Part shown: piece by piece, positions 1 to 64,000 of the stretch
Layout of the letters: every line of letters begins with the position of its first letter
Position numbering within the stretch: position 1 is the first letter of the stretch
Source: Knoellia sp. S7-12
GTDB lineage: Bacteria > Actinomycetota > Actinomycetes > Actinomycetales > Dermatophilaceae
Reading direction: 5' to 3'
DNA: 64,000 nt
NCBI RefSeq assembly: GCF_040518285.1
Contig: NZ_CP155449.1
Span: forward strand, 2,542,001-2,606,000
Notes under the pieces: model-generated
What the model saw: only the letters and a program-made list of their open reading frames with translations
Told to the model about the DNA's origin: nothing
Databases searched by the model: none
Made by a program: the position numbers and the translations under genes

Positions 1-1117
1 CAGGCTGACGCTGCGGGTCACCCTGCTGGACCGGACGCTGCGCGGGCTGACCCTGCTGACCCTGCTGACCAGCCGGGGATGACTGACCCTGGTGCTGGGC
101 GGCTGCCTGCTGGGTCTTGCTCGGCCCCTGGATGCTGCCGATGTGGCGCTCGTCGGGCCGCTTGGCCGGCGTGCCGCCATCGAAGCCAGCCGCGATGACG
201 GTGACCCGCACCTCGTCGCCGAGAGCGTCGTCGATGACCGCACCGAAGATGATGTTGGCCTCGGGGTGGGCTGCCTCCTGGACAAGGCGAGCGGCTTCGT
301 TGATCTCGAACAGGCCGAGGTCGCTGCCACCCTGGATCGAGAGCAGCACGCCGTGAGCGCCATCGATGCTCGCTTCGAGCAACGGGCTCGAGATGGCGAG
401 CTCGGCAGCCTGGACCGCGCGGTCCTCGCCGCGGGCCGAGCCGATGCCCATGAGGGCAGAACCGGCACCCTGCATGACCGACTTGACGTCGGCGAAGTCG
501 AGGTTGATCAGACCCGGGGTCGTGATGAGATCGGTGATGCCCTGGACGCCCGAGAGGAGCACCTGGTCAGCGCTGCGGAAAGCGTCGAGCATCGACACAG
601 CGCGATCGCTGATGGAGAGCAGGCGGTCATTGGGGATGACGATGAGGGTGTCGACCTCTTCGCGCAGTTGAGCGATGCCGGTCTCGGCCTGGTTGGCGCG
701 GCGGCGCCCCTCGAACGTGAACGGGCGGGTCACCACACCGATCGTCAGAGCGCCGAGGCCCCTGGCGATCCGGGCGACGACAGGCGCGCCACCGGTGCCG
801 GTGCCACCGCCTTCACCGGCAGTCACGAAGACCATGTCGGCCCCCTTGAGGACCTCTTCGATCTCTTCGGCGTGATCCTCGGCGGCCCTCTTGCCCACCT
901 CGGGGTCAGCGCCGGCACCGAGGCCACGGGTGAGCTCGCGACCGACGTCGAGCTTGACGTCGGCGTCGCTCATGAGGAGCGCCTGGGCGTCGGTGTTGAT
1001 CGCGATGAACTCGACGCCCTTGAGGCCGACCTCGATCATCCGGTTGATGGCGTTGACACCACCTCCACCGATGCCGACGACCTTGATGACGGCCAAGTAG
1101 TTCTGGGGTGTTGCCAC
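1..1117 (-). CDS. ftsZ: Cell division protein FtsZ (3' end cut by window edge)
   Basis: FtsZ is the tubulin-like GTPase that polymerises into the Z-ring at the inner membrane. The protein begins (GTG)[19 protein letters not shown], and the tubulin signature [10 protein letters not shown] lies near residue 105, followed by the T7-loop region around [11 protein letters not shown]. The GTG at 1115-1117 is preceded on the minus strand by AGGAGAGG, about 8 bases upstream. About 372 codons are present. The frame enters a Gln/Pro/Gly-rich linker ([11 protein letters not shown]) and is still open at base 1, so the conserved C-terminal peptide lies outside the window. It is the last dcw gene seen and is separated from ftsQ by 427 bp, which suggests its own promoter. 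The identification is certain; only the end is missing. Confidence 0.97.
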
Positions 1118-1544
1118 GGTGGGGGCCTCTCCTGAGATTGCTGAGTGCTCGAACTGGTGCTTCGACGTGCGATCTGATGCGCGAATCGTGTGTGACTCCG
1201 GAGAGAGAGTCTCGACCTCAAGTCAAGGGTCACAGTTTGATCACGAACCGTTGACCTGACGCTAGGCGTCGGCGCGGCGTCATGCAACGAGCGGATGGGC
1301 GTGTCGTGGCCCAGTCCGATGATTCTTCCTCACCCGTGCCACATCCGTCACATTGGCCCCGTCTCCCCCATGGCTGAGCCCACGTGCGCTTCACCATGCT
1401 TGTGCGCATCTGAGGGTTTGGCCAAGGCCCGCGCAGACGTCGTGGACGCCGGTGCACCGCGCAAAGAGTGCGTGAGCCTTCTGATGGAGCAGTCGGCCGG
1501 TCGATCAGTCGCTCGGCCCGATGGTCAGACGTTCGACCGGTTGG
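1118..1544 (-). promoter_or_regulatory. ftsQ-ftsZ intergenic region, probable ftsZ promoter region
   Basis: This 427-bp stretch lies between ftsQ and ftsZ in an otherwise gapless cluster. No convincing reading frame was seen on either strand. On the minus strand about 100 bases before ftsZ there is an imperfect inverted repeat, CTTGAC-N5-GTCGAG (1211-1227), whose first arm sits in a -35-like TTGACT. No good -10 hexamer was found at the right distance. Just after the ftsQ stop are degenerate direct repeats around CAGTCGCT. A separate ftsZ promoter here fits what is known of actinobacterial ftsZ regulation but is inferred. Confidence 0.4.
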
Positions 1545-2321
1545 TCAGTCGCTGGAGGGCGATGGGGACGGGCCACCACGCGTGACGGGGGTGTCGGGTG
1601 CGCTGACGTCGATGACCGCGGGCTTGGTGGGCAGGAGCGCCCGCAGGATCTCCAGCTTGCGGTCAGCTGCATCGGCGCCGCCCCAGACCACCTGCACTCC
1701 ACCCAGGGTGAACGAGACGAGGTTGGCAGTGCTCACCGCGATGGCACTCACCTGGTCGGCCAGGTCGACGGGCAGGGTGCGGATCATGGACAGAGCCGCC
1801 TCGAGCGCCTCCTTGGTCGTTCCCTTGGTGGAGGCCGCGGTGACGACCGGGACCCCGGCGGGCGCAGTGGTCACGGTGCCGTAAGACACGCCTGTCGCAT
1901 CCACAACCTCAAGTTGACCCTCAGGGTTCTTGAGCACGAGTGCGGGCTGGCGTGGGACTACTCGCACGCGCAAGGTGCTGGGCCAGCCGCGCTCGGCGGA
2001 GACCTCGGCAATGCTGCGACGAGAGCGAACCCGCTCCTCCACCTCTGCCAGATCGACCCTCGCGAGCGGCGTGCCCTTGGCGACGTCGACGAGCCCGGCA
2101 ACTGCTGTCCTGTCCGCCCCCGTCACTCCCGACACCTGGACTGAGCGCACGGCAAGCAGCGGGCTCCAGAAAGCGAGCCACACGAGGGCCAGGGCCACCC
2201 CCGCGGCGACGACGATCCACAGCACCCGTCGCCAAGGTCGGCGGCGCCGTTCGAGCGCCCTCTCACGAAAGCGAGAGTCGGCCGACGCGAGACCGCGCGA
2301 GGAGACACCCACGCCGCTCAC
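1545..2321 (-). CDS. ftsQ: Cell division protein FtsQ
   Basis: FtsQ/DivIB is a bitopic divisome protein that links FtsL/FtsB-type proteins and the septal synthase. The 258-residue protein has a basic cytoplasmic N-terminus (RERALERRRRPWRR), one membrane segment at about residues 33-52 (VLWIVVAAGVALALVWLAF), a POTRA domain (VRSVQVSGVTGADRTAV...) and a DivIB-type domain. The GTG start overlaps the murC stop by four bases (GTGA). The C-terminus is a short Pro/Ser tail. Position between murC and ftsZ is the standard actinobacterial order, so the assignment is firm although the family diverges strongly in sequence. Confidence 0.93.
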   Translation of the reverse strand: MSGVGVSSRGLASADSRFRERALERRRRPWRRVLWIVVAAGVALALVWLAFWSPLLAVRSVQVSGVTGADRTAVAGLVDVAKGTPLARVDLAEVEERVRSRRSIAEVSAERGWPSTLRVRVVPRQPALVLKNPEGQLEVVDATGVSYGTVTTAPAGVPVVTAASTKGTTKEALEAALSMIRTLPVDLADQVSAIAVSTANLVSFTLGGVQVVWGGADAADRKLEILRALLPTKPAVIDVSAPDTPVTRGGPSPSPSSD

Positions 2322-3769
2322 CGCTCCTCGAGAGCGCGAAGAACGTGTCCGGCGAGCTCGGTGACGTCACCGGCGCCGACGGTGAGCACGAGGTCCTTGG
2401 CCGAGGCGGATGCCACCAGGGCGATGGCCACGTCGTCAAAGGTCCCGCCCACAACGACTGACCGCTCGCCCGGCAGGTCACGCAGAGGCGCGGCGATGAG
2501 CTCACTGGTGATGCCATCCATCGGCTGCTCGCGCGCGCCATAGACATCAAGGAGGACGACGGTGTCAGCCGGAGCCAGACCGGCCGCAAAGCCCTGCGCG
2601 AAATCGCGGGTGCGCGAGAAGAGATGGGGTTGGAACGCGACGTGGAGCCGACCACCACGGCGGGCAGCGATCTCGGCGGCGGTGCGGACGACCGCGGCGA
2701 CCTTGCCGGGGTTGTGGGCGTAGTCGTCGACGACCGTGACACCAGCGACCTCCCCCCGGACCTCGAACCGACGCCTGGCGCCATCGAAGCCTGCGAGGCC
2801 CTCGAGGATGAGCTGACCGTCGGCGCCGAAGCCCTCGGTCGCCGCCAGGTAGGCCGCGGCGGCGTTGAGGGCGTTGTGCGCGCCCGGGGTCGCGAGCCGC
2901 ATCGTCGCGCTGGCGCCGTCGCGAAGCTGCAGCGTCGTCGTTGTCGCGATGCCCTCGTCGTCGGCGCGGTGATCGGTCAGCGTGAGGTCCGCAGACGCGT
3001 CGAAGCCATAGGTGAGGACGCGTGTCCCCGCAGCTGCGGCCCGGGCTGCAAGTCGCGCCGATCCGGCGTCGTCCGCGCAGGCGACCAGGAGTCCGCCGCC
3101 CTGGATTGACTCGGCGAACGTGGCGTAGGCCTTCTCGACGTTGTCGAAGGTTCCATAGAAGTCGAGGTGGTCGGGCTGGACGTTGGTGACGATCGCGACC
3201 TCGGGCCCATAGACGAGGAACGAACCGTCGCTCTCGTCCGCCTCGACGACGAAGATCTCGCCGCCGGTCCACGCCGCGTTGGTGCCCTGGCCGGTGAGCT
3301 CCCCGCCGGAGGCGAACGACGGGTCGAGGCCAGCCGCCTGCAGCGCGACGGTGAGCATCGACGTGGTCGTCGTCTTGCCGTTGGCGCCGGCAACCGCAAC
3401 CCGACGGGAGTCGTGCATCGTCGCCGCGAGCCCCTGGGACCGGTGCAGGACAAGCGAACCGGCCGCCCGAGCTGCTGCCAGCTCAACGTTGGACTCGGGG
3501 ATGGCCGAGGAGATGACGATGGTGTCGGCATCAGTGACGTGAGCCGCGTCGTGCCCGACGACGACCTGGGCACCCTGCTGACGCAAAGAGGAGAGGACCG
3601 GGCTGTCCTTGGCGTCGGAGCCGCTCACCGCGACTCCGCGGGCGAGCATGACGCGGGCAACCGCGGACATGCCGGACCCGCCGATCGCGATGAAGTGGAC
3701 GCGGCCCAGGGTGTCGAGCCCGGGGACGGCCTGCGTGAAGTCGAACCGGGGGGTGCCTGCCTGCACCAT
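2318..3769 (-). CDS. murC: UDP-N-acetylmuramate--L-alanine ligase MurC
   Basis: MurC is the cytoplasmic ATP-dependent ligase that adds L-Ala to UDP-MurNAc, the first step of stem-peptide synthesis. The 483-residue protein has the N-terminal Rossmann motif HFIAIGGSGMSAVA, the Mur ligase ATP loop ANGKTTTTSML near residue 130, the central EADESDGSF stretch and the DDYAHNPGKV motif of the C-terminal domain. Length is typical. The ATG at 3767-3769 shares one base with the murG stop (TGATG), so translation is probably coupled. Confidence 0.96.
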   Translation of the reverse strand: MVQAGTPRFDFTQAVPGLDTLGRVHFIAIGGSGMSAVARVMLARGVAVSGSDAKDSPVLSSLRQQGAQVVVGHDAAHVTDADTIVISSAIPESNVELAAARAAGSLVLHRSQGLAATMHDSRRVAVAGANGKTTTTSMLTVALQAAGLDPSFASGGELTGQGTNAAWTGGEIFVVEADESDGSFLVYGPEVAIVTNVQPDHLDFYGTFDNVEKAYATFAESIQGGGLLVACADDAGSARLAARAAAAGTRVLTYGFDASADLTLTDHRADDEGIATTTTLQLRDGASATMRLATPGAHNALNAAAAYLAATEGFGADGQLILEGLAGFDGARRRFEVRGEVAGVTVVDDYAHNPGKVAAVVRTAAEIAARRGGRLHVAFQPHLFSRTRDFAQGFAAGLAPADTVVLLDVYGAREQPMDGITSELIAAPLRDLPGERSVVVGGTFDDVAIALVASASAKDLVLTVGAGDVTELAGHVLRALEER

Positions 3770-4881
3770 CAGCCGTTCCGACCTGCAGCCGCATCGATGA
3801 CAAGGTCGGCGAGCAGCTCGTCACCGTCGCGCTCCCCCACCGACGCCGCTGCGACCGCCATCTCGGCAAGGGCGGACGCATCGCGCAGGAGCGGGACGAG
3901 GGTGGCTTCGACCCAGGTCGTGGTGAGGTCGGCGTCCTCGACGACGAGGCCGCCACCGGCGGCCACAACGGCGCGCGCGTTGAGGCTCTGCTCGCCGTTG
4001 CCGATGGGCAAGGGCACGTATGCCGCCGGGAGACCGACCGCGGTCAGCTCACACACCGTGTTGGCACCGGAACGGGCGACGACGATGTCGGCTGCCGCAT
4101 AGGCCAGCTCCATGCGGTCGGCAAAGGGCACGACCACGTAGGGCGCGCCGGCTCCACCGGGCGGGACAGCGAACTCCTTGCCGAGGCCGGTGACGTGCAG
4201 CACCTGGACACCCGCCGAACCGAGCGATGTCGCCGCGCCCCGGAAGGCTTCGTTGATGCGCTGCGCACCCAGCGAGCCACCCGTGACGAGCACGGTCGGC
4301 CACTGCGGGTCGAGACCGAAGTGAGCCAGGGCCTCGTCGCGGCGCGCCTTGCGGTCAAGAAGGGCGATCTCGCGCCGCAGCGGCATACCCGTCACGGTTG
4401 CGCCGCGCAGCGGTGTGTCCGGGAAGGTGACCGCGACATGCTTAGCAAACCGGGAACCGAGTTTGTTGGCGAGGCCCGGACGAGCATTCTGCTCGTGGAC
4501 GACGACGGGTATGCCGCGTCGCCGGGCTGCGAGGTAGGCGGGCGTCGAGACGTAGCCGCCGAAACCGACCACCACCCGGGCGTCGGTCTCGCGGATCACG
4601 GTGTCAGCGGCCTCGACGGCGCGTCGGAGCGAGCCCGGCAGACGAAGCAGACCAACCGAGGGCCTGCGCGGCATCGGGACCTTGGGGACGACCTCGAGGT
4701 CGTAGCCGCGGGCCGGCACGAGTCGAGCCTCGAGGCCTTCGGCCGTGCCGAGGGCCGTGATCCGGACTTCGGGCTCGCGTCGGCGCAGACAGTCGGCCAG
4801 AGCGAGGAGAGGAGAGACGTGTCCGGCTGTGCCGCCACCTGCGAGGACGACCGAACGAAGGTTCACGGAGTCATCGGTCAT
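3769..4881 (-). CDS. murG: UDP-GlcNAc transferase MurG (lipid II synthesis)
   Basis: MurG transfers GlcNAc to lipid I to make lipid II on the inner face of the membrane (GT28 family). Seen: the N-terminal VVLAGGGTAGHVSPLLALAD glycine loop, the VVGFGGYVSTP segment, the TGGSLGAQRINE loop of the C-terminal domain, and the UDP-GlcNAc binding region SGANTVCELTAVGLPAAYVP. The start is the ATG at 4879-4881 (MTDDSVNLRS), which overlaps the ftsW stop as ATGA; the frame is open further upstream but that part is the antisense of ftsW. Two GTATGCCG-type octamers fall in this gene, one of which fixes an ATA Ile codon (4509-4516). Confidence 0.95.
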   Translation of the reverse strand: MTDDSVNLRSVVLAGGGTAGHVSPLLALADCLRRREPEVRITALGTAEGLEARLVPARGYDLEVVPKVPMPRRPSVGLLRLPGSLRRAVEAADTVIRETDARVVVGFGGYVSTPAYLAARRRGIPVVVHEQNARPGLANKLGSRFAKHVAVTFPDTPLRGATVTGMPLRREIALLDRKARRDEALAHFGLDPQWPTVLVTGGSLGAQRINEAFRGAATSLGSAGVQVLHVTGLGKEFAVPPGGAGAPYVVVPFADRMELAYAAADIVVARSGANTVCELTAVGLPAAYVPLPIGNGEQSLNARAVVAAGGGLVVEDADLTTTWVEATLVPLLRDASALAEMAVAAASVGERDGDELLADLVIDAAAGRNG

Positions 4882-6152
4882 GGGCGTGACCGCCGCTTCG
4901 GCAGGACCGCGAAGGAGCGCTTGATGAGCGACGGGCGCGCGGCAAGGGCCTTGGCACACCCGGGCTCGGCGCGGGCGAAGGAGAGCAGGATGCCCAGGGC
5001 GAGCATGGTTGTCACGAGAGAGGATCCACCTGAGGAGACGAACGGGAGCGGCACTCCGATGACGGGGAGCAACCCGATCACCGCGCCGACGTTGATCATC
5101 GCCTGGACGACGATCCAGCTCATGATGCCGGCGGTGGCGATGCGCACGAAGAAGTCGGAGCTGCGCATCACAAGGCGATAGCAGGCCAGGGCGAGGACCA
5201 CGAACAGGACGAGCACCATGATCGTCCCGGGCAGCCCGAGCTCCTCGCCGATGATGGCGAAGATGAAGTCATTGTGCGGCTCCGACAGCCACGCCCACTT
5301 CTCACGGGAGCCGCCCAGCCCGAGCCCGAACCACCCTCCGTCGGCGAGGGCGTAGCGGCCATGAATGGTCTGTCGTGCCGCACCGAACTGGTCCCTGTCC
5401 CTTCCGAGCCACACATCGAAGCGGCCCAGTCGGTTGGGACTGGTGACGACGAAGATGACTGCGATGACCGCGAATGACGCAGCCGACATGGCGAAGAATC
5501 GTCCGGGCACGCCGGCCGTGAACAGGACGCCGCCAACGATGGCCGCCATGATGAGCACGGTTCCGAGGTCGTGACCCAGGAGGACGAGGCCGAGGGACAG
5601 CATGCCGACAGGGAAGACATAGGGCACGAGCGCATGGCCGACGCGGCCGAGCTGCTTGCGCTTGGTGGACAGGATCAGGCCTCCGCTGAGGGCCAGCCCG
5701 ACCTTGAGCAACTCGGACGGTTGCATGGTCATGACGCCGAAATTGAGCCAGTTGCGGTTGCCCTTGACCCCGATGCCGAGCGGTGTGAACACCAGGGCCT
5801 GAAGGACCAGACCGACCAGGAGCACGGGCAGCGCCAACTTCTTCCACATCGACACAGACATGCGTGACGCGATGAGGAGCGCGACCATCCCCACGACAGC
5901 GAAGATCAACTGGCTGAAGAAGATGGAGTAGGCGGACCCGGAATCGGTCTCGCTGAGCGAGGTGACCGCCGACGCGGACAGCACCATGATGAGTCCGAAG
6001 CCGACGAGCACCGTCGTCACACCGACGAGCACGTAGTAGGTCGTCACGGGTCGGTCGAGGCGTTCGAGCCACTCGGGGATGAATCCGATGCTGCGGTCGC
6101 CCTTGGCGGAGCCCTTGGCAGGACTCTTGACGGAACCTGTGGTGCTGGTCAC
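4878..6152 (-). CDS. ftsW: Septal peptidoglycan polymerase FtsW (SEDS family)
   Basis: FtsW is the SEDS-family glycosyltransferase that works with FtsI at the septum. The 424-residue protein shows about ten hydrophobic segments, SEDS landmarks such as GVKGNRNWLNFG, MQPSELLKVGLAL, HDLGT and SEPHNDFIFAIIGEELG, and the terminal VPLPFVSSGGSSL. Start chosen: GTG at 6150-6152 (VTSTTGSVKSPAKG), four bases after the murD stop, with a GGGGGAG ribosome site inside the end of murD. The N-terminal 30 residues are polar and the C-terminus is basic (KRSFAVLPKRRSRP). Confidence 0.93.
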   Translation of the reverse strand: MTSTTGSVKSPAKGSAKGDRSIGFIPEWLERLDRPVTTYYVLVGVTTVLVGFGLIMVLSASAVTSLSETDSGSAYSIFFSQLIFAVVGMVALLIASRMSVSMWKKLALPVLLVGLVLQALVFTPLGIGVKGNRNWLNFGVMTMQPSELLKVGLALSGGLILSTKRKQLGRVGHALVPYVFPVGMLSLGLVLLGHDLGTVLIMAAIVGGVLFTAGVPGRFFAMSAASFAVIAVIFVVTSPNRLGRFDVWLGRDRDQFGAARQTIHGRYALADGGWFGLGLGGSREKWAWLSEPHNDFIFAIIGEELGLPGTIMVLVLFVVLALACYRLVMRSSDFFVRIATAGIMSWIVVQAMINVGAVIGLLPVIGVPLPFVSSGGSSLVTTMLALGILLSFARAEPGCAKALAARPSLIKRSFAVLPKRRSRP

Positions 6153-6156
6153 TGGC

Positions 6157-7647
6157 TCACTCCCCCGAAGCAACGCGGCGGAGCACCGCCTCGGCGAAGG
6201 CATCTCCGCGTGCGCCGTAGTTGACGAACATGTCCATGGACGCGGCCGCCGGGGCGAGCAGCACGACATCGCCCGGCTGAGCGAGCGAGGAAGCCTGCGA
6301 GACGACGCGATCCATGGTCCCAGTGTCCGTCTCGGCAACGTCGACGACGGGGACATCGGGGGCGTGTCGGGCAAGCGCCTCGGCCAGGGTTGCGCGGTCG
6401 CGACCGATGAGCACGACGCCACGCAGCGAAGGGGCTGCGGAGCGCACGAGGTCGTCGACGTCGGCCCCCTTGAGGAGACCTCCGGCGATCCAGACGACGT
6501 GCTCGTATGCCGTGAGCGAGGCTGCCGCTGCGTGGGGGTTCGTGGCCTTCGAGTCGTCGATGTAGCGCACCTCGTCGAGCGTTGCGACGTAGGCGATCCG
6601 ATGGGCCTCGGGTCGGAACGCACGCAGTCCCTCGCGCACGGCACCGGCCTCGACTCCATGGGCCCGGGCAAGCGCTGCGGCGGCCAGCGCGTTGGCGACC
6701 AAGTGGGGTGCGACGTCAGGCGCATCACCGCGCAGGTCCTCGATGGACGCGAGCTCGGCAGCGGCGTGGCGGCGCTGCTCGACGAATGCCCGGTCGGCGA
6801 GGACCTCGCCCACGATGCCGAGCATCGACGGTGCAGGGGTGCCGAGGGTGAAACCGACGGCGCGGCAACCTTCCTGGACGTCGGCCTCCTCGACGAGGCG
6901 TTCGGTCTGGGGGTCGTCGACGTTGTAGATGCAGGCGACTTGCGTGTTGTTGTAGACCTTGCCCTTGGCCGCGAGGTAGTCGTCGTAGCTGCCGTGCCAA
7001 TCGACGTGGTCGGGAGCCACGTTGAGGCAGACCGAAGCCTGTGGACGGATCGAGTCCGACCAGTGGAGCTGGAAGCTCGACAGTTCCACCGCGATGGCGT
7101 CGAACGGTTCCGGGTCCATGATCGCTTCAAGGATCGGTGTGCCGACGTTGCCGGCGCTGATGGCCCGCTTGCCCGCGGCGCGCAGGATCGACGTGAGCAT
7201 CTGGACCGTTGTCGTCTTGCCGTTGGTGCCAGTCACGGTGAGCCACGGGGCGGCACCCTCGAGGGGACGCATCCGCCAGGCGAGCTCGACCTCTCCCCAG
7301 ATCGCGACGCCGGCCTGCGCCGCTGCCGCGAGCAGCGGTTGCGTCGGCGCCCATCCCGGAGAGGTGACGACGAGATCGACCGGGTCGGACGGCATACCGG
7401 CCACGTGTTCGGGACCGAAGCGCAGCTCGGCGTCAAGGATCTCGAGGATGCGCGCGCGCTCGGCCATCTCCGGAGTGGAGTCGGACGACGAACCGTCGAC
7501 GACGACGACGTGAGCGCCCCTCTCCAGCAGCGCATCTGCTGCCGCGAAGCCACTCACACCCAGTCCGGCGACGAGGACGCGCAGCCCTGCCCAGTCGGCC
7601 TCGCGGTGGGTGAGCCGCTCGAGCCGATCGGTGGATCCCGCGGTCAT
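6157..7647 (-). CDS. murD: UDP-MurNAc-L-alanine--D-glutamate ligase MurD
   Basis: MurD adds D-Glu to UDP-MurNAc-L-Ala. The protein has about 496 residues: an N-terminal Rossmann region ([20 protein letters not shown]), the ATP loop [13 protein letters not shown], then [28 protein letters not shown] and the C-terminal [11 protein letters not shown] motif, all typical of MurD. The ATG at 7645-7647 ([12 protein letters not shown]) overlaps the mraY stop as ATGA. The frame is open upstream to 8961 but that part is antisense mraY and murF, so the internal ATG was taken. Confidence 0.95.
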
Positions 7648-8726
7648 GCCGCGCCTACAACCCATTCGGCATAGAAGATGCCGAGGCCGAGAGCCACGAA
7701 GAGGCCGGCGATGATCCAGAACCGGATCACGATGGTGACCTCTTGCCAGCCGAGAAGCTCGAAGTGGTGTTGCAGTGGTGCCATTCGAAACACGCGTTTG
7801 CCGGTCGACTTGAAGGACGCGACCTGGATGATGACCGACAGCGTGATGGTGACGAAGAGTCCCCCGAGAATGACGACGAGGAACTCGGTGCGCGTGACGA
7901 TGGCCAGACCGGCGAGCAATCCACCGAGCGCCAGGGAGCCGGTGTCGCCCATGAAGATCTTGGCCGGTGAGCCGTTCCACCAGAGGAACCCGAAACAGGC
8001 ACCCATCGCTGCGGCACTGACGATGGCGATGTCGAGCGGGTCGCGCACCTCGTAGCACTTGATGCCGGGGTTGGTCTGGCAGTTCTGGTTGAACTGCCAG
8101 ATCCCGATGAGGACGTAGGCCGCGAACGTCATCACCGAGGCGCCGGTGGCCAGTCCGTCGAGCCCGTCGGTGAGGTTCACGCCATTGCTCGTGCCCGCGA
8201 TGATGACGTTGGCGAACAGGATGAAGAGCAGGACTCCGACGATCGTGCCCGCAAAGGCCAGGTCGAAGTTGGTGTCGCGGACGAACGAGATCTTCGTCGA
8301 CGCAGGAGTGCGGCCGGAGTCGTTGGGGAACTGCAGCGCGAGGATCGCGAAGATCACCGCGACAGCCGTCTGGCCGGCGAGCTTCTGCTTCGATCGGAGC
8401 CCGAGACTGCGCTGCTTGCTGATCTTGATGTAGTCGTCGAGGAACCCCACGAGCCCGAGACCGGCCATGAGGAAGAGGACGAGGACGCCGCTCCAGCTCG
8501 GGGAGGTCCAGAACACGAGGTGCGCCATGGCGTAGGCCGCGAGGGTGGCCCCGACGATGACTGCTCCACCCATGGTCGGGGTGCCGCGCTTGGTGTGGTG
8601 CGAGGTCGGACCGTCGTCGCGGATGAACTGGCCGTAGCCCTGCTTCACGAGCCACTTGATGAACATGGGGGTGCCGAACAGCGCGACGATCAAACTGACC
8701 ACCGCAGCGACGAGCACGGCCTTCAC
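7644..8726 (-). CDS. mraY: Phospho-MurNAc-pentapeptide transferase MraY
   Basis: MraY is the polytopic membrane enzyme that joins UDP-MurNAc-pentapeptide to undecaprenyl phosphate to make lipid I. The 360-residue protein has about ten membrane segments and the family landmarks [25 protein letters not shown] (with the catalytic Asp pair), [18 protein letters not shown] and [12 protein letters not shown], and ends with the [13 protein letters not shown] region before the last helices. The GTG start overlaps the murF stop (GTGA). Length and gene order match other actinobacteria. Confidence 0.96.
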
Positions 8727-10156
8727 TGGGAATCCTCCTGGGTGGTGCGGTCTGGTGTCCGGTCAGGCCTGGTCTGGTCAACCGTGCTGAGTTTGTCTCC
8801 GAGCCACCGTAGACCCGCATCCCGGCTCGACTTGAACAACACGACGTCGGGTGGGGCGACTTCGGCACGGAGCAGCGCTTCGGCGGCATCGGCATCGGCG
8901 ACCCAGCGGATCCGGGTGCCGCCGACGGGTGTGATGTCGGCCATGGGGCGCGCGGTCTCACCGACGACGACGAGCTCGCCGACCCCTCGCCGTTGCGCCT
9001 CCGCGCCGACCTCGGCGTGGTCGCTGTCGGACTCGTCGCCGAGCTCGAGCATCGAGCCCAGGACGGCCCAGGTGCGTCGCCCCTCCCCCATCGACTCGAG
9101 CGCCGCGAGGGCGGCGCGCATCGAGTCGGGATTGGCGTTGTAGGCGTCGTTGACGATGGTCACGCCGTCGGGCCGATCGGTGACGTCCATGCGCCAGCGG
9201 CTGACGATGCCGGCTTCGGCGATCGATGTGGTCGCCGCCTCGAGGGGTATGCCGCACTCGAGAGCCACCGCGAGAACGGCCAGTGCGTTGCCGACGTGGT
9301 GTCGACCGACGAGCCGGAGCGCGATCGTTGTCTCGCCGTCAGGGGTGATGGCACGGAAGGTCGCCCGACCGTCGCTGCCGACGGTGATGTCCTCGGCGCG
9401 GATGCTTGCGTCGGCGGCCTCGCCGACGAGGACGACGCGTGCATCGGTGCGATCGCTCATGGCGCGCACGACCGGGTCATCGGCGTTGAGGATGGCCACA
9501 CCATCACTCGGTAGTGCCTCGACCAGTTCGGCCTTGGCCCGGGCAATGGCCTCACGAGAGCCGAACTCGCCGACGTGGGCCGTGCCGACGTTGAGCACGA
9601 CGCCGATCTGCGGGGGGGCGATCTTGGTGAGGTAGTCGATGTGGCCGACGCCTCGCGCCCCCATCTCGACGACGAGGAACCTGGTGGCTTCGGTGACGCG
9701 GGTGACGGTGAGCGGCACCCCGACCTCGGAGTTGTAGGAGCCGACCGGCGCGATCGTCGGTGCCGCAGCTCCGAGAACGCTGCCGAGGAGGTCCTTGGTG
9801 CTCGTCTTGCCCGAGGAGCCGGTGATGCCGATGACGGTGAGGTCGGTGGCGCGGTCGAGGACGGCTCGCGAGATGGCAACGAAGGCGGCCTGCACATCGT
9901 CGACGACGACACACGGAAGTTCCTCGACCGTGCGGCTCGTCAACGCCGCGACAGCTCCGTTGTCGCGGGCCGCGGCAACGAACCGGTGCCCGTCCATCGA
10001 CTCACCGATGCGAGCGACATAGAGGCTGCCGGGCTCGGCTTCACGTGAGTCGGTGACGACGGAGCCGGTGACGACGGGCAGCTCGCCCGAGGCCGGGGCG
10101 CCATGCACGGTGCCACCGGTCGCAGCAGCGATCTGCGCCAAGGACAGGGCGATCAC
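8723..10156 (-). CDS. murF: UDP-MurNAc-tripeptide--D-Ala-D-Ala ligase MurF
   Basis: MurF adds the D-Ala-D-Ala dipeptide to UDP-MurNAc-tripeptide. The 477-residue protein carries the N-terminal substrate domain ([13 protein letters not shown]), the ATP loop [14 protein letters not shown], then [25 protein letters not shown] and the C-terminal [15 protein letters not shown] motif. The C-terminus runs into a polar tail ([18 protein letters not shown]). The GTG start overlaps the murE stop as GTGA. An octamer copy at 9247-9254 makes the Ile of ECGIPLEA an ATA codon, rare in this DNA. Confidence 0.95.
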
Positions 10157-11757
10157 GTCGTGACCTCGCCGTCCGAAGTGGCGCCATCCTGAGTGGTTCC
10201 GTCCTGAGTGGTTCCGTCCAGCGCGGCCTGCAGTTCGAGACGGTCGTCGAACGGTTCGACGACTCCGGCGATCTCCTGCCCGGTCTCGTGGCCCTTGCCG
10301 ACCACTGCGATGACGGAGCCCGGACCGCCCTCACGGGCCAGCCGAACCGCTTCGCGGATGGCGTCGCGCCGACCGCCGACCTCGACGAGCACCGCCGTGG
10401 TGTCGATGGACTGCGCACCCTCGACGACGGCGGCACGGATCTGCGCCGGGTCCTCGCTGCGCGGGTTGTCATCCGTGACGACGACGACGTCGGCCAGACC
10501 AGCAGCGGCCCGACCCATGCCGTGGCGCTTGCCTCGGTCCCGGTCTCCACCGGCTCCGAGGACGACGACGAGGCGGCCCGACGTCGTGGGCCGCAGGGCT
10601 GCCAGAGCGGCCTCGACCGCGTCGGGTGTGTGGGCGTAGTCGACGACGGCAAGGAGCCCGCTGTCCACGTCACTCACCTGCGTGGGCGTGACCTTCTCCA
10701 TGCGGCCGGGAACGTGAGGGTCGGTGAGGATCGCGCGTCCGACGGCGTCGGTGTCCTCGCCGAGGAGCAGCAGGGCGACGGCGGCCATCGCGGTGTTGGC
10801 CACGTTGAAGTCGCCCGGGAGGGCAGAGCGCAGGTCGAGCTCGATTCCGCTGCCGCGCAACGTGAATCGCGCCGGCTCGGTCGGGTCGACCGTGACCACC
10901 CAGTCCGCCGCCTGGTCCGCCTGCGTCGTCAACGTCGTCACCGGCACCCCGGACTGCTCCGCGAGACGACGGCCCCAGATGTCGTCGACACAGATGAGTC
11001 CACGGGTCGACCGCTCGGGCGTGAAGAGCTGAGCCTTGGCGGAGAAGTAGTCCTCCATGTCGGCGTGGAAGTCGAGGTGGTCCTGCGACAGGTTCGTGAA
11101 GAGGGCGAGGTCAAAGACGACGCCGTCGACACGGTGCTGGCTGAGCGCGTGACTCGAGACCTCCATGACGCAGGTGTCGGTGTCGCGCTCGTCCATGACG
11201 GCGAGGATCGCGTGGAGGTCGGTCGACTCGGGGGTCGTGCGCACGCTCTTGATGCGCTCGTCCCCGATGCGCGTCTCGACCGTGCCGATGAGCCCGGTCC
11301 GCTGTCCGAGGACGTCGAGAGCGCTGGCAACGAGGTATGCCGTGGTCGTCTTGCCGTTGGTGCCGGTGATCCCGACCATCGTGAGGTTCAGGTCGGTGGT
11401 GCCATAGATCTGGGCTGCGAGGGCGCCGAGGACCGAGCGCGGTGCCTCGACCGTGATGACCGGCAGGTCGACGCCGGCGTCACGCAGTCTCAGGACACCG
11501 TCAGCATCGGTGAGCACGGCAACGGCGCCGGCCTGCGCCACCTGCGCCGCGAAGTCGGCGCCGTGGGCCCGGGAACCGGGCAACGCGGCATACAGGTCAC
11601 CGGGTCTGACGGCGCGCGAGTCGAGAGTCACCCCGGTGACGACGACGTCACCGGCTGCATCGTCTGGTGATGCACCGCCGTCAAGAGATGCGGTGACGAG
11701 CAGCGCGAGCTCACGAACACTCGAACTGGTCAGGGAAGCGGGTCGGGGTGCAGACAC
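10153..11757 (-). CDS. murE: UDP-MurNAc-tripeptide synthetase MurE (DAP-adding type)
   Basis: MurE adds the third residue of the stem peptide. The 534-residue protein has the DSRAVRPGDLYAAL N-terminal motif, the ATP loop [15 protein letters not shown], the EVSSHALSQHRVDG segment and the C-terminal DYAHTPDAVEAAL. The specificity loop reads DDNPRSEDP; DNPR is the known signature of diaminopimelate-adding enzymes, so a DAP-type peptidoglycan is inferred. The C-terminus ends in TQDGTTQDGTTQDGA-type repeats encoded by 15-bp direct repeats near 10188-10220. The start is GTG, 11 bases after the ftsI stop. Confidence 0.95.
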   Translation of the reverse strand: MSAPRPASLTSSSVRELALLVTASLDGGASPDDAAGDVVVTGVTLDSRAVRPGDLYAALPGSRAHGADFAAQVAQAGAVAVLTDADGVLRLRDAGVDLPVITVEAPRSVLGALAAQIYGTTDLNLTMVGITGTNGKTTTAYLVASALDVLGQRTGLIGTVETRIGDERIKSVRTTPESTDLHAILAVMDERDTDTCVMEVSSHALSQHRVDGVVFDLALFTNLSQDHLDFHADMEDYFSAKAQLFTPERSTRGLICVDDIWGRRLAEQSGVPVTTLTTQADQAADWVVTVDPTEPARFTLRGSGIELDLRSALPGDFNVANTAMAAVALLLLGEDTDAVGRAILTDPHVPGRMEKVTPTQVSDVDSGLLAVVDYAHTPDAVEAALAALRPTTSGRLVVVLGAGGDRDRGKRHGMGRAAAGLADVVVVTDDNPRSEDPAQIRAAVVEGAQSIDTTAVLVEVGGRRDAIREAVRLAREGGPGSVIAVVGKGHETGQEIAGVVEPFDDRLELQAALDGTTQDGTTQDGATSDGEVTT

Positions 11758-11768
11758 GACCAGTCAGA

Positions 11769-13928
11769 CTACTTGCCGCTGCCGCGTGGCTTGTCCTGCA
11801 GTGTGGTGGGATCCGACGCGGCCTCCTGCGGCGTGACCTCGATCTTGATCGGCGCCTTGGTCGTGCCGGTCGGCGGGACCTTGAGCTCCTGCAGGGCGTA
11901 GGTCATGACGTCGTGGAAGACCGGGCCGGCCACGAAACCGCCATAGATGCTGGCGCTGGGGCGCTGGATGATCACCGCCACGACGATCTCGGGATCGTCC
12001 GCTGGCGCGTAGCCGATGAAGCTGGCCGTCTTGCCGGAGTACTTCTTGAGTTTCTCGTCGTAGAAGTCGGCCGTCCCCGTCTTGCCGGCGACGCGGTAGC
12101 CGGGGATCTGGGCCTGGGGAGCCGTGCCCTCCTTGGAGACCACTCCCTCAAGCATCGCGTTGACCTGCGTTGCCGTGTCCTTGGAGATGACCCGAGTTCC
12201 GGGCTTGGTCGCAGCCTTGGTGAACGTGCCGTTGGCAGAGGTCGTGCCCTCGATGAGGCTTGGCGTCATGCGGATCCCACCGTTGGCGATGGTCTGGAAG
12301 ACCGACGCGGCCTGGATCGCCGTGACCGACAGACCCTGACCGAACATCACTGTCGAGCGCTGGGTGCCGTTCCACTTCTCAGCCGGAGCGAGGAGGCCAG
12401 CGGACTCGCCGGGGAAGCCCATGCCGGACTTCGAGCCCAGCCCGAACTTGCGGTAGTACTCCTCGAGGCGCTTGGACTCGAGGGTCTCGCCGATGAGGAT
12501 CGTCCCGATGTTGCTCGACTCGGCGAGCGTTCCGGCCACGGTGCGGGTGAGCGTCGGGTGGTCGTGGCTGTCCTTGAACGACGCGTCGAAGCGCTTCATC
12601 CGATTGGGGATGATGACGGGCTGGTTCGGCGTGACCTTCTTGTCCTCCAGCGCCGCGGCCACGGTCATCACCTTGGCGGTGGAGCCGGGCTCGAAGACGT
12701 CGTTGAGGGCCTTGTTGACGAGGCTTCCCTTGGCGTTGCCGATGTCGTTGGGGTCGTAGGTCGGGTAGGACGCCAGCGCGAGGACCTTGCCCGTCTTGGC
12801 GTTGGTGACGACGGCGGTGCCGGACTGTCCGCCCATCTTGGCCATCTGCTGGGCGATCGCGTTCTGCGCGTACCACTGGATGTTGGAGTTCACCGTGAGG
12901 GTGACGTCCTTGCCGTCGACGGCTGCGGTCCCACCCTGACGGCCACCGGGGATCTTGGAACCATCCGGTGCCTTCTCGAAGATCGCCCTGCCGGCTGTGC
13001 CCTTGAGAGCCTCGTCCATCATCGACTCGAGGCCACCACCGGCGGCACCGTCGTCGGTCACGAAGCCGACGAGCGAGGCGGAGTTGGGGCCCTGCGGATA
13101 GACGCGCTCAGGGACGGCCTCAGCGGTGTCCGTGTAGATCCCGGGGATGCCGAGTTTCGCGATCTTGCGCCAGGTCAGGGGGCTCACCTTGCGGTCGAGG
13201 ACTTGGTACTGGCCCTTGCCGCTGAGCTTGGGCCGGAGGTCGTCGACGCTGCGACCGAGCAGGGGCGACAGGGCTGTGGCGGCAAGGTCGGCGCCGGTGC
13301 TCGTCCGAATGTCACACGCCTTCGCGACTTCACCCTTGGGCGTCGCGACCTTCTTCTGCTTGAAGGTGCACACCGCCGTGGGGTCCGCGACCACGGTCTC
13401 GCGAGCTCGGCTGGAGGCGAGCACGACACCGTCGGAGGAGGTGATCTTGCCGCGCAGAGCCGGGATGGAGACCTTCTCGGTCCGCTGCTCCTGCGCCTCG
13501 GCGGCGACCGCAGACGAGTCGAATCCCTGGATGCGGAGCAACTGCGCCGCGAAGATGCTGAACACGAAGATCGTGGCGACCGTCAGTCCGCGCATGCGGC
13601 GGCGAGGGTTGCCCGCGGGCTTGGCGGCGCCGCGTCGGGCCGCCGGGCGGCGCGACGCGGGGCGGCGCGGAGGTGCGGCCTGGCGCGCCTTCCTCGCAGC
13701 CGAGGGACGTGATGCTCCCTGAGCCTTGGCCGACGCAGCGACCCGCGCCGGAGCCGCGCGCTTGGCGGGGGTGGGCCGCTTGGGCGCCGCAGGCCTCTGC
13801 GTGCGAGCGGCGCCGGTGGCCGGAGGCTGACGCTCCTTGGCAGGACGACCGGACGGTGTGCGCCCTGAAGGAGGTCCTTCGGAGCGGTGAGGGTCACGAC
13901 CGCGGGGGGGTGGAGTGCGCGGGGTCAC
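11769..13928 (-). CDS. ftsI: Septal transpeptidase FtsI (class B PBP, PBP3)
   Basis: FtsI is the divisome-specific D,D-transpeptidase. The 719-residue protein begins with about 110 residues rich in Pro, Ala and Arg (cytoplasmic), then one membrane anchor (LTVATIFVFSIFAAQLL), the PBP dimer domain (IPALRGKITSSDGVVLA) and the transpeptidase domain with FEPGSTAK (catalytic Ser near residue 416), SSN (AESSNIGT) and KTGT (near 616). The long basic N-terminal extension is a feature of actinobacterial homologues. The GTG start overlaps the ftsL-like stop by four bases. The protein ends in a polar tail. Confidence 0.95.
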   Translation of the reverse strand: MTPRTPPPRGRDPHRSEGPPSGRTPSGRPAKERQPPATGAARTQRPAAPKRPTPAKRAAPARVAASAKAQGASRPSAARKARQAAPPRRPASRRPAARRGAAKPAGNPRRRMRGLTVATIFVFSIFAAQLLRIQGFDSSAVAAEAQEQRTEKVSIPALRGKITSSDGVVLASSRARETVVADPTAVCTFKQKKVATPKGEVAKACDIRTSTGADLAATALSPLLGRSVDDLRPKLSGKGQYQVLDRKVSPLTWRKIAKLGIPGIYTDTAEAVPERVYPQGPNSASLVGFVTDDGAAGGGLESMMDEALKGTAGRAIFEKAPDGSKIPGGRQGGTAAVDGKDVTLTVNSNIQWYAQNAIAQQMAKMGGQSGTAVVTNAKTGKVLALASYPTYDPNDIGNAKGSLVNKALNDVFEPGSTAKVMTVAAALEDKKVTPNQPVIIPNRMKRFDASFKDSHDHPTLTRTVAGTLAESSNIGTILIGETLESKRLEEYYRKFGLGSKSGMGFPGESAGLLAPAEKWNGTQRSTVMFGQGLSVTAIQAASVFQTIANGGIRMTPSLIEGTTSANGTFTKAATKPGTRVISKDTATQVNAMLEGVVSKEGTAPQAQIPGYRVAGKTGTADFYDEKLKKYSGKTASFIGYAPADDPEIVVAVIIQRPSASIYGGFVAGPVFHDVMTYALQELKVPPTGTTKAPIKIEVTPQEAASDPTTLQDKPRGSGK

Positions 13929-14734
13929 GGTGTCGTGGTGGCGGTCGGGCGAGCCGCCTGGCTCGGTGTGGTCGACGTCCTGGGTTTGGTCGAGGCATTG
14001 GGCTTCGTCGAGGCGTTCGGGTTGGCCGACTCGTTGGGCTTGTCCGTGGCGCCCTGTCCCGAACCGCTCGCGGACGAAGTCGCTGATGCTGTGGGATTGC
14101 TCGTCGCGTTGGCCGACCGCGCGGGCACGGACTTCTTGGTCGAGGTCGTCGTGCTCGTCACTCCTGTGCGCGAGTCGACGCTCGTGGTCGTGACCTCGAT
14201 GTTGGCTCCCTTCACCGTCGTCACTGTCGTCGTCGTCACGGTGCCCACCGTCTTGACCGTCGTTTGGGGCGTGGTGGCGGGGCGGGCAGCCGCGGCAGCC
14301 GAGTTGCCTTGTGTGGCAACAGTAAATTCCCTCTTCGCGTCAGCCGGCTCCGCCACGCCGAGGACCTTGCCATCATCGAGACGGAGGAAGGCGGCGGTGT
14401 TTGACGGGACCATGCCCATGTCGATGGCTCGCTTGGCCAGCTCGGCCGGAGCGCTCTGCGCGTTGATCGCGTGGCTGAGCGCCTCCTCGGAGTCGGCCAG
14501 CTCGTTGGACGTGTCCTGGAGGTCGCCGAGGACGAAGGACCCCTTGGCCATGGCCGTGTTGAGCATGAGCACGCCGACCAGTCCGGCGACGAGCAGCGCG
14601 AGGCAGGCGGCGACGAACGCCGGCTGACCGTGCTGCGGTTGCTCGCGCACGACCCGGAGCGGCCGGGGCCGCGCGGTCCGTGGGGTGGTTCGTGGAGCGG
14701 AGCGGCTGAGCGGACGGACGGCGGTCTGGGTCAT
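13925..14734 (-). CDS. ftsL: FtsL-like septum formation protein with long Thr/Ser tail
   Basis: This 269-residue bitopic protein sits where ftsL is found, between rsmH and ftsI, with four-base overlaps on both sides (ATGA and GTGA). A basic cytoplasmic N-terminus is followed by one membrane segment at about residues 40-60 ([20 protein letters not shown]) and a short coiled-coil-like region ([20 protein letters not shown]), which is the core expected of FtsL. After residue 140 the chain is low complexity, rich in Thr, Ser, Ala and Pro, with repeats such as [12 protein letters not shown]. That tail makes it more than twice the size of classical FtsL. The role is assigned from position and topology; sequence identity in this family is low. 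Confidence 0.82.
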
Positions 14735-15711
14735 CGCCGGCCTCCCTTCGTGGGACGAGTGCGTTCTGCAACCCGCAGTCGAGCTGACGCGGATCGGGGG
14801 TTCGTGGACTGCTCGGACGCCGAGGGCTCTTCGGCGCCTCGGGTGAGCAGACGGAGGTATGCCGCGTGCTCGGGGAGCTCGACGGGGATACCGGGAGGGG
14901 TGCTCGAGGTGGCACCGGCAACCAACGCGCGCTTGGTGATCCGGTCCTCGAGCGAGTGGTAGGAGAGGACGGCGATCCGACCGCCGACTGCGAGCACGTC
15001 GATGGAGCCCAGCACGGCTCGTTGCCAGGCACCGAGCTCGTCGTTGACCTCGATGCGGAGCGCCTGGAAGGTCCGTTTGGCCGGGTGACCACCCGTGCGC
15101 TGCGACGCCGCGGGCACGGCGCCACGCAGCAGCTCGACGAGACGCGCCGATCTCGTGAAGGGCTCGCTCTCGCGCTCGCGCACCACGGCCGAGACGATGC
15201 GCTTGGCAAAGCGCTCCTCGCCGTAGTCCCGCAGGATCCTCAGGAGGTCGGCGGGCGCATAGGTGTTGAGGACCTCGGCGGCGGTGATGCCACTCCCCTG
15301 GTCCATGCGCATGTCGAGCGGCGCGTCCTGGGCGTAGGCGAATCCGCGGTCGGCCTCGTCGAGCTGGAGCGAGGAGACGCCAAGGTCGAACAGGATGGCC
15401 TGGGCGTCGCGCAGCCCGAGCTCGGCCACGACCTCGGCGATCTCGTCATAGACGGCGTGCACGCCACGGAACCGTTCGCCAAAGCGGGCCAACCGCTCGC
15501 TCGCGAGCGCCAGAGCTTCCTCGTCGCGGTCGATGCCGATGACGGTCGCCTCGGGGCACGCCTCGAGGAAGGCCTCGGCGTGACCGCCCATCCCGAGCGT
15601 GCCGTCAACAAGAATTGACCCCGGCTCGGAGAGGGCCGGGGCCAGGAGCTCGACGATGCGGTCGCGGAGCACGGGAACGTGCCGCTCGGCGGCTGCTCCT
15701 CGTGATTCCAT
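14731..15711 (-). CDS. rsmH: 16S rRNA m4C1402 methyltransferase RsmH (MraW)
   Basis: RsmH methylates N4 of C1402 in 16S rRNA using S-adenosylmethionine. The 326-residue protein starts [17 protein letters not shown] and has the SAM loop [20 protein letters not shown], the GIDRDEEAL acidic motif, [20 protein letters not shown], and near the end [13 protein letters not shown], all diagnostic. The ATG at 15709-15711 ([11 protein letters not shown]) has AAGGAG seven bases upstream. The frame is open further upstream but without conserved sequence. First gene of the tightly overlapped part of the dcw operon. Confidence 0.96.
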
Positions 15712-15913
15712 CTCCGACTCCTTGACGTCCGTGGTCGTGCTCGCTGTGACTGCTGACTGCTGACTGCTGACTGCTGCTTCGTGCTGTGGTGCTGGTTGAT
15801 CCCTGTGTGGTGGTGGTCCGTTCCCCGGCTCCTGGTCCCCATCCGTCCGGGGCCCGGCACGGGGGAAGTCGTGTCGGGAGCCCAGTCGGCTGGAGGCCGG
15901 GAGCCGGGGTGGA
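15712..15913 (-). repeat. mraZ-rsmH spacer with TGCTGAC tandem repeat
   Basis: This 202-bp spacer is the largest gap between mraZ and ftsQ. On the plus strand it carries three perfect tandem copies of the heptamer TGCTGAC (15751-15771) with partial copies on both sides. It also has a 10-bp inverted repeat, CCCCGGCTCC (15823-15832) with GGAGCCGGGG (15900-15909), which could fold in the mRNA just after mraZ. No gene is supported here. The heptamer array is a likely site of replication slippage. Confidence 0.6.
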
Positions 15914-16345
15914 TCACATGAGTCCGGGGATGACCTCCTCGGACTGCTCGGAGTAGGCCTGCTCGGTGCTGGCGAGGTACTCGTTCCAGGCGTCCGTGTC
16001 CCAGATCTCGACGCGCGAGCCGGTGCCGATGACCGTGCACTCCCGGGTGAGTCCGGCGTACTGGCGCAGGTGGGCCGGAACCGAGACGCGCCCCTGCTTG
16101 TCGGGGATCTCGTCGCTGGCGCCGGAGAGGAAGACGCGGATGTAGTCACGGACGGCGCGGCTGGTCGTCGGCGCCTCCTGCATCTGCGCGGTCACCTTGA
16201 CGAACTCGTCCATCGGGAAGACATAGAGGCAGCGCTCCTGCCCGCGGGTGACGACGAGGCCGGTCGACAGGCGCTCGCGGAACTTGGCGGGAAGGAACAG
16301 GCGGCCCTTGTCGTCGAGGCGCGGCGTGTGAGTACCGAGGAACAC
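15914..16345 (-). CDS. mraZ: Transcriptional regulator MraZ
   Basis: MraZ is an AbrB-fold DNA-binding protein that controls the dcw operon, usually as a ring of subunits. The 143-residue protein reads (GTG)[20 protein letters not shown], the first MraZ domain, then [20 protein letters not shown], the second. Start: GTG at 16343-16345, because all family members begin MFLGT and GGGGAGGTGA lies just upstream; the open frame begins 14 codons earlier but that extension is not conserved. Three MraZ boxes lie 40-75 bases upstream, consistent with autoregulation. Confidence 0.95.
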
Positions 16346-16387
16346 CGCGCTCACCTCCCCAACTTCGTCTCGACCCCGGGGCGACAT

Positions 16388-16433
16388 TTCTCTCCGGTTT
16401 TCCCCACTTTACTCCACCTTCAAGCGAAATCAA
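16388..16433 (-). promoter_or_regulatory. mraZ promoter with three MraZ boxes
   Basis: On the minus strand three adjacent 10-bp units read GTGGAGTAAA (16408-16417), GTGGGGAAAA (16398-16407) and CCGGAGAGAA (16388-16397, degenerate). Direct GTGG-containing repeats with 10-bp spacing are the known operator of MraZ. A possible promoter is TTGATT (16428-16433) and TAAAGT (16406-16411) with a 16-bp spacer. The -10 falls across the first two boxes, so MraZ bound there could block RNA polymerase. The repeat is seen; its function is inferred from the family. Confidence 0.72.
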
Positions 16434-16697
16434 GTCGTTACCAACCTCAGAAGCACCTTTTTTCGCAGGTCAGAGCCGGTGGTGCAAAGTGGAGCGCTTT
16501 GAGCGCGCCGAGAGATTCACACGCACCAAAGCCCCCGGCATACCCGTGTATGCCTTTCGCGCGTCTTTCGCTGAACCTGCACGCAGGCTGTGAAGAGGCG
16601 CATTTGTGCCCTGAGCGCTACCCCGGTGGTGGAATGTGGGGGAAGATCGAAACCCCGCTGCGCACGGCCGCGGGAGCACTCATCACAGGAGCCATCG
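16434..16697. promoter_or_regulatory. Divergent mraZ-moxR intergenic region
   Basis: This is the rest of the 352-bp gap between the divergent mraZ and moxR genes. It should hold the moxR promoter, but no clear -35/-10 pair was found. The notable element is the inverted pair GGCATAC-CCGT-GTATGCC at 16537-16554, made from the octamer that recurs across the window. The moxR ribosome site AGGAG lies at 16687-16691. No small gene could be supported. Confidence 0.45.
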
Positions 16698-17729
16698 GTG
16701 TCGGCACACGACGAGGTCCACCAGGTCCGCCACGATCCAGAGCAACGACGCGTCGACGCGGCCGGGCCACGTTCGGGGGCTGCGCTGGACCAGGTGCTCC
16801 AGGTCGCGAGCTCCTTGCAGACCGCGATGAACACCGTCATCGAGGGCAAGCCAGCAGCCGTGCGCACCGCGGTGACGGCACTGCTCGCCGAGGGGCACCT
16901 GCTCATCGAGGACGTTCCCGGCGTCGGCAAGACGATGCTCGCCAAGACCCTCGCCCGATGCATCGACGCCTCCGTGCGACGCGTGCAGTTCACACCGGAC
17001 CTCCTGCCCAGCGACATCACGGGTGTGAGCGTCTACAACCAGGACGTGCGCGACTTCGAGTTCCGTCCGGGAGCGATCTTTGCCAACGTCGTCGTCGGTG
17101 ACGAGATCAACCGCGCCTCGCCCAAGACGCAGTCGGCGCTGCTCGAGTCGATGGAGGAGGCACAGGTCACCGTCGACGGCACGACCTATGCGCTCCCCCG
17201 GCCGTTCATGGTTCTCGCGACGCAGAACCCGATCGAGATGGAAGGCACCTACCCGCTGCCCGAGGCACAGCGTGACCGCTTCATGGCGCGCATCTCGATG
17301 GGCTACCCCTCGGCGCGCAGCGAGGTCGACATGCTCGACCAGCACGGCTCACGGTCCCCGCTCGAGGAGCTGAGTCCGGTCACCGATGCGGCCACCGTGA
17401 CGCAGATGATCGACGCAGTCCGTGGGGTGCACGCCTCCCAGGCCCTCAAGCAATACGTCGTCGACGTCACCCAGGCCACCCGCTCGAGCTCGGCGCTGCG
17501 CCTTGGCGCGTCACCTCGTGCGAGCCTGCACCTGTTGCGCGCCAGCCGTGCTCACGCCGCCCTCGCCGGTCGCGACCACGTGCTCCCCGATGACGTGCAG
17601 TCGATGACGATCCCCGTTCTCGCCCACCGCCTCATGCTCACCGGTGAGAGCCAGCTCGCGCACCGGACCGCGGCCGACGTGCTCACGGACCTGCTCCAGC
17701 GGGTCCGCGTGCCTGCCCCGACGCGCTGA
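16698..17729 (+). CDS. moxR: MoxR-family AAA+ ATPase
   Basis: MoxR ATPases are thought to act as chaperones for partner proteins with DUF58 and VWA domains. The 343-residue protein has Walker A (EDVPGVGKTMLAKTLA), Walker B with sensor (VVVGDEINRASPKTQSALL), ATQNPIEMEGTYPLPEAQRDR and the C-terminal lid domain. Start: GTG at 16698 (VSAHDEVHQV), with AGGAG about six bases upstream; the frame is open from 16590 but without conserved sequence. It is followed after 10 bases by the DUF58 gene, the usual moxR-DUF58-transglutaminase arrangement of actinobacteria. Confidence 0.93.
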   Translation: MSAHDEVHQVRHDPEQRRVDAAGPRSGAALDQVLQVASSLQTAMNTVIEGKPAAVRTAVTALLAEGHLLIEDVPGVGKTMLAKTLARCIDASVRRVQFTPDLLPSDITGVSVYNQDVRDFEFRPGAIFANVVVGDEINRASPKTQSALLESMEEAQVTVDGTTYALPRPFMVLATQNPIEMEGTYPLPEAQRDRFMARISMGYPSARSEVDMLDQHGSRSPLEELSPVTDAATVTQMIDAVRGVHASQALKQYVVDVTQATRSSSALRLGASPRASLHLLRASRAHAALAGRDHVLPDDVQSMTIPVLAHRLMLTGESQLAHRTAADVLTDLLQRVRVPAPTR

Positions 17730-17739
17730 GCTGGGCGAC

Positions 17740-19005
17740 ATGCGCCGGTTCCGCGACTCCCTCACGACGCGAGGTGCCGCCTTCCTCGCCTCGGGGATCG
17801 TGCTCGTCCTCGCCGGCCTCGCCCTGGGTCAGCACGACCTCAGTCGCATCGGCACGGCACTCTGTGCGCTGCCGATCCTCGCCGGATTCCTCGGTCGCCG
17901 TCACGACCTCACCCTCGTCGTCGAACGCGAAGCGCATCCGTCACGCCTCACCATCGACGAGCCGGCGGTCGTGCAGATGACGATCACCAACCCCTCCGCG
18001 ACCCGCTCACCCGTCCTCTTCGCCGAGGAGCACCTCGACTACTCACTGGGTGACCGACCGCGGTTCGTCATCAGTGCGCTGCCCGCTGGCGTTGCAACGC
18101 ACGTGGAGTATGCCGTCCGCGCCCACGCGCGCGGCGCTCACCGTCTCGGTCCGCTCGGCGTCCGCGTCCAGGACCCCTTCGGCCTGACGATGCGCAATGC
18201 CTCGCTCAGCACCCACGACGAGTTGCTCGTCCTCCCTCGGATCATTGGCCTCTCGGACGGGCGCGCTCTCGGACGTGGCCTCGGCGCCGAGGGCTCGGTC
18301 CCCCACCGCGTCGCCCTGCACGGCGAGGACGACCAGTCCATTCGCGAGTACCGCGACGGCGACGACCTGCGCCGGATCCACTGGCCGGCGACCGCGCGCA
18401 CCGGCGAACTCATGGTGCGCCAGGAGGACCGGCCGGCCAAGCGCCGCGCCGTCGTCCTCCTCGACACCCGGTCTCGGGCCCACGGCGGCAAGGGCCCCAC
18501 CGGCTCGCTCGAGTGGGCCGTGACGATGGCCGCCTCCGCGGTGACCCACCTCCTTGACCAAGGCTTTGCCGTCCACCTGCTCACCCCTGACGCCGGTCAG
18601 GAGTCGGGAGTGCGCGAGGACTCCGAGGCCGACCGCGCCCTTGAGACCCTGGCTCGCGCAGTGCCAACCGACGAGACCGGAATCGGCGGCCTGCTCCACG
18701 CTGCGAGCACCGCGACAGCACAGGGGGGACTCATCGTCGCGCTCGTGGGGGCGGTCGATGACGACGCCGCGCGTGCCCTGTCGTCCCTGCGTCAGCCCGG
18801 TGGACCGGGACTGGCCTTCGTCGTAGATGCCGGCGCGTTCACCGGCCCGGGCCGGAACCACGGACCCGAAGACCTCGACCCCCGAGCCACGACCGCCGCC
18901 CTGTCGGGCGCCGGATGGTCCGTGCTGGCCGTTGAGCCCGGACTCGGCGTTGCTGACGCGTGGGCGACGGTCGCCGGCTCCCGCAGCCTGGTCGGTGCGC
19001 GATGA
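17740..19005 (+). CDS. DUF58 membrane protein, MoxR partner
   Basis: The 421-residue protein starts MRRFRDSLTTRGAAFLASG and has two N-terminal membrane segments (AAFLASGIVLVLAGLAL and IGTALCALPILAGFLG), an Ig-like beta region, then the DUF58 core with DDLRRIHWPATARTGELMVRQ, typical of the family, and a VWA-like C-terminal part. The function is not established; members occur beside moxR and a transglutaminase and may form a membrane complex. The stop overlaps the next start as ATGA, so translation is probably coupled. Confidence 0.9.
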   Translation: MRRFRDSLTTRGAAFLASGIVLVLAGLALGQHDLSRIGTALCALPILAGFLGRRHDLTLVVEREAHPSRLTIDEPAVVQMTITNPSATRSPVLFAEEHLDYSLGDRPRFVISALPAGVATHVEYAVRAHARGAHRLGPLGVRVQDPFGLTMRNASLSTHDELLVLPRIIGLSDGRALGRGLGAEGSVPHRVALHGEDDQSIREYRDGDDLRRIHWPATARTGELMVRQEDRPAKRRAVVLLDTRSRAHGGKGPTGSLEWAVTMAASAVTHLLDQGFAVHLLTPDAGQESGVREDSEADRALETLARAVPTDETGIGGLLHAASTATAQGGLIVALVGAVDDDAARALSSLRQPGGPGLAFVVDAGAFTGPGRNHGPEDLDPRATTAALSGAGWSVLAVEPGLGVADAWATVAGSRSLVGAR

Positions 19006-21311
19006 ACCGCGTCCGCCCGATCGAGACCCTGCTCGCGGCGCTGGCCAGCTTCACGGTGGCCCTCCCGCTGCTCACCCTCTTCGACGCCAACACCTGGGTG
19101 CGTCCCAGCATCGTCATCGTCGCGACGATCGCCTTCGTCGGGCTGGGCCTGCGATCCCTGGTCGCGGCCGCATGGCCCGTGATTCTCGGGCAGACCCTCG
19201 CCGGGTTCCTTGCCGTCTCGTGGATGCACGGCCAGGGCCACCTCTACTTCGGCTTCGTCCCCGGCCCTGACACCGTCACCACACTCGGCATCCTCCTCAC
19301 CCAGGCGGGTGAGACCGTCATGGCCTATTCCGCGCCGGCCCCCACCGAGCGTGGTGTCATCGTGGCCATCACGATCCTCGTCGGCCTCACCGCGCTCGTC
19401 GTCGACGCGATCGCGGTGACCCTGCGCTCGCCAGCACTTGCAGGTCTCGCACTGCTCACGGCATACCTCGTCTCTGCCACGAACTCCGGTGACGGACTCT
19501 CGTGGAGGTATTTCGTCCTGCCCGTGGGGTTCTGGCTCTCGCTCCTCGCGATTCAGGGCATCGGCACCGTGCAGCGCTGGAGCACGGCCGTGCCCCGAGG
19601 CGTCGACGGCGGGGAGCACGACCCGGTGCTCGGGGTCGCCGGGACCGCTCGCCTTCTCGGTGCAGGCGCTCTGGGTCTCGCCATCCTCCTCCCGACCGTC
19701 GTCCCCCACCTGCCCACAACCTTCATCGCCGATGGGCTCGGTCGATCCGACAACGCCCGTGGCGGCGGAGCGGTCAGCCTCAACACGACCGTTGATCTGC
19801 GCCGGTCGCTGGAGGACCAGTCCCAGTCGCCCGTCATCAACTACACCACGTCGACGAGCACTCCCGACCCGCTGCGTGTCGGGATCCTCACCGACTACCG
19901 ACGCGGTGAGTGGAGGACCCGTTTCGATGCCAACGAGGTCCTCAACGGTGGACCGCCGGCTCTCGACGGCGACCCCGCGATCGAGCGAACCACCGTCGAG
20001 ATCAAGGTCGGCGAGAACCGTTTGCAGGCACCCCAGATCGCGCTGCCCACACCGCTGATCGGGGTCGAGCTCGGAGACGTTCCGCTGCGGTCCAACTTCG
20101 TCGGTGGCTATGAGGTCGACCAGACCGTCGAGGACTACACCGCGACCTACGTCCAGCTCGCACCCAAGGAAGGCAACTTCTCTGACGACGGGCCACGCCC
20201 GCGCGGGGCGGAGGAAGGCGTCTACAGCGACATCGACGAAGACAGCCTGGCCCGGCTCAGCGAACTCGTGGACACCGTTGTGCCAGAGGGCTCCTCGCCC
20301 CTCGAGACGGCTCGCCTGTTGCAGGCCCATTTCCGCAGCAGCCAATACACCTACAGCCTGCAGCTCCCGACCCCGACCGACCCGACCTCCGGCCGCAACA
20401 TGATGTCCGACCCCCTGTCGAACTTCCTCGTCTCGCGCACCGGCTACTGCGTCCAGTTCGCGTCGGCGTTCATCATGGCGGCGCGACTCAAGGGCATTCC
20501 CGCTCGGATGGCGATCGGCTTCCTCCCCGGCACCTTTGGCAATGGTTCCTACACCGTGCGGGCAGCCGATGCGCACGCCTGGCCCGAGGTCTGGTTCCCC
20601 GACCTGGGCTGGACCCGCTTCGAGCCCACACCGGGCGTGCGCACCGGAGGCGCCCCGATCTACAGTCTCGTCCCCACCGAGGCTGCCCCTTCCGTGACGG
20701 CCACCCCGACGGCGACGGGTGCCACCCCGACCCCGTCGGCCAGTGCGCCCCGCGACGGCGAGAGCAACGTCACCGACGACACGACGTCAGTGACCGGCGG
20801 ACCACTCGGGTGGCTCGGCGACCACCTGCTGGCCCTCGCCGTCGTCCTCGCGATCGTGCTGTCCCTGCTCCTGCTGCCGGTCGCAGCATGGTTGCGTCGT
20901 CGACAACTGCGGACCGCTGCCCGCGACGACGCTGAACGGGTCGAGGCCGACTGGGCCTCGCTCATCTCCCGACTCGGCGACATCGGCATCGCTCCCCCTG
21001 ACGGCAGCACTCCCCGCCAGGCCGGTGCGCAACTCACCCACGACGCCACCCTGTCGGGTGAGTCCAAGGAGGCCATGGGCCGCCTCGTCGCGACAGTCGA
21101 GCGCGCCCGTTATGCCCCGCCACAGGCCGAGATCGCCGACGTCAGCGGCGACGCCAGGACCGTCTGGAAGGCCGCAGTCTCCGCTCGTCAGCGCAGCGAC
21201 CAGGTTCGGGCCTACCTCGTCCCCGGCGATGGCCTGCGCCAATGGAGCGACGCCAAGGACGCACTGCTCGACTGGCCGCGCGCGGCCTGGCGCCGTCTCC
21301 GCCGCCGCTGA
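19002..21311 (+). CDS. TgpA-type membrane transglutaminase-like protein
   Basis: The 769-residue protein has several N-terminal membrane helices (residues 1 to about 240), then an extracytoplasmic region with a transglutaminase-like papain fold: SRTGYCVQFASAFIMAARL carries the Cys, VRAADAHAWPEVW the His and PDLGWTRFEPTPG the Asp. A Pro/Thr-rich linker, one more membrane helix (LLALAVVLAIVLSLLLLPVA) and a cytoplasmic DUF4129-like tail follow. The start ATG overlaps the DUF58 stop. In this family the operon is linked to the cell envelope; the substrate is unknown. Two perfect hairpins follow the stop codon. Confidence 0.9.
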   Translation: MNRVRPIETLLAALASFTVALPLLTLFDANTWVRPSIVIVATIAFVGLGLRSLVAAAWPVILGQTLAGFLAVSWMHGQGHLYFGFVPGPDTVTTLGILLTQAGETVMAYSAPAPTERGVIVAITILVGLTALVVDAIAVTLRSPALAGLALLTAYLVSATNSGDGLSWRYFVLPVGFWLSLLAIQGIGTVQRWSTAVPRGVDGGEHDPVLGVAGTARLLGAGALGLAILLPTVVPHLPTTFIADGLGRSDNARGGGAVSLNTTVDLRRSLEDQSQSPVINYTTSTSTPDPLRVGILTDYRRGEWRTRFDANEVLNGGPPALDGDPAIERTTVEIKVGENRLQAPQIALPTPLIGVELGDVPLRSNFVGGYEVDQTVEDYTATYVQLAPKEGNFSDDGPRPRGAEEGVYSDIDEDSLARLSELVDTVVPEGSSPLETARLLQAHFRSSQYTYSLQLPTPTDPTSGRNMMSDPLSNFLVSRTGYCVQFASAFIMAARLKGIPARMAIGFLPGTFGNGSYTVRAADAHAWPEVWFPDLGWTRFEPTPGVRTGGAPIYSLVPTEAAPSVTATPTATGATPTPSASAPRDGESNVTDDTTSVTGGPLGWLGDHLLALAVVLAIVLSLLLLPVAAWLRRRQLRTAARDDAERVEADWASLISRLGDIGIAPPDGSTPRQAGAQLTHDATLSGESKEAMGRLVATVERARYAPPQAEIADVSGDARTVWKAAVSARQRSDQVRAYLVPGDGLRQWSDAKDALLDWPRAAWRRLRRR

Positions 21312-21347
21312 CCCGACGCTGGGCTCACCTGCTGACGTGTGCAGCCC

Positions 21348-21395
21348 CCTACTGCACCGTGAGTGGGGTGATCACCCCACTCACGGTGCAGTAGG
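21348..21395. terminator. 48-bp perfect palindrome downstream of the transglutaminase gene
   Basis: Two 24-base arms meet with no spacer: the left arm ends GTGAGTGGGGTGA at 21371 and the right begins TCACCCCACTCAC at 21372, every base pairing. It lies 36 bases after the plus-strand stop at 21311 and 84 bases before the minus-strand rpoD stop at 21480. There is no T-tract on either side. A bidirectional transcription end is likely from position, but a perfect palindrome without loop could also be a protein-binding site. Confidence 0.65.
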
Positions 21396-21416
21396 TCGCG
21401 ACTTGGCCCCAGACGC

Positions 21417-21454
21417 ACGTATGCCGTGCGCCCCAACGGGCACACGGCATACGT
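21417..21454. terminator. Hairpin made of an inverted GTATGCCG pair, rpoD/transglutaminase gene end
   Basis: The arms ACGTATGCCGTG (21417-21428) and CACGGCATACGT (21443-21454) pair perfectly over 12 bases, with an inner GCCC/GGGC stem. Each arm contains one copy of the window-wide octamer. It lies 25 bases after the rpoD stop on the minus strand, and past the preceding palindrome for the plus strand. Use of a signature word as a convergent terminator is what Neisseria and Haemophilus do with their uptake sequences. Confidence 0.65.
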
Positions 21455-21479
21455 TGCGTTGTTTCGTTGAGTCGCTGAC

Positions 21480-23144
21480 TCAGTCGAGGTAGTCCCGCAG
21501 GGCCTGCGAACGGCTCGGGTGGCGGAGCTTGCTCATCGTCTTGGACTCGATCTGACGGATCCGCTCGCGGGTCACGCCGTAGACCTTGCCGATCTCGTCG
21601 AGGGTCTTGGGCTGACCGTCGGTGAGTCCGAAGCGCATCGAGACGACACCTGCCTCGCGCTCCGAGAGCGTGTCGAGGACCGAGTGCAGCTGCTCCTGTA
21701 GGAGCGTGAAGCTCACCGCGTCAGCCGGGACAACGGCCTCGGAGTCCTCGATGAGGTCCCCGAACTCGCTGTCGCCGTCCTCGCCGAGGGGGGTGTGCAG
21801 CGAGATCGGCTCACGGCCGTACTTCTGCACCTCGACGACCTTCTCGGGTGTCATATCAAGTTCAATGGCGAGTTCTTCTGGAGTTGGCTCGCGACCGAGG
21901 TCCTGCAGCATCTGCCGCTGGACACGGGCAAGCTTGTTGATGACTTCGACCATGTGGACCGGGATGCGGATCGTGCGTGCCTGGTCGGCCATGGCGCGGG
22001 TGATGGCCTGACGGATCCACCACGTCGCATAGGTCGAGAACTTGTAGCCCTTGGTGTAGTCGAACTTCTCGACCGCACGGATGAGGCCGAGGTTGCCCTC
22101 CTGGATGAGGTCGAGGAAGAGCATGCCGCGACCGGTGTAGCGCTTTGCGAGCGAGACGACGAGACGCAGGTTGGCCTCGAGGAGGTGGTTCTTGGCGTTC
22201 TTGCCGTCCTGGGCGATCCACCACAGCTCGCGCTTGAGCTTCATGTCGATCTTGTCGCCGGAGTTGAGTCGCTCCTCGCCGAAGAGGCCGGCCTCGATGC
22301 GCTTGGCGAGCTCGACCTCCTGCTCGGCGTTGAGGAGGGCGACCTTGCCGATCTGCTTGAGGTAGTCCTTGACCGGGTCAGCCGTTGCGCCGGCGGTGAC
22401 GACCTGCTGGACGGGTGCGTCCTCTTCGTCATCGTCACGCAGGACGAAGCCACCGGCCGCGACCGCGGACTTCACGGGCTCGTCCTTCTTGTCGTCGGCC
22501 TCGTCGGACTCGTCCTCGGGTCCGGCAGCGACGGCAGCGACGTCGGCGTCGGCCTTGGCAGCGGCGGCCTTCTTGGCTGCGGTCTTCTTGGCCGCAGCCT
22601 TGGCGGCCGGAGTTGCGGCAGCTGCAGCCTGCTTAGTCGTTGCGGCCGGTGCTGCCTTCTTGGCAGGAGCGGCGCTGGCGGCCTTGGTTGCGGCAGCCTT
22701 CTTGGCCGGGGCGGCCTTCTTGGCGGGAGCCTCGTCCTCGACCTCTGCGGCGTTGGCCGGCGCAGCCTTCTTGGCGGTCGCGGTCTTGGCGGCAGCAGCC
22801 TTGGTGGCCGGAGCCTTGGCCGCGGTGGCCTTGGCCGGCGCCTCCTTCTTGGCGGCAGCAGCCTTCTTGGTCGTTGCGGAGGTCGTCTTCTTGGCCGTGG
22901 CCTTGGTCGCCGCCACTGCACGATCCGGCAGGGTCATGCTGACCTCGATGCCCTGAGTGGCCAGCGCCGTCAGGACGATGCGACCACGGTTGGCGCGCAC
23001 GCCGGCCGCGAGGATGGCCTGGGCCACCTGCTCACCAGACACCTGACCCGTGGTGTGTCCGGTGCGGACGAGGTCCTGAAGGGCGGGATGGTTGAACTCG
23101 GCGGGGAGGGGCATCTCGGAGGCGTTTGTGGGCACAGGCGACAC
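21480..23144 (-). CDS. rpoD: Principal RNA polymerase sigma factor RpoD/SigA (HrdB type)
   Basis: This is the housekeeping sigma-70 factor. Residues from about 70 to 220 are a low-complexity Lys/Ala region with [14 protein letters not shown] repeats. Region 1.2 begins [20 protein letters not shown], region 2 contains [20 protein letters not shown] and [19 protein letters not shown], and region 4 ends with the helix-turn-helix [20 protein letters not shown]. Start: GTG at 23142-23144, because GAAAGG lies six bases upstream; the TTG two codons earlier abuts that site. The upstream gap holds a TATAAT hexamer next to a terminator hairpin. Confidence 0.95.
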
Positions 23145-23281
23145 CGGCAACCTTTCGTCACGGGGAGCGCACGGTCACGTTCACGCTTGGGGCGGAGCAC
23201 TGACCAGCTGGTCTTGTTTGTGCACTCTCTGACGTGATCCGCAGGGGTGAGGATCGGCCGTTGCTTGGAGGGTGCGTTTAC
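23145..23281 (-). promoter_or_regulatory. rpoD 5' region
   Basis: The leader of about 137 bases between the TATAAT hexamer (23282-23287) and the rpoD GTG. It should be the 5' untranslated region of the main sigma factor gene. The ribosome site GAAAGG lies six bases before the GTG. No second promoter or known RNA element was recognised. Confidence 0.4.
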
Positions 23282-23344
23282 ATTATAAATCGCCGCGGCC
23301 CTCTTCCCTATTCCAGGGGGGTGCCGCGGCGATTCGTTCACCCG
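23282..23344 (-). terminator. uspA terminator hairpin abutting a TATAAT box upstream of rpoD
   Basis: On the minus strand, downstream of the UspA gene, arms AATCGCCGCGGC and GCCGCGGCGATT (23333-23344 and 23288-23299) form a 12-bp perfect stem with a 33-base loop, followed by TTTATAATG. The same bases give a perfect -10 hexamer TATAAT (23282-23287) pointing towards rpoD, 138 bases before its start. No -35 hexamer is visible at 16-18 bp because the stem occupies that place. Termination of uspA is likely; the promoter reading is weaker. Confidence 0.6.
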
Positions 23345-23403
23345 CCTTCGAGGGCCACCGGCGAGCACCGGTGGCCACTCGAAGAGCGTGGGTGAGGGGT
23401 CGG

Positions 23404-23775
23404 TCAGCTCTTGACGGCGAGCACCGGGCAGGGAGCGTCGAGCAGGATCCGCTGGGCGTTGGAGCCGAGAATCAGCTTGCCCACCGGGGTGCGGCGACGC
23501 AGTCCGATGACGATGAGTTCGGCACCGGTCTCGTCAGCGACTGCGAGGAGGTCCTCCGCAGGTTCGTTGCCACGCACGAGCTGACGCACCTGGACGTCGA
23601 CACCCTTGCTCTTCAGGTCCTTGCCGAGTGCGGCGAGCTCGCTGCCATCGCCAGACCCGTCGCGGTCGGAGTTGATGATGACGAGGTCGGTCTTGCGCAG
23701 GAGGGCTTCCTCGCCGGCCCGCGCCAGCGCGGCCGCACCTTCCTTGGTCGGGATGTATCCCACGACGATGGCCAC
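23404..23775 (-). CDS. Universal stress protein, UspA family
   Basis: A single UspA domain of 123 residues: (GTG)AIVVGYIPTKEGAAALARA at the N-terminus, an alpha/beta Rossmann-like layout, and near the C-terminus GLRRRTPVGKLILGSNAQRI, which matches the G-x2-G-x9-G(S/T) nucleotide-binding pattern in outline (G...VGKLILGS). The GTG at 23773-23775 has a strong AAGGAGG ribosome site. Family members respond to stress or starvation and bind ATP in some cases; no specific role can be read here. It is followed by a hairpin. Confidence 0.9.
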   Translation of the reverse strand: MAIVVGYIPTKEGAAALARAGEEALLRKTDLVIINSDRDGSGDGSELAALGKDLKSKGVDVQVRQLVRGNEPAEDLLAVADETGAELIVIGLRRRTPVGKLILGSNAQRILLDAPCPVLAVKS

Positions 23776-23896
23776 GAGTTCCTCCTTGGCAGCAGGTCAG
23801 CCCGCTGGGGCTCTTGCTGGGACCGTACCGGAGATTGTGACGCTTGACACGGGAGGCCGCGGCGCGCCTTCGAGCCGGCTGCGCACCCTGACCCGG

Positions 23897-25036
23897 TCAG
23901 TGGTCCCCAGCGCCGCCTTCGATCGCCTCGCGGATGATCTCGCCGACCCGGCCGATCTCGATCAGGAAGCCGTCGTGGCCAAAGCGCGACGAGATGTGTC
24001 GGAGCGTCGTGCCCGGGCGCAGAGCAGCGATCTCGTCGGAGAGGCGCGCCGGGTAGAGCCGGTCCGTGTCCACCCCCGCGACGACGAGGCGACCCGTGAA
24101 GGCTGCGAGCGCAGCCGCGACTCCCCCGCGGTCACGCCCGATGTCGTGGCTGTTCATCGCCTCACTGAGGACAAGGTAGGAGTTCGCGTCAAACCTGGCG
24201 CCGAGCTTGCCTGCGTGGTGATCAAGGTAGGACTCGACAGCAAACCGCCCACCTCGACCGAGCGGTTCCTCGCCGGGCTGCGCGTCACGGCCGAAACGCT
24301 CGGAGAGCTCGCCCTCGTGGCGATAGGTGACGTGAGCGATCCGACGGGCGATGCCCAGCCCGTCGAGCGGCGCGACGCCGTGCTCGTAATAGTCGCCGGC
24401 GTGGAAATGGGCGTCACCGCGAATGGCGAGCAGCTGCGGCTGGCACCACGCGATCTGGTCAGCTGTCGCGTATGCCGTGGAGGCGAGCACGATGCACGTC
24501 TCCACCCGATCCGGATGAGTTGTGGCCCACTCGATGGCCCGCATCCCACCCATGGACCCGCCGAGGACTCCGACCCAGCGATCGATGCCGAGGTGGTCAG
24601 CGAGCCGGGCCTCGACAGTGATCTGGTCGCGAATCGTGATGGCCGGAAAGCGACCACCCCACGGGTGTCCATCGGGTGCTTCGCTCGAGGGACCCGTCGT
24701 GCCCTGGCACCCGCCGAGGACATTGCTCGAGACGACGAAGAAGCGGTCGGTGTCGAGCGGACGCCCGGGCCCCACCAGTCCGTCCCACCACCCCGGCGTC
24801 GCCTGTCCGGGGCCAGCTGGCCCTTCGACGTGGGCATCACCGGTGAGGGCGTGTTCGACGAGCACCGCGTTGTCTCGCGCAGCGTTGAGCGTTCCCCAGG
24901 TCTCGTAGGCGACGGTGACCTCGGGCAGCGAGCCACCGCGTTCGAGAGCGACGGACCCGATGTCCACGAATGTGCGGTCGCCCGGAGGGTCACCGTGGCG
25001 CCAGAACGACGCTGACGGGAGGTCGGTGATGGTCAT
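23897..25036 (-). CDS. metX: Homoserine O-acetyltransferase MetX
   Basis: MetX acylates homoserine in the cytoplasm to enter methionine synthesis. The 379-residue alpha/beta hydrolase-fold protein has AYETWGTLNAARDNAVLVEHALTG cut here as YETWGTLNAARDN then the nucleophile elbow GGSMGGMRAIEWA, an acidic residue in VAGVDTDRLYP and the His in SSRFGHDGFLIE. These features are those of the MetX family; succinyl specificity cannot be excluded from sequence. A SAM-IV riboswitch lies directly upstream, so expression should fall when S-adenosylmethionine is high. Its partner metY is 11.6 kb away under a second copy of the switch. Confidence 0.93.
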   Translation of the reverse strand: MTITDLPSASFWRHGDPPGDRTFVDIGSVALERGGSLPEVTVAYETWGTLNAARDNAVLVEHALTGDAHVEGPAGPGQATPGWWDGLVGPGRPLDTDRFFVVSSNVLGGCQGTTGPSSEAPDGHPWGGRFPAITIRDQITVEARLADHLGIDRWVGVLGGSMGGMRAIEWATTHPDRVETCIVLASTAYATADQIAWCQPQLLAIRGDAHFHAGDYYEHGVAPLDGLGIARRIAHVTYRHEGELSERFGRDAQPGEEPLGRGGRFAVESYLDHHAGKLGARFDANSYLVLSEAMNSHDIGRDRGGVAAALAAFTGRLVVAGVDTDRLYPARLSDEIAALRPGTTLRHISSRFGHDGFLIEIGRVGEIIREAIEGGAGDH

Positions 25037-25050
25037 GTGGCGGGCTCCTC

Positions 25051-25166
25051 GGTTCGCGCTTGCCCGCCGGATGTCGGCAGGGCCGTGTCTTCACCCGGGG
25101 CACCCCACCGCGAGGAGGGTTGCCGCCCAGCAAGCCGGGGCTTGTCGCTGGGACTCGTGACCTGAG
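25051..25166 (-). promoter_or_regulatory. SAM-IV riboswitch upstream of metX
   Basis: On the minus strand the leader has the SAM-IV core in order: GGTCACGAG, CAGCGACAAGCCCCGGCT, GGCAACCCTCC, GCGGTGGGGTGCCCCGGGTG, and the 3' element GGCAAGCGCG near 25053-25062. The central GGCAACC/GGGGTGCCCCGGGTGA block is almost identical to the leader of metY at 38010-38128. SAM-IV is an established S-adenosylmethionine-binding class in Actinomycetales that controls sulfur-amino-acid genes. Distance from the 3' element to the metX ATG is under 20 bases, consistent with control of translation initiation. Confidence 0.92.
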
Positions 25167-25241
25167 CACGAGTCTAGAACCGGCGCCCCCTCCAGTGGCA
25201 GTGTGTCCGCAGCGTGAGAGCGTCGGCACAACCCGCGCTCG

Positions 25242-25274
25242 CAGGGACGTCTCAGGGACATCTCAGGGACGTCT
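25242..25274. repeat. Three tandem 11-bp repeats
   Basis: Three tandem units CAGGGACGTCT, CAGGGACATCT, CAGGGACGTCT lie between the metX leader and the end of the DUF4192 gene, in the otherwise featureless 252-bp gap 25037-25288. They may be a slippage product. No protein-binding role can be argued from sequence. Confidence 0.6.
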
Positions 25275-25288
25275 CGGGCCCGCGCCCG

Positions 25289-26473
25289 TCAGGACGCCTG
25301 CGGCCAGGACTCGACGTCGCTCCACTGGTGCTGGGGGCGCAGCTGGTACTCGACCATCCGCGCGACGTAGCCGGCCAAGATGTATCCGGGCTCCGCACGG
25401 AGCGCTCGGGTCACGGCGTCTCCAGCCGTCGATCCGTTGCCGATGCCCCATGCCACGCACGCACAGACCGTGCAGATCGCTGCTGTCTCGTGCGACCACT
25501 CGTCGGGCACACGACGGGCCAGCTGCAGCAACCGGCGCAGGACGGTCTCGGACCGTTCGCGCGACGTCGCTGGTCCCTCGGGTGCCGCGGCCATGAGGAG
25601 CTCCTGCGAGGCCTCGTCGACCATGTCGAGCGGGAACATGACCGGACACAGCCAGGCGATGAGGGAGTCGCGCCACGCCTTGTTGACGAGCGAGCGGACC
25701 ATGAGTGCCACGTCACCGTCGGAGACCTCGAACGTGTCGCCGCGCTCCCCCTCGGGAGCGAGCACCCGGGCCCACAGTCGCGCGGCCCTGTCCACCTGGC
25801 CGATCCAGTCGGCCGCGCGGGCTCTGGCGTCGGCAAGGTCGTCGGCGAGGCCCAGCTTTTCGACGTCGTCCGTGGGGACCTCCATCACGCCTTCGGGGTC
25901 GATCCGGGCGACGACGTCGTCCCACAGGTTCTCGAGGGAATCGCCGACGCCTCCACTCACCAAGGGGTCCTCGGTGACGAGGTCGTGCAACGCACCGCGC
26001 CCGGGCAGAGGTGCGCTCCCCCGGGCGATGAATTCGGCCACGGCCGGCACAGCAGCATCGTCGGCCATGGGGTGACCGTTGAGGTGCTCCCGAAGGACAC
26101 CGTTGAGTGAGTCCCCGGGTCGGCAGCACCAGCCCCACCACCGGCCATCGCGAACCGTGACGTGGTCGATGATGCCGACATCGGCGCGCCGCAGTCCCGC
26201 ATGGAGCGCGTGCATCAGCGAGCGCGACTCCCCGGGCACCGACTCGTAGCCCACGAGCAGGGCGCTCTGTGGCTGGACCCGCAGCAGGCTCGCGAGGACG
26301 TCGGCGGCCGCATCCTCGACATCACGTTCGTCCGGAATGTCGGTGCGTGCGACGGGTCCGACGATCTTGTCGGTCACCATCAAGATGGCGACCGAGTCGG
26401 TGAGTTGGTATCCGAGCTGGTGCGGCAGGACGGCAAGCAGCTCTTCGGTGGTGGAGATCTTCATTGAGGTCAT
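25289..26473 (-). CDS. DUF4192 family protein
   Basis: The protein of about 394 residues begins MTSMKISTTEELLAVLPHQLGYQLTDSVAILMV, the conserved opening of DUF4192 proteins, which are restricted to actinobacteria and have no known function. Middle and C-terminal parts are helical (e.g. DAVTRALRAEPGYILAGYVARM). Start is either the ATG at 26471-26473 or the one three codons later; both lie on the 16-bp palindrome TGAGGTCATGACCTCA (26465-26480). No catalytic motif is visible. Confidence 0.85.
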   Translation of the reverse strand: MTSMKISTTEELLAVLPHQLGYQLTDSVAILMVTDKIVGPVARTDIPDERDVEDAAADVLASLLRVQPQSALLVGYESVPGESRSLMHALHAGLRRADVGIIDHVTVRDGRWWGWCCRPGDSLNGVLREHLNGHPMADDAAVPAVAEFIARGSAPLPGRGALHDLVTEDPLVSGGVGDSLENLWDDVVARIDPEGVMEVPTDDVEKLGLADDLADARARAADWIGQVDRAARLWARVLAPEGERGDTFEVSDGDVALMVRSLVNKAWRDSLIAWLCPVMFPLDMVDEASQELLMAAAPEGPATSRERSETVLRRLLQLARRVPDEWSHETAAICTVCACVAWGIGNGSTAGDAVTRALRAEPGYILAGYVARMVEYQLRPQHQWSDVESWPQAS

Positions 26474-26566
26474 GACCTCAGCGTCGGGAAACCCCGCGAC
26501 CTCCGGAAGCCTCAGTTCAGGCTTTTGTGGACAACACGGCATACGCCGAAGGCTTGTGGACAGCGC
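26474..26566. promoter_or_regulatory. Short intergenic region with GTATGCCG copy
   Basis: The gap between the DUF1232 gene and DUF4192 (both minus strand) carries CGGCATAC at 26537-26544 within CGGC-ATAC-GCCG, a small self-complementary element. It probably contains the DUF4192 promoter; no hexamers are clear. Confidence 0.35.
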
Positions 26567-26980
26567 TCACGCACGAGGTGACGAGGAATCGTCACGCCCG
26601 TCGTTGACGACTTCGCCCGGCACCGACGCTCCGTGGCCCGAACCGCGACCCGTCGAGCGCTCCCACGAGAGGAACTCCTCGGTCTCGGTGACGAGCTGCG
26701 CCGCCAGCCAGGAGCCGACCATCGCGTCGTCTGCGAGGCCGAGCGCACCGAGGATCCCCTCGGGCAAAAGGTCGACGGGAGACACGAGATAGCCCGCCGC
26801 GCCGAGGATCATGAGCAGTCGCCCGACGGACGTCCCCTTGTATTCACCCGAACGCACGGCCTTGACGAGCCGTGGCACGGCCTGTGCCCGCTCGACCATG
26901 GACGGCCCGCCGGGACGAGTGGCGATCTTGACCGCCGTCGCGAGGCTCTTGAAGGTCGACACCTTGGAGTGCAGCGCCAT
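26567..26980 (-). CDS. DUF1232 (YkvA-type) membrane-associated protein
   Basis: A 137-residue protein with the DUF1232 core (GTSVGRLLMILGAAGYLVSPVDLLPE cut as LLMILGAAGYLVSPVDLLPE, followed by GLADDAMVGSWLAAQL). The motif YLVSPVDLLPE is diagnostic. Family members are small membrane proteins of unknown role. The C-terminus is polar and variable. The start is two bases after the stop of the EcsC-like gene, so the two are co-transcribed. Confidence 0.85.
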   Translation of the reverse strand: MALHSKVSTFKSLATAVKIATRPGGPSMVERAQAVPRLVKAVRSGEYKGTSVGRLLMILGAAGYLVSPVDLLPEGILGALGLADDAMVGSWLAAQLVTETEEFLSWERSTGRGSGHGASVPGEVVNDGRDDSSSPRA

Positions 26981-26982
26981 GA

Positions 26983-27732
26983 TCAGGCCTTCGCGATCTG
27001 CGCCGTCGCAGCCGGGAACTCGCGGCGTGCGTTGTCAGCGATCCGGTTGAGCAACCACCCGTCGAGCCCGGCGCCCATGACCCCGCCGATGAGCGGGACG
27101 TTGCGACCGAAGCGGCTGAACGTCTTCTTGCCAGCCGTCGACAGGAGCCGGAAGCCGACCGCCTTGTTGACGACCATGAGGGCCGGGCCGGGGAGGCGCT
27201 GGGCCGCGAGGTTGGTGAGGCGACCCGTGGGCGCAACCATGCCGGCCTTGGCGAGGAGGTCGTCAGCGTCCGCGCCGACCAGTGTGAGGAGCACTGCGGT
27301 GCGGATCTGCTGCTGGCTGATGTCGTGGCCACGCAACGAGGCGACGGCGCCCGTCATGCGGGTGGCCAGCAGATAGAAGCCGAGGACGTTGGCGGGCAGC
27401 GAGACCGGCAGCGTGATGAACCCGCCGAGGCCCGTGACGAAGCCACCGGCCGCGGCCAGCTTGATGTGGCTCTTGACGACACCGCTCACGGCCTCCTCGA
27501 CGTTGCCGTTGTGCTTCTTCAGCGCGGAGGCTGCCACCTTGGCGGCCGAGTCGAACGGACCCTTGCCATCGATGCCCGTGTCGAGCAGGTTCTCGACCAG
27601 TTTTGCGGCGTTGTTGCCGACGAAGCCCTGGTCCTTGGGCGCGTCCTTGGCCTGCTCGAGCGCCGACTTGGTCTGGGCGACCTGATCCCTGGCGTCCTTG
27701 GCGTCGTCCTTGCCGAATCCGAACAGTCCCAT
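26983..27732 (-). CDS. EcsC-like membrane protein
   Basis: The protein of 249 residues starts MGLFGFGKDDAKDARDQ with a charged, coiled-coil-prone N-terminus. It continues with a helical core, SHIKLAAAGGFVTGLGGF and ITLPVSLPANVLGFYLLATR, which resembles EcsC-family proteins (membrane association, function unclear, named after the ABC transporter locus ecs). A second hydrophobic stretch is VPLIGGVMGAGLDGWLLNRI. The ATG at 27730-27732 was preferred to the longer open frame because GGAGG (CAGGAGGCC) precedes it. It forms an operon with the DUF1232 gene. Confidence 0.75.
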   Translation of the reverse strand: MGLFGFGKDDAKDARDQVAQTKSALEQAKDAPKDQGFVGNNAAKLVENLLDTGIDGKGPFDSAAKVAASALKKHNGNVEEAVSGVVKSHIKLAAAGGFVTGLGGFITLPVSLPANVLGFYLLATRMTGAVASLRGHDISQQQIRTAVLLTLVGADADDLLAKAGMVAPTGRLTNLAAQRLPGPALMVVNKAVGFRLLSTAGKKTFSRFGRNVPLIGGVMGAGLDGWLLNRIADNARREFPAATAQIAKA

Positions 27733-27876
27733 CGTGGCCTCCTGTGGCCGCCCGGTCCGACCGGGCCGCCGTAGCGAAGTTGCATGTCCATTCGCTGTCG
27801 CGAAGTGATGTCTGCACCGATCCTGCCACGTCAGAGGGGGTTTGCAGGTCGGCGCGGTGGTGTCACCGAACTCACC

Positions 27877-27882
27877 TAGGCT
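27877..27882 (+). promoter_or_regulatory. -10 box TAGGCT, probable leaderless start of the PolA-like gene
   Basis: TAGGCT fits the actinobacterial -10 pattern TANNNT and lies seven bases before the ATG at 27890, with no ribosome site between. This spacing is the signature of leaderless transcripts, where transcription begins at the start codon. Confidence 0.5.
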
Positions 27883-27889
27883 GCCGCTC

Positions 27890-29587
27890 ATGGCAACCCC
27901 CGGGACAGGCGTCGACCTCGTCGCCGTCGTCGTCCATCGTGGGCGTGCCGCCCTCGTGGGCACGAACGTGCGGGTCGTCGGTCCGGTCGCCGAGGTCGCT
28001 GCCGCGATGGTCGCCTCTGAGGCTACGTCCCGACCGCGGTGGGTCTGGTGGTCCGCTGCGTATGCCGGTGAGCTCGTTGCCGCTGCCGGCTCGCCTCTCG
28101 CTCGGATATGGGACCTAGCGGAGGCTCACCGGATCCTGCACGGCGGGTGGAAGGCCGAGCCCGGCCGCGTCTGGGCTGGAGCACACGGGATACCCGTTGC
28201 GACGATGCCGGCACCGTCGGGTGGTGACCTCTTCGACTTCACCGGTGCCGACGGCATCGGTCCGGAGGAACTCGTCCGCGGTGACGGACACCTGCGCGCT
28301 GACGCCGCCTCCGGGTGGCTCGAGAGCGATGAGCGGCTGCTGCGCTGGGCCGAGGCTGCGCTCGAATGCGCTGTGCGACAGCGAGATCGGGCCGAGACGT
28401 TGGGCGCGCGGATCGTGGGGACGATCCACTCGGAGTCCGCCGCGGGCTTGATGTGTCTCGAGCTGAAGGCTGGTGGGTTGCCGGTCGATCGGGTTGTGAT
28501 GGAGCGGCTCATCGGCGAGTTCGCGGGGCCGCGAGCAGCGTCGGAGGAGGCTGCGGCCGTGGCGCGGCGCGAGCGCGACGCCGAGGTGCTGCGGCACGTC
28601 CCGGGACGCGAGTCGACGGATCTGCGCAACCCGGTGCATGTGCGCGACATGCTCGCGGGTGTCGGGGTCGACGTGCCCAACACGCGCAAATGGGTGCTCG
28701 ACGCCTATCGGCACGTGCACCCGGTCGTGGACGCACTCCTGGCCTGGCGCAAGGCCGAACGCATCGCGACGACCTATGGCTACCGGTGGCTCGACCAGTG
28801 CGTCGGCCCCGACGACCGGCTGCGGGGCGGGTGGACGGCTTCTGACGGGGCCGCAGGGCGGATGACGGCCGAGAACGGGCTGCACAACCTGCCGGCGGCC
28901 CTGCGTTCAGGTGTCGCTGCGCATCCAGGTTTTGTCTTCGTGCGCGCCGACCTCGGGCAGATCGAGCCCCGCGTGCTGGCCGTGGTCTCGGGCGACCCGG
29001 CATTCGCCGCGGCGACGCGGGCCGACGACTTGTATGCGCCCGTTGCCGAGCGGCTCGGGGTGGAGCGCCCGGTCGCCAAGATCGCGGTGCTCGCTGCCAT
29101 GTACGGCCAGCGCAGCGGTGCCGCCGGTGAGGCCCTCAAGGGGTTGGAGCGGGCCTATCCGGTGGCAATGGGGCTGCTCGACCGGGCCTACGACACAGGG
29201 GTGCGCGGTGAGCCGCTTCGGACCTTTGGCGGGCGGCTCATCCCGACCGGGCGCTTCCTCGCACAGTCGCCCGTGGGGACCAATCCCGCTCTGGATGCGG
29301 CGCGGGGACGGTTCGCGCGCAACGCGATCATCCAGGGTGCGGCGGCCGAGCTCTTCAAGGCGTGGGCGGCGACGGTGCGAGCGCTGGGCGAGCCGATGGG
29401 CGCGCAGATCGTGCTCTGTCTGCATGACGAGCTGCTGGTCCAGGCGCCGGAGTCACGCGCTGCGGAGGTGGCGGCCCTGGTGGATCAGTCGCTGGCTGAC
29501 GCGTCCCGGCGGTGGGCGGCCGGCGCGCCGGTGCGGTTCGTGGCCGACACGTCGGTCATCGCCCGCTGGTCCGACGCCAAGGACTGA
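27890..29587 (+). CDS. PolA-like family A DNA polymerase without 5'-nuclease domain
   Basis: The 565-residue protein belongs to the actinobacterial 'bifunctional 3'-5' exonuclease/DNA polymerase' group. The polymerase motifs are present but altered: motif A is DLGQIEPRVLAV (Asp near residue 354; classical DYSQIELR), motif B is RPVAKIAVLAAMYGQRSG, motif C is LCLHDELLVQ (His-Asp near 512-513). No 5'-3' nuclease domain is present, and the N-terminal ~190 residues show no obvious DEDD exonuclease set, so proofreading is doubtful. It cannot replace PolA, which is presumably elsewhere. A role in repair or translesion synthesis is inference. The gene seems to be leaderless and ends in a long hairpin. 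Confidence 0.85.
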   Translation: MATPGTGVDLVAVVVHRGRAALVGTNVRVVGPVAEVAAAMVASEATSRPRWVWWSAAYAGELVAAAGSPLARIWDLAEAHRILHGGWKAEPGRVWAGAHGIPVATMPAPSGGDLFDFTGADGIGPEELVRGDGHLRADAASGWLESDERLLRWAEAALECAVRQRDRAETLGARIVGTIHSESAAGLMCLELKAGGLPVDRVVMERLIGEFAGPRAASEEAAAVARRERDAEVLRHVPGRESTDLRNPVHVRDMLAGVGVDVPNTRKWVLDAYRHVHPVVDALLAWRKAERIATTYGYRWLDQCVGPDDRLRGGWTASDGAAGRMTAENGLHNLPAALRSGVAAHPGFVFVRADLGQIEPRVLAVVSGDPAFAAATRADDLYAPVAERLGVERPVAKIAVLAAMYGQRSGAAGEALKGLERAYPVAMGLLDRAYDTGVRGEPLRTFGGRLIPTGRFLAQSPVGTNPALDAARGRFARNAIIQGAAAELFKAWAATVRALGEPMGAQIVLCLHDELLVQAPESRAAEVAALVDQSLADASRRWAAGAPVRFVADTSVIARWSDAKD

Positions 29588-29601
29588 CAGCCCCGAACTC
29601 A

Positions 29602-29666
29602 CGACTGATTGCCCGTTCGGCCAGTGAGGAGTGCAACGACGAACTGGCCGAACGGGCAATCAGTCG
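29602..29666. terminator. Long hairpin between convergent genes
   Basis: Arms of 24 bases (29602-29625, beginning CGACTGATTGCCC, and 29643-29666, ending GGGCAATCAGTCG) pair perfectly around a 17-base loop. It lies between the convergent stops at 29587 and 29672, so it can end transcription from both sides. No T-tract follows. Confidence 0.75.
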
Positions 29667-29671
29667 GTCCG

Positions 29672-30580
29672 TCAGTCGTCGCTGACGTTGCGGAGAAACT
29701 CCTCGATGTCCGCGCCGAGCTCCTCGGCCGACGGGAGATCCTCGGCCTCGGTCGCGAGCAGGCTCGGCCGCTCCTGACCCTCCATGAAGGCGTCGTACTG
29801 CTGCTCAAGAGCGCTGACGATCTGGCCGGCATCGGCGTTGTCGTTCAACTCGGACGCGATCTCGCGGTTGTTGACGCCAGCCTTGGCGATGAGGTCATCG
29901 TTGGGCAGGTTGAGCCCGGTCGCATCGGTGATGGCGTTGAGCGCGGCGAGCGCACCCTCGGCCCACTCGGCCTGCGCGAGGTATTGCGGCACGTGGATGG
30001 CAAAGCCCAGGGCGTCACGACCGGCCTCACCCAGGCGCAGCTCGAGCAGCGCGGGGAAGGACGCCGGCACCTGAACCGTGCCGAACGGCGACTCCTTGCC
30101 ACCGACGAGACGTGCGTCCGTCGCGTGCGCCGTCATGCCGACTGGACGCGTGTGCGGAACGCCCATGGGGATGCCATGGCTGGTGACGACGAGCGAGATG
30201 CCGAGGATCTGGATGAGCTGGCGGATCGCCTCGATCGCGCGCTCCCACTGGAAGTCCGGCTCGGGGCCCGTGAGGAGGTAGTAGGTCTGCCCGTCCCGGT
30301 CGCTCATGCGGTAGAGCACCATCGACGGGTCGGCGTAGCTCTCCCACCGGTTGGTGTCGAACACCATCGCCGGTCGACGACCGCGGTAGTCGAGGAGCGC
30401 GTCGACGTCGAACGTCGCCACGACCTCGGCCTCGCTCGTATCGACGAGATGCGTGCCGAGGATGCGCTGGATGTTGCCGGCATCGATGAAGGCGCCGAGG
30501 AGCACGATGAGGGCGCCCGGCTCGCGCACAGGCGCGGGGCCATCGAGCTCGAAGCGATACAGATCAGACGGGTTTTGCAC
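29672..30580 (-). CDS. PAC2 family protein
   Basis: The 302-residue protein opens with LVVLLGAF-type PAC2 landmarks: EPGALIVLLGAFIDAGN, VATFDVDALLDYRGRRPAM, YYLLTGPEPDFQWERAI, and ends in an acidic helical tail. PAC2 proteins resemble proteasome assembly chaperones; in actinobacteria they often come from proteasome-containing lineages but their role is not established. Start is a GTG with a GAGAGG site about eight bases upstream. Shared terminator hairpin with the polymerase gene. Confidence 0.87.
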   Translation of the reverse strand: MQNPSDLYRFELDGPAPVREPGALIVLLGAFIDAGNIQRILGTHLVDTSEAEVVATFDVDALLDYRGRRPAMVFDTNRWESYADPSMVLYRMSDRDGQTYYLLTGPEPDFQWERAIEAIRQLIQILGISLVVTSHGIPMGVPHTRPVGMTAHATDARLVGGKESPFGTVQVPASFPALLELRLGEAGRDALGFAIHVPQYLAQAEWAEGALAALNAITDATGLNLPNDDLIAKAGVNNREIASELNDNADAGQIVSALEQQYDAFMEGQERPSLLATEAEDLPSAEELGADIEEFLRNVSDD

Positions 30581-30642
30581 GGGAACAGCCTCTCAGGGGG
30601 GTCACGTGTTGGAAGAACGTGCCGGGCCGCGCTGAGATTCCC

Positions 30643-31140
30643 TCAGCGGCTCCGATTCACCGCACGAATCATCATCGAGCGCAGCACCGGGCCGTGCAGC
30701 ACACCGACTGGGACGAAATAAAGCCGGCCACGCCAGTTGTGGTGGACCACGACGGTGGTGGCGCGAAGCAGCCCTGCGTCATCGTCGACGGCGACGCCGA
30801 GCCGGAAGAGCAGGTGCGACTCGTCATGGGGGACGAGCGCCTCGCCGTCGACGACATCGCGGACCTCAAAGGGGCTGGCGGCCCGTTCACGTGACTGGTT
30901 CAGGCCGATGAACGGCACCAGCACCGCACGCAGGCCGAAGAGCGCCCTGACCCAGACCGGGAGGCTGCGCGGGTCAAAGATGGCCCGGACCCAATCCTCC
31001 GCGCTGATGCCGGTGGCACCGCGCAGGGCCACGAGCTGGACGTCGGCAAAGTCGGGCTCCGGCACGCCGTCGAGGGCTCGCGACACGAAGGCAGGCCGCG
31101 GGGTCGGGGCCTGGGTCGGCGGGGTGGGCGGCTCGTCCAT
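30643..31140 (-). CDS. DUF2867 family protein
   Basis: The 165-residue protein has a Pro-rich N-terminus, then PEPDFADVQLVALRGATG and a DUF2867 core ending LLRATTVVVHHNWRGRLYFV and PVLRSMMIRAV, which matches this SRPBCC-like family. Function unknown. It lies 27 bases downstream of hrpA on the same strand. Confidence 0.75.
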   Translation of the reverse strand: MDEPPTPPTQAPTPRPAFVSRALDGVPEPDFADVQLVALRGATGISAEDWVRAIFDPRSLPVWVRALFGLRAVLVPFIGLNQSRERAASPFEVRDVVDGEALVPHDESHLLFRLGVAVDDDAGLLRATTVVVHHNWRGRLYFVPVGVLHGPVLRSMMIRAVNRSR

Positions 31141-31167
31141 CTGTCCTCCTGCGACTGGCTGGTGCTG

Positions 31168-34100
31168 TCAGGGTGCCACGGCCGCGATGGCCGCGCGGAC
31201 CCGCTTCTCGCTCACCGGGTGGGCCGTGCCGAGGGCTTGCGCAAACAGGCTGACTCGTAGTTCCTCAATCGTCCAGGCGATGTCGGTCACCGCAGGCGCC
31301 CGCCTCCCGGTCGCCGGCAGCGCGTCGAGCAGATCGGCGTATGCCGTCTCGATCGCGTCGATCTGTGTCTGCAGTTGCGCTTCCCGAGGGTTGGTTGCGG
31401 CCCTCTCGAGTCGCTGGAGCATCGCGCGAAGATAGCGCTGGAGGTGTGGGAGTCGCTCGAGACCGCTGTCGGCCACGAACCCGGGGCGGATGAGGCCATC
31501 GAGCTGGGCCCGGACGTCGGCGATCGTTGCGGCCAGGCTGTTCCTGACGGCGCTCGTCTCCAGGGAGTCGAGCCGCCGTCGGACGTCGGTCGCGAGAGCC
31601 AGCACCGGCTCGACCGCCTCGATGACCTGCAGGACCCGGGTGACGACGTGTGTGCGGACTGCGGTGTGGGCGGTCTCGAAGTCGGCCTTGGTCCTGACCG
31701 CTCCCCCAGCTCCGGGCCCAGTCCCCAGGTCCGCAACGATCGAGTCGACTGCCGCAGCGAGGCAGTCCTCGAGGAGAGCCGGGACGGACCCGTGCGGATT
31801 CTGGCCGAGCGCGAGCTTCTGGGCGTTGCTGAGTCGGGCGAGAACGCGCTTCCACGGAGCCGTGGTGTTGAGCAGCAGGAGCCGTCGAACCCCGGAGCGA
31901 TGAGCCGCCTCGGCCGAGCCCGCGTGGTCGAGGACTCGGAGCGAGACGCTTGCGCCCTCGTCGACGAGGGCGGGGTGTCCCTGGATCGTGTGCCCGCCCG
32001 CGCGACCCTCGAACGTGCGCGGCACGTCATCGACGCTCCAGTCCGTGAGGCCACTGCGCTCGATCGACGCGCCGGCCTTGGCCATGCCCTGACGGACGGC
32101 GCCCTGCGACTTCGGGCGCAGCTCGTCGAGGTCCTTGCCGCGCGCAATGAGACGTCCGCCGGGAGCTTCGACCGAGAAGGTGATGCGCAAATGATCGGGC
32201 ACCCGCTCCCAGTCCCACTCTCCCGCAGGGATGTTCACGCCGGTGCGGCCGCGCAGGACCCGGGCCAGCTCGTCCGTGAAGGCTGCACCCGTGGACGACT
32301 CGGCGCCAGCGAGGGCGGCACGAGCGTGGTCGGGCGTGGGGACGAAGTGGCGTCGCGTCGCCTTGGGCAGTGACTTGAGGAGGGCGATGGCGAGGTCCTC
32401 GCGCAGCCCCGGCACCTGCCAGTCGAAGCCATCCGGTGTCACCTGGTTGAGGATCGCCGTGGGGACGTGGACGGTGACACCATCGGCGGCTGCCCCCGGC
32501 GAGAACTGATAGGTCACGTCCAGCTCGAGGTCACCCTGCCGCCACCTGCGCGGGTAGTCGTTCGCCGACACGGCGTCGACGTCCTCCCGTGTCAGCAGTG
32601 CTTCGCTGAAGGTCAGCAAGTCCGGCCTGCTGCGCTGCTCACCCTTCCACCACCGGTCGAAGTGCCGCACCGACGTGATGTCGTGCGGGATCCGCGCGTC
32701 GTAGAACGAGAAGACAACTTCGTCGTCAACGATGAGGTCACGTCGCCGGGCGCGCTCCTCGAGCTCCGAAAGACGCTGCAGGAGTTCGGTGTTGGCCTTC
32801 CAGAACTTGTGATGGGTGTCCCAGTCACCCTCGACAAGGGCGTTGCGGATGAAGAGGTCGCGCGCTTCCTCTGCGTTGATCCGGCCGTACTGCACGGTGC
32901 GGTCGACGACGAGCGGGACGCCATAGAGCGTCACTCGCTCGGAGGCGACGACACTGCCCGCGGACTTGCTCCATCGCGGCTCGCTGTAGGTGCGCTTGAT
33001 GACGTGGGCGCCGACCTCTTCGGCCCACTCGGGGTCGATTGCGGCGTTGACCCGGGCCCACAGGCGCGTCGTCTCGACCAGCTCGGCGGCCATGACGACG
33101 TCGGGCTGCTTCTTGAACAGGCCGGACCCGGGATTGATGCCGAAACGCGAACCCCGCGCGCCGGCATACTCACGCTTTTGTTCGTCTCGGACCCCGATGT
33201 GTGACAGGAGGCCGGCGAGCAGAGCCTTGTGGACGATGTCCCAGTCCGGTTCGCCGTCGGGGGCTGCGGTGCTCTGGTCGGGGTCGATGCGGGCCGACTT
33301 GCAGGCACTGCGGAGCTGCTGGTGGAGGTCCTGCCACTCGCGGATGCGCAGGTAGTGCAGGAACTCGGCCTTGCACATACGGCGAAAAGCGCTGCTGGAC
33401 AACGCTTTCTGCTGCTCCTTGAGATAGCGCCACAGGGCGTGGAAGCCGGCGAAGTCGGAAGTCTCGCTCTTGAAGCGGGCGTGCTGCTGCTGAGCGAGCG
33501 CCTCCTTGTCGACGGGCCGCTCTCGCGGGTCCTGGATGGTGAGGGCCGCCACGATGACGAGCACCTCGCGGGTGCAACCGAGCCGGTTGGCCTCGATGAT
33601 CATCCGGCCCATGCGGGGGTCGAGCGGCAGTCTTGCCAGGGTCTTGCCGTATGCCGTGAGTCGCCTCTCGCCGCGCCTGCCCTTGGCGTCCTGGAGGGCA
33701 TTGAGTTCGTCGAGGAGGCGTACGCCGTCGGCGATCTGCTTGGGGTCGGGGGCGTCGACGAACGGGAAGCGCGCGATGTCGCCGAGCCCGAGGGCGGTCA
33801 TCTGGAGGATGACGGCGGCGAGCGAGGTGCGCTGGATCTCGGGCTCGGTGAACTCTGCGCGCGACTCGAACTCTTCTTGCGAATAGAGCCTGACCGCAAT
33901 GCCATCCGCGACTCGACCGCATCGTCCGGACCGCTGCGAGGCACTCGCCTGGGAGATCGGCTCGATGGGGAGACGCTGGACCTTGGTGCGCTGGGAGTAG
34001 CGCGAGATGCGGGCCGTGCCGGTGTCGATGACGTAGCCGATGCCGGGGACGGTCAGCGACGTCTCGGCGACGTTGGTGGCGAGGATGATCCGGCGACCCT

Positions 34101-35010
34101 TGCCCCGGGTGAAGACGCGGTGTTGCTCGTTGGCCGAGAGCCGGGCATAGAGCGGGAGGACCTCGGTGCTCGGCAGCTTGAGGCCGTTCAGGGCGTCGGC
34201 GGCGTCGCGGATCTCTCGCTCCCCCGAGAAGAACACGAGGATGTCGGTCGCAGTGTGCCCCGGTGGTGTCTCGGTCCAGAGCTCGGTGACGGCATCGCAG
34301 ACGGCGGCGACCTGGTCGCGTTCCTGCGTGATCTCTCCGCCCGCGCCTCGCTCGACGAGAGGGCGGTAGCGGATCTCAACGGGGTAGGTGCGTCCAGAGA
34401 CCTCGATGACCGGGACCTCGCGGACGATGTTGCCGCGGGCATCGGTGGAGAAATGCTCGGCGAATCGGGCCGGGTCGATCGTCGCCGAGGTGATGACGAC
34501 CTTGAGGTCGGGTCTGCGCGGGAGGAGGGACTTGAGGTAGCCCAGGATGAAGTCGATGTTGAGCGACCGCTCGTGGGCCTCGTCGATGATGATCGTGTCG
34601 TAGCGGCGCAGGTCGCGGTCGCGCTGCATCTCGGCGAGGAGGATGCCGTCGGTCATGACCTTGACGCGGGTGCGGTCGCTGCTGTGGTCGGTGAAGCGCA
34701 CCTGGTAGCCGACGAGGTCACCGAGCTCGACCTCCATCTCCTCGGCGATGCGTTCGGCGACGGAGCGGGCGGCGATGCGGCGCGGCTGCGTGTGACCGAT
34801 CTGCCCGGTGCCGCCGAGCCCCAGTTCGAGGCACATCTTGGGGAGCTGGGTCGTCTTGCCGGAGCCGGTCTCCCCCGCGATGACGACAACCTGGTGGTCC
34901 CGAAGGGCCGCGAGGATGTCATCACGGCGCTCGACGACAGGGAGCTGCGCCGGATAGTGCAGCTGCGCGGGGTCTATGGGGCCGCGGTCGGTGGGAATGG
35001 AGTCCGTCAC
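31168..35010 (-). CDS. hrpA: ATP-dependent RNA helicase HrpA
   Basis: HrpA is a large DEAH-box helicase. The protein of about 1,280 residues has Walker A GETGSGKTTQLPKMCLELG, the DEAH box IIDEAHERSLN, SATIDPARF (motif III), FFSGEREIRDAADAL, TNVAETSLTVPGI and the QRSGRCGR motif VI, followed by HA2 and OB domains and the long C-terminal DUF3418 region. Start GTG at 35008-35010 (VTDSIPTDRGPIDPAQL) was chosen because the helicase core begins soon after; the ribosome site is poor (CGAGGG abuts it), so an upstream start is possible. In other bacteria HrpA acts in mRNA processing and collided-ribosome rescue. Confidence 0.93.
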   Translation of the reverse strand: MTDSIPTDRGPIDPAQLHYPAQLPVVERRDDILAALRDHQVVVIAGETGSGKTTQLPKMCLELGLGGTGQIGHTQPRRIAARSVAERIAEEMEVELGDLVGYQVRFTDHSSDRTRVKVMTDGILLAEMQRDRDLRRYDTIIIDEAHERSLNIDFILGYLKSLLPRRPDLKVVITSATIDPARFAEHFSTDARGNIVREVPVIEVSGRTYPVEIRYRPLVERGAGGEITQERDQVAAVCDAVTELWTETPPGHTATDILVFFSGEREIRDAADALNGLKLPSTEVLPLYARLSANEQHRVFTRGKGRRIILATNVAETSLTVPGIGYVIDTGTARISRYSQRTKVQRLPIEPISQASASQRSGRCGRVADGIAVRLYSQEEFESRAEFTEPEIQRTSLAAVILQMTALGLGDIARFPFVDAPDPKQIADGVRLLDELNALQDAKGRRGERRLTAYGKTLARLPLDPRMGRMIIEANRLGCTREVLVIVAALTIQDPRERPVDKEALAQQQHARFKSETSDFAGFHALWRYLKEQQKALSSSAFRRMCKAEFLHYLRIREWQDLHQQLRSACKSARIDPDQSTAAPDGEPDWDIVHKALLAGLLSHIGVRDEQKREYAGARGSRFGINPGSGLFKKQPDVVMAAELVETTRLWARVNAAIDPEWAEEVGAHVIKRTYSEPRWSKSAGSVVASERVTLYGVPLVVDRTVQYGRINAEEARDLFIRNALVEGDWDTHHKFWKANTELLQRLSELEERARRRDLIVDDEVVFSFYDARIPHDITSVRHFDRWWKGEQRSRPDLLTFSEALLTREDVDAVSANDYPRRWRQGDLELDVTYQFSPGAAADGVTVHVPTAILNQVTPDGFDWQVPGLREDLAIALLKSLPKATRRHFVPTPDHARAALAGAESSTGAAFTDELARVLRGRTGVNIPAGEWDWERVPDHLRITFSVEAPGGRLIARGKDLDELRPKSQGAVRQGMAKAGASIERSGLTDWSVDDVPRTFEGRAGGHTIQGHPALVDEGASVSLRVLDHAGSAEAAHRSGVRRLLLLNTTAPWKRVLARLSNAQKLALGQNPHGSVPALLEDCLAAAVDSIVADLGTGPGAGGAVRTKADFETAHTAVRTHVVTRVLQVIEAVEPVLALATDVRRRLDSLETSAVRNSLAATIADVRAQLDGLIRPGFVADSGLERLPHLQRYLRAMLQRLERAATNPREAQLQTQIDAIETAYADLLDALPATGRRAPAVTDIAWTIEELRVSLFAQALGTAHPVSEKRVRAAIAAVAP

Positions 35011-35041
35011 CCCTCGTTGTCGTTCTGGCTGCGGCACGCGC

Positions 35042-36256
35042 TCAAGGATAGGTCGGCGCCGAGACCTTCTCCTCCGGCTTTCCGGCGACCTGATTGTTCG
35101 CGGCGTCCTTGACCTTGGGCACGGCCTTCTCCAATGTCGATCCGGCGACAAACATCTTCTTGGCGTTCGCACCCCCGGCAGAGACTGCCCTCCAGTCGTC
35201 GAAGAACGACTTGTCTGCCTGCCGTCGGGCCACAGCCGTGCCGTGGGCGCGCCAGACCTGCACCTTCTCCTTGAGCTTGAGGCCGTCGGTCGGGGCCATC
35301 CTCGGCACCTTGTCCACGGGGACGACCATCCGGCTCAGGGGAGCTTTCGGGTCGATGAGCTGGCCCAGTTTCGTGTACTTCTTGTGCAGCTCTGCGCGGG
35401 TACCGATGAGGAACCGATCCTTCGTGGCCAGGCTTTCGCCGAGGTAGGCACGCTTGCCATCGGCGAGTCCAGACAGAGGCCGGGACGCCGCGAGCGCCCC
35501 GCTCTTGAGACTCGCAGCACCGAGGACGGTCACGTTGGCAGCGGTGTTGATGCCGATGTCCTTCCAGCTCCCCTCGTCATAGAACACCCGGATCGCGACC
35601 TGACTGAGGGTGTTGACCGCATCGCTGACCAAGAGGACCTGTCCGAGCACTGGCATCTTTTTCACGGGAGCGGGGAGACTCGACAGACCCTGCGAGAAGC
35701 CCTGCACCTCGGTCAGCGCGGTGTAGTGCCAGGAGTCGTCGAGGATGTCGTCGGCGAGCGCCCGCAGTTGCCGGGCCAGGAGCCGGTCCGCGCGCTCAAA
35801 GCGCTCCCAGGCGTGGGCGTGCTGCCGCTGAGCGGTACCCATCCGCTCCAAGACCTTGTTCTGCTCACTCAAAAGGTCGTCCCACGTTTGCCCGGCGTCC
35901 ATTCGTGCCGTCATCTGGACATCCAATGTCGCGTATGCCGCGCGCTCCAGTCGGTTGGAGGCAATCGCCTGCTGCGCCACGTCTTGCGCCTTGCCATGCT
36001 CGGTGGCGAAGACCCGTAGGGCGGCCGCAGCGCCGGCATAGCGATGGACCAACGCGTCGAGGAGTGGTGGTGACTCGCGGACACGTTGCTCGAAGACCTC
36101 GCCCGCCGGGCTGTCCCACGAAGCACCCGCCTTGATGTTGACCAGGACAGCGTTGATCGACGAGAGCTTGGCGGCACCTGACGTCAGGGATGCCGCCAGG
36201 CTGTTGATTGACTCGGTGTTGCCCTCGACGGGCCGGAGGATCGCATCAATCATCAT
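35042..36256 (-). CDS. WXG100-like secreted-type protein, large partner
   Basis: This 404-residue protein has a helical hairpin N-terminus with a WXG-like turn (GASWDSPAGEVFEQRVRE near residue 47) followed by a long helical stretch to about residue 175 and a globular, Lys-rich C-terminal part with no recognised domain. The N-terminal pattern resembles type VII secretion (ESX) substrates and LXG-type toxins. Its start overlaps the stop of a small WXG100-like gene (ATGA), as in ESX partner pairs. hrpA begins 31 bases after its stop. No signal peptide. Substrate status and toxicity are inference. Confidence 0.6.
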   Translation of the reverse strand: MMIDAILRPVEGNTESINSLAASLTSGAAKLSSINAVLVNIKAGASWDSPAGEVFEQRVRESPPLLDALVHRYAGAAAALRVFATEHGKAQDVAQQAIASNRLERAAYATLDVQMTARMDAGQTWDDLLSEQNKVLERMGTAQRQHAHAWERFERADRLLARQLRALADDILDDSWHYTALTEVQGFSQGLSSLPAPVKKMPVLGQVLLVSDAVNTLSQVAIRVFYDEGSWKDIGINTAANVTVLGAASLKSGALAASRPLSGLADGKRAYLGESLATKDRFLIGTRAELHKKYTKLGQLIDPKAPLSRMVVPVDKVPRMAPTDGLKLKEKVQVWRAHGTAVARRQADKSFFDDWRAVSAGGANAKKMFVAGSTLEKAVPKVKDAANNQVAGKPEEKVSAPTYP

Positions 36257-36540
36257 CTGGTGGGACCTCCGGTCATCCGCCGTACCGCAGACTCGGTCTC
36301 CACATAACCCGCCCCCGCGCCTTGAGCCTTGTCACCGAGGTCACGCAGGGTCTTGGCGAGCAGAAGTCGGTTGCGCTGCCAGCCTGCAAGGAGGTCATCG
36401 AACGCCTCAGAGCTCTGGCCGGCGCCAAGCGCCCACCGATCAACCGACCCGTCGGCGGTGGACTCCAACCCGTCTGCCACTTCACCCAAAGAAACCCCGA
36501 GCGCTGCAATGACCTCGGCGCCGATCTGCATGCGTGTCAT
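36253..36540 (-). CDS. Small WXG100/EspC-like protein
   Basis: This 95-residue, mostly helical protein has a Trp-rich turn (VDRWALGAGQSSEAFDDLLAG) between two predicted helices and ends with GAGYVETESAVRRMTGG, similar to the Y-x3-D/E tail of WXG100/EspC-type secreted proteins. Overlap of four bases with the next gene suggests the two products pair. ESX core genes are absent from the window. Confidence 0.55.
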   Translation of the reverse strand: MTRMQIGAEVIAALGVSLGEVADGLESTADGSVDRWALGAGQSSEAFDDLLAGWQRNRLLLAKTLRDLGDKAQGAGAGYVETESAVRRMTGGPTR

Positions 36541-36605
36541 GCCTCAGACGCTAGATCGATCCGCGAGAACCGCCGCCGAGTTATCCACACAACCTCCGGA
36601 CGACC

Positions 36606-36645
36606 TATTGCGCAATCCGTCGGAAGAGCGACGGATTGCGCAATA
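36606..36645 (-). terminator. metY terminator hairpin
   Basis: Perfect 17-base arms TATTGCGCAATCCGTCG (36606-36622) and CGACGGATTGCGCAATA (36629-36645) with loop GAAGAG lie 11 bases after the metY stop. The stem top is A/T-rich but there is no clear T-tract. Confidence 0.75.
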
Positions 36646-36655
36646 AGTGATGTCT

Positions 36656-37993
<1,338 letters not shown>

Positions 37994-38009
37994 CGCAAAA
38001 GCTCCTTGT

Positions 38010-38128
38010 ATGCCGTGCTTGCGGGCGCCGGTCGACGCTCCGCCTGGTCTTCACCCGGGGCACCCCACCGCGGTTGGAGGGTTGCCGGCCAGCGAGCCGG
38101 GGCTTGTCACTGGCACTCATGACCTGAA
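38010..38128 (-). promoter_or_regulatory. SAM-IV riboswitch upstream of metY
   Basis: The minus-strand leader reads GGTCATGAGTGCCAGTGACA, then AAGCCCCGGCTCGCTGGCC, GGCAACCCTCCAACCGCGG, TGGGGTGCCCCGGGTGAAG and a 3' GCCCGCAAGCACGGC element. It matches the known SAM-IV consensus almost base for base, and is the second copy in the window. Octamer GTATGCCG overlaps the 3' edge at 38008-38015. The expected effect is repression of metY when S-adenosylmethionine is high. Confidence 0.94.
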
Positions 38129-38211
38129 GTTGAAACGTTAACGCCGTGCACCCCGGTCGCGGCAGCCGCGTCTCTGATCGTGGACCGCGATAGGCAGGCA
38201 TGATGGGTCTC

Positions 38212-39258
38212 ATGACCTTTCACGCCGATGAGTACAAGGCGGCCGCTGGCCGCTACCGCGCAGGCATGCCGTATCGCCGGGTCGGGCGATCGGGTCTCGA
38301 CCTGCCCGCGATCTCTCTCGGCCTGTGGCACAACTTCGGTGACGACGTGCCCCTCGAGCGTCAGCAGGCGATCCTGCGCCGCGCCTTCGACAAGGGCATC
38401 ACCCACTTCGACCTGGCCAACAACTACGGCCCGCCCTACGGCAGCGCCGAGCGCAACTTCGGCACGCTCTTTGCCCGCGACTTCAAGCCCTACCGCGACG
38501 AGCTCATCATCAGCAGCAAGGCGGGCTACGACATGTGGCCCGGCCCCTACGGCCAGGGTGGCGGCGGACGCAAGTACATCCTCGCCAGCGCCGACCAGTC
38601 GCTGAAGCGCATGGGTCTGGACTACGTCGACATCTTCTACAGCCACCGGTTCGACGAGACGACGCCGCTCGAGGAGACGATGGGGGCGCTCGATTCGCTG
38701 GTGCGACAGGGCAAGGCGCTCTATGTCGGGATCTCGTCCTACTCCGGCCCGCGCACTCGCGAGGCCGTCGAGATCCTGCGCGAGCTCGGCACTCCCCTGC
38801 TCATCCACCAGCCGTCCTACTCGATGCTCAACCGCTGGGTCGAAGAGGACCTGCTCGATGTCCTTGGCGAGAGCGGTGTCGGCTGCATCGCCTTCTCGCC
38901 GCTCGCCCAGGGGATGCTCACGAGCAAGTACCTCAAGGGAATCCCTGAGGGCTCGCGGGCAAGCCAGGGCAAGAGCCTCAGCCCGGACCTCCTCACGCAG
39001 GAGTCGCTCAAGCACGTGCGCGCGCTCAACGCGATGGCCAAGAAGCGCGGTCAGACCCTCGCCCAGATGGCCTTGGCCTGGCTCCTCAAGGACGACCGAG
39101 TGACGTCGGTCCTCGTCGGCGCCTCAAGCGTGGAACAGCTTGATGACAACCTGCTCGCGGTCAAGAACCTGAAGTTCAGTGACGCCGAGCTCAAGGCCAT
39201 CGACAAGCACGCCGTCGAGGCGGGCATCAACCTCTGGGCGTCGTCCTCACGCGGCTGA
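38212..39258 (+). CDS. Aldo/keto reductase, YghZ/Gpr type
   Basis: The protein of about 348 residues follows the glyceraldehyde-3-phosphate reductase (YghZ) pattern: SLGLWHNFGDDVPLERQQAI, ITHFDLANNYGPPYGSAERNF (catalytic Asp, Tyr), LIISSKAGYDMWPGPYGQGG with the catalytic Lys, DYVDIFYSHRFDE with His, and the C-terminal NADPH-binding VLVGASSVEQLDDNL. Start is uncertain among ATGs at 38200, 38203 and 38212; AGGCAGG at 38192-38198 is too close to the first. The substrate in vivo cannot be told. Confidence 0.9.
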   Translation: MTFHADEYKAAAGRYRAGMPYRRVGRSGLDLPAISLGLWHNFGDDVPLERQQAILRRAFDKGITHFDLANNYGPPYGSAERNFGTLFARDFKPYRDELIISSKAGYDMWPGPYGQGGGGRKYILASADQSLKRMGLDYVDIFYSHRFDETTPLEETMGALDSLVRQGKALYVGISSYSGPRTREAVEILRELGTPLLIHQPSYSMLNRWVEEDLLDVLGESGVGCIAFSPLAQGMLTSKYLKGIPEGSRASQGKSLSPDLLTQESLKHVRALNAMAKKRGQTLAQMALAWLLKDDRVTSVLVGASSVEQLDDNLLAVKNLKFSDAELKAIDKHAVEAGINLWASSSRG

Positions 39259-39276
39259 CGTCACGCCGGTTCTGAG

Positions 39277-39714
39277 TCAGGTGGCTGAGCTGCGCGCGCG
39301 GTTCAGCCACCAGATGCCCAGCATCGGCAGGAACAGGGGCACGTAGCCGTAGCCGGAACCGAAGTGCGACCAGACGGTCTTGTCCGGGAAGGCGTCGGGC
39401 ACGGCATACGACAATGCTCCGACGACAAGGACGCCGACAAGCTCGACGGTGCACGCGAGAAGCGCGATCCGCGTGCTCTTGCGGTCGCCGCGAGCCATCC
39501 CGACCGTGGCGATGATGTAGATGACGGCCGCGAGCGCCGACAGGACATAGGCCAGCGGTGCCCGGTCGAAGTACTCCGCGATCTGCAGGATCGAGCGACC
39601 GGTCGCGGCGAGCGCGAGGATGCCGTAGACCGCGACGAGGATGCGGCCCGGCCCACGCGCCGAGTGCGTCTCCACGGGCGACTCGGGTGCTGTGTCTGAA
39701 GTCGTGTCAGGCAT
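39277..39714 (-). CDS. Small four-helix membrane protein
   Basis: The 145-residue protein has a polar N-terminus and about four membrane segments (ILVAVYGILALAATGRSI, LAYVLSALAAVIYIIATVG, IALLACTVELVGVLVVGALS, VPLFLPMLGIWWL). It resembles uncharacterised integral membrane proteins of actinobacteria. Its start lies inside the end of the preceding membrane-protein gene (8-base overlap), so the two probably act together. Function unknown. Confidence 0.75.
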   Translation of the reverse strand: MPDTTSDTAPESPVETHSARGPGRILVAVYGILALAATGRSILQIAEYFDRAPLAYVLSALAAVIYIIATVGMARGDRKSTRIALLACTVELVGVLVVGALSYAVPDAFPDKTVWSHFGSGYGYVPLFLPMLGIWWLNRARSSAT

Positions 39715-40090
39715 GGAGGTCCCAGATCTGCTGGAGGCGGAGAGTCATGACCGCCACGGCGAAGGAGCCCACCGCGATCGACGCCATGGCCCACCGCGTC
39801 TTGTCCTTGATCGCACTCCACACGGTGATGGCAAGGACAAAAGGCAAAGTGACGAGGTATGCCGTGAACGTCGCCTTCGGCTCCGTGCCGTCCAAGGACG
39901 AGATGCCGGCCAGGCCGCGCACGAGCTGGATCACGACGCCGAGCTCGACAAGGGCCGCCAACCCGAGGACGACGTTGCCGATGAGCCTGTCGAACAGCGC
40001 GTAGCCGCCGGCGACGACGGTGAGCAGGATCGCGGTGGCGACGAGCACTTGGGTGAGCGGGAGGAGCACGGCGGACAGCCTACGTCGCAC
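39707..40090 (-). CDS. Small membrane protein, partner of downstream gene
   Basis: The 127-residue protein has about four hydrophobic segments (LPLTQVLVATAILLTVVAGG, VVLGLAALVELGVVIQLVRG, ATFTAYLVTLPFVLAITVW, MASIAVGSFAVAVMTLRL). GTG start with GGAGAGGTGAT upstream. No family was recognised with confidence. Coupled to the next gene by overlap. Confidence 0.72.
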   Translation of the reverse strand: MRRRLSAVLLPLTQVLVATAILLTVVAGGYALFDRLIGNVVLGLAALVELGVVIQLVRGLAGISSLDGTEPKATFTAYLVTLPFVLAITVWSAIKDKTRWAMASIAVGSFAVAVMTLRLQQIWDLHA

Positions 40091-40138
40091 GCATCACCTC
40101 TCCGTGTCACGGTCAGCAACGTTTGATTGGATGCGGGC

Positions 40139-41029
40139 ATGACTTCTGCGGAGATCGGTGACGTGCGGATCGAGTACGTCATCGACGGCCCCGACGATGC
40201 CGAGCCGATCCTGCTCATCATGGGGATGGGTGCGCAGCTCGTGGCCTGGCCCACTGATCTCGTGGACCTGCTCGTGGCACAGGGATTCCGGGTCATCCGC
40301 TATGACAACCGCGATCAGGGGCTGTCGTCGTTCACGGATGCGCCGCCGCCGACGCGTGGCCATGTGGTCCGGGGGCTCGCCGCCAGGCGGTGGGCCGTGG
40401 CGGACTACACACTGGCGGACCTCGCTGACGATGCCGCGGGGCTGCTCGAGCACCTCGGCATCGACTCGGCGCACGTCGTGGGGGCATCGATGGGCGGGAT
40501 GATCGCGCAGGAACTCACGCTGCGGCACCCCGACCGAGTGCGCTCTCTCTGCTCGATCATGTCGAACACCGGGCACCGTCGCCACGGCCGTTCGTCGCCG
40601 CGTCTGCTCCCAGCGCTGGTCCGTCAGGTGCGTGCCACACCGCCGACGACGCGCGAGGAGGCCATCGAGGTCGGAGTCGAGGCGTTCCGGGTCATCGCCG
40701 GCCGGGACTTCGACGAGGACGAGATGCGTGGGCTCGCGGAGGCGCACGTCGCGCGCAGGGTCAACACACCGACGAGCCGCGACCGGCAGCTCAACGCCAT
40801 CAACGCCTCCCCCGACCGCACGGCTCGACTGCGGACGATCACCGTGCCGACGCTGGTCATCCATGGGCTGCGGGACCGCCTGGTCCTCCCCAGTGGCGGA
40901 GTCGCCACTGCGCGAGCCATCCCCGGGTCGCGGCTGCTGATGTTCCCCGAGATGGGGCATGACCTCCCCCGCGGTCGCCGCGCCGAGATCGTTGAGGCGA
41001 TCAGCCAGAACGCGCGTCACTCCGGGTAG
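40139..41029 (+). CDS. Alpha/beta hydrolase
   Basis: The protein of about 296 residues has the hydrolase-fold landmarks EPILLIMGMGAQLVAWP (oxyanion region), VIRYDNRDQGLSS, the nucleophile elbow VVGASMGGMIAQEL with the Ser, an acidic residue in HGLRDRLVLP and the His in FPEMGHDLPRG. The ATG at 40139 (MTSAEIGDVRIEY) was preferred to one four codons upstream. The 3' end overlaps the convergent TspO-like gene by 29 bases. Substrate unknown. Confidence 0.87.
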   Translation: MTSAEIGDVRIEYVIDGPDDAEPILLIMGMGAQLVAWPTDLVDLLVAQGFRVIRYDNRDQGLSSFTDAPPPTRGHVVRGLAARRWAVADYTLADLADDAAGLLEHLGIDSAHVVGASMGGMIAQELTLRHPDRVRSLCSIMSNTGHRRHGRSSPRLLPALVRQVRATPPTTREEAIEVGVEAFRVIAGRDFDEDEMRGLAEAHVARRVNTPTSRDRQLNAINASPDRTARLRTITVPTLVIHGLRDRLVLPSGGVATARAIPGSRLLMFPEMGHDLPRGRRAEIVEAISQNARHSG

Positions 41030-41783
41030 CCGTCGCTGCAGCAGCGATGACGGCGACCGCCACGGCGGCGGCTGCCACAGCGATGACGTTGGACCGAGGA
41101 TCGTCAGTCAGCCGGCCCCACCCGAGCCAACCGACACCCCACACCACTGCGGCCGCGACGAACCACCGCGTGCCCGGCATCCGCACGAGCAGCCCGGCCA
41201 GTGCGGCTGCCACGACCAACGCGAGGACGCCCCAGCCCGTGGCCAGGCCACCGGTCGCCGGAACCCCGGACCCGACGAGTGCCGCAGCCAGGTTCGCGAA
41301 CGCGGCGACGGCGACCCAGCCGAGATAGAGGCCGACGGTGGCGCGCACGAGCCAGAGGCCGAGGGTGCTGGCTGAGTCGTCGCCCGCGCTCACGACTTCC
41401 AGAGCCAGTCGCGCGAGCACCAACAAGAGGGTGAGGATCACGATCACGCTGAGCCAGACCCACCCCTGCTGGGTCACGAGCAACCAGGTCGCATTGAGCA
41501 CCATCGACGCCGCCACCCACCACCCAGTGCGCTGGGCCAGTTCACTCCTCCCTGCCTGCGGGAGCCATTGCCACACCGTGTAGGCGGCCAGCCCGAGGTA
41601 GATGACCGACCAGATCGAGAAGGCCGGGCCGGCGGGGGCGAGCAAGGTCGCGTCCGCAGCGAGTGCGCCGCCGGACGACTCCGCGACCCGGGTGCCGATG
41701 ACCCCGACGCCGACGAGGGTGCCAACGATGCAGAAGAGCTCGGCGAGAGTCACGCCGAGTTGACGAGTGCGGTCCGTGGTCAT
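41001..41783 (-). CDS. TspO/MBR-like tryptophan-rich membrane protein
   Basis: The 260-residue protein has about seven hydrophobic segments and is rich in Trp. The stretch PAGPAFSIWSVIYLGLAAYT resembles the conserved P-x-P-x-F-x-IWS/T-x-LY region of TspO/MBR-related proteins, and NATWLLVTQQGWVW fits a later helix. It is longer than classical TspO (about 160 residues). TspO relatives bind tetrapyrroles or other lipophilic ligands; here no ligand can be named. Confidence 0.72.
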   Translation of the reverse strand: MTTDRTRQLGVTLAELFCIVGTLVGVGVIGTRVAESSGGALAADATLLAPAGPAFSIWSVIYLGLAAYTVWQWLPQAGRSELAQRTGWWVAASMVLNATWLLVTQQGWVWLSVIVILTLLLVLARLALEVVSAGDDSASTLGLWLVRATVGLYLGWVAVAAFANLAAALVGSGVPATGGLATGWGVLALVVAAALAGLLVRMPGTRWFVAAAVVWGVGWLGWGRLTDDPRSNVIAVAAAAVAVAVIAAAATATRSDARSG

Positions 41784-41840
41784 GGCCTCAGCCTGCCACC
41801 GCGGGGAGTTCTCCCCATTCCGAGAGAGCGAGAGCTGGCC

Positions 41841-41846
41841 TAGCGT
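41841..41846 (+). promoter_or_regulatory. -10 box TAGCGT, probable leaderless start of the WXG cassette
   Basis: TAGCGT (TANNNT pattern) lies six bases before the ATG at 41853 with no ribosome site between. It would start transcription at or next to the start codon. Confidence 0.5.
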
Positions 41847-41852
41847 GGACGC

Positions 41853-42149
41853 ATGACGATCCGGATCATCGCCGGTGAAGTGCGCTCCGCTTGGGAACTT
41901 GGGGCCAAGGAAGCGCGCACCGACCTGGGGAACACGAGCACCGACCTCGCTGATGCCGAGGGCACGTCCATGGGCGACCTCGCGGACGACCTGACGTATG
42001 CCGTGGGGCGGGTTCGCGGGGTCACGACGACGACGAGTCGGGTCATCGATTCCTTCAAGACCAACGTGGAGTCGTGCATCACGACCTACACGACCACTGA
42101 CCAGGCGTCCGCGGGCGCCTTCGTCCAGCTCACCCCACCGCAGACATGA
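41853..42149 (+). CDS. Small WXG100/EspC-like protein
   Basis: The 98-residue protein is predicted to be two helices: IIAGEVRSAWELGAKEARTD, a Gly/Asp turn, then LTYAVGRVRGVTTTTSRVID and a tail with CITTYTTTDQASAGAFVQL. The tail Y-x3-DQ-x-SAGAF resembles the secretion tail of EspC/WXG100 proteins, although the Trp sits in the first helix rather than in a WXG turn. It overlaps the next gene by four bases (ATGA), as in ESX-type pairs. No signal peptide. Confidence 0.6.
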   Translation: MTIRIIAGEVRSAWELGAKEARTDLGNTSTDLADAEGTSMGDLADDLTYAVGRVRGVTTTTSRVIDSFKTNVESCITTYTTTDQASAGAFVQLTPPQT

Positions 42150-43726
42150 GCACCATCACCGACATCATCGACGAGCTGCAGGGTGTCCTTGCCAAGCTGC
42201 AGGAGGTCGACCTGTGGCCCCCGTGGGACGCAGCCCAGACGATCGTCGATCTCATCGGCACCATGGTCGAGATCGCCACGGAGGCCCCCGACCCCGCGCC
42301 GACCGACGTCGATGACGCCGCCGCAGCATGGCGCCGCCTCGGCCGGACCTGGAGCGCTGCCTGCACCGATGTGGGGCGCACGCACACCAAGACGACGGTC
42401 GCCATCTGGGAGGGTGACGCCGGCAACAGCTACCGCTCCTCCCTGTCGGCACTCGAGAACAGGATGGACTCGGTCAAGCCAGCCAGCTCCAAGATCGACA
42501 GCGCGCTGGGCACGCTGAGCACCGGGATGACCGACGCGCGCAAGCGTCACGGTGACGCCTGGGACGAGCTCGACAAGAACAAGTCGATCTCGTGGGGCGA
42601 CATGTGGCCGTGGGAGCTCAAGGACTACATCGCCGGCATCCTTGAAGCCGTGGTCCACGCTGCCGGTGAACTCCTTGGCTCCTACCAGGACGCCAACTCT
42701 GCCATCACGACGGCGGCGCGCGACATCCGCAATGCGGTGGATGAGCTCGAGCTGCCGCACGAGCTTCCCGACGGTGTGAGTCCTGTGAGCGCAGTGAATC
42801 TCTTCGTCGGTGGCGGTGACGGCAATGACTCAGGGCCGTTGCGCGGCAACGTTGTCGAGCGGGCCAACGACGCCATGGTGGGGATGACACCCGAGGAGCG
42901 GGCAGCCGCCCAGCGCCTGCTCGCCGACGCCCCGGACGACACGGCCCGAGGGTGGCTGCTCGCGGCCATCGCCGCCGGTGCGACTGGCACCACGCTGCTC
43001 AACTACTCAAGGAAGCTCGGCCAGCTGACTCCCGCCCAGCGTGAGGCCCTCGATCCGACGTCGCACCCCGGCGTGTTCACCCAGCCGGACGCCACGACCT
43101 GCGGTTCCTCGAGCCTGCTGCTGTCCAAGATGCTGAACGACCCGCTCTATGGCATGCAGATCATGACGGGATACGACCCGCGAACTGGCCAGCAGGTCGG
43201 CGATCCGGGCGCCGTCTCCGACGATCGCAACCCGCTGCCCCCAGGCGCCACTCCCGAGCAGATCGCCATGCACAACCGCTTCCAGCACGCGGCCATCGAC
43301 GTGCATGAGCAGACCAATGGGTTCACCACCCACGACGGCAAGTTCAACGGTTGGTGGCCGGAGGCAGCTGGCACGAGTCCGGGTTCGGCCGCGCGTCACA
43401 TGTCGGGCGATGGCGGTTCGGGGACGGGCGGCGGCTACGAGACGCGCTACGTCGACCCCGACAATCCCGGCGACGCCTACGACCGCATCGCCCGAGCCGC
43501 CGACAACGGCCAGGCCGTGCCCGTCTACACCTACGACATCCAGGGGACAGACAACGCAGGGGCTCACGTCGTCCTTGTCACCGGCACCGAGGACGGCAAC
43601 CTCCGCGTCTACGACCCCGAGTCGGGCGAAACCAGGACCACGACCCGCGAGGAGTTCGACTCGCGTCAGCTCAGCGAGTCAATGGGTTGGGACAAGCCCC
43701 TCGTCGCCATCCTGCCGCCCGAATGA
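42146..43726 (+). CDS. WXG100-like protein with putative C39-like cysteine peptidase domain
   Basis: The 526-residue protein has three parts. Residues 1-150 form a WXG100-like helical hairpin with W88-E-G (IWEGDAGNSYRSSLSALEN). Residues 150-310 are helical and linker. Residues about 310-526 look like a papain-fold peptidase: QPDATTCGSSSLLLSKML (Cys319), GAHVVLVTGTEDG (His474), LRVYDPESGE (Asp490); the 16-residue His-Asp spacing is that of C39-like peptidases. A linker, AARHMSGDGGSGTGGG, lies between Cys and His. Fusion of a secretion-type N-terminus and an enzyme C-terminus is the layout of ESX-secreted effectors. Enzyme activity is inferred. Confidence 0.65.
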   Translation: MSTITDIIDELQGVLAKLQEVDLWPPWDAAQTIVDLIGTMVEIATEAPDPAPTDVDDAAAAWRRLGRTWSAACTDVGRTHTKTTVAIWEGDAGNSYRSSLSALENRMDSVKPASSKIDSALGTLSTGMTDARKRHGDAWDELDKNKSISWGDMWPWELKDYIAGILEAVVHAAGELLGSYQDANSAITTAARDIRNAVDELELPHELPDGVSPVSAVNLFVGGGDGNDSGPLRGNVVERANDAMVGMTPEERAAAQRLLADAPDDTARGWLLAAIAAGATGTTLLNYSRKLGQLTPAQREALDPTSHPGVFTQPDATTCGSSSLLLSKMLNDPLYGMQIMTGYDPRTGQQVGDPGAVSDDRNPLPPGATPEQIAMHNRFQHAAIDVHEQTNGFTTHDGKFNGWWPEAAGTSPGSAARHMSGDGGSGTGGGYETRYVDPDNPGDAYDRIARAADNGQAVPVYTYDIQGTDNAGAHVVLVTGTEDGNLRVYDPESGETRTTTREEFDSRQLSESMGWDKPLVAILPPE

Positions 43727-43746
43727 CGACGTGGCAGGCTGACACC

Positions 43747-44901
43747 ATGCGCGCACGCCGATGGTTGACGACGATCGCGATCGGGGGCCTTGGCGTCGGA
43801 CTCCTCAGCGGCTGCACCCCCAAGGACGGCCGCACCTACCCGAACGCCTCGGACGTGACGCGAGCCCAGCAGGTGTGGGCAGATCCCTGGCTGGCGACCG
43901 CCGGGGCAACGGTGGCCGGACCGGACGGCTCAGCACCCAACGTCGAGCGCTCCATCACCGGACGCGCCTACCAAACACAGGTCCCCCCGCGCGCAGTCGC
44001 CATCACCGAAGTGCGGGCAGCCATCGCAGCTGGATGGCGGCTTCTTGGAGCCCAGTGCGGCGCGGATACACCGGGCGACCCCGGTTCGGCGAGCGCCCAG
44101 CTGGCTCGAGGCTCCCGGCTGGACGACTGGAGCCTCGCGAATGTTGCGAGCTCCAGACGAAGCGCCAACGTCGCGCCAACTCCCACGGCAGGCATCCCGG
44201 CAATCGATGACTACACGCAGGTCACGGTTGGGGCCTCGGTTCCCCATCACCTTGACACGGCATGGCCCGACCCCCCAACGATCGAACTGGAGGCAAGTTG
44301 TCTGGTTGATGGCCCGACCACGACGTCGTCGACTCCGGGCCCCTCGTCCACGCCGTTGGTCGAGCCCACCATCGGGCGCCTGGAGGGAGAGCGCGTCGAC
44401 CCGCCGACCTGGTCGGACGGCGCCGAGGGTGACCTGCGAGCAGCAGTTGACACCCTCGCCGACGACTCGGGGTTGAAGTCACTCGGGCTGTCCTTGGCGA
44501 TGCCGGCCGCGAGCGAGGATTCGGAAGCACGTGACGCTGCGATGGCTTCGGCGACGGACGTCGCTGCGTCCGGTGGTCTGGCGGACTCTGTCAGTTCACT
44601 GACCGCGGAGGGGTGGACCTTGACGTATGCCGGGTGCATCGGTCCCGGTGCACCGAACATCGCCGAGCTGGCCCGTCCGGCCGGCAAGCGCACCGCGGTC
44701 CTTCGCCTGTCACAGGTCGCAGCGACGACGGACGCCTCACCGGTCGAGGCAAAGGTGGTCGTGTCGACGCCGGGCTACAGCCCCAAGACGCCAGGCGCCA
44801 TCACGAATCCCTGCTTCACGGATGCGACACCACCAACAGCGTTCTCCCACAGGGGAGTTCCCTCGCTTGGCCCGACGCGGATGTTCCCTCTCCAACGCTG
44901 A
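43747..44901 (+). CDS. Putative lipoprotein of the WXG-peptidase cassette
   Basis: The protein of about 384 residues opens MRARRWLTTIAIGGLGVGLLSGC, a lipoprotein signal peptide with lipobox LSGC. The mature part shows no known domain; it contains two similar halves, each with a Cys and a helix with Leu/Trp (EVRAAIAAGWRLLGAQCG and SSLTAEGWTLTYAGCIG), which suggests an internal duplication. An alternative ATG at 43723 overlaps the peptidase stop (ATGA) but adds eight residues before the signal peptide. Immediate linkage suggests it acts with the peptidase, perhaps as inhibitor or anchor; this is inference. Confidence 0.72.
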   Translation: MRARRWLTTIAIGGLGVGLLSGCTPKDGRTYPNASDVTRAQQVWADPWLATAGATVAGPDGSAPNVERSITGRAYQTQVPPRAVAITEVRAAIAAGWRLLGAQCGADTPGDPGSASAQLARGSRLDDWSLANVASSRRSANVAPTPTAGIPAIDDYTQVTVGASVPHHLDTAWPDPPTIELEASCLVDGPTTTSSTPGPSSTPLVEPTIGRLEGERVDPPTWSDGAEGDLRAAVDTLADDSGLKSLGLSLAMPAASEDSEARDAAMASATDVAASGGLADSVSSLTAEGWTLTYAGCIGPGAPNIAELARPAGKRTAVLRLSQVAATTDASPVEAKVVVSTPGYSPKTPGAITNPCFTDATPPTAFSHRGVPSLGPTRMFPLQR

Positions 44902-44920
44902 CCCTCCCGCCGACGCAACG

Positions 44921-44972
44921 GACAAGGTCCCGCGCAACGCGGCATACAGCACGCGTTCTGCGGGACCTTGTC
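44921..44972. terminator. Bidirectional hairpin with GTATGCCG copy in the loop region
   Basis: Arms GACAAGGTCCCGC (44921-44933) and GCGGGACCTTGTC (44960-44972) pair over 13 bases, continue after a 2-base mismatch with AACGCG/CGCGTT, and close over GCATACAGCA. CGGCATAC at 44940-44947 spans the inner stem and loop. It separates convergent stops at 44901 and 44997. Confidence 0.75.
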
Positions 44973-44996
44973 TCGTCAAAATGAGGGTGAAACGGC

Positions 44997-46229
44997 TTAG
45001 GCGGTGAGGGAGTCCTTGACCGCCGCGACGAGCTGGTCGATCTCGTCCTCGGTGATGACAAGGGGCGGCGCGAGACGGATCGTCATGCCATGGGTGTCCT
45101 TGGCGAGGATGCCGCGCTCCATGAGGTGCTCACACATCTCGCGTCCGGTCGGCCCACCGGGCGTGACATCGAGGCCGGCCCACAGTCCGCGCACGCGCAC
45201 GGCGTCGAGCCCGTTGCCGACGAGCGGCTCGAGCCCGGCCAGCAGTCGCTCACCCAGCCGACGCGCACGCTCCTGGTACTCACCGGTGGCGAGCAGACGG
45301 CATACCTCATGTCCGATCGCGGCAGCGAGCGGGTTGCCACCGAAGGTCGAGCCGTGGGACCCGGGCGAGATGACGCCGAGGACGTCCTTGTCGGCGGCGA
45401 CGGCGGAGACGGGATAGAGGCCTCCGCCGAGGGCCTTGCCCAGGATGTACATGTCGGGCACGACCTCCTCGAGGTCGCACGCGAACGTCGTGCCGGTGCG
45501 GGCCAGACCCGACTGGATCTCGTCGGCGACCATGAGGACGTTCTGCTCGGTGCACAGTGCACGCAGGTCGCGCAGGAAGCCCTCGGGCGGGACGACGACG
45601 CCACCCTCACCCTGGATCGGCTCGAAGAGCACAGCGACGGTGAAGTCGTCCATGGCGGCGCGCACCGATTCGATGTCGCCATAACGGACGGCCCGGAAGC
45701 CGGGCGTGTAGGGACCGTAGTTGTCGTGCGCGACCTTGTCGTCGGAGAAGCTGATGATCGTGGTCGTGCGGCCGTGGAAGTTGCCCTCCATGACGATGAT
45801 GTTGGCCTGGTCCTCGGGGACGTTCTTGACCTCGTAGCCCCACTTGCGGCTGACCTTGAGCGCAGTCTCGACGGCCTCGGCACCGGAGTTCATCGGCAGC
45901 ACCATGTCCTTGCCGGTGAGCTCGGCGAGGGCCTGCGAAAACGGTCCGAGCTGGTCGTTGAAGAAGGCGCGGCTCGTGAGCGTCAGGGTGCCCAGCTGTT
46001 GGCGGGCACGCTCGACGAGGACGGGGTGGGAGTGGCCGAAGTTCAGGGCGGAGTAGCCAGCGAGGCAGTCGAGGTAGCGCTTGCCGTCGACGTCCGTCAC
46101 CCACGCGCCCTCACCACTTGCGATGACCACCGGGAGGGGGTGATAGTTGTGCGCCGCATAGCGCTCGGTCGTCTCGATGTGCTGCTCGGTGCTCACTGCC
46201 GGGCTGGTGCCGGTCTGCTCGAACGTCAT
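44997..46229 (-). CDS. rocD: Ornithine--oxo-acid aminotransferase
   Basis: RocD converts ornithine and 2-oxoglutarate to glutamate semialdehyde and glutamate. The 410-residue class III aminotransferase has ERYAAHNYHPLPVVIASGEG, LDCLAGYSALNFGHSHP, PMNSGAEAVETALKVSRKWG, VMEGNFHGRTTTIISFS, FEPIQGEGGVVVPPEG, ADEIQSGLARTG and the PLP-lysine motif ILGKALGGGLYPVSA. These are close to known RocD proteins, including the HNYHPLPV opening. ATG start; no arginine-catabolism neighbour is present. Confidence 0.95.
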   Translation of the reverse strand: MTFEQTGTSPAVSTEQHIETTERYAAHNYHPLPVVIASGEGAWVTDVDGKRYLDCLAGYSALNFGHSHPVLVERARQQLGTLTLTSRAFFNDQLGPFSQALAELTGKDMVLPMNSGAEAVETALKVSRKWGYEVKNVPEDQANIIVMEGNFHGRTTTIISFSDDKVAHDNYGPYTPGFRAVRYGDIESVRAAMDDFTVAVLFEPIQGEGGVVVPPEGFLRDLRALCTEQNVLMVADEIQSGLARTGTTFACDLEEVVPDMYILGKALGGGLYPVSAVAADKDVLGVISPGSHGSTFGGNPLAAAIGHEVCRLLATGEYQERARRLGERLLAGLEPLVGNGLDAVRVRGLWAGLDVTPGGPTGREMCEHLMERGILAKDTHGMTIRLAPPLVITEDEIDQLVAAVKDSLTA

Positions 46230-46280
46230 GGCGGGCTCACTCCTTCGTCGTGTGGTCGCGATCAGCGTAACTGCGCCCAG

Positions 46281-46961
46281 TCAGGGCTGACGACGGCCCA
46301 GCGTCCACGCCGTGGCCTCGTCGAGAGAGCCGTCTGCGACACGGGTGAAGACGAGGCGATCGTGCAGCCGGTTGGACCGCCCGCCCCAAAACTCGACCTC
46401 GTCGCAATTGATCCGATAGCCGCCCCAGAAGTCTGGGACGGGGACGTCGTCCGGGCGACCCTTGTCGGGCCACTGCGCCGCACACCTTGCGTATGCCGTC
46501 TCGAGCTCGGCTCTCGATGTGGCTGGCTCCGACTGCCTCGATGCCCACGCCGAGATGCGTGATCCCCACGGCCGTGAGCCGAAGTACTCGGTGACCTCAT
46601 CGCGGTGGAGCATCACGGCCCGGCCGCGGAACCGGATGGCGCGATACATCGACGGCCAGGTGAGGGAGGCCGCGATCGACGGGTTGCCAGCGAGCTCAAT
46701 TCCCTTGGCGGACAACGTGTTCGTGAGGAAGCCCGGGCCGCGATCGTCGAAGAACCGCATCAGGACGGTGCGCACGTTGGGGACACCGTCAGCGTCCACG
46801 GTGGCAACCGACAGCGCGTGTGGCTCGGGGACATCGACCTGAGCGGTGGAGCGCTCGACCGCCTCATTGACCCAGCGCTGCGCCTGGAGCCACGGCGTCG
46901 CGGCGACCTCGTCCTCGGACAGTCCAGTGCCGGTGTAGTCGATGCGCGTCACGTCGTTCAT
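46281..46961 (-). CDS. pdxH: Pyridoxamine 5'-phosphate oxidase PdxH
   Basis: PdxH is the FMN enzyme that makes pyridoxal phosphate, here next to the PLP-dependent rocD. The 226-residue protein shows EPHALSVATVDADGVPNVRT, VLMRFFDDRGPGFLTNTLSA, RAIRFRGRAVMLHRDEVTEY, RPWGSRISAWASRQS and the C-terminal VEFWGGRSNRLHDRLVF, all standard PdxH motifs. The start ATG has TAAGGT seven bases upstream and no ribosome site, so it is probably leaderless. Confidence 0.95.
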   Translation of the reverse strand: MNDVTRIDYTGTGLSEDEVAATPWLQAQRWVNEAVERSTAQVDVPEPHALSVATVDADGVPNVRTVLMRFFDDRGPGFLTNTLSAKGIELAGNPSIAASLTWPSMYRAIRFRGRAVMLHRDEVTEYFGSRPWGSRISAWASRQSEPATSRAELETAYARCAAQWPDKGRPDDVPVPDFWGGYRINCDEVEFWGGRSNRLHDRLVFTRVADGSLDEATAWTLGRRQP

Positions 46962-46968
46962 GTCATCG

Positions 46969-46974
46969 ACCTTA
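46969..46974 (-). promoter_or_regulatory. -10 box TAAGGT, probable leaderless start of pdxH
   Basis: On the minus strand TAAGGT (TANNNT) is followed by seven bases and the pdxH ATG. No Shine-Dalgarno-like sequence is present between them. Confidence 0.5.
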
Positions 46975-47024
46975 GAGGCGCGTCAGTTGCGGCCTGCACC
47001 ACCCTTCAGCCCCTGGATCCGAGG

Positions 47025-47525
47025 TCAGGTGTCGGCGGGTTCGGCGGGTTCGGCGGGTTCGGCGAGTTCGGTGTGGATGGTGTCGCGGGTGACCGGCTGG
47101 CCACAGTGGTGGCAGAGCAGATCGACCTGGACCGGCTGGCCGCAGGAGTGCCGGCGGGTGATGGCCGGTCTGTCCACTGCCCACCTCTCGCCCCACTGGG
47201 AGAGAGCGAGCATGACCGGGAACAGTTCCTGGCCGGCCTCGGTGAAGTGGTATTCGTGGCGGGGCGGGTGTTCGCTGTACGGCCGGCGTTCGATGACGCC
47301 GGCAGCCTCAAGCTTGCGGAGTCGGTCGGCGAGGATGTCGCGGGAAACGCCGGTGTAGCCCGCGATACGGGCAAAGCGGTGCACGCCGTAGCCGATCTCG
47401 CGCAGCGCCAGGAGCGACCACCGCTCGCCAAGAATGTCCAGAGCGCCCGCGAGTGAGCACGGTCGGACTGCCAGGGGCTGCTCGTCCATGCGGATGCCGG
47501 GGCGCGCGTCGGGATCTGTCATCAC
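47025..47525 (-). CDS. HxlR-family transcriptional regulator
   Basis: The 166-residue protein has the HxlR winged-helix core: RPCSLAGALDILGERWSLLA (Cys near residue 23), FARIAGYTGVSRDILADRLR, LEAAGVIERRPYSEHPPRHE and YHFTEAGQELFPVMLALSQW. A C-terminal extension carries a zinc-ribbon-like HSCGQPVQVDLLCHHCGQPV and ends in AEPAEPAEPADT, encoded by four 9-bp repeats. The start may be M1, M2 or M12. Divergent from an SDR gene, with an inverted repeat between; regulators of this family usually control the adjacent divergent gene. Confidence 0.92.
   Translation of the reverse strand: MMTDPDARPGIRMDEQPLAVRPCSLAGALDILGERWSLLALREIGYGVHRFARIAGYTGVSRDILADRLRKLEAAGVIERRPYSEHPPRHEYHFTEAGQELFPVMLALSQWGERWAVDRPAITRRHSCGQPVQVDLLCHHCGQPVTRDTIHTELAEPAEPAEPADT
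47034..47069. repeat. Four tandem 9-bp repeats at the end of the HxlR gene
   Basis: Units GGCGGGTTC three times and GGCGAGTTC once encode the Ala-Glu-Pro repeats at the C-terminus of the regulator. In-frame copy-number change would alter only the tail length. Confidence 0.7.
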
Positions 47526-47539
47526 CTCACCCTAGCCAC

Positions 47540-47602
47540 GTGTGTTGTCATTTCCAACTCACTCGACTACGGTTGGCGACTCAGTAGGAGATCACAACAC
47601 AC
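47540..47602. promoter_or_regulatory. Divergent HxlR-SDR control region with inverted repeat
   Basis: Perfect 9-bp arms GTGTGTTGT (47540-47548) and ACAACACAC (47594-47602) flank the centre of the 92-bp gap. A smaller inverted pair CCAAC/GTTGG lies inside (about 47555-47575). This is a candidate operator for the HxlR regulator. The SDR ribosome site CAGGAG follows at 47609-47614. Confidence 0.5.
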
Positions 47603-47617
47603 TGCGTCCAGGAGCTC

Positions 47618-48436
47618 ATGATGAAGACAACTCGCCCGGTAGCACTCGTCACAGGTGCATCCTCCGGCATCGGGAAGGAAGCCGCGCTCGCGCTGGTCAC
47701 AGCGGGTTTCGACGTGATCGGAACGAGCCGCGACACCTCGCGGGCCACCCCGCTGGAAGGCGTGGCGTTCATCGACCTCGACGTGGCCAGTGACACCTCG
47801 GCCACCGCTGCGGTCCAGCAGGTGATCGAGCGGTTCGGACGGATCGACGTCCTGGTGAACAACGCCGGCGTCGGCGCGATCGGCGCAGCGGAGGAAACCA
47901 CCATGGCGCAATCCCAGGCAGTCTTCGACATCAACGTTTTCGGAGTCATGCGCATGGTCAACCAGGTGCTTCCACACATGCGAGCGCAAGGAAGCGGTCG
48001 CATCATCAACCTCTCGTCCGTGCAGGGATTCCTCCCCGCTCCGTACATGGCCGTCTATGGCGCCTCCAAGCACGCGATCGAGGGCTACTCCCAGTCCCTG
48101 GACCACGAGGTCCGGGAGTACGGCATCCGGTCACTTCTCGTCGAGCCGGCCTACACCAGGACCGGATTCGAGGCCAACAGCACGCAACCCGACGCGCCCC
48201 TGCAGGTGTACGCACAGCAGCGGCAAACCTTCGGCCGCGTCATGACGGCGGCGATCAAGGACGGCGACGATCCCGCCGTGGTCGCCAAGGTCATCGTCAG
48301 CGCGGCGACAGACCCCAATCCGAAGCTGCACTACACCGCCGGACCTTTGGCCGGACGCGCCAGCATGCTGCGCCGCTTCGCCCCTGCCCGAATCTTCGAC
48401 CGTCAGATCCGCAAGCTCAACCAGCTGACCGACTGA
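47618..48436 (+). CDS. Short-chain dehydrogenase/reductase
   Basis: The 272-residue classical SDR has the cofactor motif ALVTGASSGIGKEAALALVT (TGxxxGxG), DLDVASD, NNAGVG, the catalytic Ser in IINLSSVQG and YGASKHA (YxxxK). The position of an Arg after the first strand (GTSRDTSR) suggests NADP(H). Substrate unknown. It lies divergent from the HxlR regulator and is followed after 49 bases by an NTF2-like gene. Confidence 0.93.
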   Translation: MMKTTRPVALVTGASSGIGKEAALALVTAGFDVIGTSRDTSRATPLEGVAFIDLDVASDTSATAAVQQVIERFGRIDVLVNNAGVGAIGAAEETTMAQSQAVFDINVFGVMRMVNQVLPHMRAQGSGRIINLSSVQGFLPAPYMAVYGASKHAIEGYSQSLDHEVREYGIRSLLVEPAYTRTGFEANSTQPDAPLQVYAQQRQTFGRVMTAAIKDGDDPAVVAKVIVSAATDPNPKLHYTAGPLAGRASMLRRFAPARIFDRQIRKLNQLTD

Positions 48437-48485
48437 CGCACTCCTACCGAGAACCCATCGCTCCCCTCAGACCGGGAGTGAGCCC

Positions 48486-49016
48486 ATGCCACCAGCCACA
48501 CAGTCCACTGCCGCCACCGTCGCGCGCTGGCGCGCCGCCGCGGAAGGCGCTGACGCCCAAGCCGCCGTTGCCTGCCTGAGCCCGGACATCGTCCTCAGCT
48601 CGCCGCTCACCGAGCAGTTCCGCCTCGAAGGACCCGAGGAGGTGGGCGACTTCCTCGCCTCGGCGTTCACCGCGATCGAGGACATCCGCTTCCACACCGA
48701 GATCGGCCAGGTCGACGCATACGCGCTGGCCTACCGGGCGCGGATAGGCACCCAGCCGTTCGAGGAAGTTCAAATGTTGCGGTTCGACGACGACGCACAG
48801 ATATCGGAGATCTCCCTCTACGGACGTCCGATGCCGGCCCTGACCGCGCTGATGATCACGCTGGGCCCAAAACTCGCTCGCCAACAGGGCCGCCGTGGCC
48901 TCGCCGCGCTGCTGCGCGCCACCAGCACACCTGTGCACTCGATGGTCACCTTCGGGGACCGCCGCGTGGTCCCCCTGACCCGGCCCCGAAGCCCCGAGCT
49001 GCACAGGGGTCGCTGA
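48486..49016 (+). CDS. NTF2/SnoaL-like protein
   Basis: The 176-residue protein has an N-terminal alpha+beta domain of about 120 residues with the NTF2-like pattern (ARWRAAAEGADAQAAVACLS, PDIVLSSPLTEQFRLEGPEE, then strands ending VQMLRFDDDAQISEISLYGR). The C-terminal part is helical and basic. It may be co-transcribed with the SDR gene. Such domains serve as small-molecule enzymes or binding proteins; no specific role is visible. Confidence 0.75.
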   Translation: MPPATQSTAATVARWRAAAEGADAQAAVACLSPDIVLSSPLTEQFRLEGPEEVGDFLASAFTAIEDIRFHTEIGQVDAYALAYRARIGTQPFEEVQMLRFDDDAQISEISLYGRPMPALTALMITLGPKLARQQGRRGLAALLRATSTPVHSMVTFGDRRVVPLTRPRSPELHRGR

Positions 49017-49075
49017 GGAAGGACGACCCGAGGCTGGCCCCGCGCTCGGGCGATGGGCGACTTCGGGGGAAGCGG

Positions 49076-49606
49076 TCAGCCTCCTGTGCTGGGACTCCGT
49101 CCGGCGAAGGCTGCGAGGCGGTCGTGGACCGACGCATCGGCCGCCGCGTCCACCTCGGGCTCGAAGGCACCCTTCCGGTTCTCGGGCGTGAGGTTTGCAC
49201 TCATGAACGCGTAGGCGTGCTCGGCCACCTCATCGTCGAGCGAGGTCTGACTGCCCGTCGACCGCGCGAGATCCCAGCTGTGCACGGCGAACTCCGGGAT
49301 CGCCGCGTTCGACGAACCACCGGACTCATCCGCCTTCACCTGCTCGAGCAAAGCCGCCGCACCGGAGCGAAAGTCCGCGGCGGGGTCCTCACCGAGCTCG
49401 GGCGGGTTGGCCCAGTCGACGTCTTTGCCGGCAAACATCGAGATGAAGTTCTGCGGTGATGCGACGACGTGGCGCACGAGGTGCCCGACCTTCCAGTCCT
49501 CGCACGTGGAAGGCGAGTCGTATTGCTCTGGCGTGACCTCGTCGAGCAGGCCGGCCGTCTGGTCGAGTGCGCGCGTGAGCAGGTTGGCGTCGGGCTGGGA
49601 GTTCAT
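49076..49606 (-). CDS. TIGR03086/DinB-like metal-binding protein
   Basis: The 176-residue protein follows the actinobacterial mycothiol-dependent maleylpyruvate isomerase N-terminal pattern: LLTRALDQTAGLLDEVTPEQ, then PSTCEDWKVGHLVRHVVASP (His residues for metal) and later EFAVHSWDLARSTG with the third His. These four-helix proteins bind a divalent metal and in some cases use mycothiol. The exact reaction is unknown. Confidence 0.82.
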   Translation of the reverse strand: MNSQPDANLLTRALDQTAGLLDEVTPEQYDSPSTCEDWKVGHLVRHVVASPQNFISMFAGKDVDWANPPELGEDPAADFRSGAAALLEQVKADESGGSSNAAIPEFAVHSWDLARSTGSQTSLDDEVAEHAYAFMSANLTPENRKGAFEPEVDAAADASVHDRLAAFAGRSPSTGG

Positions 49607-49738
49607 GGCGAACCTTCCGTGGACGATTGGCTGGCCGTTCCGACGCTACAGATCGTCACCGACAGCGTCGTCGCGTCGGCAACGCCGATCCCCGCGCCGT
49701 CCAGTCGCCCCCGATCGGGCGGTAGCGTCGCCGACACC

Positions 49739-50449
49739 ATGCCGATCCACAGCTTCCACCTCGCGACCGTGCCGCCGACCACAGCCGCCCGCGCTCTCTT
49801 CAGGTCGCCGAAGGCCCAGGTTGACCACGGCGTCGCGGGGCTCAGCCACATCGAGCACCTCTCGCTCATGACGCTCGGCGCGCCAGCGCTCTCTCTCGAG
49901 CGCCTCCAGTTGCGGCGCCTCGCGGTCTTCGCCCAGTGGGACTCCGAGCAGGCTCTGGACGACTACCTCGGCGCCCACCCGCTCGGTCAGCACCTCGCCA
50001 CCGGCTGGCACGTGCGGCTCGAGTTCGTGCGTCGCTGGGGCGCCGTCACCGGCCTCCACCGGCTGCCGCTCAACGCGAGCACCATGGATCCCGAGGAGCC
50101 GGTCGTCGCCGTGACCCTGGCGCACCTCAAGCTCCTCCACGTCCGCCGCTTCTTTCAGTGGGGTCGGCCGGTCGAGCGACTAGTGCGCGACTCCCCCGGC
50201 ACCACCCTGGCCCTGGCCGCCATCCGACCACCACGGACGTTCTCCACGTTCTCGGTGTGGAATTCGATGCGCGAGATGCGCGCCATGGTCGAGGGCCACA
50301 ACACCAGCCCAGCGCCGGAGCGTCACGCCACAGCGATGGCCGAACGCGAGCGTGAGGACTTCCACTACGAGTTCACGACGCTGCGCTTCCGGCCGCTGTC
50401 GGAACACGGTGAGTGGGAGGGTCGTCGCGGCATCGTCCCGACGCCCTGA
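49739..50449 (+). CDS. Spheroidene monooxygenase (CrtA)-like protein
   Basis: The protein of about 236 residues starts MPIHSFHLATVPPTTAARAL. Its middle and C-terminal parts follow the layout of CrtA-like proteins: FAQWDSEQALDDYL, HVRLEFVRRWGAVTGLHRLP, RTFSTFSVWNSMREMRAMVE and HATAMAEREREDFHYEFTTL then RFRPLSEHGEWEG. No carotenoid gene lies nearby, so the true role is unknown. The start has TAGCGT ten bases upstream and no ribosome site. Confidence 0.6.
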   Translation: MPIHSFHLATVPPTTAARALFRSPKAQVDHGVAGLSHIEHLSLMTLGAPALSLERLQLRRLAVFAQWDSEQALDDYLGAHPLGQHLATGWHVRLEFVRRWGAVTGLHRLPLNASTMDPEEPVVAVTLAHLKLLHVRRFFQWGRPVERLVRDSPGTTLALAAIRPPRTFSTFSVWNSMREMRAMVEGHNTSPAPERHATAMAEREREDFHYEFTTLRFRPLSEHGEWEGRRGIVPTP

Positions 50450-50475
50450 GCAAGCAGTCCCGACACACGACCAAC

Positions 50476-50491
50476 GACGGCGTATGCCGTC
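50476..50491. terminator. Small hairpin containing GTATGCCG between convergent genes
   Basis: GACGGC-GTAT-GCCGTC: 6-bp arms with the octamer spanning loop and right arm, located between convergent stops at 50449 and 50508. It is weak as a terminator but repeats the placement of the octamer in gene-end hairpins. Confidence 0.45.
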
Positions 50492-50507
50492 CCGCCCAGT
50501 GTGCCAG

Positions 50508-51218
50508 TCAGCTCGCCACGAGCTCGGCGCTGGCGAGCGCCTCGTTGGGCACGGCATAGAGCTCGTCGCCGACCCTGACCTGGCTGCGCGTGGCGAAGGC
50601 GGCCTCGACCTCGCCGACGGCACCGTGCAAGGCCCCGTCCACGACGATGCGCACCATGGCTCCGACCACAAAGGGCGAATGGCCCACTGTGACAGCGGAA
50701 CTCACACGCTCCCCGCGACCGAGCGTCAGTGACTCGAGCTCCGCGCGATAGGCCTGACCCATCTCCACGCGTCGCCCGTGGAAGGTCCAGGCGATGACGA
50801 ACTCGGAGTCGAACCCGTGACGGCAGCGCACGCAGCTCTGGACCCGCGTGGGTCGACGGTGACGCGTCGAGACGTGACCGTTGGGGCACTCACCACGCCA
50901 CGGACCGTCGACGGTCGGCGCGTTCGTGGGCACCGTGCGCTCACCGGAGCAGCCGATGGCCATGGCCTTGGCCCGCCACACGCCGTCGTGACCGTGACCG
51001 GGCCCGACGAGGGCGTGGGCGATCTCGTGCAGGATCGTGTCGCGCACCTCGGCCTCGTCGTGAAGGCGAGTCAAGGGAGCGCTGAGAGAGATCGTGCGGC
51101 CAGCAAAGCGGCATACGCCTGCTCTGGTCTTGGCCCGATCGGTCGTGATCGTCCAGTGCTCCAGCCCGTGCTCACGCAACAGGCGGCGCCCGAGTGCGAG
51201 TGCCGGTGAGATCTCCAT
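50508..51218 (-). CDS. SprT-like zinc metallopeptidase
   Basis: The protein of about 236 residues has the metallopeptidase motif TILHEIAHALVGPGHGHDGV (HEIAH at 64-68, third ligand in GHGHD), followed by a Cys pattern of a zinc ribbon (CPNGHVSTRHRR and QSCVRCRHGF) as in SprT-like proteins. The C-terminal 70 residues form a separate small beta domain. ATG at 51216-51218 (MEISPALALG) was chosen over a longer frame; a GTG two codons earlier is possible. SprT relatives act on DNA-protein crosslinks in eukaryotes; the bacterial role is unclear. Confidence 0.82.
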   Translation of the reverse strand: MEISPALALGRRLLREHGLEHWTITTDRAKTRAGVCRFAGRTISLSAPLTRLHDEAEVRDTILHEIAHALVGPGHGHDGVWRAKAMAIGCSGERTVPTNAPTVDGPWRGECPNGHVSTRHRRPTRVQSCVRCRHGFDSEFVIAWTFHGRRVEMGQAYRAELESLTLGRGERVSSAVTVGHSPFVVGAMVRIVVDGALHGAVGEVEAAFATRSQVRVGDELYAVPNEALASAELVAS

Positions 51219-51326
51219 GACCACGATGCTGTCAGGAGCCACTGACACTGCCCGCCCGCGCTGGACCAAGTCACTCACAGGTGGGCCGTATAGGGTTTGT
51301 CCAACCTCGCCAACCAGGAGTCCGTC

Positions 51327-52247
51327 ATGGCAAGACCCGACGACATCAGCACCAACTCCACCCGCTGGGATGCCCGCGCCCGGACTCAACTCGCTCACGC
51401 CCTGCGGTCACGCGTGGCGGGTGACGACGCCGCTGCCAAGGCGGCCGTCATCTGGGGCGCCGAGGGTGAGCGCTGGTTTACGCCCGAGGACCCGATCTGG
51501 CGAGTGCACGCGGACGCGGCGATGTTCCCCGGGGGCATCCGGGCGTTGCTCCTCCAGTCGTTGCATCCCCTCGCCATGGCTGGTGTTGCGGGGCACTCGG
51601 GCTTCAAGGGTGACCCGTGGGGGCGGCTCCAGCGCACCAGCGAGTTCCTCGCGACCACGACCTTCGGCACGATCGAGCACGCTGAGAAGATCATCGAGCG
51701 CGTGCGCTCGATCCATGAGCGGGTGCGCGGCAAGGCAGCCGACGGACGTCCCTACGCGGCGAGCGACCCCCACCTGCTCCGGTGGGTCCACGTCACCGAG
51801 GTGGACAGCTTCCTCGTCGCCTTCCAGCGGTATGCCGCGAAGCCGCTGACCGACGCGGAGGCCGACCGCTATGTCGAGCAGACCGCAGTCGTGGCGCAAC
51901 GCCTCGGAGTCGTGGACCCACCGCTGACAACGGCCGCCCTGGCCACGGCGATTGAGGCGTATCGGCCGGAGCTGCAGTCCACGCCCGCCGCACGCGAAGC
52001 CGCCCGATTCCTGCTCGTGCACCCGCCGCTCCCCCTCGCCGCGAAGCCCGGGTATGCCGCACTCGCCGCTGGTGCCGTGGCGCTTCTCCCCCGCTGGGCA
52101 CGCCGCCCGCTGCGGTTGCCGTGGTTGCCGTTCACCGAGAGGGTGCTGGCTCGTCCCCTGGGTGATGCGGCCACAGCCACAGTTCGATGGGCGATGACGG
52201 ATCCGCAGGACGTGCGGATCGTCGCGTCGGAGTCTCGGACGGCCTGA
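51327..52247 (+). CDS. MpaB/DUF2236 family oxygenase-like protein
   Basis: The protein of about 306 residues shows the DUF2236 pattern: WRVHADAAMFPGGIRALLLQ, LHPLAMAGVAGHSGFKGDPW, RTSEFLATTTFGTIEHAEKI, and the His-containing DPHLLRWVHVTEVDSFLVAF. This family includes latex-clearing protein and MpaB, which bind heme; here the conserved His residues fit. ATG at 51327 has AGGAG six bases upstream. The substrate is not predictable. Confidence 0.87.
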   Translation: MARPDDISTNSTRWDARARTQLAHALRSRVAGDDAAAKAAVIWGAEGERWFTPEDPIWRVHADAAMFPGGIRALLLQSLHPLAMAGVAGHSGFKGDPWGRLQRTSEFLATTTFGTIEHAEKIIERVRSIHERVRGKAADGRPYAASDPHLLRWVHVTEVDSFLVAFQRYAAKPLTDAEADRYVEQTAVVAQRLGVVDPPLTTAALATAIEAYRPELQSTPAAREAARFLLVHPPLPLAAKPGYAALAAGAVALLPRWARRPLRLPWLPFTERVLARPLGDAATATVRWAMTDPQDVRIVASESRTA

Positions 52248-52408
52248 ACCGACGCAACGCAACCCGCTGGGACCCACGCTGAAACCTCCGCCAAGACCTC
52301 AGCGGGGCTCGACCTGCGTGCCGCCCCGGGTTGCGTAGACCTGGCTCGGCTCACATCCAGCCAAGGTCGGGTCGAGGTCCGATCAGCAACGGGTCGCGCC
52401 GGCAGGAC

Positions 52409-53977
52409 TCACGCCACATCCCGCCAACGGTCGTCCTCTTCTTCCCACAGAGCCAGGTGCTCAGTTTCCAGTTCGTCAGCGATCTCCAGCACCAACCACT
52501 CGGGCATCGCGGACTCCCATCCTTCCGGCGGACCAGTGTCGAGTTGCCGTCGACGACGGCCCACGGCAGATCGCCTTCGATCGCGTGCGAACTCGGCCAG
52601 CCGTTCGGGCAGATGTCGGTCATAGCTCCCCGGGCTCAGGTCCCACGTGACGGATCGTCCGTGACCGTCGGGCAGATGGACAGTCGCGATGAGGCGCTGG
52701 TCGTGGACCTGCGTGTGGTGGCGCTGGCAGAGCAGCGCCGCGTTCTCAAGGTCTGACGGGCCGCCGTCAACCCAGTGGACGACATGGTGGGCTTGGGTCC
52801 ACGCTGCGGGGGCGGTGCACCCCGGGAAGGTGCACTGACCATCGCGGTGCCAGAGGAACCTACGTTGACCCAAGGTGAAGAGTCGAGTGACCCGTCCGAG
52901 GTCGGCGATCTCGCCATCGGCTCCGAGGACAACGGGGATCACGTCGGCGTCGCAGGCCAGCTGACGCACGACTGACGGGGCGAGCATGGTCTGCCGCGCC
53001 CGCGATCCCAGCACAGCGCCACTCCCCTGTCCTCCGTCAACGCCTGCGAGTCCCGCCAACAGATCGGCCAACGTCACACTCACGTGCACGACAGTGGCAG
53101 CCCCACCGGGGTCCCTGTGTGCGGCCTCGGCTGAGGCTGCGCCCGTCAACACAGCGTCAAGGGCCTCCACCCGCCGCTGGCCCGAACAGCGCAGGTCGGC
53201 CTCGCCCGTGTCGGGGTTCGGCGCAGGCTTCGACAGTGGCCCGATCGCGGCTTCGAGCCTCGAGGCCTGCGCGGGAGTCATCGCCATCCGGTATTCCGTC
53301 AGGTCGCCGTCCGCCACGACAGGGCTGGACAAGAAGGCTCCGGCACGCAGCCGCTTCTGCTTGTCGTCGAACTCTCCCTCGATGCCGTACTTCGCCAGCA
53401 GTCGCGGCCGGATCTTGCGAGCCTCGGCCTGGCCCCACTCGACACCGTGGTCGAGGATGGCTCCCGCCACCGTTGGCACGGCATCCTCGACCAGCAGGTC
53501 CTTCATCCGAGCGACTTCACGCAGCGCGGTCAGAGCCAACCCTGCCCCCACTTCACCGGTGATCACGCGCCCCCACACGATCCCCTCGGGTCGACTCGCG
53601 TCACCGAAAGCACCCGCTTCGGGACCACCCCGCGACCACATGCCACCCGGTGTCGACGCTGCCGCTTCCTGCGCGAGCTGAGCCACCTGCCCAGCGCCAC
53701 CCTGTCGCAGCGACGGCGCGTGCTCGCGCACCCAGGAGTGCACGGATCCGACACCTCGACGTGCGGACGCGAACTCGCCACGGTGGGCGGCCTCCGCGGT
53801 GACGCGCACCTGCGCGGCCGCCGCCTGCGACTTCACCTCATCGGCGAGCGTCATGACCTCGGCGAGGTCGGTGGCGCTGAGGGAGGACATCACGTCGCCG
53901 ATGCCTGCCAGCCCGTCGCGAGCAGCGTTGAGCACCCCACGCAATGACGTGGCGGTAGCCGGCTGCTGCTCGTCCAT
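52409..53977 (-). CDS. DUF222 (13E12-type) protein with C-terminal HNH nuclease domain
   Basis: The 522-residue protein has an N-terminal DUF222/13E12 region (LADEVKSQAAAAQVRVTAEA, SVHSWVREHAPSLRQGGAGQ) and a C-terminal HNH domain: CTFPGCTAPAAWTQAHHVVH, WVDGGPSDLENAALLCQRHH and TQVHD. All HNH ligands seem intact. These genes are multicopy in many actinobacteria and may be selfish or defence-related; the role is unproven. The ATG at 53975-53977 has a strong GGAGGAGGG site. Confidence 0.92.
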   Translation of the reverse strand: MDEQQPATATSLRGVLNAARDGLAGIGDVMSSLSATDLAEVMTLADEVKSQAAAAQVRVTAEAAHRGEFASARRGVGSVHSWVREHAPSLRQGGAGQVAQLAQEAAASTPGGMWSRGGPEAGAFGDASRPEGIVWGRVITGEVGAGLALTALREVARMKDLLVEDAVPTVAGAILDHGVEWGQAEARKIRPRLLAKYGIEGEFDDKQKRLRAGAFLSSPVVADGDLTEYRMAMTPAQASRLEAAIGPLSKPAPNPDTGEADLRCSGQRRVEALDAVLTGAASAEAAHRDPGGAATVVHVSVTLADLLAGLAGVDGGQGSGAVLGSRARQTMLAPSVVRQLACDADVIPVVLGADGEIADLGRVTRLFTLGQRRFLWHRDGQCTFPGCTAPAAWTQAHHVVHWVDGGPSDLENAALLCQRHHTQVHDQRLIATVHLPDGHGRSVTWDLSPGSYDRHLPERLAEFARDRRRSAVGRRRRQLDTGPPEGWESAMPEWLVLEIADELETEHLALWEEEDDRWRDVA

Positions 53978-54182
53978 CGATCCCTCCTCCAACGACTGAT
54001 CCCAACCTATCGGCAGCCACTGACAGCGCCGACCACAGAGCGAATCCCGCAGTCCCCCAGCGGAACTGACGACCAACAACATCCGGCCAGAGCCACTGAA
54101 GAACGCTCACCAACCAACCTAGACGCGGCCACTGACAGCCAACTCACGACGCGATCGATCGACCTGTGCCACGTTGGTACGC

Positions 54183-54992
54183 ATGCCAGACGCTGACTCA
54201 CCCGGGACCGCACGGTCCCGCAACCGACCGCTGATCGTCACAGCGTTGACCGCTGTTGGGTCCGTCAGCCTGCTCGGTGCGGCCCTCGTCTTCGGCTGGC
54301 TGGGTCCCGACGTCGGCCGCGGCGGGAGCTTCTGCGAGGCCGCCCGCGACGCGTTCATCAAGCAACCCGCGAACACCTTGAGCAACCTGGGCTTCGTCGT
54401 CGCCGGGCTCGCCATCGCCTGGCACGTCTCCCGCCGCGGAACCGGCGCGTTGAGCGCGAGTCTTGGGACGGCATACGCCGTCTTGGTCGTGCTGCTCGGA
54501 CCGGGAAGCGCGGCGATGCACGCGTCGCAGAGTGCGCTGGGCGGGCGCCTCGACGTCTACAGCATGTATCTGCTCGCGAGCTTTGTGTTCTCGTATGCCG
54601 CCGCTCGGCTCCTTGCGCTCCTGTTCGCCGGTTTCGCCGGGCTCTTCGTGGTGGTGCTCGGGGTGTGCACCATCGCCGAGTTCACGTCAGCGGATGTGCC
54701 GGTGGTCATGACGACGGGGAACGCGGTGTTTGCGGTCCTGCTGCTCGCTGGGCTCGTCATGGAGGTGGTCGTGCGATCGCGTGGCGCGAGTCGTCTCGAC
54801 CTGCGTTGGGGACTGGCGTCGGCCGCTGTCCTCGTTGCGGCGTTCGTCATCTGGAACACCGGCAAGGACGGCGGCCCGCTCTGCGAACCGTATTCGCTGC
54901 TGCAGCCGCACGCCGTGTGGCACGTGCTCGATGCGGTGGCCGCGTGGCTGCTCTTCCGCTTCTATGCGAGCAGTCGGCCGGGCTGGGGATAA
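54183..54992 (+). CDS. Ceramidase-like (CREST superfamily) membrane protein
   Basis: The 269-residue protein has about seven membrane helices and the conserved layout of alkaline-ceramidase-like hydrolases: FCEAARDAFIKQPANTLSNL early (Glu), GPGSAAMHASQSALGGRLD (His, Asp), and near the end LLQPHAVWHVLDAVAAWLLF (His-x3-His). These residues bind zinc in the CREST superfamily. The substrate in bacteria is not known. ATG at 54183 (MPDADSPGTARS) chosen over a TTG three codons earlier. Confidence 0.78.
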   Translation: MPDADSPGTARSRNRPLIVTALTAVGSVSLLGAALVFGWLGPDVGRGGSFCEAARDAFIKQPANTLSNLGFVVAGLAIAWHVSRRGTGALSASLGTAYAVLVVLLGPGSAAMHASQSALGGRLDVYSMYLLASFVFSYAAARLLALLFAGFAGLFVVVLGVCTIAEFTSADVPVVMTTGNAVFAVLLLAGLVMEVVVRSRGASRLDLRWGLASAAVLVAAFVIWNTGKDGGPLCEPYSLLQPHAVWHVLDAVAAWLLFRFYASSRPGWG

Positions 54993-55031
54993 CTCTGCGG
55001 CGGGTTTTGCGATTTTCGTGAGACTCCGTGC

Positions 55032-56294
55032 ATGACCTCGAAGCATCTGTATGCCGTTGCCGCACTTGCCCTTTCCGTTTCCCTTCCGCTGGGCGCCTGC
55101 TCGCAAGCCGACTCCACCGAAGGTGAGGCGAAGCCGAAGGCCAGCAGAACGGCATACCCGCAGCCTGCCTACAAGGTGAACCACGAGCAGGCCAAAGCCA
55201 TCGCCGCCGTGGGTCAGCGGCTCGCGGACGGGAGGACGTCGGAGCCGATCACGGACGAGTTCTACGCGATCGACTTCTGTCATGGGGCCGGTGAAATGAC
55301 GATGGCTGAAATTGAACCGTGGTCCACCGGGAGCAGGCTCCCATCACCAAGCGCGAATGACCCGAGTGGTCCGACTGAGAGCGACTCGGCGCAGCTCGGC
55401 TTCACCATCGCCCAAGTCGTTGTGCTCGGCTCCTCCCCGGAAACCATGAAGTGGGCCGAGCAGAAGTTTGAGAAGGGTTCTGCGTGCCCGGACTACGACG
55501 GCACCCCCCTCACCACGCAAAAAGTCACAGTCCCGGGAGCATCAACCTCATTGGTGCGTACGAGATCAAACCCGCATGCCGTGGGATGGGAGGCGCACTC
55601 GGCGATGGGTGCGGCGCGAGTCGAGAATGCCCTCTTGTTCTGCTTTGCTGACGCACGAACGCGCCCGATGGCTTTGAGCAGCGTCACGTCATGCCTGACG
55701 GAGATGGCTTACGCCGTACCCCTGGCGGCCGAGCAGCCAGTTGCGATCACGGACGCCAACAGGGACGTGGCTACGAAGATGTTGCTCGCGCAGGTGGCCG
55801 GCAAAGACCTGCGAGCCACCGTCAGCCGACGCAGCGCAACGCTGCCCTGTGAGACCTCGCGGGCAAAATTTCTCCCTGACGGAACGATCGGGGCGTTGAT
55901 CCAGACCGATGAACCAGCCACCGACGAGGATCCTGAGGCGTTGGAAACGGGCGAGCTCATGGCCCTGCTTGCCGCAGAACGACAGACCGACCCCGCTGCC
56001 GCGCGCGCGAAGGTGGCACAGGCCCGCGCCAAGTACTCGACGTGCTCCGGGAGGTATTCGCGAGGGGCTGGAGATGCTCAGCAGCATGGCGCGGTCACGG
56101 GGGTGTCCGATGCATCATTCGGCGATGGTGGCTTCACCATCACACGCACGTTGGAATTCGCGGGGAGAACTGCTCCTGGGATCGGTCAGGAGTCGATCTT
56201 CAGCGTCGGGCCCTACGTGATCCAGCTCAGCTCGACGGCCCCCGAGAGGGCTGAGGCCATAGCCACGCGACTCAAGGTGGTGACGGGTTCGTGA
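55032..56294 (+). CDS. Putative lipoprotein of unknown function
   Basis: The 420-residue protein starts MTSKHLYAVAALALSVSLPL with lipobox LGAC at about residue 23. The mature part has several Cys and no recognised domain. Codon use is less G+C-biased than in the core genes. GTATGCCG lies in the signal peptide codons (55049-55056) and again at 55150. Neighbours are other lipoproteins, which suggests an accessory surface locus. Confidence 0.75.
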   Translation: MTSKHLYAVAALALSVSLPLGACSQADSTEGEAKPKASRTAYPQPAYKVNHEQAKAIAAVGQRLADGRTSEPITDEFYAIDFCHGAGEMTMAEIEPWSTGSRLPSPSANDPSGPTESDSAQLGFTIAQVVVLGSSPETMKWAEQKFEKGSACPDYDGTPLTTQKVTVPGASTSLVRTRSNPHAVGWEAHSAMGAARVENALLFCFADARTRPMALSSVTSCLTEMAYAVPLAAEQPVAITDANRDVATKMLLAQVAGKDLRATVSRRSATLPCETSRAKFLPDGTIGALIQTDEPATDEDPEALETGELMALLAAERQTDPAAARAKVAQARAKYSTCSGRYSRGAGDAQQHGAVTGVSDASFGDGGFTITRTLEFAGRTAPGIGQESIFSVGPYVIQLSSTAPERAEAIATRLKVVTGS

Positions 56295-56418
56295 GCACGC
56301 TCACGGGGGCGCTCAAGTGGCGAAATTCGCCGATTTCTCTACTCTGGATGACAAGACACGATGCTTCGCGCGCCTCTGAACGGCTGCCTGGCACCGCACG
56401 ACGGAGGGGTTCCGCACG

Positions 56419-57036
56419 ATGAACAAGCGCAGGACGATGACGTATGCCGTTGCCGCAGCGACCGCTGCCACGCTCGCCTTAGCGGGCTGCAACGGCGGCG
56501 ACAAAGACCCAACGCCCACCCCGACGGCGTCGAGTTCGTCGACGAGTACGGCCAGCCCGAGCGGTAGCAAGTCACCATCGCCAACTGCTTCTGCGAGCCC
56601 GAGCAAATCGACAGCAGGAGACACCCCTCCCGCAGCGCGCGCCAAAACGAACGACGGCGCTCTGGCTTTCGTACGCTTCTACTTCGATCAGGTGAATCTG
56701 GCCTACACCAAGCCGGATGTGAATTTGCTCCCACCGCTGGTTACTAACGCTTGCCAAAGTTGCTCTGGGCTCCAGAAGGGCGTCGTGGATATCGCGGCCG
56801 CGGGCCAGCGAATGAAGTCCAATCTCGTAGCTCCAATCCCATCGGCGACGATCGCTACCGAGGCGCCAGCTGGCGAGACATGGGTCAGGTTCACACTGTC
56901 GCAAATGACCGTGCCGGTCATTGACAAGTCCGGCAAGGAGCTTGAAGGCCAGAAAGCCAGCTCAGTTGCCAAGATCGTGGCGGTGGTTTGGGAGGGGGAT
57001 CAATGGAAAATACACGGCATCGCAAATCAGTCCTAG
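56419..57036 (+). CDS. DUF6318-like lipoprotein, copy 1
   Basis: The 205-residue lipoprotein has a signal peptide with lipobox LAGC (MTYAVAAATAATLALAGC), a Ser/Thr/Pro linker of about 40 residues and a domain NDGALAFVRFYFDQVNLAYT, then ACQSCSGLQKG and VAVVWEGDQWKIHGIANQS. This resembles the DUF6318 family of actinobacteria (function unknown). A GGAGGGG site precedes the ATG. The 3' end overlaps the secreted-protein gene by 34 bases. A paralogue follows at 57934. Confidence 0.82.
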   Translation: MNKRRTMTYAVAAATAATLALAGCNGGDKDPTPTPTASSSSTSTASPSGSKSPSPTASASPSKSTAGDTPPAARAKTNDGALAFVRFYFDQVNLAYTKPDVNLLPPLVTNACQSCSGLQKGVVDIAAAGQRMKSNLVAPIPSATIATEAPAGETWVRFTLSQMTVPVIDKSGKELEGQKASSVAKIVAVVWEGDQWKIHGIANQS

Positions 57037-57923
57037 GCGCTTCTATTGCTTTCTTCCTGTTTTCCGCCACTCCCGCATGGGCATTACCGCCCGATGTGAA
57101 CGGCACGACTGGCTCAGATTCGCTGCATTTTAAGGGCCTCGGAAGGGCAGAACTCGCCGCTTTCGGAAAGCACCTACCAGGCTCTGTCGATTCGCCACCA
57201 AAACCGCCTTGGTACAAGTACGAATCGACCTCGTTTTGCAGTACTCGCCCACCTGGCGCGGCTGATGGGTTCGACCCAAGTTGCACTGCTGAGTACGCGG
57301 TGTGCAACCCAACGGGAGCCAACGGACCTACAGACGGCCCAGCAGTCCGTGTGTGGCGAATGGAGGTCGACCGTACGGGTCAGCCCGTGACTGCCGCCAC
57401 TTGGGAGTCCTTGGGATTCACCTGCCTCGGAGGCTTGGTTCCGGGCGCCAACAACACATTGACGATGCAGATGATCCTTGATGAGTTCCACAAAACGACC
57501 TTCGCAAGGCCGTCTCCGACGATTCAGCCAGTCGGGCTTAAAACTTTGGTGAACCTGCCGACCTTCTACGAGTTGACGTGGCCAACGCAGGGCTTCGAGC
57601 CCGGCGAGGCGGACACGACGACCCTTGTCGGTCGACGGGTCGAGATCGAGCCGGTCTTCATGAGCGCGACCTACATCTACGGCGATGGTGGTGCCAGTGG
57701 GCCAGTCAAAACCTTCGGTGGGCCGTACCCCGATGGCGACGTGATACACACCTACCGCAAAAAGATGGTGGCGCCAGTCCAAATCAACGCCAACTACTCA
57801 GGCCGGTTCCGCGTCGACGGCGGTGCATGGATCACGATCCCCTCCACTGTGACGATCGAGGGCACTCCTGTGAACCTCACCGTGGCTGAGGCCAAGGCGC
57901 GGCTCTACAACGAGGGCGGCTGA
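57003..57923 (+). CDS. Secreted protein of unknown function
   Basis: The 306-residue protein starts MENTRHRKSVLGASIAFFLF with signal peptidase site ...SATPAWA-LPP at about residue 27. The mature part has several Cys (FCSTRPPGAADGFDPSC, YAVCN) and a beta-rich C-terminal domain that ends VNLTVAEAKARLYNEGG. No family recognised. It starts inside the preceding DUF6318 gene, so the two are coupled. A decayed copy of its last codons lies at 58587-58632. Confidence 0.72.
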   Translation: MENTRHRKSVLGASIAFFLFSATPAWALPPDVNGTTGSDSLHFKGLGRAELAAFGKHLPGSVDSPPKPPWYKYESTSFCSTRPPGAADGFDPSCTAEYAVCNPTGANGPTDGPAVRVWRMEVDRTGQPVTAATWESLGFTCLGGLVPGANNTLTMQMILDEFHKTTFARPSPTIQPVGLKTLVNLPTFYELTWPTQGFEPGEADTTTLVGRRVEIEPVFMSATYIYGDGGASGPVKTFGGPYPDGDVIHTYRKKMVAPVQINANYSGRFRVDGGAWITIPSTVTIEGTPVNLTVAEAKARLYNEGG

Positions 57924-57933
57924 GAACTCACAC

Positions 57934-58554
57934 ATGTTCTCCTCGTTGCCTTTTCGAGTCTCGACATTGGCTATCACCAGCTCGATCACGTATTCCGCAA
58001 CCGCTGCTACGCTCGCTCTGGCGGGCTGCGGCGGCGCCACGACCACGCCGACCGCGTCACCGGGTTCGGCGAGTTCAAGTGGGTCCACCAGTCCGACCGG
58101 ATCGTCCAGTCCGACGACAAGCGCTTCAGCCTTGATCGACATCCCGGCAGCCGCGAAGGTGAACACGGAGGACGGTGCCGTTGCGTTTGTGAGGTTCTGG
58201 TTCGAGCAAGTCAACGTGGCCTTCACCAGACCTAACCCCGACCTTATTCCGACGCTTTCCGCATCGAGTTGCAAGAGTTGTGCCAGCTTGGCCGAACACC
58301 CGGTGGGTTTCGCCGCCAAAGGATACCGAGTCCAGCCAGCCCCATTTCGCCCGCTGACGAACGTGAAGTCGTTGGGCCTTTCAACCGATGGCACCCGTAT
58401 CGCCTTCACTCTCAGCCAAGGCGACGCCGACGTGGTCGATCGTTCCGGCAAGGTCGTCGATACCCAAAAAGCTGACAGCGTTGAGCGAGTCGCGCTTGTG
58501 GCCAGGAAGGGGAACCAATGGCTCATGGCTGGGTTGGCATCGCCTACGTCCTGA
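57934..58554 (+). CDS. DUF6318-like lipoprotein, copy 2
   Basis: The 206-residue protein is a paralogue of the gene at 56419: the lipobox LALAGC, a Ser/Thr-rich linker, then EDGAVAFVRFWFEQVNVAFT, SSCKSCASLAEHP and KGNQWLMAGL correspond segment by segment. The start ATG has no good ribosome site, and the N-terminus before the signal peptide is longer than in copy 1, so the true start may lie further in. Tandem duplication with the secreted-protein gene is evident. Confidence 0.8.
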   Translation: MFSSLPFRVSTLAITSSITYSATAATLALAGCGGATTTPTASPGSASSSGSTSPTGSSSPTTSASALIDIPAAAKVNTEDGAVAFVRFWFEQVNVAFTRPNPDLIPTLSASSCKSCASLAEHPVGFAAKGYRVQPAPFRPLTNVKSLGLSTDGTRIAFTLSQGDADVVDRSGKVVDTQKADSVERVALVARKGNQWLMAGLASPTS

Positions 58555-58876
58555 CAATCGCTACTGCTTCGCTGGTCGGAGACTGCGTTGAACCTCCCCG
58601 TTACCGAGGCGAAGGCCTGGCTCTATAACAACTGTGGGCATCGGGTGGCACGTGCTCGGTCAGGTCCACGGCGGGCAGGACCGCGGCCACCCGTGACACG
58701 AGCCCTGCACCCTCGTCGGCGGATACCCCGACCCCGATGTTTCCCCAACCCCACGCCGAGCGCGTCGATGCGGTTGTGGCGCGGTCGTCGTCCATGTCGA
58801 GAACCTTGAAACCACAAACCTCCGACCTGTGGAGAACTCCGCGGCCGATCTCGCCAAACCCGCAAGGATCGTTGGT
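58555..58876 (+). other. Gap with decayed gene copy and no intact gene
   Basis: These 322 bp follow DUF6318 copy 2. The first part holds the remnant of the secreted-protein gene (58587-58632). The rest, 58633-58876, has no supported reading frame in either strand and no clear repeat. The sequence becomes more G+C-rich after 58640, which suggests that the deletion or insertion junction lies there. Confidence 0.55.
58587..58632 (+). pseudogene. Remnant of a second copy of the secreted-protein gene
   Basis: TTGAACCTCCCCGTTACCGA and the next 25 bases match the last codons of the gene at 57003 (57870-57914, TGAACCTCACCGTGGCTGAG...), with about 80% identity; translated it reads NLPVTEAKAWLYNN against NLTVAEAKARLYNE. 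The 5' part after DUF6318 copy 2 (58528-58575) also resembles the start of that gene, including GGCATCGC and an ATG in the same overlap place. The middle 800 bases are missing and the frame is broken. Confidence 0.7.
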
Positions 58877-59503
58877 GTGAGTCCTTCCTCGACCGACGTT
58901 GGTAGACGGTTGGCTGTGGCGGGCCGGTGGCTGCGCAACGCCTACTTCCCCGACCGCCCGGAGAATCCCGACGAGGCACAGCCCGCGAGCACGTCCCGAC
59001 GAATCCTGTCGTCGCTGAACGGGCTCCTCGTCCTGTCCCTGGCCACGTTCTGTGTGTCGGCTGCCGGGTGGGTCCTCGTTTCGGGAACAACCTGCAGCCA
59101 CTCCTGTGACTCGTCCCGCATCGAATTGGGGGGCATCATCATGGTCTTCCTGCCCCTCATCACGGCAGCGATCATCGCGGTGCTGGTGGTTCTCCACGTG
59201 GCGGGTGGCGGGAGACCGGGTCGGTGGTGGATCCTCGGGTGCGTCGTCGTCGTGGCATCGTTCTTCCTCGGCGCGTCGGTCTTCGACAGCGCCTCCCGAG
59301 ATCCTGATCGGACCTCGGTCGTGACCCAGCAGGCGATCCCTGCCAGTTGCAACAAGCCCACCCGGGCAGCGTCGACGCCTTCGAAGCCCGCACCCGAGAG
59401 ATCTCGACCCGAGCCTGCGGCAGGATGCTGCGCGTGGACACGCTTAGATCAATCGCCCTGTTCGTCGCGGCAGCCATCGCCGAGATCGGCGGGGCTTGGT
59501 TGA
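58877..59503 (+). CDS. Hypothetical two-helix membrane protein
   Basis: The protein of about 208 residues has two or three hydrophobic segments ([60 protein letters not shown]) and an extracytoplasmic loop with CSHSC. GTG at 58877 was chosen because AAGGA lies eight bases upstream. The last 23 codons overlap the ynfA-like gene in another frame and are Pro/Arg-rich, so the 3' end may have been extended by a mutation. No family recognised. Confidence 0.55.
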
Positions 59504-59769
59504 TCTGGCAGGGCGTCCGAGAGCATCGCGGCTGGGCGTGGATCGGCGCCGGTGGCGTCGCCTTGGGCATCTACGGGTTCGTCGCAACCCTCCAGCCGGA
59601 CGCCAACTTCGGGCGAATCCTGGCTGCCTACGGTGGGGTGTTCGTCGCCGGATCACTTCTGTGGGGCATGGCCCTGGATGGGTTCCGACCCGACCGCTAT
59701 GACGTCATGGGCGCGCTGCTGTGCCTCGTGGGCGTGGCCGTGATCATGTACTCCCCACGCTCTTCCTGA
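59434..59769 (+). CDS. UPF0060/YnfA-like small membrane protein
   Basis: The protein of about 111 residues has four helices: [60 protein letters not shown] and [19 protein letters not shown]. The motifs [10 protein letters not shown] and [13 protein letters not shown] are diagnostic for YnfA. GTG at 59434 with AGGA eight bases upstream is preferred; ATG at 59425 would add three codons. Relatives belong to the drug/metabolite transporter superfamily; some are linked to drug efflux. Confidence 0.87.
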
Positions 59770-59828
59770 CCACGATCCGGCGTTCCTGACAATTGCACTC
59801 ACCGCAGGCGACGGGCACCGCGCCAGTT

Positions 59829-60479
59829 TCAGAGCAGGCCCGCACGGTCGGCGATGATGCCGACCTCGACCCGGCTAGCGACACCGAGTTTGTCCTGTGA
59901 CCGCGCAAGGTGAGACTTCACCGTCGCCTCCCCAAGGAACAGTTCCGCCGCGATCTGCGCCGTCGTCATCCCCCGCCCCACACACCGCACGACGTCGAGT
60001 TCGCGTGGTGTGAGCGTCGCGACCAACCCGGCCGCTGTCCGTCGCAGCTCACCCGCCGGGTCGGACTGGAGGTGCTCGACGACCTGCCGAGCACTGCGCG
60101 CCGAGAGTGCACCCTCCCCCGCCGCCACCGAGCGCACGGCGGCGATGATGTCGAGCGGGCTCGCGGTCTTGAGCAGGAACCCTGCCGCGCCTGCGTGCAC
60201 CGCCCGCAACATCACGTCGTCGTGGTCGAACGTCGTCAACATGATGACCTTCGGCGGGGAAGCCAGCGCAGACAACGCAGCCGTCGTCGTGATGCCGTCC
60301 TGCCGCGCCATCCGCACATCCATCAGGACGAGGTCGGGACGGTGACGGTGGATCGCCTCGATCACCTGGTCGCCGTCATTGACGCTGCCGACGACATCGA
60401 GGTCCTCGGTCGCGCCGAGCATCGTCTGCAGGGCACCGCACACCAGCGGGTCGTCGTCCACGAGCAGAACTCGTGTCAT
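59829..60479 (-). CDS. NarL/LuxR-type response regulator
   Basis: The 216-residue regulator has a receiver domain, MTRVLLVDDDPLVCGALQTM, the phospho-acceptor in LVLMDVRMARQDG and the KTASPLD Lys, then a LuxR-type helix-turn-helix LTPRELDVVRCVGRGMTTAQ followed by IAAELFLGEATVKSHLARSQ. Start ATG overlaps the kinase stop (ATGA), so it is co-translated with its partner. The signal and targets are unknown. Confidence 0.95.
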   Translation of the reverse strand: MTRVLLVDDDPLVCGALQTMLGATEDLDVVGSVNDGDQVIEAIHRHRPDLVLMDVRMARQDGITTTAALSALASPPKVIMLTTFDHDDVMLRAVHAGAAGFLLKTASPLDIIAAVRSVAAGEGALSARSARQVVEHLQSDPAGELRRTAAGLVATLTPRELDVVRCVGRGMTTAQIAAELFLGEATVKSHLARSQDKLGVASRVEVGIIADRAGLL

Positions 60480-61795
60480 CGTGTCTCTCCTTCGCTGGGT
60501 GTCCAAGTCGAGCCGATGTCGGCCGCCCACACCCACGGGAGTCGAGCAGCGACTCGGAAAACCCGTCGGTCATCGACGAAGCACCGGAAGTCGCCGCCGA
60601 GGGTCAGAACACGATGGCGTATGCCGTCCAGCCCGCTTCCCGGGCGGAACTCCACGGCCGTCTCGGCCGGTAGATGGTTGGCCACCTCGATCTCGACGCC
60701 CGACTCCGGCGTGGCGCGAACCAACACTCGCACCCCGATGCCGGGTGCGTGACGGCGCGCGTTCGTGAGCAGCTCCTGAGTGATGCGGAACGCGCTGCGA
60801 CTCGTCGTCCCGTCGAGGCGGCCGATCCCTTCGAGCTGCGAGGTGGACACGAGATTCACTCCTGTTGCGACGGTCTCGTCAATCAGGGCCGGCACGTCTC
60901 TCAGCGTCGGCACCGCGGCTGCGACGTCCGGCGAGTCGGGCTGGCGCAGCATCGCGAGCAACGAACGTAGATCCGCCATCGACTGCTGAGCATTCGCTCG
61001 CACTAACGCCGCAGACTCCGCGACCTTCGGGTTGTCTCCTGACGTGACCTCGAGTGCGCCGGCGTGCAGGGACAGCAGCGAAAGCCGGTGTCCCAGAGCG
61101 TCATGCACCTCCTGGGCAATCCGCTCGCGGTCCGACTGCCGCGCCACCTCGTCACTCAGCGAGTCCACGACAACGCGCTGTTCCTCGACGACGAGCTCAG
61201 CCCGAGAGAGCGAGGTGCGTGCGCGGATGAACAGGCCCAGCCCGACGGTGGCGCCCACAAGCCCTACCGTGATGAGAAGCACGACCCACCAGGGCATCGG
61301 GGACAACTGCTCAGCCTGGTTGTTGGTCCGGAAGGACTGCCAGAACGATGCGGGTGACGACGTCCCGCGAGAGTCCCGCCACGTCGTCACGAACGTTGCC
61401 ACCGTGAGCAGCCCACCCAGCGCCACGGTCGTCCGGTCGAGACGTCGGACCATGAGCGAACCAAAAGCAATGAGGGCGGACACCGGGTCGATGGGCAGGA
61501 CCAGAGTCAGCACACCTGTGGCAAACGCGACCAGTTCGGGGAAGTGTCGGCGACAGGCAAGGCCCACGGCTGCGGTCATCGCGATGAGGAACAAGAGCAC
61601 CGCGGCGCCGGACATGGCGCCGGTGGCGTCATACCCGCCGCGCTGGGTCTCCCAAGCCCCCACCGCAAGTGAACTGCTCATGGTGCACAACGGGAGATAG
61701 ACGACCCACGTTCGCACTTGCGGCCGCCTCAGGATCCCAAGCAGCCGCTCGACCCCGGCGGGGCGCGAGGGTGCTGGTGCTGGGATCGCGGTCAT
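60476..61795 (-). CDS. Sensor histidine kinase (HisKA_3 type)
   Basis: The 439-residue kinase has five or six N-terminal membrane helices, a coiled-coil linker (ARTSLSRAELVVEEQRVVVD), the HisKA_3 box ERIAQEVHDALGHRLSLL with the phospho-accepting His, and a degenerate HATPase region: QELLTNARRHAPG (N-box), then GSGLDGIRHRV (G-box). The ATG at 61793-61795 (MTAIPAPAPS) was chosen. An octamer copy at 60619-60626 makes the Ile of GLDGIRHRV an ATA codon. Paired with the response regulator by overlap. Confidence 0.93.
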   Translation of the reverse strand: MTAIPAPAPSRPAGVERLLGILRRPQVRTWVVYLPLCTMSSSLAVGAWETQRGGYDATGAMSGAAVLLFLIAMTAAVGLACRRHFPELVAFATGVLTLVLPIDPVSALIAFGSLMVRRLDRTTVALGGLLTVATFVTTWRDSRGTSSPASFWQSFRTNNQAEQLSPMPWWVVLLITVGLVGATVGLGLFIRARTSLSRAELVVEEQRVVVDSLSDEVARQSDRERIAQEVHDALGHRLSLLSLHAGALEVTSGDNPKVAESAALVRANAQQSMADLRSLLAMLRQPDSPDVAAAVPTLRDVPALIDETVATGVNLVSTSQLEGIGRLDGTTSRSAFRITQELLTNARRHAPGIGVRVLVRATPESGVEIEVANHLPAETAVEFRPGSGLDGIRHRVLTLGGDFRCFVDDRRVFRVAARLPWVWAADIGSTWTPSEGETR

Positions 61796-61982
61796 GTCGT
61801 CAAAGTAAAGCCTCACACCGACAGGCACGTCCCCCGAATGGCTGGACACGGCACATCGGATCTCCCCCAAACGGCCAACGAGGGTGAGCCGCCCTGTGGC
61901 AGAACGGAACCCGGCATACGCGATGAACTCGGCTCATCACGCCAACCCGGCCGAACAGCGGCCGCCAGCCAAGGAGAACGAC

Positions 61983-62564
61983 ATGAGCGAGCACCCCAAC
62001 TACGCCCCGCAGCCCGGTCAGTGGCAGCCGACCAACCCGCCCGCGCCGCCCGTCAAGCAGCAGAACTGGTTCATGCGGCACAAGATCCTCACCGGCATGC
62101 TCGCCCTCGTCGTCATCGGGGGCCTGGCGGGCGCACTCGGCGGTGGAGGGGACACGCCGAGCGAAGCCACGGCCGGGCCGACGACAGCCTCCTCCCCCGC
62201 TGCCAAAGCGGCCGCACCCGAGGAGCCCAAGGTCGACGCGGACGATCTCGGCAACGAGGCCAACCCGGTGACGATCGTCGAGGGCAAGGCGTTCGACGTG
62301 CGCAAGTTCTCGTACGCCGCTGGCTGGAAGATCACCTCGAGCGACTTCGGCATGGAACTCAAGAACCTCAAGCTGACGAACAACCGAGGTGAGCGCGACG
62401 GGGCCTTCGTGCAGATCAAGTTCATGAAGGCGACCGAGGTCCTGGCCACCGTCGACTGCAACTCGGACCAGATCCTGCCCGGCCAGACCGTCACGCTGAG
62501 CTGCTTCGGGACTGAGCCGAAGCCGACGGGCCACGACCGGATCACGATCAACGACACCTTCTGA
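61983..62564 (+). CDS. Single-pass membrane protein with extracytoplasmic beta domain
   Basis: The 193-residue protein has a Pro/Gln-rich N-terminus, one membrane helix (ILTGMLALVVIGGLAGALGG), an Ala/Thr linker and a C-terminal domain with strands such as FSYAAGWKITSSDFG, LKNLKLTNNRGERDGAFVQI and TVDCNSDQILPGQTVTLSCF with two Cys. The domain looks like a DUF4352/Ig-like fold, but the match is weak. AAGGAG lies seven bases before the ATG. A strong hairpin follows. Confidence 0.7.
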   Translation: MSEHPNYAPQPGQWQPTNPPAPPVKQQNWFMRHKILTGMLALVVIGGLAGALGGGGDTPSEATAGPTTASSPAAKAAAPEEPKVDADDLGNEANPVTIVEGKAFDVRKFSYAAGWKITSSDFGMELKNLKLTNNRGERDGAFVQIKFMKATEVLATVDCNSDQILPGQTVTLSCFGTEPKPTGHDRITINDTF

Positions 62565-62608
62565 GACGGGCTTCGCCCGATCAATCTCTGGGTATGCCGT
62601 GTGGCTGG

Positions 62609-62644
62609 CTTGGGTGGCTGCGTGCAGGGGCGCAGCCACCCAAG
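62609..62644 (+). terminator. Hairpin downstream of the single-pass membrane protein gene
   Basis: Arms CTTGGGTGGCTGCG (62609-62622) and CGCAGCCACCCAAG (62631-62644) pair perfectly over 14 bases with an 8-base loop, 45 bases after the stop. GTATGCCG lies just before it at 62592-62599. There is no long T-tract. Confidence 0.72.
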
Positions 62645-62815
62645 GTCCTCTCCCGGATCAAGTTGCCCGTGATCGCGGGTCGGAGAGGTGCGGTCGAACG
62701 GCCAGGTCTCGGCGCGGAACCGGCGGGCGGATCTTCGTGCCCAGCACCGCCACTCATCGAGCATGGGAGTTGCTACACCAGCGGTTCGGCCGTAGTCGTG
62801 GGCACGAGCCGCGGC

Positions 62816-62821
62816 TATCGT
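62816..62821 (+). promoter_or_regulatory. -10 box TATCGT, probable leaderless start of the AraC gene
   Basis: TATCGT (TANNNT) lies seven bases before the GTG start at 62829 with no ribosome site between. It matches the other leaderless candidates of the window. Confidence 0.5.
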
Positions 62822-62828
62822 CAGGTCT

Positions 62829-63773
62829 GTGGAGTACGAGGAGTGGCCCGCTCCGCCCGGGCTGGAGCGGCTCGTCTCGCGGATGTGGTTCCTCGAAGTG
62901 CCACGAGTCCGCCGGTTCGAGAAGATCCTGCCCCTGCCGTTCGTCCACCTCATCATCAATCTGTCCGATCCGTATGCCGTCGTCGACCGATCGGGGACTG
63001 CGACCCAGGTCGGCGGCGCCTTCATCTCCGGTATTCAGACGGAGTACCTCGTCATCGAGCAACCGCCGCTCATCCGCCACCTCGGCGTGGAGCTCCTGCC
63101 GGCCGGGCTGGGTGCGGTCACCGACGTCGGCGGGCCGCAGATTGCCGGGCGGGTGCAGGACGCGCGGCTGCTCGTGCCCGGTCTCAGCGAGCTCATCGAC
63201 GACCTCGTGGTTGGGTTCAGTGAGCTCGACAAATGCCGCACATCGGACCTGGCGCTGGACCGGATGACGACCCTCCTGCTGTCGCGGCATGCGGCGCGGT
63301 CGAGCGGATCACCCCTTCCCGACCCGCTGGTCGCTTCGGCTCTCGCGTCGCTGGAGGAGAACCCGAGTCGTCCGATCAACGCCTTGGCCGTCGGGGTGTC
63401 GCAGCGAACCCTGCTGGCTCGATTCCGCGCGGCCACCGGCATGTCACCCAAGACCTACGCGCAGGTGCTCAGGTTCCACCGGCTCGTGACAGCTCTTGCC
63501 ACCTCCTCGAGTGTCGGAGGCAGGATGGGCCATGCCGCGAGCGTCCCTGGGACCGGCATGGAGTTTGGGTGGGCCGACGTGGCGACCGGGTCCGGCTACT
63601 ACGACCAGCCGCACGTCATCCGCGCGTTCCGTCGGTTCTGTGGCTGGACACCGACCGAGTACATCCGTCGGGTTGATGAGTTCGGCCCTGACGCAGCGCT
63701 GTTCGTCCCACTCGACGAGGTCCCGCGCGACAGTGACGCGACGACGAAGGCGACGACCCGGGGCGTGCCCTGA
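62829..63773 (+). CDS. AraC-family transcriptional regulator
   Basis: The 314-residue protein has an N-terminal ligand-type domain (FVHLIINLSDPYAVVDRSGT, FISGIQTEYLVIEQPPLIRH) and a C-terminal AraC DNA-binding domain: LAVGVSQRTLLARFRAATGM, SPKTYAQVLRFHRLVTAL and, for the second helix-turn-helix, WADVATGSGYYDQPHVIRAF then RRFCGWTPTEY. Between the two there are about a dozen extra residues (GRMGHAASVPGTGMEF), longer than usual. Target unknown; the partial DUF5655 gene is convergent and three bases away. Confidence 0.92.
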   Translation: MEYEEWPAPPGLERLVSRMWFLEVPRVRRFEKILPLPFVHLIINLSDPYAVVDRSGTATQVGGAFISGIQTEYLVIEQPPLIRHLGVELLPAGLGAVTDVGGPQIAGRVQDARLLVPGLSELIDDLVVGFSELDKCRTSDLALDRMTTLLLSRHAARSSGSPLPDPLVASALASLEENPSRPINALAVGVSQRTLLARFRAATGMSPKTYAQVLRFHRLVTALATSSSVGGRMGHAASVPGTGMEFGWADVATGSGYYDQPHVIRAFRRFCGWTPTEYIRRVDEFGPDAALFVPLDEVPRDSDATTKATTRGVP

Positions 63774-63775
63774 CC

Positions 63776-64000
63776 TCAGGCTCCCTCGTAGGCCCGGCGC
63801 ATCCAGTCGAGCAGCTCGGCGTCCACCTCGGACTGGTCGGCGATGTCGACACGGTGGGTGCACATGCCACCGGCCGCCACGAGCCGGTCGGTGGGCTCTG
63901 CATCACGCAGGTTGAGGCCGAGTCGGACGCGCTTGGCGCTGGGCGCCTCCACGAGTGCGAACTGCTTCGAGCGCCGCAGCGACACACTTGTCTTCTTCGG
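63776..64000 (-). CDS. DUF5655-like protein (5' part outside window)
   Basis: The frame is open from the window end to 63776 and encodes the C-terminal 74 residues: PKKTSVSLRRSKQFALVEAP, SAKRVRLGLNLRDAEPTDRL, then GGMCTHRVDIADQSEVDAEL and LDWMRRAYEGA. This matches the DUF5655 pattern (SLRRKKQFAL..., GGMCSHRV...). The N-terminal part and start lie outside the window. Function unknown; such domains often sit at the end of DUF4287 proteins. Confidence 0.78.
   Translation of the reverse strand, partial: PKKTSVSLRRSKQFALVEAPSAKRVRLGLNLRDAEPTDRLVAAGGMCTHRVDIADQSEVDAELLDWMRRAYEGA

Follow-up and report, generated by a model that had tools for sequence, protein, structure and literature searches.

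The window, by which we mean the whole 64,000-nt stretch analyzed here, contains 42 exact copies of the octamer GTATGCCG, 27 reading as GTATGCCG and 15 as CGGCATAC, and 25 of the 42 extend to the longer form GTATGCCGT. Composition alone predicts 2.4 copies. These counts, and an expectation of two to three copies, had been given in a preliminary description of this DNA and were reproduced exactly, while its G+C figure of 69% is replaced by a measured 67.8%. The word is non-palindromic, differing from its own reverse complement. According to simple gene calls made in this analysis, which also define intergenic status below, gaps between called genes hold 14 of the 42 copies, a number that may include copies in missed genes, as could be the case in the 2.5-kb gap at 55049/55150/56442 and the 1.3-kb gap at 44625/44940. 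All nine copies earlier described as lying between genes are among the 14, and the gene-end hairpin reported at 21419/21445 is real, standing between convergent genes. Each entry is an exact match to GTATGCCG.

4018..4025, +, GTATGCCG
4381..4388, -, GTATGCCG
4509..4516, +, GTATGCCG
6505..6512, +, GTATGCCG
7390..7397, -, GTATGCCG
9247..9254, +, GTATGCCG
11335..11342, +, GTATGCCG
11586..11593, -, GTATGCCG
14857..14864, +, GTATGCCG
16536..16543, -, GTATGCCG, intergenic
18108..18115, +, GTATGCCG
19459..19466, -, GTATGCCG
21419..21426, +, GTATGCCG, left hairpin arm between convergent genes
21445..21452, -, GTATGCCG, right arm of the same hairpin, 12-bp stem
24470..24477, +, GTATGCCG
26537..26544, -, GTATGCCG, intergenic
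28060..28067, +, GTATGCCG
31339..31346, +, GTATGCCG
33162..33169, -, GTATGCCG
33649..33656, +, GTATGCCG
35933..35940, +, GTATGCCG
38008..38015, +, GTATGCCG, intergenic
39402..39409, -, GTATGCCG
39857..39864, +, GTATGCCG
41996..42003, +, GTATGCCG
44625..44632, +, GTATGCCG, in 1.3-kb gap of gene calls
44940..44947, -, GTATGCCG, in the same 1.3-kb gap
45298..45305, -, GTATGCCG
46491..46498, +, GTATGCCG
50482..50489, +, GTATGCCG, intergenic
51109..51116, -, GTATGCCG, intergenic by gene calls
51830..51837, +, GTATGCCG
52052..52059, +, GTATGCCG
54469..54476, -, GTATGCCG
54593..54600, +, GTATGCCG
55049..55056, +, GTATGCCG, in 2.5-kb gap of gene calls
55150..55157, -, GTATGCCG, in the same 2.5-kb gap
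56442..56449, +, GTATGCCG, in the same 2.5-kb gap
60619..60626, +, GTATGCCG
61912..61919, -, GTATGCCG, intergenic
62592..62599, +, GTATGCCG, intergenic
62972..62979, +, GTATGCCG

The 4.16-Mb genome contains 2,805 copies (1406 + 1399) against 79 (33 + 46) for the reversed word, a 35-fold excess at a density of 0.67 per kb, and nine of nine genomes of the genus carry 1,971–3,277 copies each; thus, the enrichment holds elsewhere in the genome and in relatives. Markov and shuffle tests were based on a 680-kb genome sample with 450 copies, in which an order-3 model with the word's own copies masked expects 6.3 (a 71-fold excess). Expectations in the unmasked sample climb from 19.3 at order 3 and 72.9 at order 4 to 261.8 at order 5 and 419.7 at order 6. 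Orders 5–6, the check proposed earlier, cannot test the word because their six- and seven-letter pieces are inflated by the word itself. In the same sample, 22 of its 24 single-mismatch words occur at 0.3–3 times expectation, indicating that all eight bases matter; the other two stand at 8.0 and 4.4 times expectations of 0.5 and 2.1. Spacing between copies is barely more even than random (CV 0.88).

Copies lie on both strands, within genes and between them, in a pattern that codons do not explain, and in the sample they are denser in spacers (1.21/kb) than in genes (0.55/kb). Convergent spacers hold 2.28/kb and divergent spacers 0.91/kb. All 17 close pairs (within 40 bp) are inverted and form hairpins, where about 2.4 pairs would be expected in each of four orientations, and 12 of the 17 are intergenic. 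These inverted pairs are predicted to be terminator-like.

By the cut-offs of this analysis, 107 of 186 genomes of the family are enriched for GTATGCCG and 30 of 53 genera include at least one positive genome; 69 of the 186 genomes lack the word, and in three genera positive genomes stand beside a clearly negative one (G445, G498, and G520). No enrichment was found outside the family in a class-wide draw of 386 genomes, nor in loci from Arthrobacter, a member of the Micrococcaceae. A replacement word was sought in samples of word-negative family genomes and was not found in most, with none standing out in samples of G440, G445, G477, G520, and G561; GTACGCCG in G441 and GTACGGCG in Allobranchiibius and G498 gave weak signals.

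Some genera carry one-letter dialects, GGATGCCG, GTATGACG, and GTATGCGG, that differ at positions 2, 6, and 7. GGATGCCG occurs 3,816 times in G024 and 3,949 times in G033 (controls 392 and 289), which are sisters on the ComEC tree (99/99), GTATGACG occurs 1,954 times in G034 and 1,557 times in its sister G011 (controls 87 and 151), and GTATGCGG occurs 1,204 times in G027 against 107 for its control. The dialects follow the phylogeny of the family, as represented by a tree of ComEC alone. GGATGCCG was also considered as a dialect of G009 (1,336 vs. 310), a claim we do not make because in many genomes this word is two to four times as frequent as its reversed control, and in G019 6.6 times. In G055, from another family, it numbers 1,548 against 184. 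A supposed Phycicoccus-Intrasporangium-Mobilicoccus dialect, TCTTGCCG / GTCTTGCC, which had emerged from samples of 21–42 kb, was dropped: in none of 58 genomes did it exceed its reversed control more than about 2.5-fold, and unrelated loci contain it as an ordinary word. Exchange of dialects at the same site was sought in seven genome pairs (ten comparisons) and between the window and ten named loci. The best case was three of 10 own copies reading GGATGCCG in the MAG Go_SlAct, and the numbers are too small to support a claim.

Maintenance of the word at homologous positions, which the preliminary description had proposed to examine, is clear within the genus and uneven beyond it. In eight congeners 70 of 88 own copies are kept, compared with 2,210 of 7,927 (28%) for permuted octamers. 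G012, G015, and G029 keep 13 of 18 sites (controls 15–21%) and K. aerolata keeps four of 10 (control 26%), while six named word-bearing loci, pooled, keep four of 47 against 645 of 5,090 (13%) for controls, from which we conclude that the word places there have turned over. In the dialect pairs, counted without controls, G033/G024 share GGATGCCG at three of eight sites, and G011/G034 share GTATGACG at three of nine and GTATGCCG at three of 11.

The word is sparse in recently acquired mobile DNA. A 35-kb conjugative island at 705–740 kb, with two integrase matches, a TrwC relaxase, and a TraG-like coupling protein, contains no copies where about 24 are expected, and the 35 kb at 1905–1940 kb, near three integrases, contain two. 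Phage TJE1 has two copies in 49 kb; in its host species, 21 kb contain 20. Around the integrases at 467 and 3396 kb depletion is not clear; this sampling covered eight of the 11 integrase matches. Depletion in islands is expected of any process by which resident DNA is slowly marked.

The genome also encodes the genes for which a search had been suggested, comEC and comEA, the latter specifying a protein with SLBB and HHH_3 domains, together with a Tad/Flp pilus locus comprising T2SSE, two T2SSF, and TadE-like proteins. The same set of genes serves competence in Micrococcus luteus, of the same phylum, whose transformation depends on comEC and tad genes, and the main text of the study reporting this uses neither "uptake sequence" nor "sequence specific" (PMC4322843). 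Among 58 relatives ComEC and TadE are each found in 57, with or without GTATGCCG; their presence therefore neither predicts the word nor pins down a receptor. The type-IVa pilin signal PF07963, which marks the pilin class of ComP and ComN (receptors known or predicted) rather than function and is a short model that can miss pilins, was not found in this genome or in eight congeners, and matched in 12 of 58 genomes, including the word-positive G013 and G032. The search for a receptor through PF07963 and TadE therefore failed, the former being mostly absent and the latter nearly everywhere. The literature searched, comprising few subscription papers and no preprints, yielded no report of GTATGCCG, of an uptake sequence in the Intrasporangiaceae, or of an uptake signal linked to natural transformation in Actinomycetota, and no uptake or transformation experiment in these genera.

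On the sequence evidence, the genomic signature is that of a DNA uptake sequence, and what is supported is this class of signal rather than a proven function. The preliminary description had already likened the density, non-palindromic form, and hairpins to uptake sequences; most sequence tests bear this out, and the dialects and the depletion in mobile DNA add to it. Several traits are shared with the DUS of Neisseriaceae (e.g., AT-DUS): a short word that is not palindromic and numbers in the thousands, inverted pairs of the terminator type, dialects across the family that differ in one or a few letters and follow the tree, and a genome holding two dialects at once (PMC3630211; PMC12616744). 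Neisseria meningitidis and N. gonorrhoeae are described as carrying about 1,900 copies of a 10-mer (Frye et al., PMC3630211). The present hosts, by contrast, are monoderm, high-GC soil actinobacteria, the word is an eight-letter core with weak flanks where DUS have 10–12 letters, no ComP-class type-IVa pilin was detected in the genus, and the uptake role is a proposed one. GTATGCCG shares ATGCCGT with the 12-mer DUS. It also shares GCCGT with the 10-mer DUS GCCGTCTGAA (PMC6370729). The base following GTATGCCGT is G in 114 and C in 65 of 200 cases, and we thus regard the likeness to DUS as chance.

The USS of Pasteurellaceae likewise combine an iterated word, hairpin pairs, and variants within a family, and the receptor predicted for them, ComN/PpdA, belongs to the type-IV minor pilins, as outlined in PMC12616744. 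The hosts of GTATGCCG belong to a different phylum and have a different cell envelope. USS have letters unrelated to GTATGCCG and weak flanking preferences about one helical turn away. A comparably weak preference is seen here in the own genome, with A near −7 to −10 and T at +19, whereas in other genera the +19 base is mostly C.

Our preferred reading is that the Dermatophilaceae/Intrasporangiaceae probably possess a DNA uptake sequence whose core is GTATGCCG. With somewhat less confidence, we favor a third, independently evolved uptake-signal system, the first in monoderm bacteria, in which these bacteria would recognize self DNA by GTATGCCG and its dialects, using a receptor located on or next to the Flp/Tad pilus and bearing no relation to the ComP/ComN minor pilins. 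Cells presumed transformable would take up DNA via the Flp/Tad pilus, ComEA, and ComEC, and a putative surface receptor would prefer fragments bearing the word, so that kin DNA would enter and recombine more than foreign DNA. Preferential uptake of perfect-word alleles could then keep and spread the word by recombination over the shared chromosome wherever genes can accommodate it without loss of function, with spacers and gene-end hairpins as the most favorable places, while recently acquired elements would yet have to gain it, and drift in receptor specificity may carry spelling along to produce dialects.

To our knowledge, uptake sequences are known only from Neisseriaceae and Pasteurellaceae, two Gram-negative families, and we know of no uptake-word self tag in Gram-positive bacteria. 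If the uptake reading is correct, a third case in a distant phylum would mean that such words have evolved more than once and tend to recur, would imply a receptor distinct from ComP/ComN, would mark about thirty genera as naturally transformable, and would offer a tag to add to DNA for engineering them. Dialects within one family would allow a receptor search by co-variation and a test of dialect limits on gene flow, and an independent replicate would be available for asking why uptake words evolve.

Chromosome orientation, Chi, codon usage, and single-base repair are poor fits as explanations. A less likely alternative is a word resembling HIP1 of cyanobacteria or a self-marking signal, and the methylation option of the preliminary description is likewise conceivable. 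The HIP1-like reading, in which a modifying or repair process (a methyltransferase with biased repair or conversion) keeps the word independently of uptake, seems improbable to us. HIP1 is also an octamer iterated about once per kilobase, a density similar to that seen here, and maintenance at homologous places alone does not separate such a process from uptake. HIP1 is palindromic, however, we know of no set of one-letter HIP1 dialects within one family comparable to those at positions 2, 6, and 7, and single-base repair cannot explain the hold on all eight positions. Inverted gene-end hairpins, moreover, are a trait reported for USS/DUS (PMC12616744).

We give an equally small chance to an intracellular self-marking signal, such as a Chi-like site for a RecBCD/AddAB/AdnAB-type nuclease or another defense or recombination enzyme that spares or recombines GTATGCCG DNA. 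The word's non-palindromic form, its absence from the conjugative island and near-absence from the phage of a related host, and its conservation on core DNA within the genus would all suit such a signal. Chi-type signals, on the other hand, are strand-biased relative to replication, while the 680-kb sample holds 230 forward and 220 reverse copies and 20 stretches around the chromosome revealed no consistent skew, the most uneven being 9 to 3. Nor are we aware of any Chi whose enrichment reaches 35- to 70-fold, or of one that has such closely related dialects within a family.

The same absence of skew conflicts with the FtsK-orienting option, which, like Chi, had been raised in the preliminary description. 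A KOPS or other chromosome-architecture word is very improbable: the octamer is non-palindromic and spread genome-wide, and the window's strands split 27 to 15, but KOPS are defined by strong replichore strand bias and the close pairs here are inverted hairpins. That the word reflects codon or dipeptide usage, or belongs to a family of dispersed repeats, is just as remote a possibility and already contradicted. The commonest frame does read Tyr-Ala, and TCTTGCCG illustrates how small samples can make an ordinary word seem enriched; against this, the flanks share a weak bias alone, spacers are denser than genes, and coding copies in the sample number 318 against 34.1 ± 5.4 in synonymous-codon shuffles, with all six reading frames individually enriched. 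The earlier view that codon use is not the sole cause is thus upheld by these shuffles and by a codon control in which the Tyr codon TAT is kept in 23 of 27 cases inside GTATGCCG and 34 of 115 outside. The codon TAC is kept no better inside (16 of 21) than outside (260 of 298). The rare codon ATA has 75 instances in the sample, 29 of which belong to a copy of the word.

The octamer GTATGCCG, counted on both strands, shows the features on which the recognition of uptake words rests: it is iterated, spread over two strands and indifferent to frame, it forms terminator-like hairpins, it has dialects, and it is scarce in foreign DNA. In combination, these traits make it rather probable, as judged from sequence, that the word belongs to a third DNA-uptake-signal system; most of the sequence tests support the likeness to DNA uptake sequences claimed in the preliminary description.

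An exact recount returned the claimed 42 copies in the window (27 + 15, the next letter being T in 25), and the claimed excess over base composition, which predicts 2.4, stands as well. Enrichment is genome-wide, with 1406 + 1399 copies in the single contig of 4,163,720 bp (window at 2,542,001-2,606,000) vs 33 + 46 for the same letters reversed. Statistics were drawn from 680 kb of this genome, made up of one unbroken 320-kb piece that surrounds the window and eighteen 20-kb stretches across the chromosome, in which 450 copies compare with 19.3, 72.9, 261.8 and 419.7 expected at Markov orders 3, 4, 5 and 6, respectively. At the high orders, the expectations are built on pieces that the word itself inflates. 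In an initial sample of 464 kb, GTATGCCG heads the over-represented octamers at orders 3 and 4 and falls outside the eight best octamers listed at orders 5 and 6. With copies masked, order 3 expects 6.3 in the 680-kb sample, a 71-fold excess, and of the 24 words that differ from it by one letter, 22 occur at 0.3-3 times their expected number.

Codon usage is not the source of this abundance. Simple gene calls on the 680-kb sample (592 genes, 85% of bases) place 318 copies within genes, 124 in spacers and 8 across gene borders, with a density of 1.21/kb between genes vs 0.55/kb inside them. Shuffling synonymous codons within each gene yields 34.1 +/- 5.4 coding copies vs 318 seen, and all six frames lie above their own expectation (seen/expected 7/0.2, 25/7.4, 149/17.7, 5/0.9, 103/6.5 and 29/1.5); frames and denser spacers alike bear out the earlier claim that codon use is not the sole cause. 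It is the word that imposes rare codons, holding 29 of the 75 ATA and 149 of the 953 TAT codons in the sample. KOPS and Chi are strand-biased signals, and the pattern seen is wrong for the FtsK-orienting and Chi options raised previously, because the copies show no polarity (forward/reverse 230/220 in the 680-kb sample, 116/99 in the 320-kb piece, 27/15 in the window) and no consistent strand skew was found in 20 stretches around the chromosome, where the greatest imbalance was 9 to 3.

All 17 pairs of neighbouring copies at most 40 bp apart are inverted, the left copy being forward in 10 and reversed in 7, and no pair is direct, where chance predicts about 2.4 for each of four orientations. 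Twelve of the 17 lie in spacers, the longest stem measures 19 bp, and spacer density is 2.28/kb between convergent, 1.15/kb between tandem and 0.91/kb between divergent genes. Pairing in gene-end hairpins, described from the window, is confirmed for the following pair:

Window 21419/21445, +/-: inverted pair of the word, between convergent genes with ends at 21311 and 21480.

Flank preferences in this genome are weak (A near -7 to -10, T or C at +9, T at +19) and common to coding and intergenic copies; the choice of C or T at +9 recurs in other genera, where +19 is mostly C.

Foreign DNA is poor in the word. The stretch at 705-740 kb (G000:C1:705001-740000; loci L199 and L200) has 0 copies in 35 kb, with about 24 expected. 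With its two integrase matches, TraG-like coupling protein, cell-wall hydrolase and a TrwC relaxase ending just past it, this region most likely represents an integrative conjugative element. Two copies occur in the 35 kb at 1905-1940 kb, which has three integrases, and none in the 10 kb at 373.5-383.5 kb; clear depletion was not found around the integrases at 467 and 3396 kb. The sampling covered the surroundings of eight of the 11 integrase matches in this genome. In the 49 kb of phage TJE1, whose annotated host is Tetrasphaera jenkinsii (the former name of Nostocoides jenkinsii), the word and its reversed control each occur 2 times, vs 20 copies of the word in 21 kb of N. jenkinsii. Separately, G000:C1:800001-815000 (L093) holds 1 copy in 15 kb, with GC lower in part.

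By cut-offs that we set (positive, at least 0.14/kb and at least 2.4 times control; negative, below 0.05/kb), the 186 genomes of the family Dermatophilaceae/Intrasporangiaceae divide into 107 positive, 10 intermediate and 69 negative ones, and 30 of the 53 genera include one or more positive genomes; the word is thus enriched in relatives. Among 394 genomes drawn across the class, five of the eight family members are enriched and none of the 386 others comes near that density; the densest genome seen outside the family, G086, reaches about 0.05/kb (386 copies in 7.5 Mb vs 176 reversed). Named loci that carry it include those of Knoellia, Nostocoides, Terrabacter, Arsenicicoccus, Serinicoccus and Flexivirga, the last with 12 copies but 4 reversed. 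Within 21 kb, the Intrasporangium locus has one copy and that of Ornithinimicrobium two, and 0 copies occur at the Janibacter, Phycicoccus, Luteipulveratus, Mobilicoccus and Allobranchiibius loci. Three genomes (G445, G498 and G520), each the sole clearly negative one in a genus with positive members, are of use for finding the genes responsible for the word.

A search for other over-represented words in genomes poor in GTATGCCG revealed dialects. GGATGCCG occurs 3,816 times in genome G024 and 3,949 times in G033 (controls 392 and 289), and 28 times in 21 kb of the MAG Go_SlAct; GTATGCGG occurs 1,204 times in G027 vs 107 for its control. Genome G034 carries 1,954 copies of GTATGACG and 1,734 of GTATGCCG, its sister G011 1,557 and 2,288, and a 20-kb sample of G020 has GAATGCCG (12) alongside GTATGCCG (8). 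The ComEC tree, as a single gene a guide only, recovers the sister pairs G024/G033 (support 99/99) and G011/G034 (100/100). These dialects resemble those of the DUS in Neisseriaceae, with two spellings side by side here in G034 and G011; PMC3630211 gives the same picture there, including one genome carrying two at once. As further observations, GTACGCCG occurs 32 times in 40 kb of G441 (L225, L226) vs 6.6 expected, a possible further dialect, and G055, of another family (f19), has 1,548 copies of GGATGCCG vs 184 reversed. GTATGCGG recurs about 50 times at ~61-bp intervals in G053:C1:28082-31265, which looks like a CRISPR array, and TCGAACTG, CCGTGACC and GTCGAACT each have 31-39 copies in 40 kb of G030 (L122, L123), perhaps as one longer repeat. 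Palindromes are over-represented in genomes without the word: GGACGTCC in G018 (L117, L118), GTGCGCAC in Janibacter (L014), and CGGTACCG and ATCGCGAT in G022 (L120, L121).

Conservation of places was measured in blocks around comEC, where this genome was aligned to eight congeners at 78-85% identity. Copies are intact in 70 of 88 cases vs 2,210 of 7,927 for permuted octamers. A stricter control is the TAT codon, which at the same loci stays TAT in 23 of 27 cases inside the word vs 34 of 115 outside, where it mostly becomes TAC; TAC is kept no better inside (16/21) than outside (260/298). Three word-positive genomes of other genera (G012, G015 and G029) keep 13 of 18 copies vs 15-21% for controls, and K. 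aerolata keeps 4 of 10 (control 26%). At five loci that lack the word or have a different dialect, 0 of 43 are kept, among which the same sites recur (controls 801/5,300), and six further named loci that do carry the word (Nostocoides, Terrabacter, Arsenicicoccus, two Serinicoccus and Flexivirga) keep 4 of 47 (controls 645/5,090). Homologous positions are therefore retained inside the genus and in comparison with some genera, but elsewhere have turned over while the word persists. This agrees with a motif that is regained; the family-wide conservation of places that might be hoped for is not what the data show.

Competence genes, proposed as a check in the preliminary description, occur in this genome:

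About 41 kb beyond the window: comEA and comEC, adjacent; ComEA with SLBB and helix-hairpin-helix domains.
1,400,894-1,405,411: Tad/Flp locus, with an ATPase (T2SSE), two T2SSF proteins, a TadE protein and a TadE/G-like protein.

The Tad/Flp locus also has a second TadE match, below Pfam's cut-off, and a 70-residue frame without Pfam match where the Flp pilin would sit. Uptake via the word would most likely be tied to Flp-pilus competence. For Micrococcus luteus, PMC4322843 describes transformation as needing comEC and tad genes. A type-IVa pilin signal is present in 12 of 58 relatives but was not found in any of nine genomes of the genus, and a receptor resembling Neisseria ComP is therefore unlikely. 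ComEC and TadE are present in relatives both with and without the word, and so neither identifies the receptor.

The window itself contains a cluster of conserved order, named by inspection of its ORFs, with a database search for mraY only:

Window 1545-16149, minus: division/cell-wall cluster (FtsQ-like, murC, murG, ftsW, murD, mraY, murF, murE, penicillin-binding protein, FtsL-like, mraW).

Its MraY shares 94% identity with the Knoellia aerolata protein, which places the genome in Knoellia or in very close proximity to it; this was the top match among 80 loci, from which records of the genome itself were possibly excluded.
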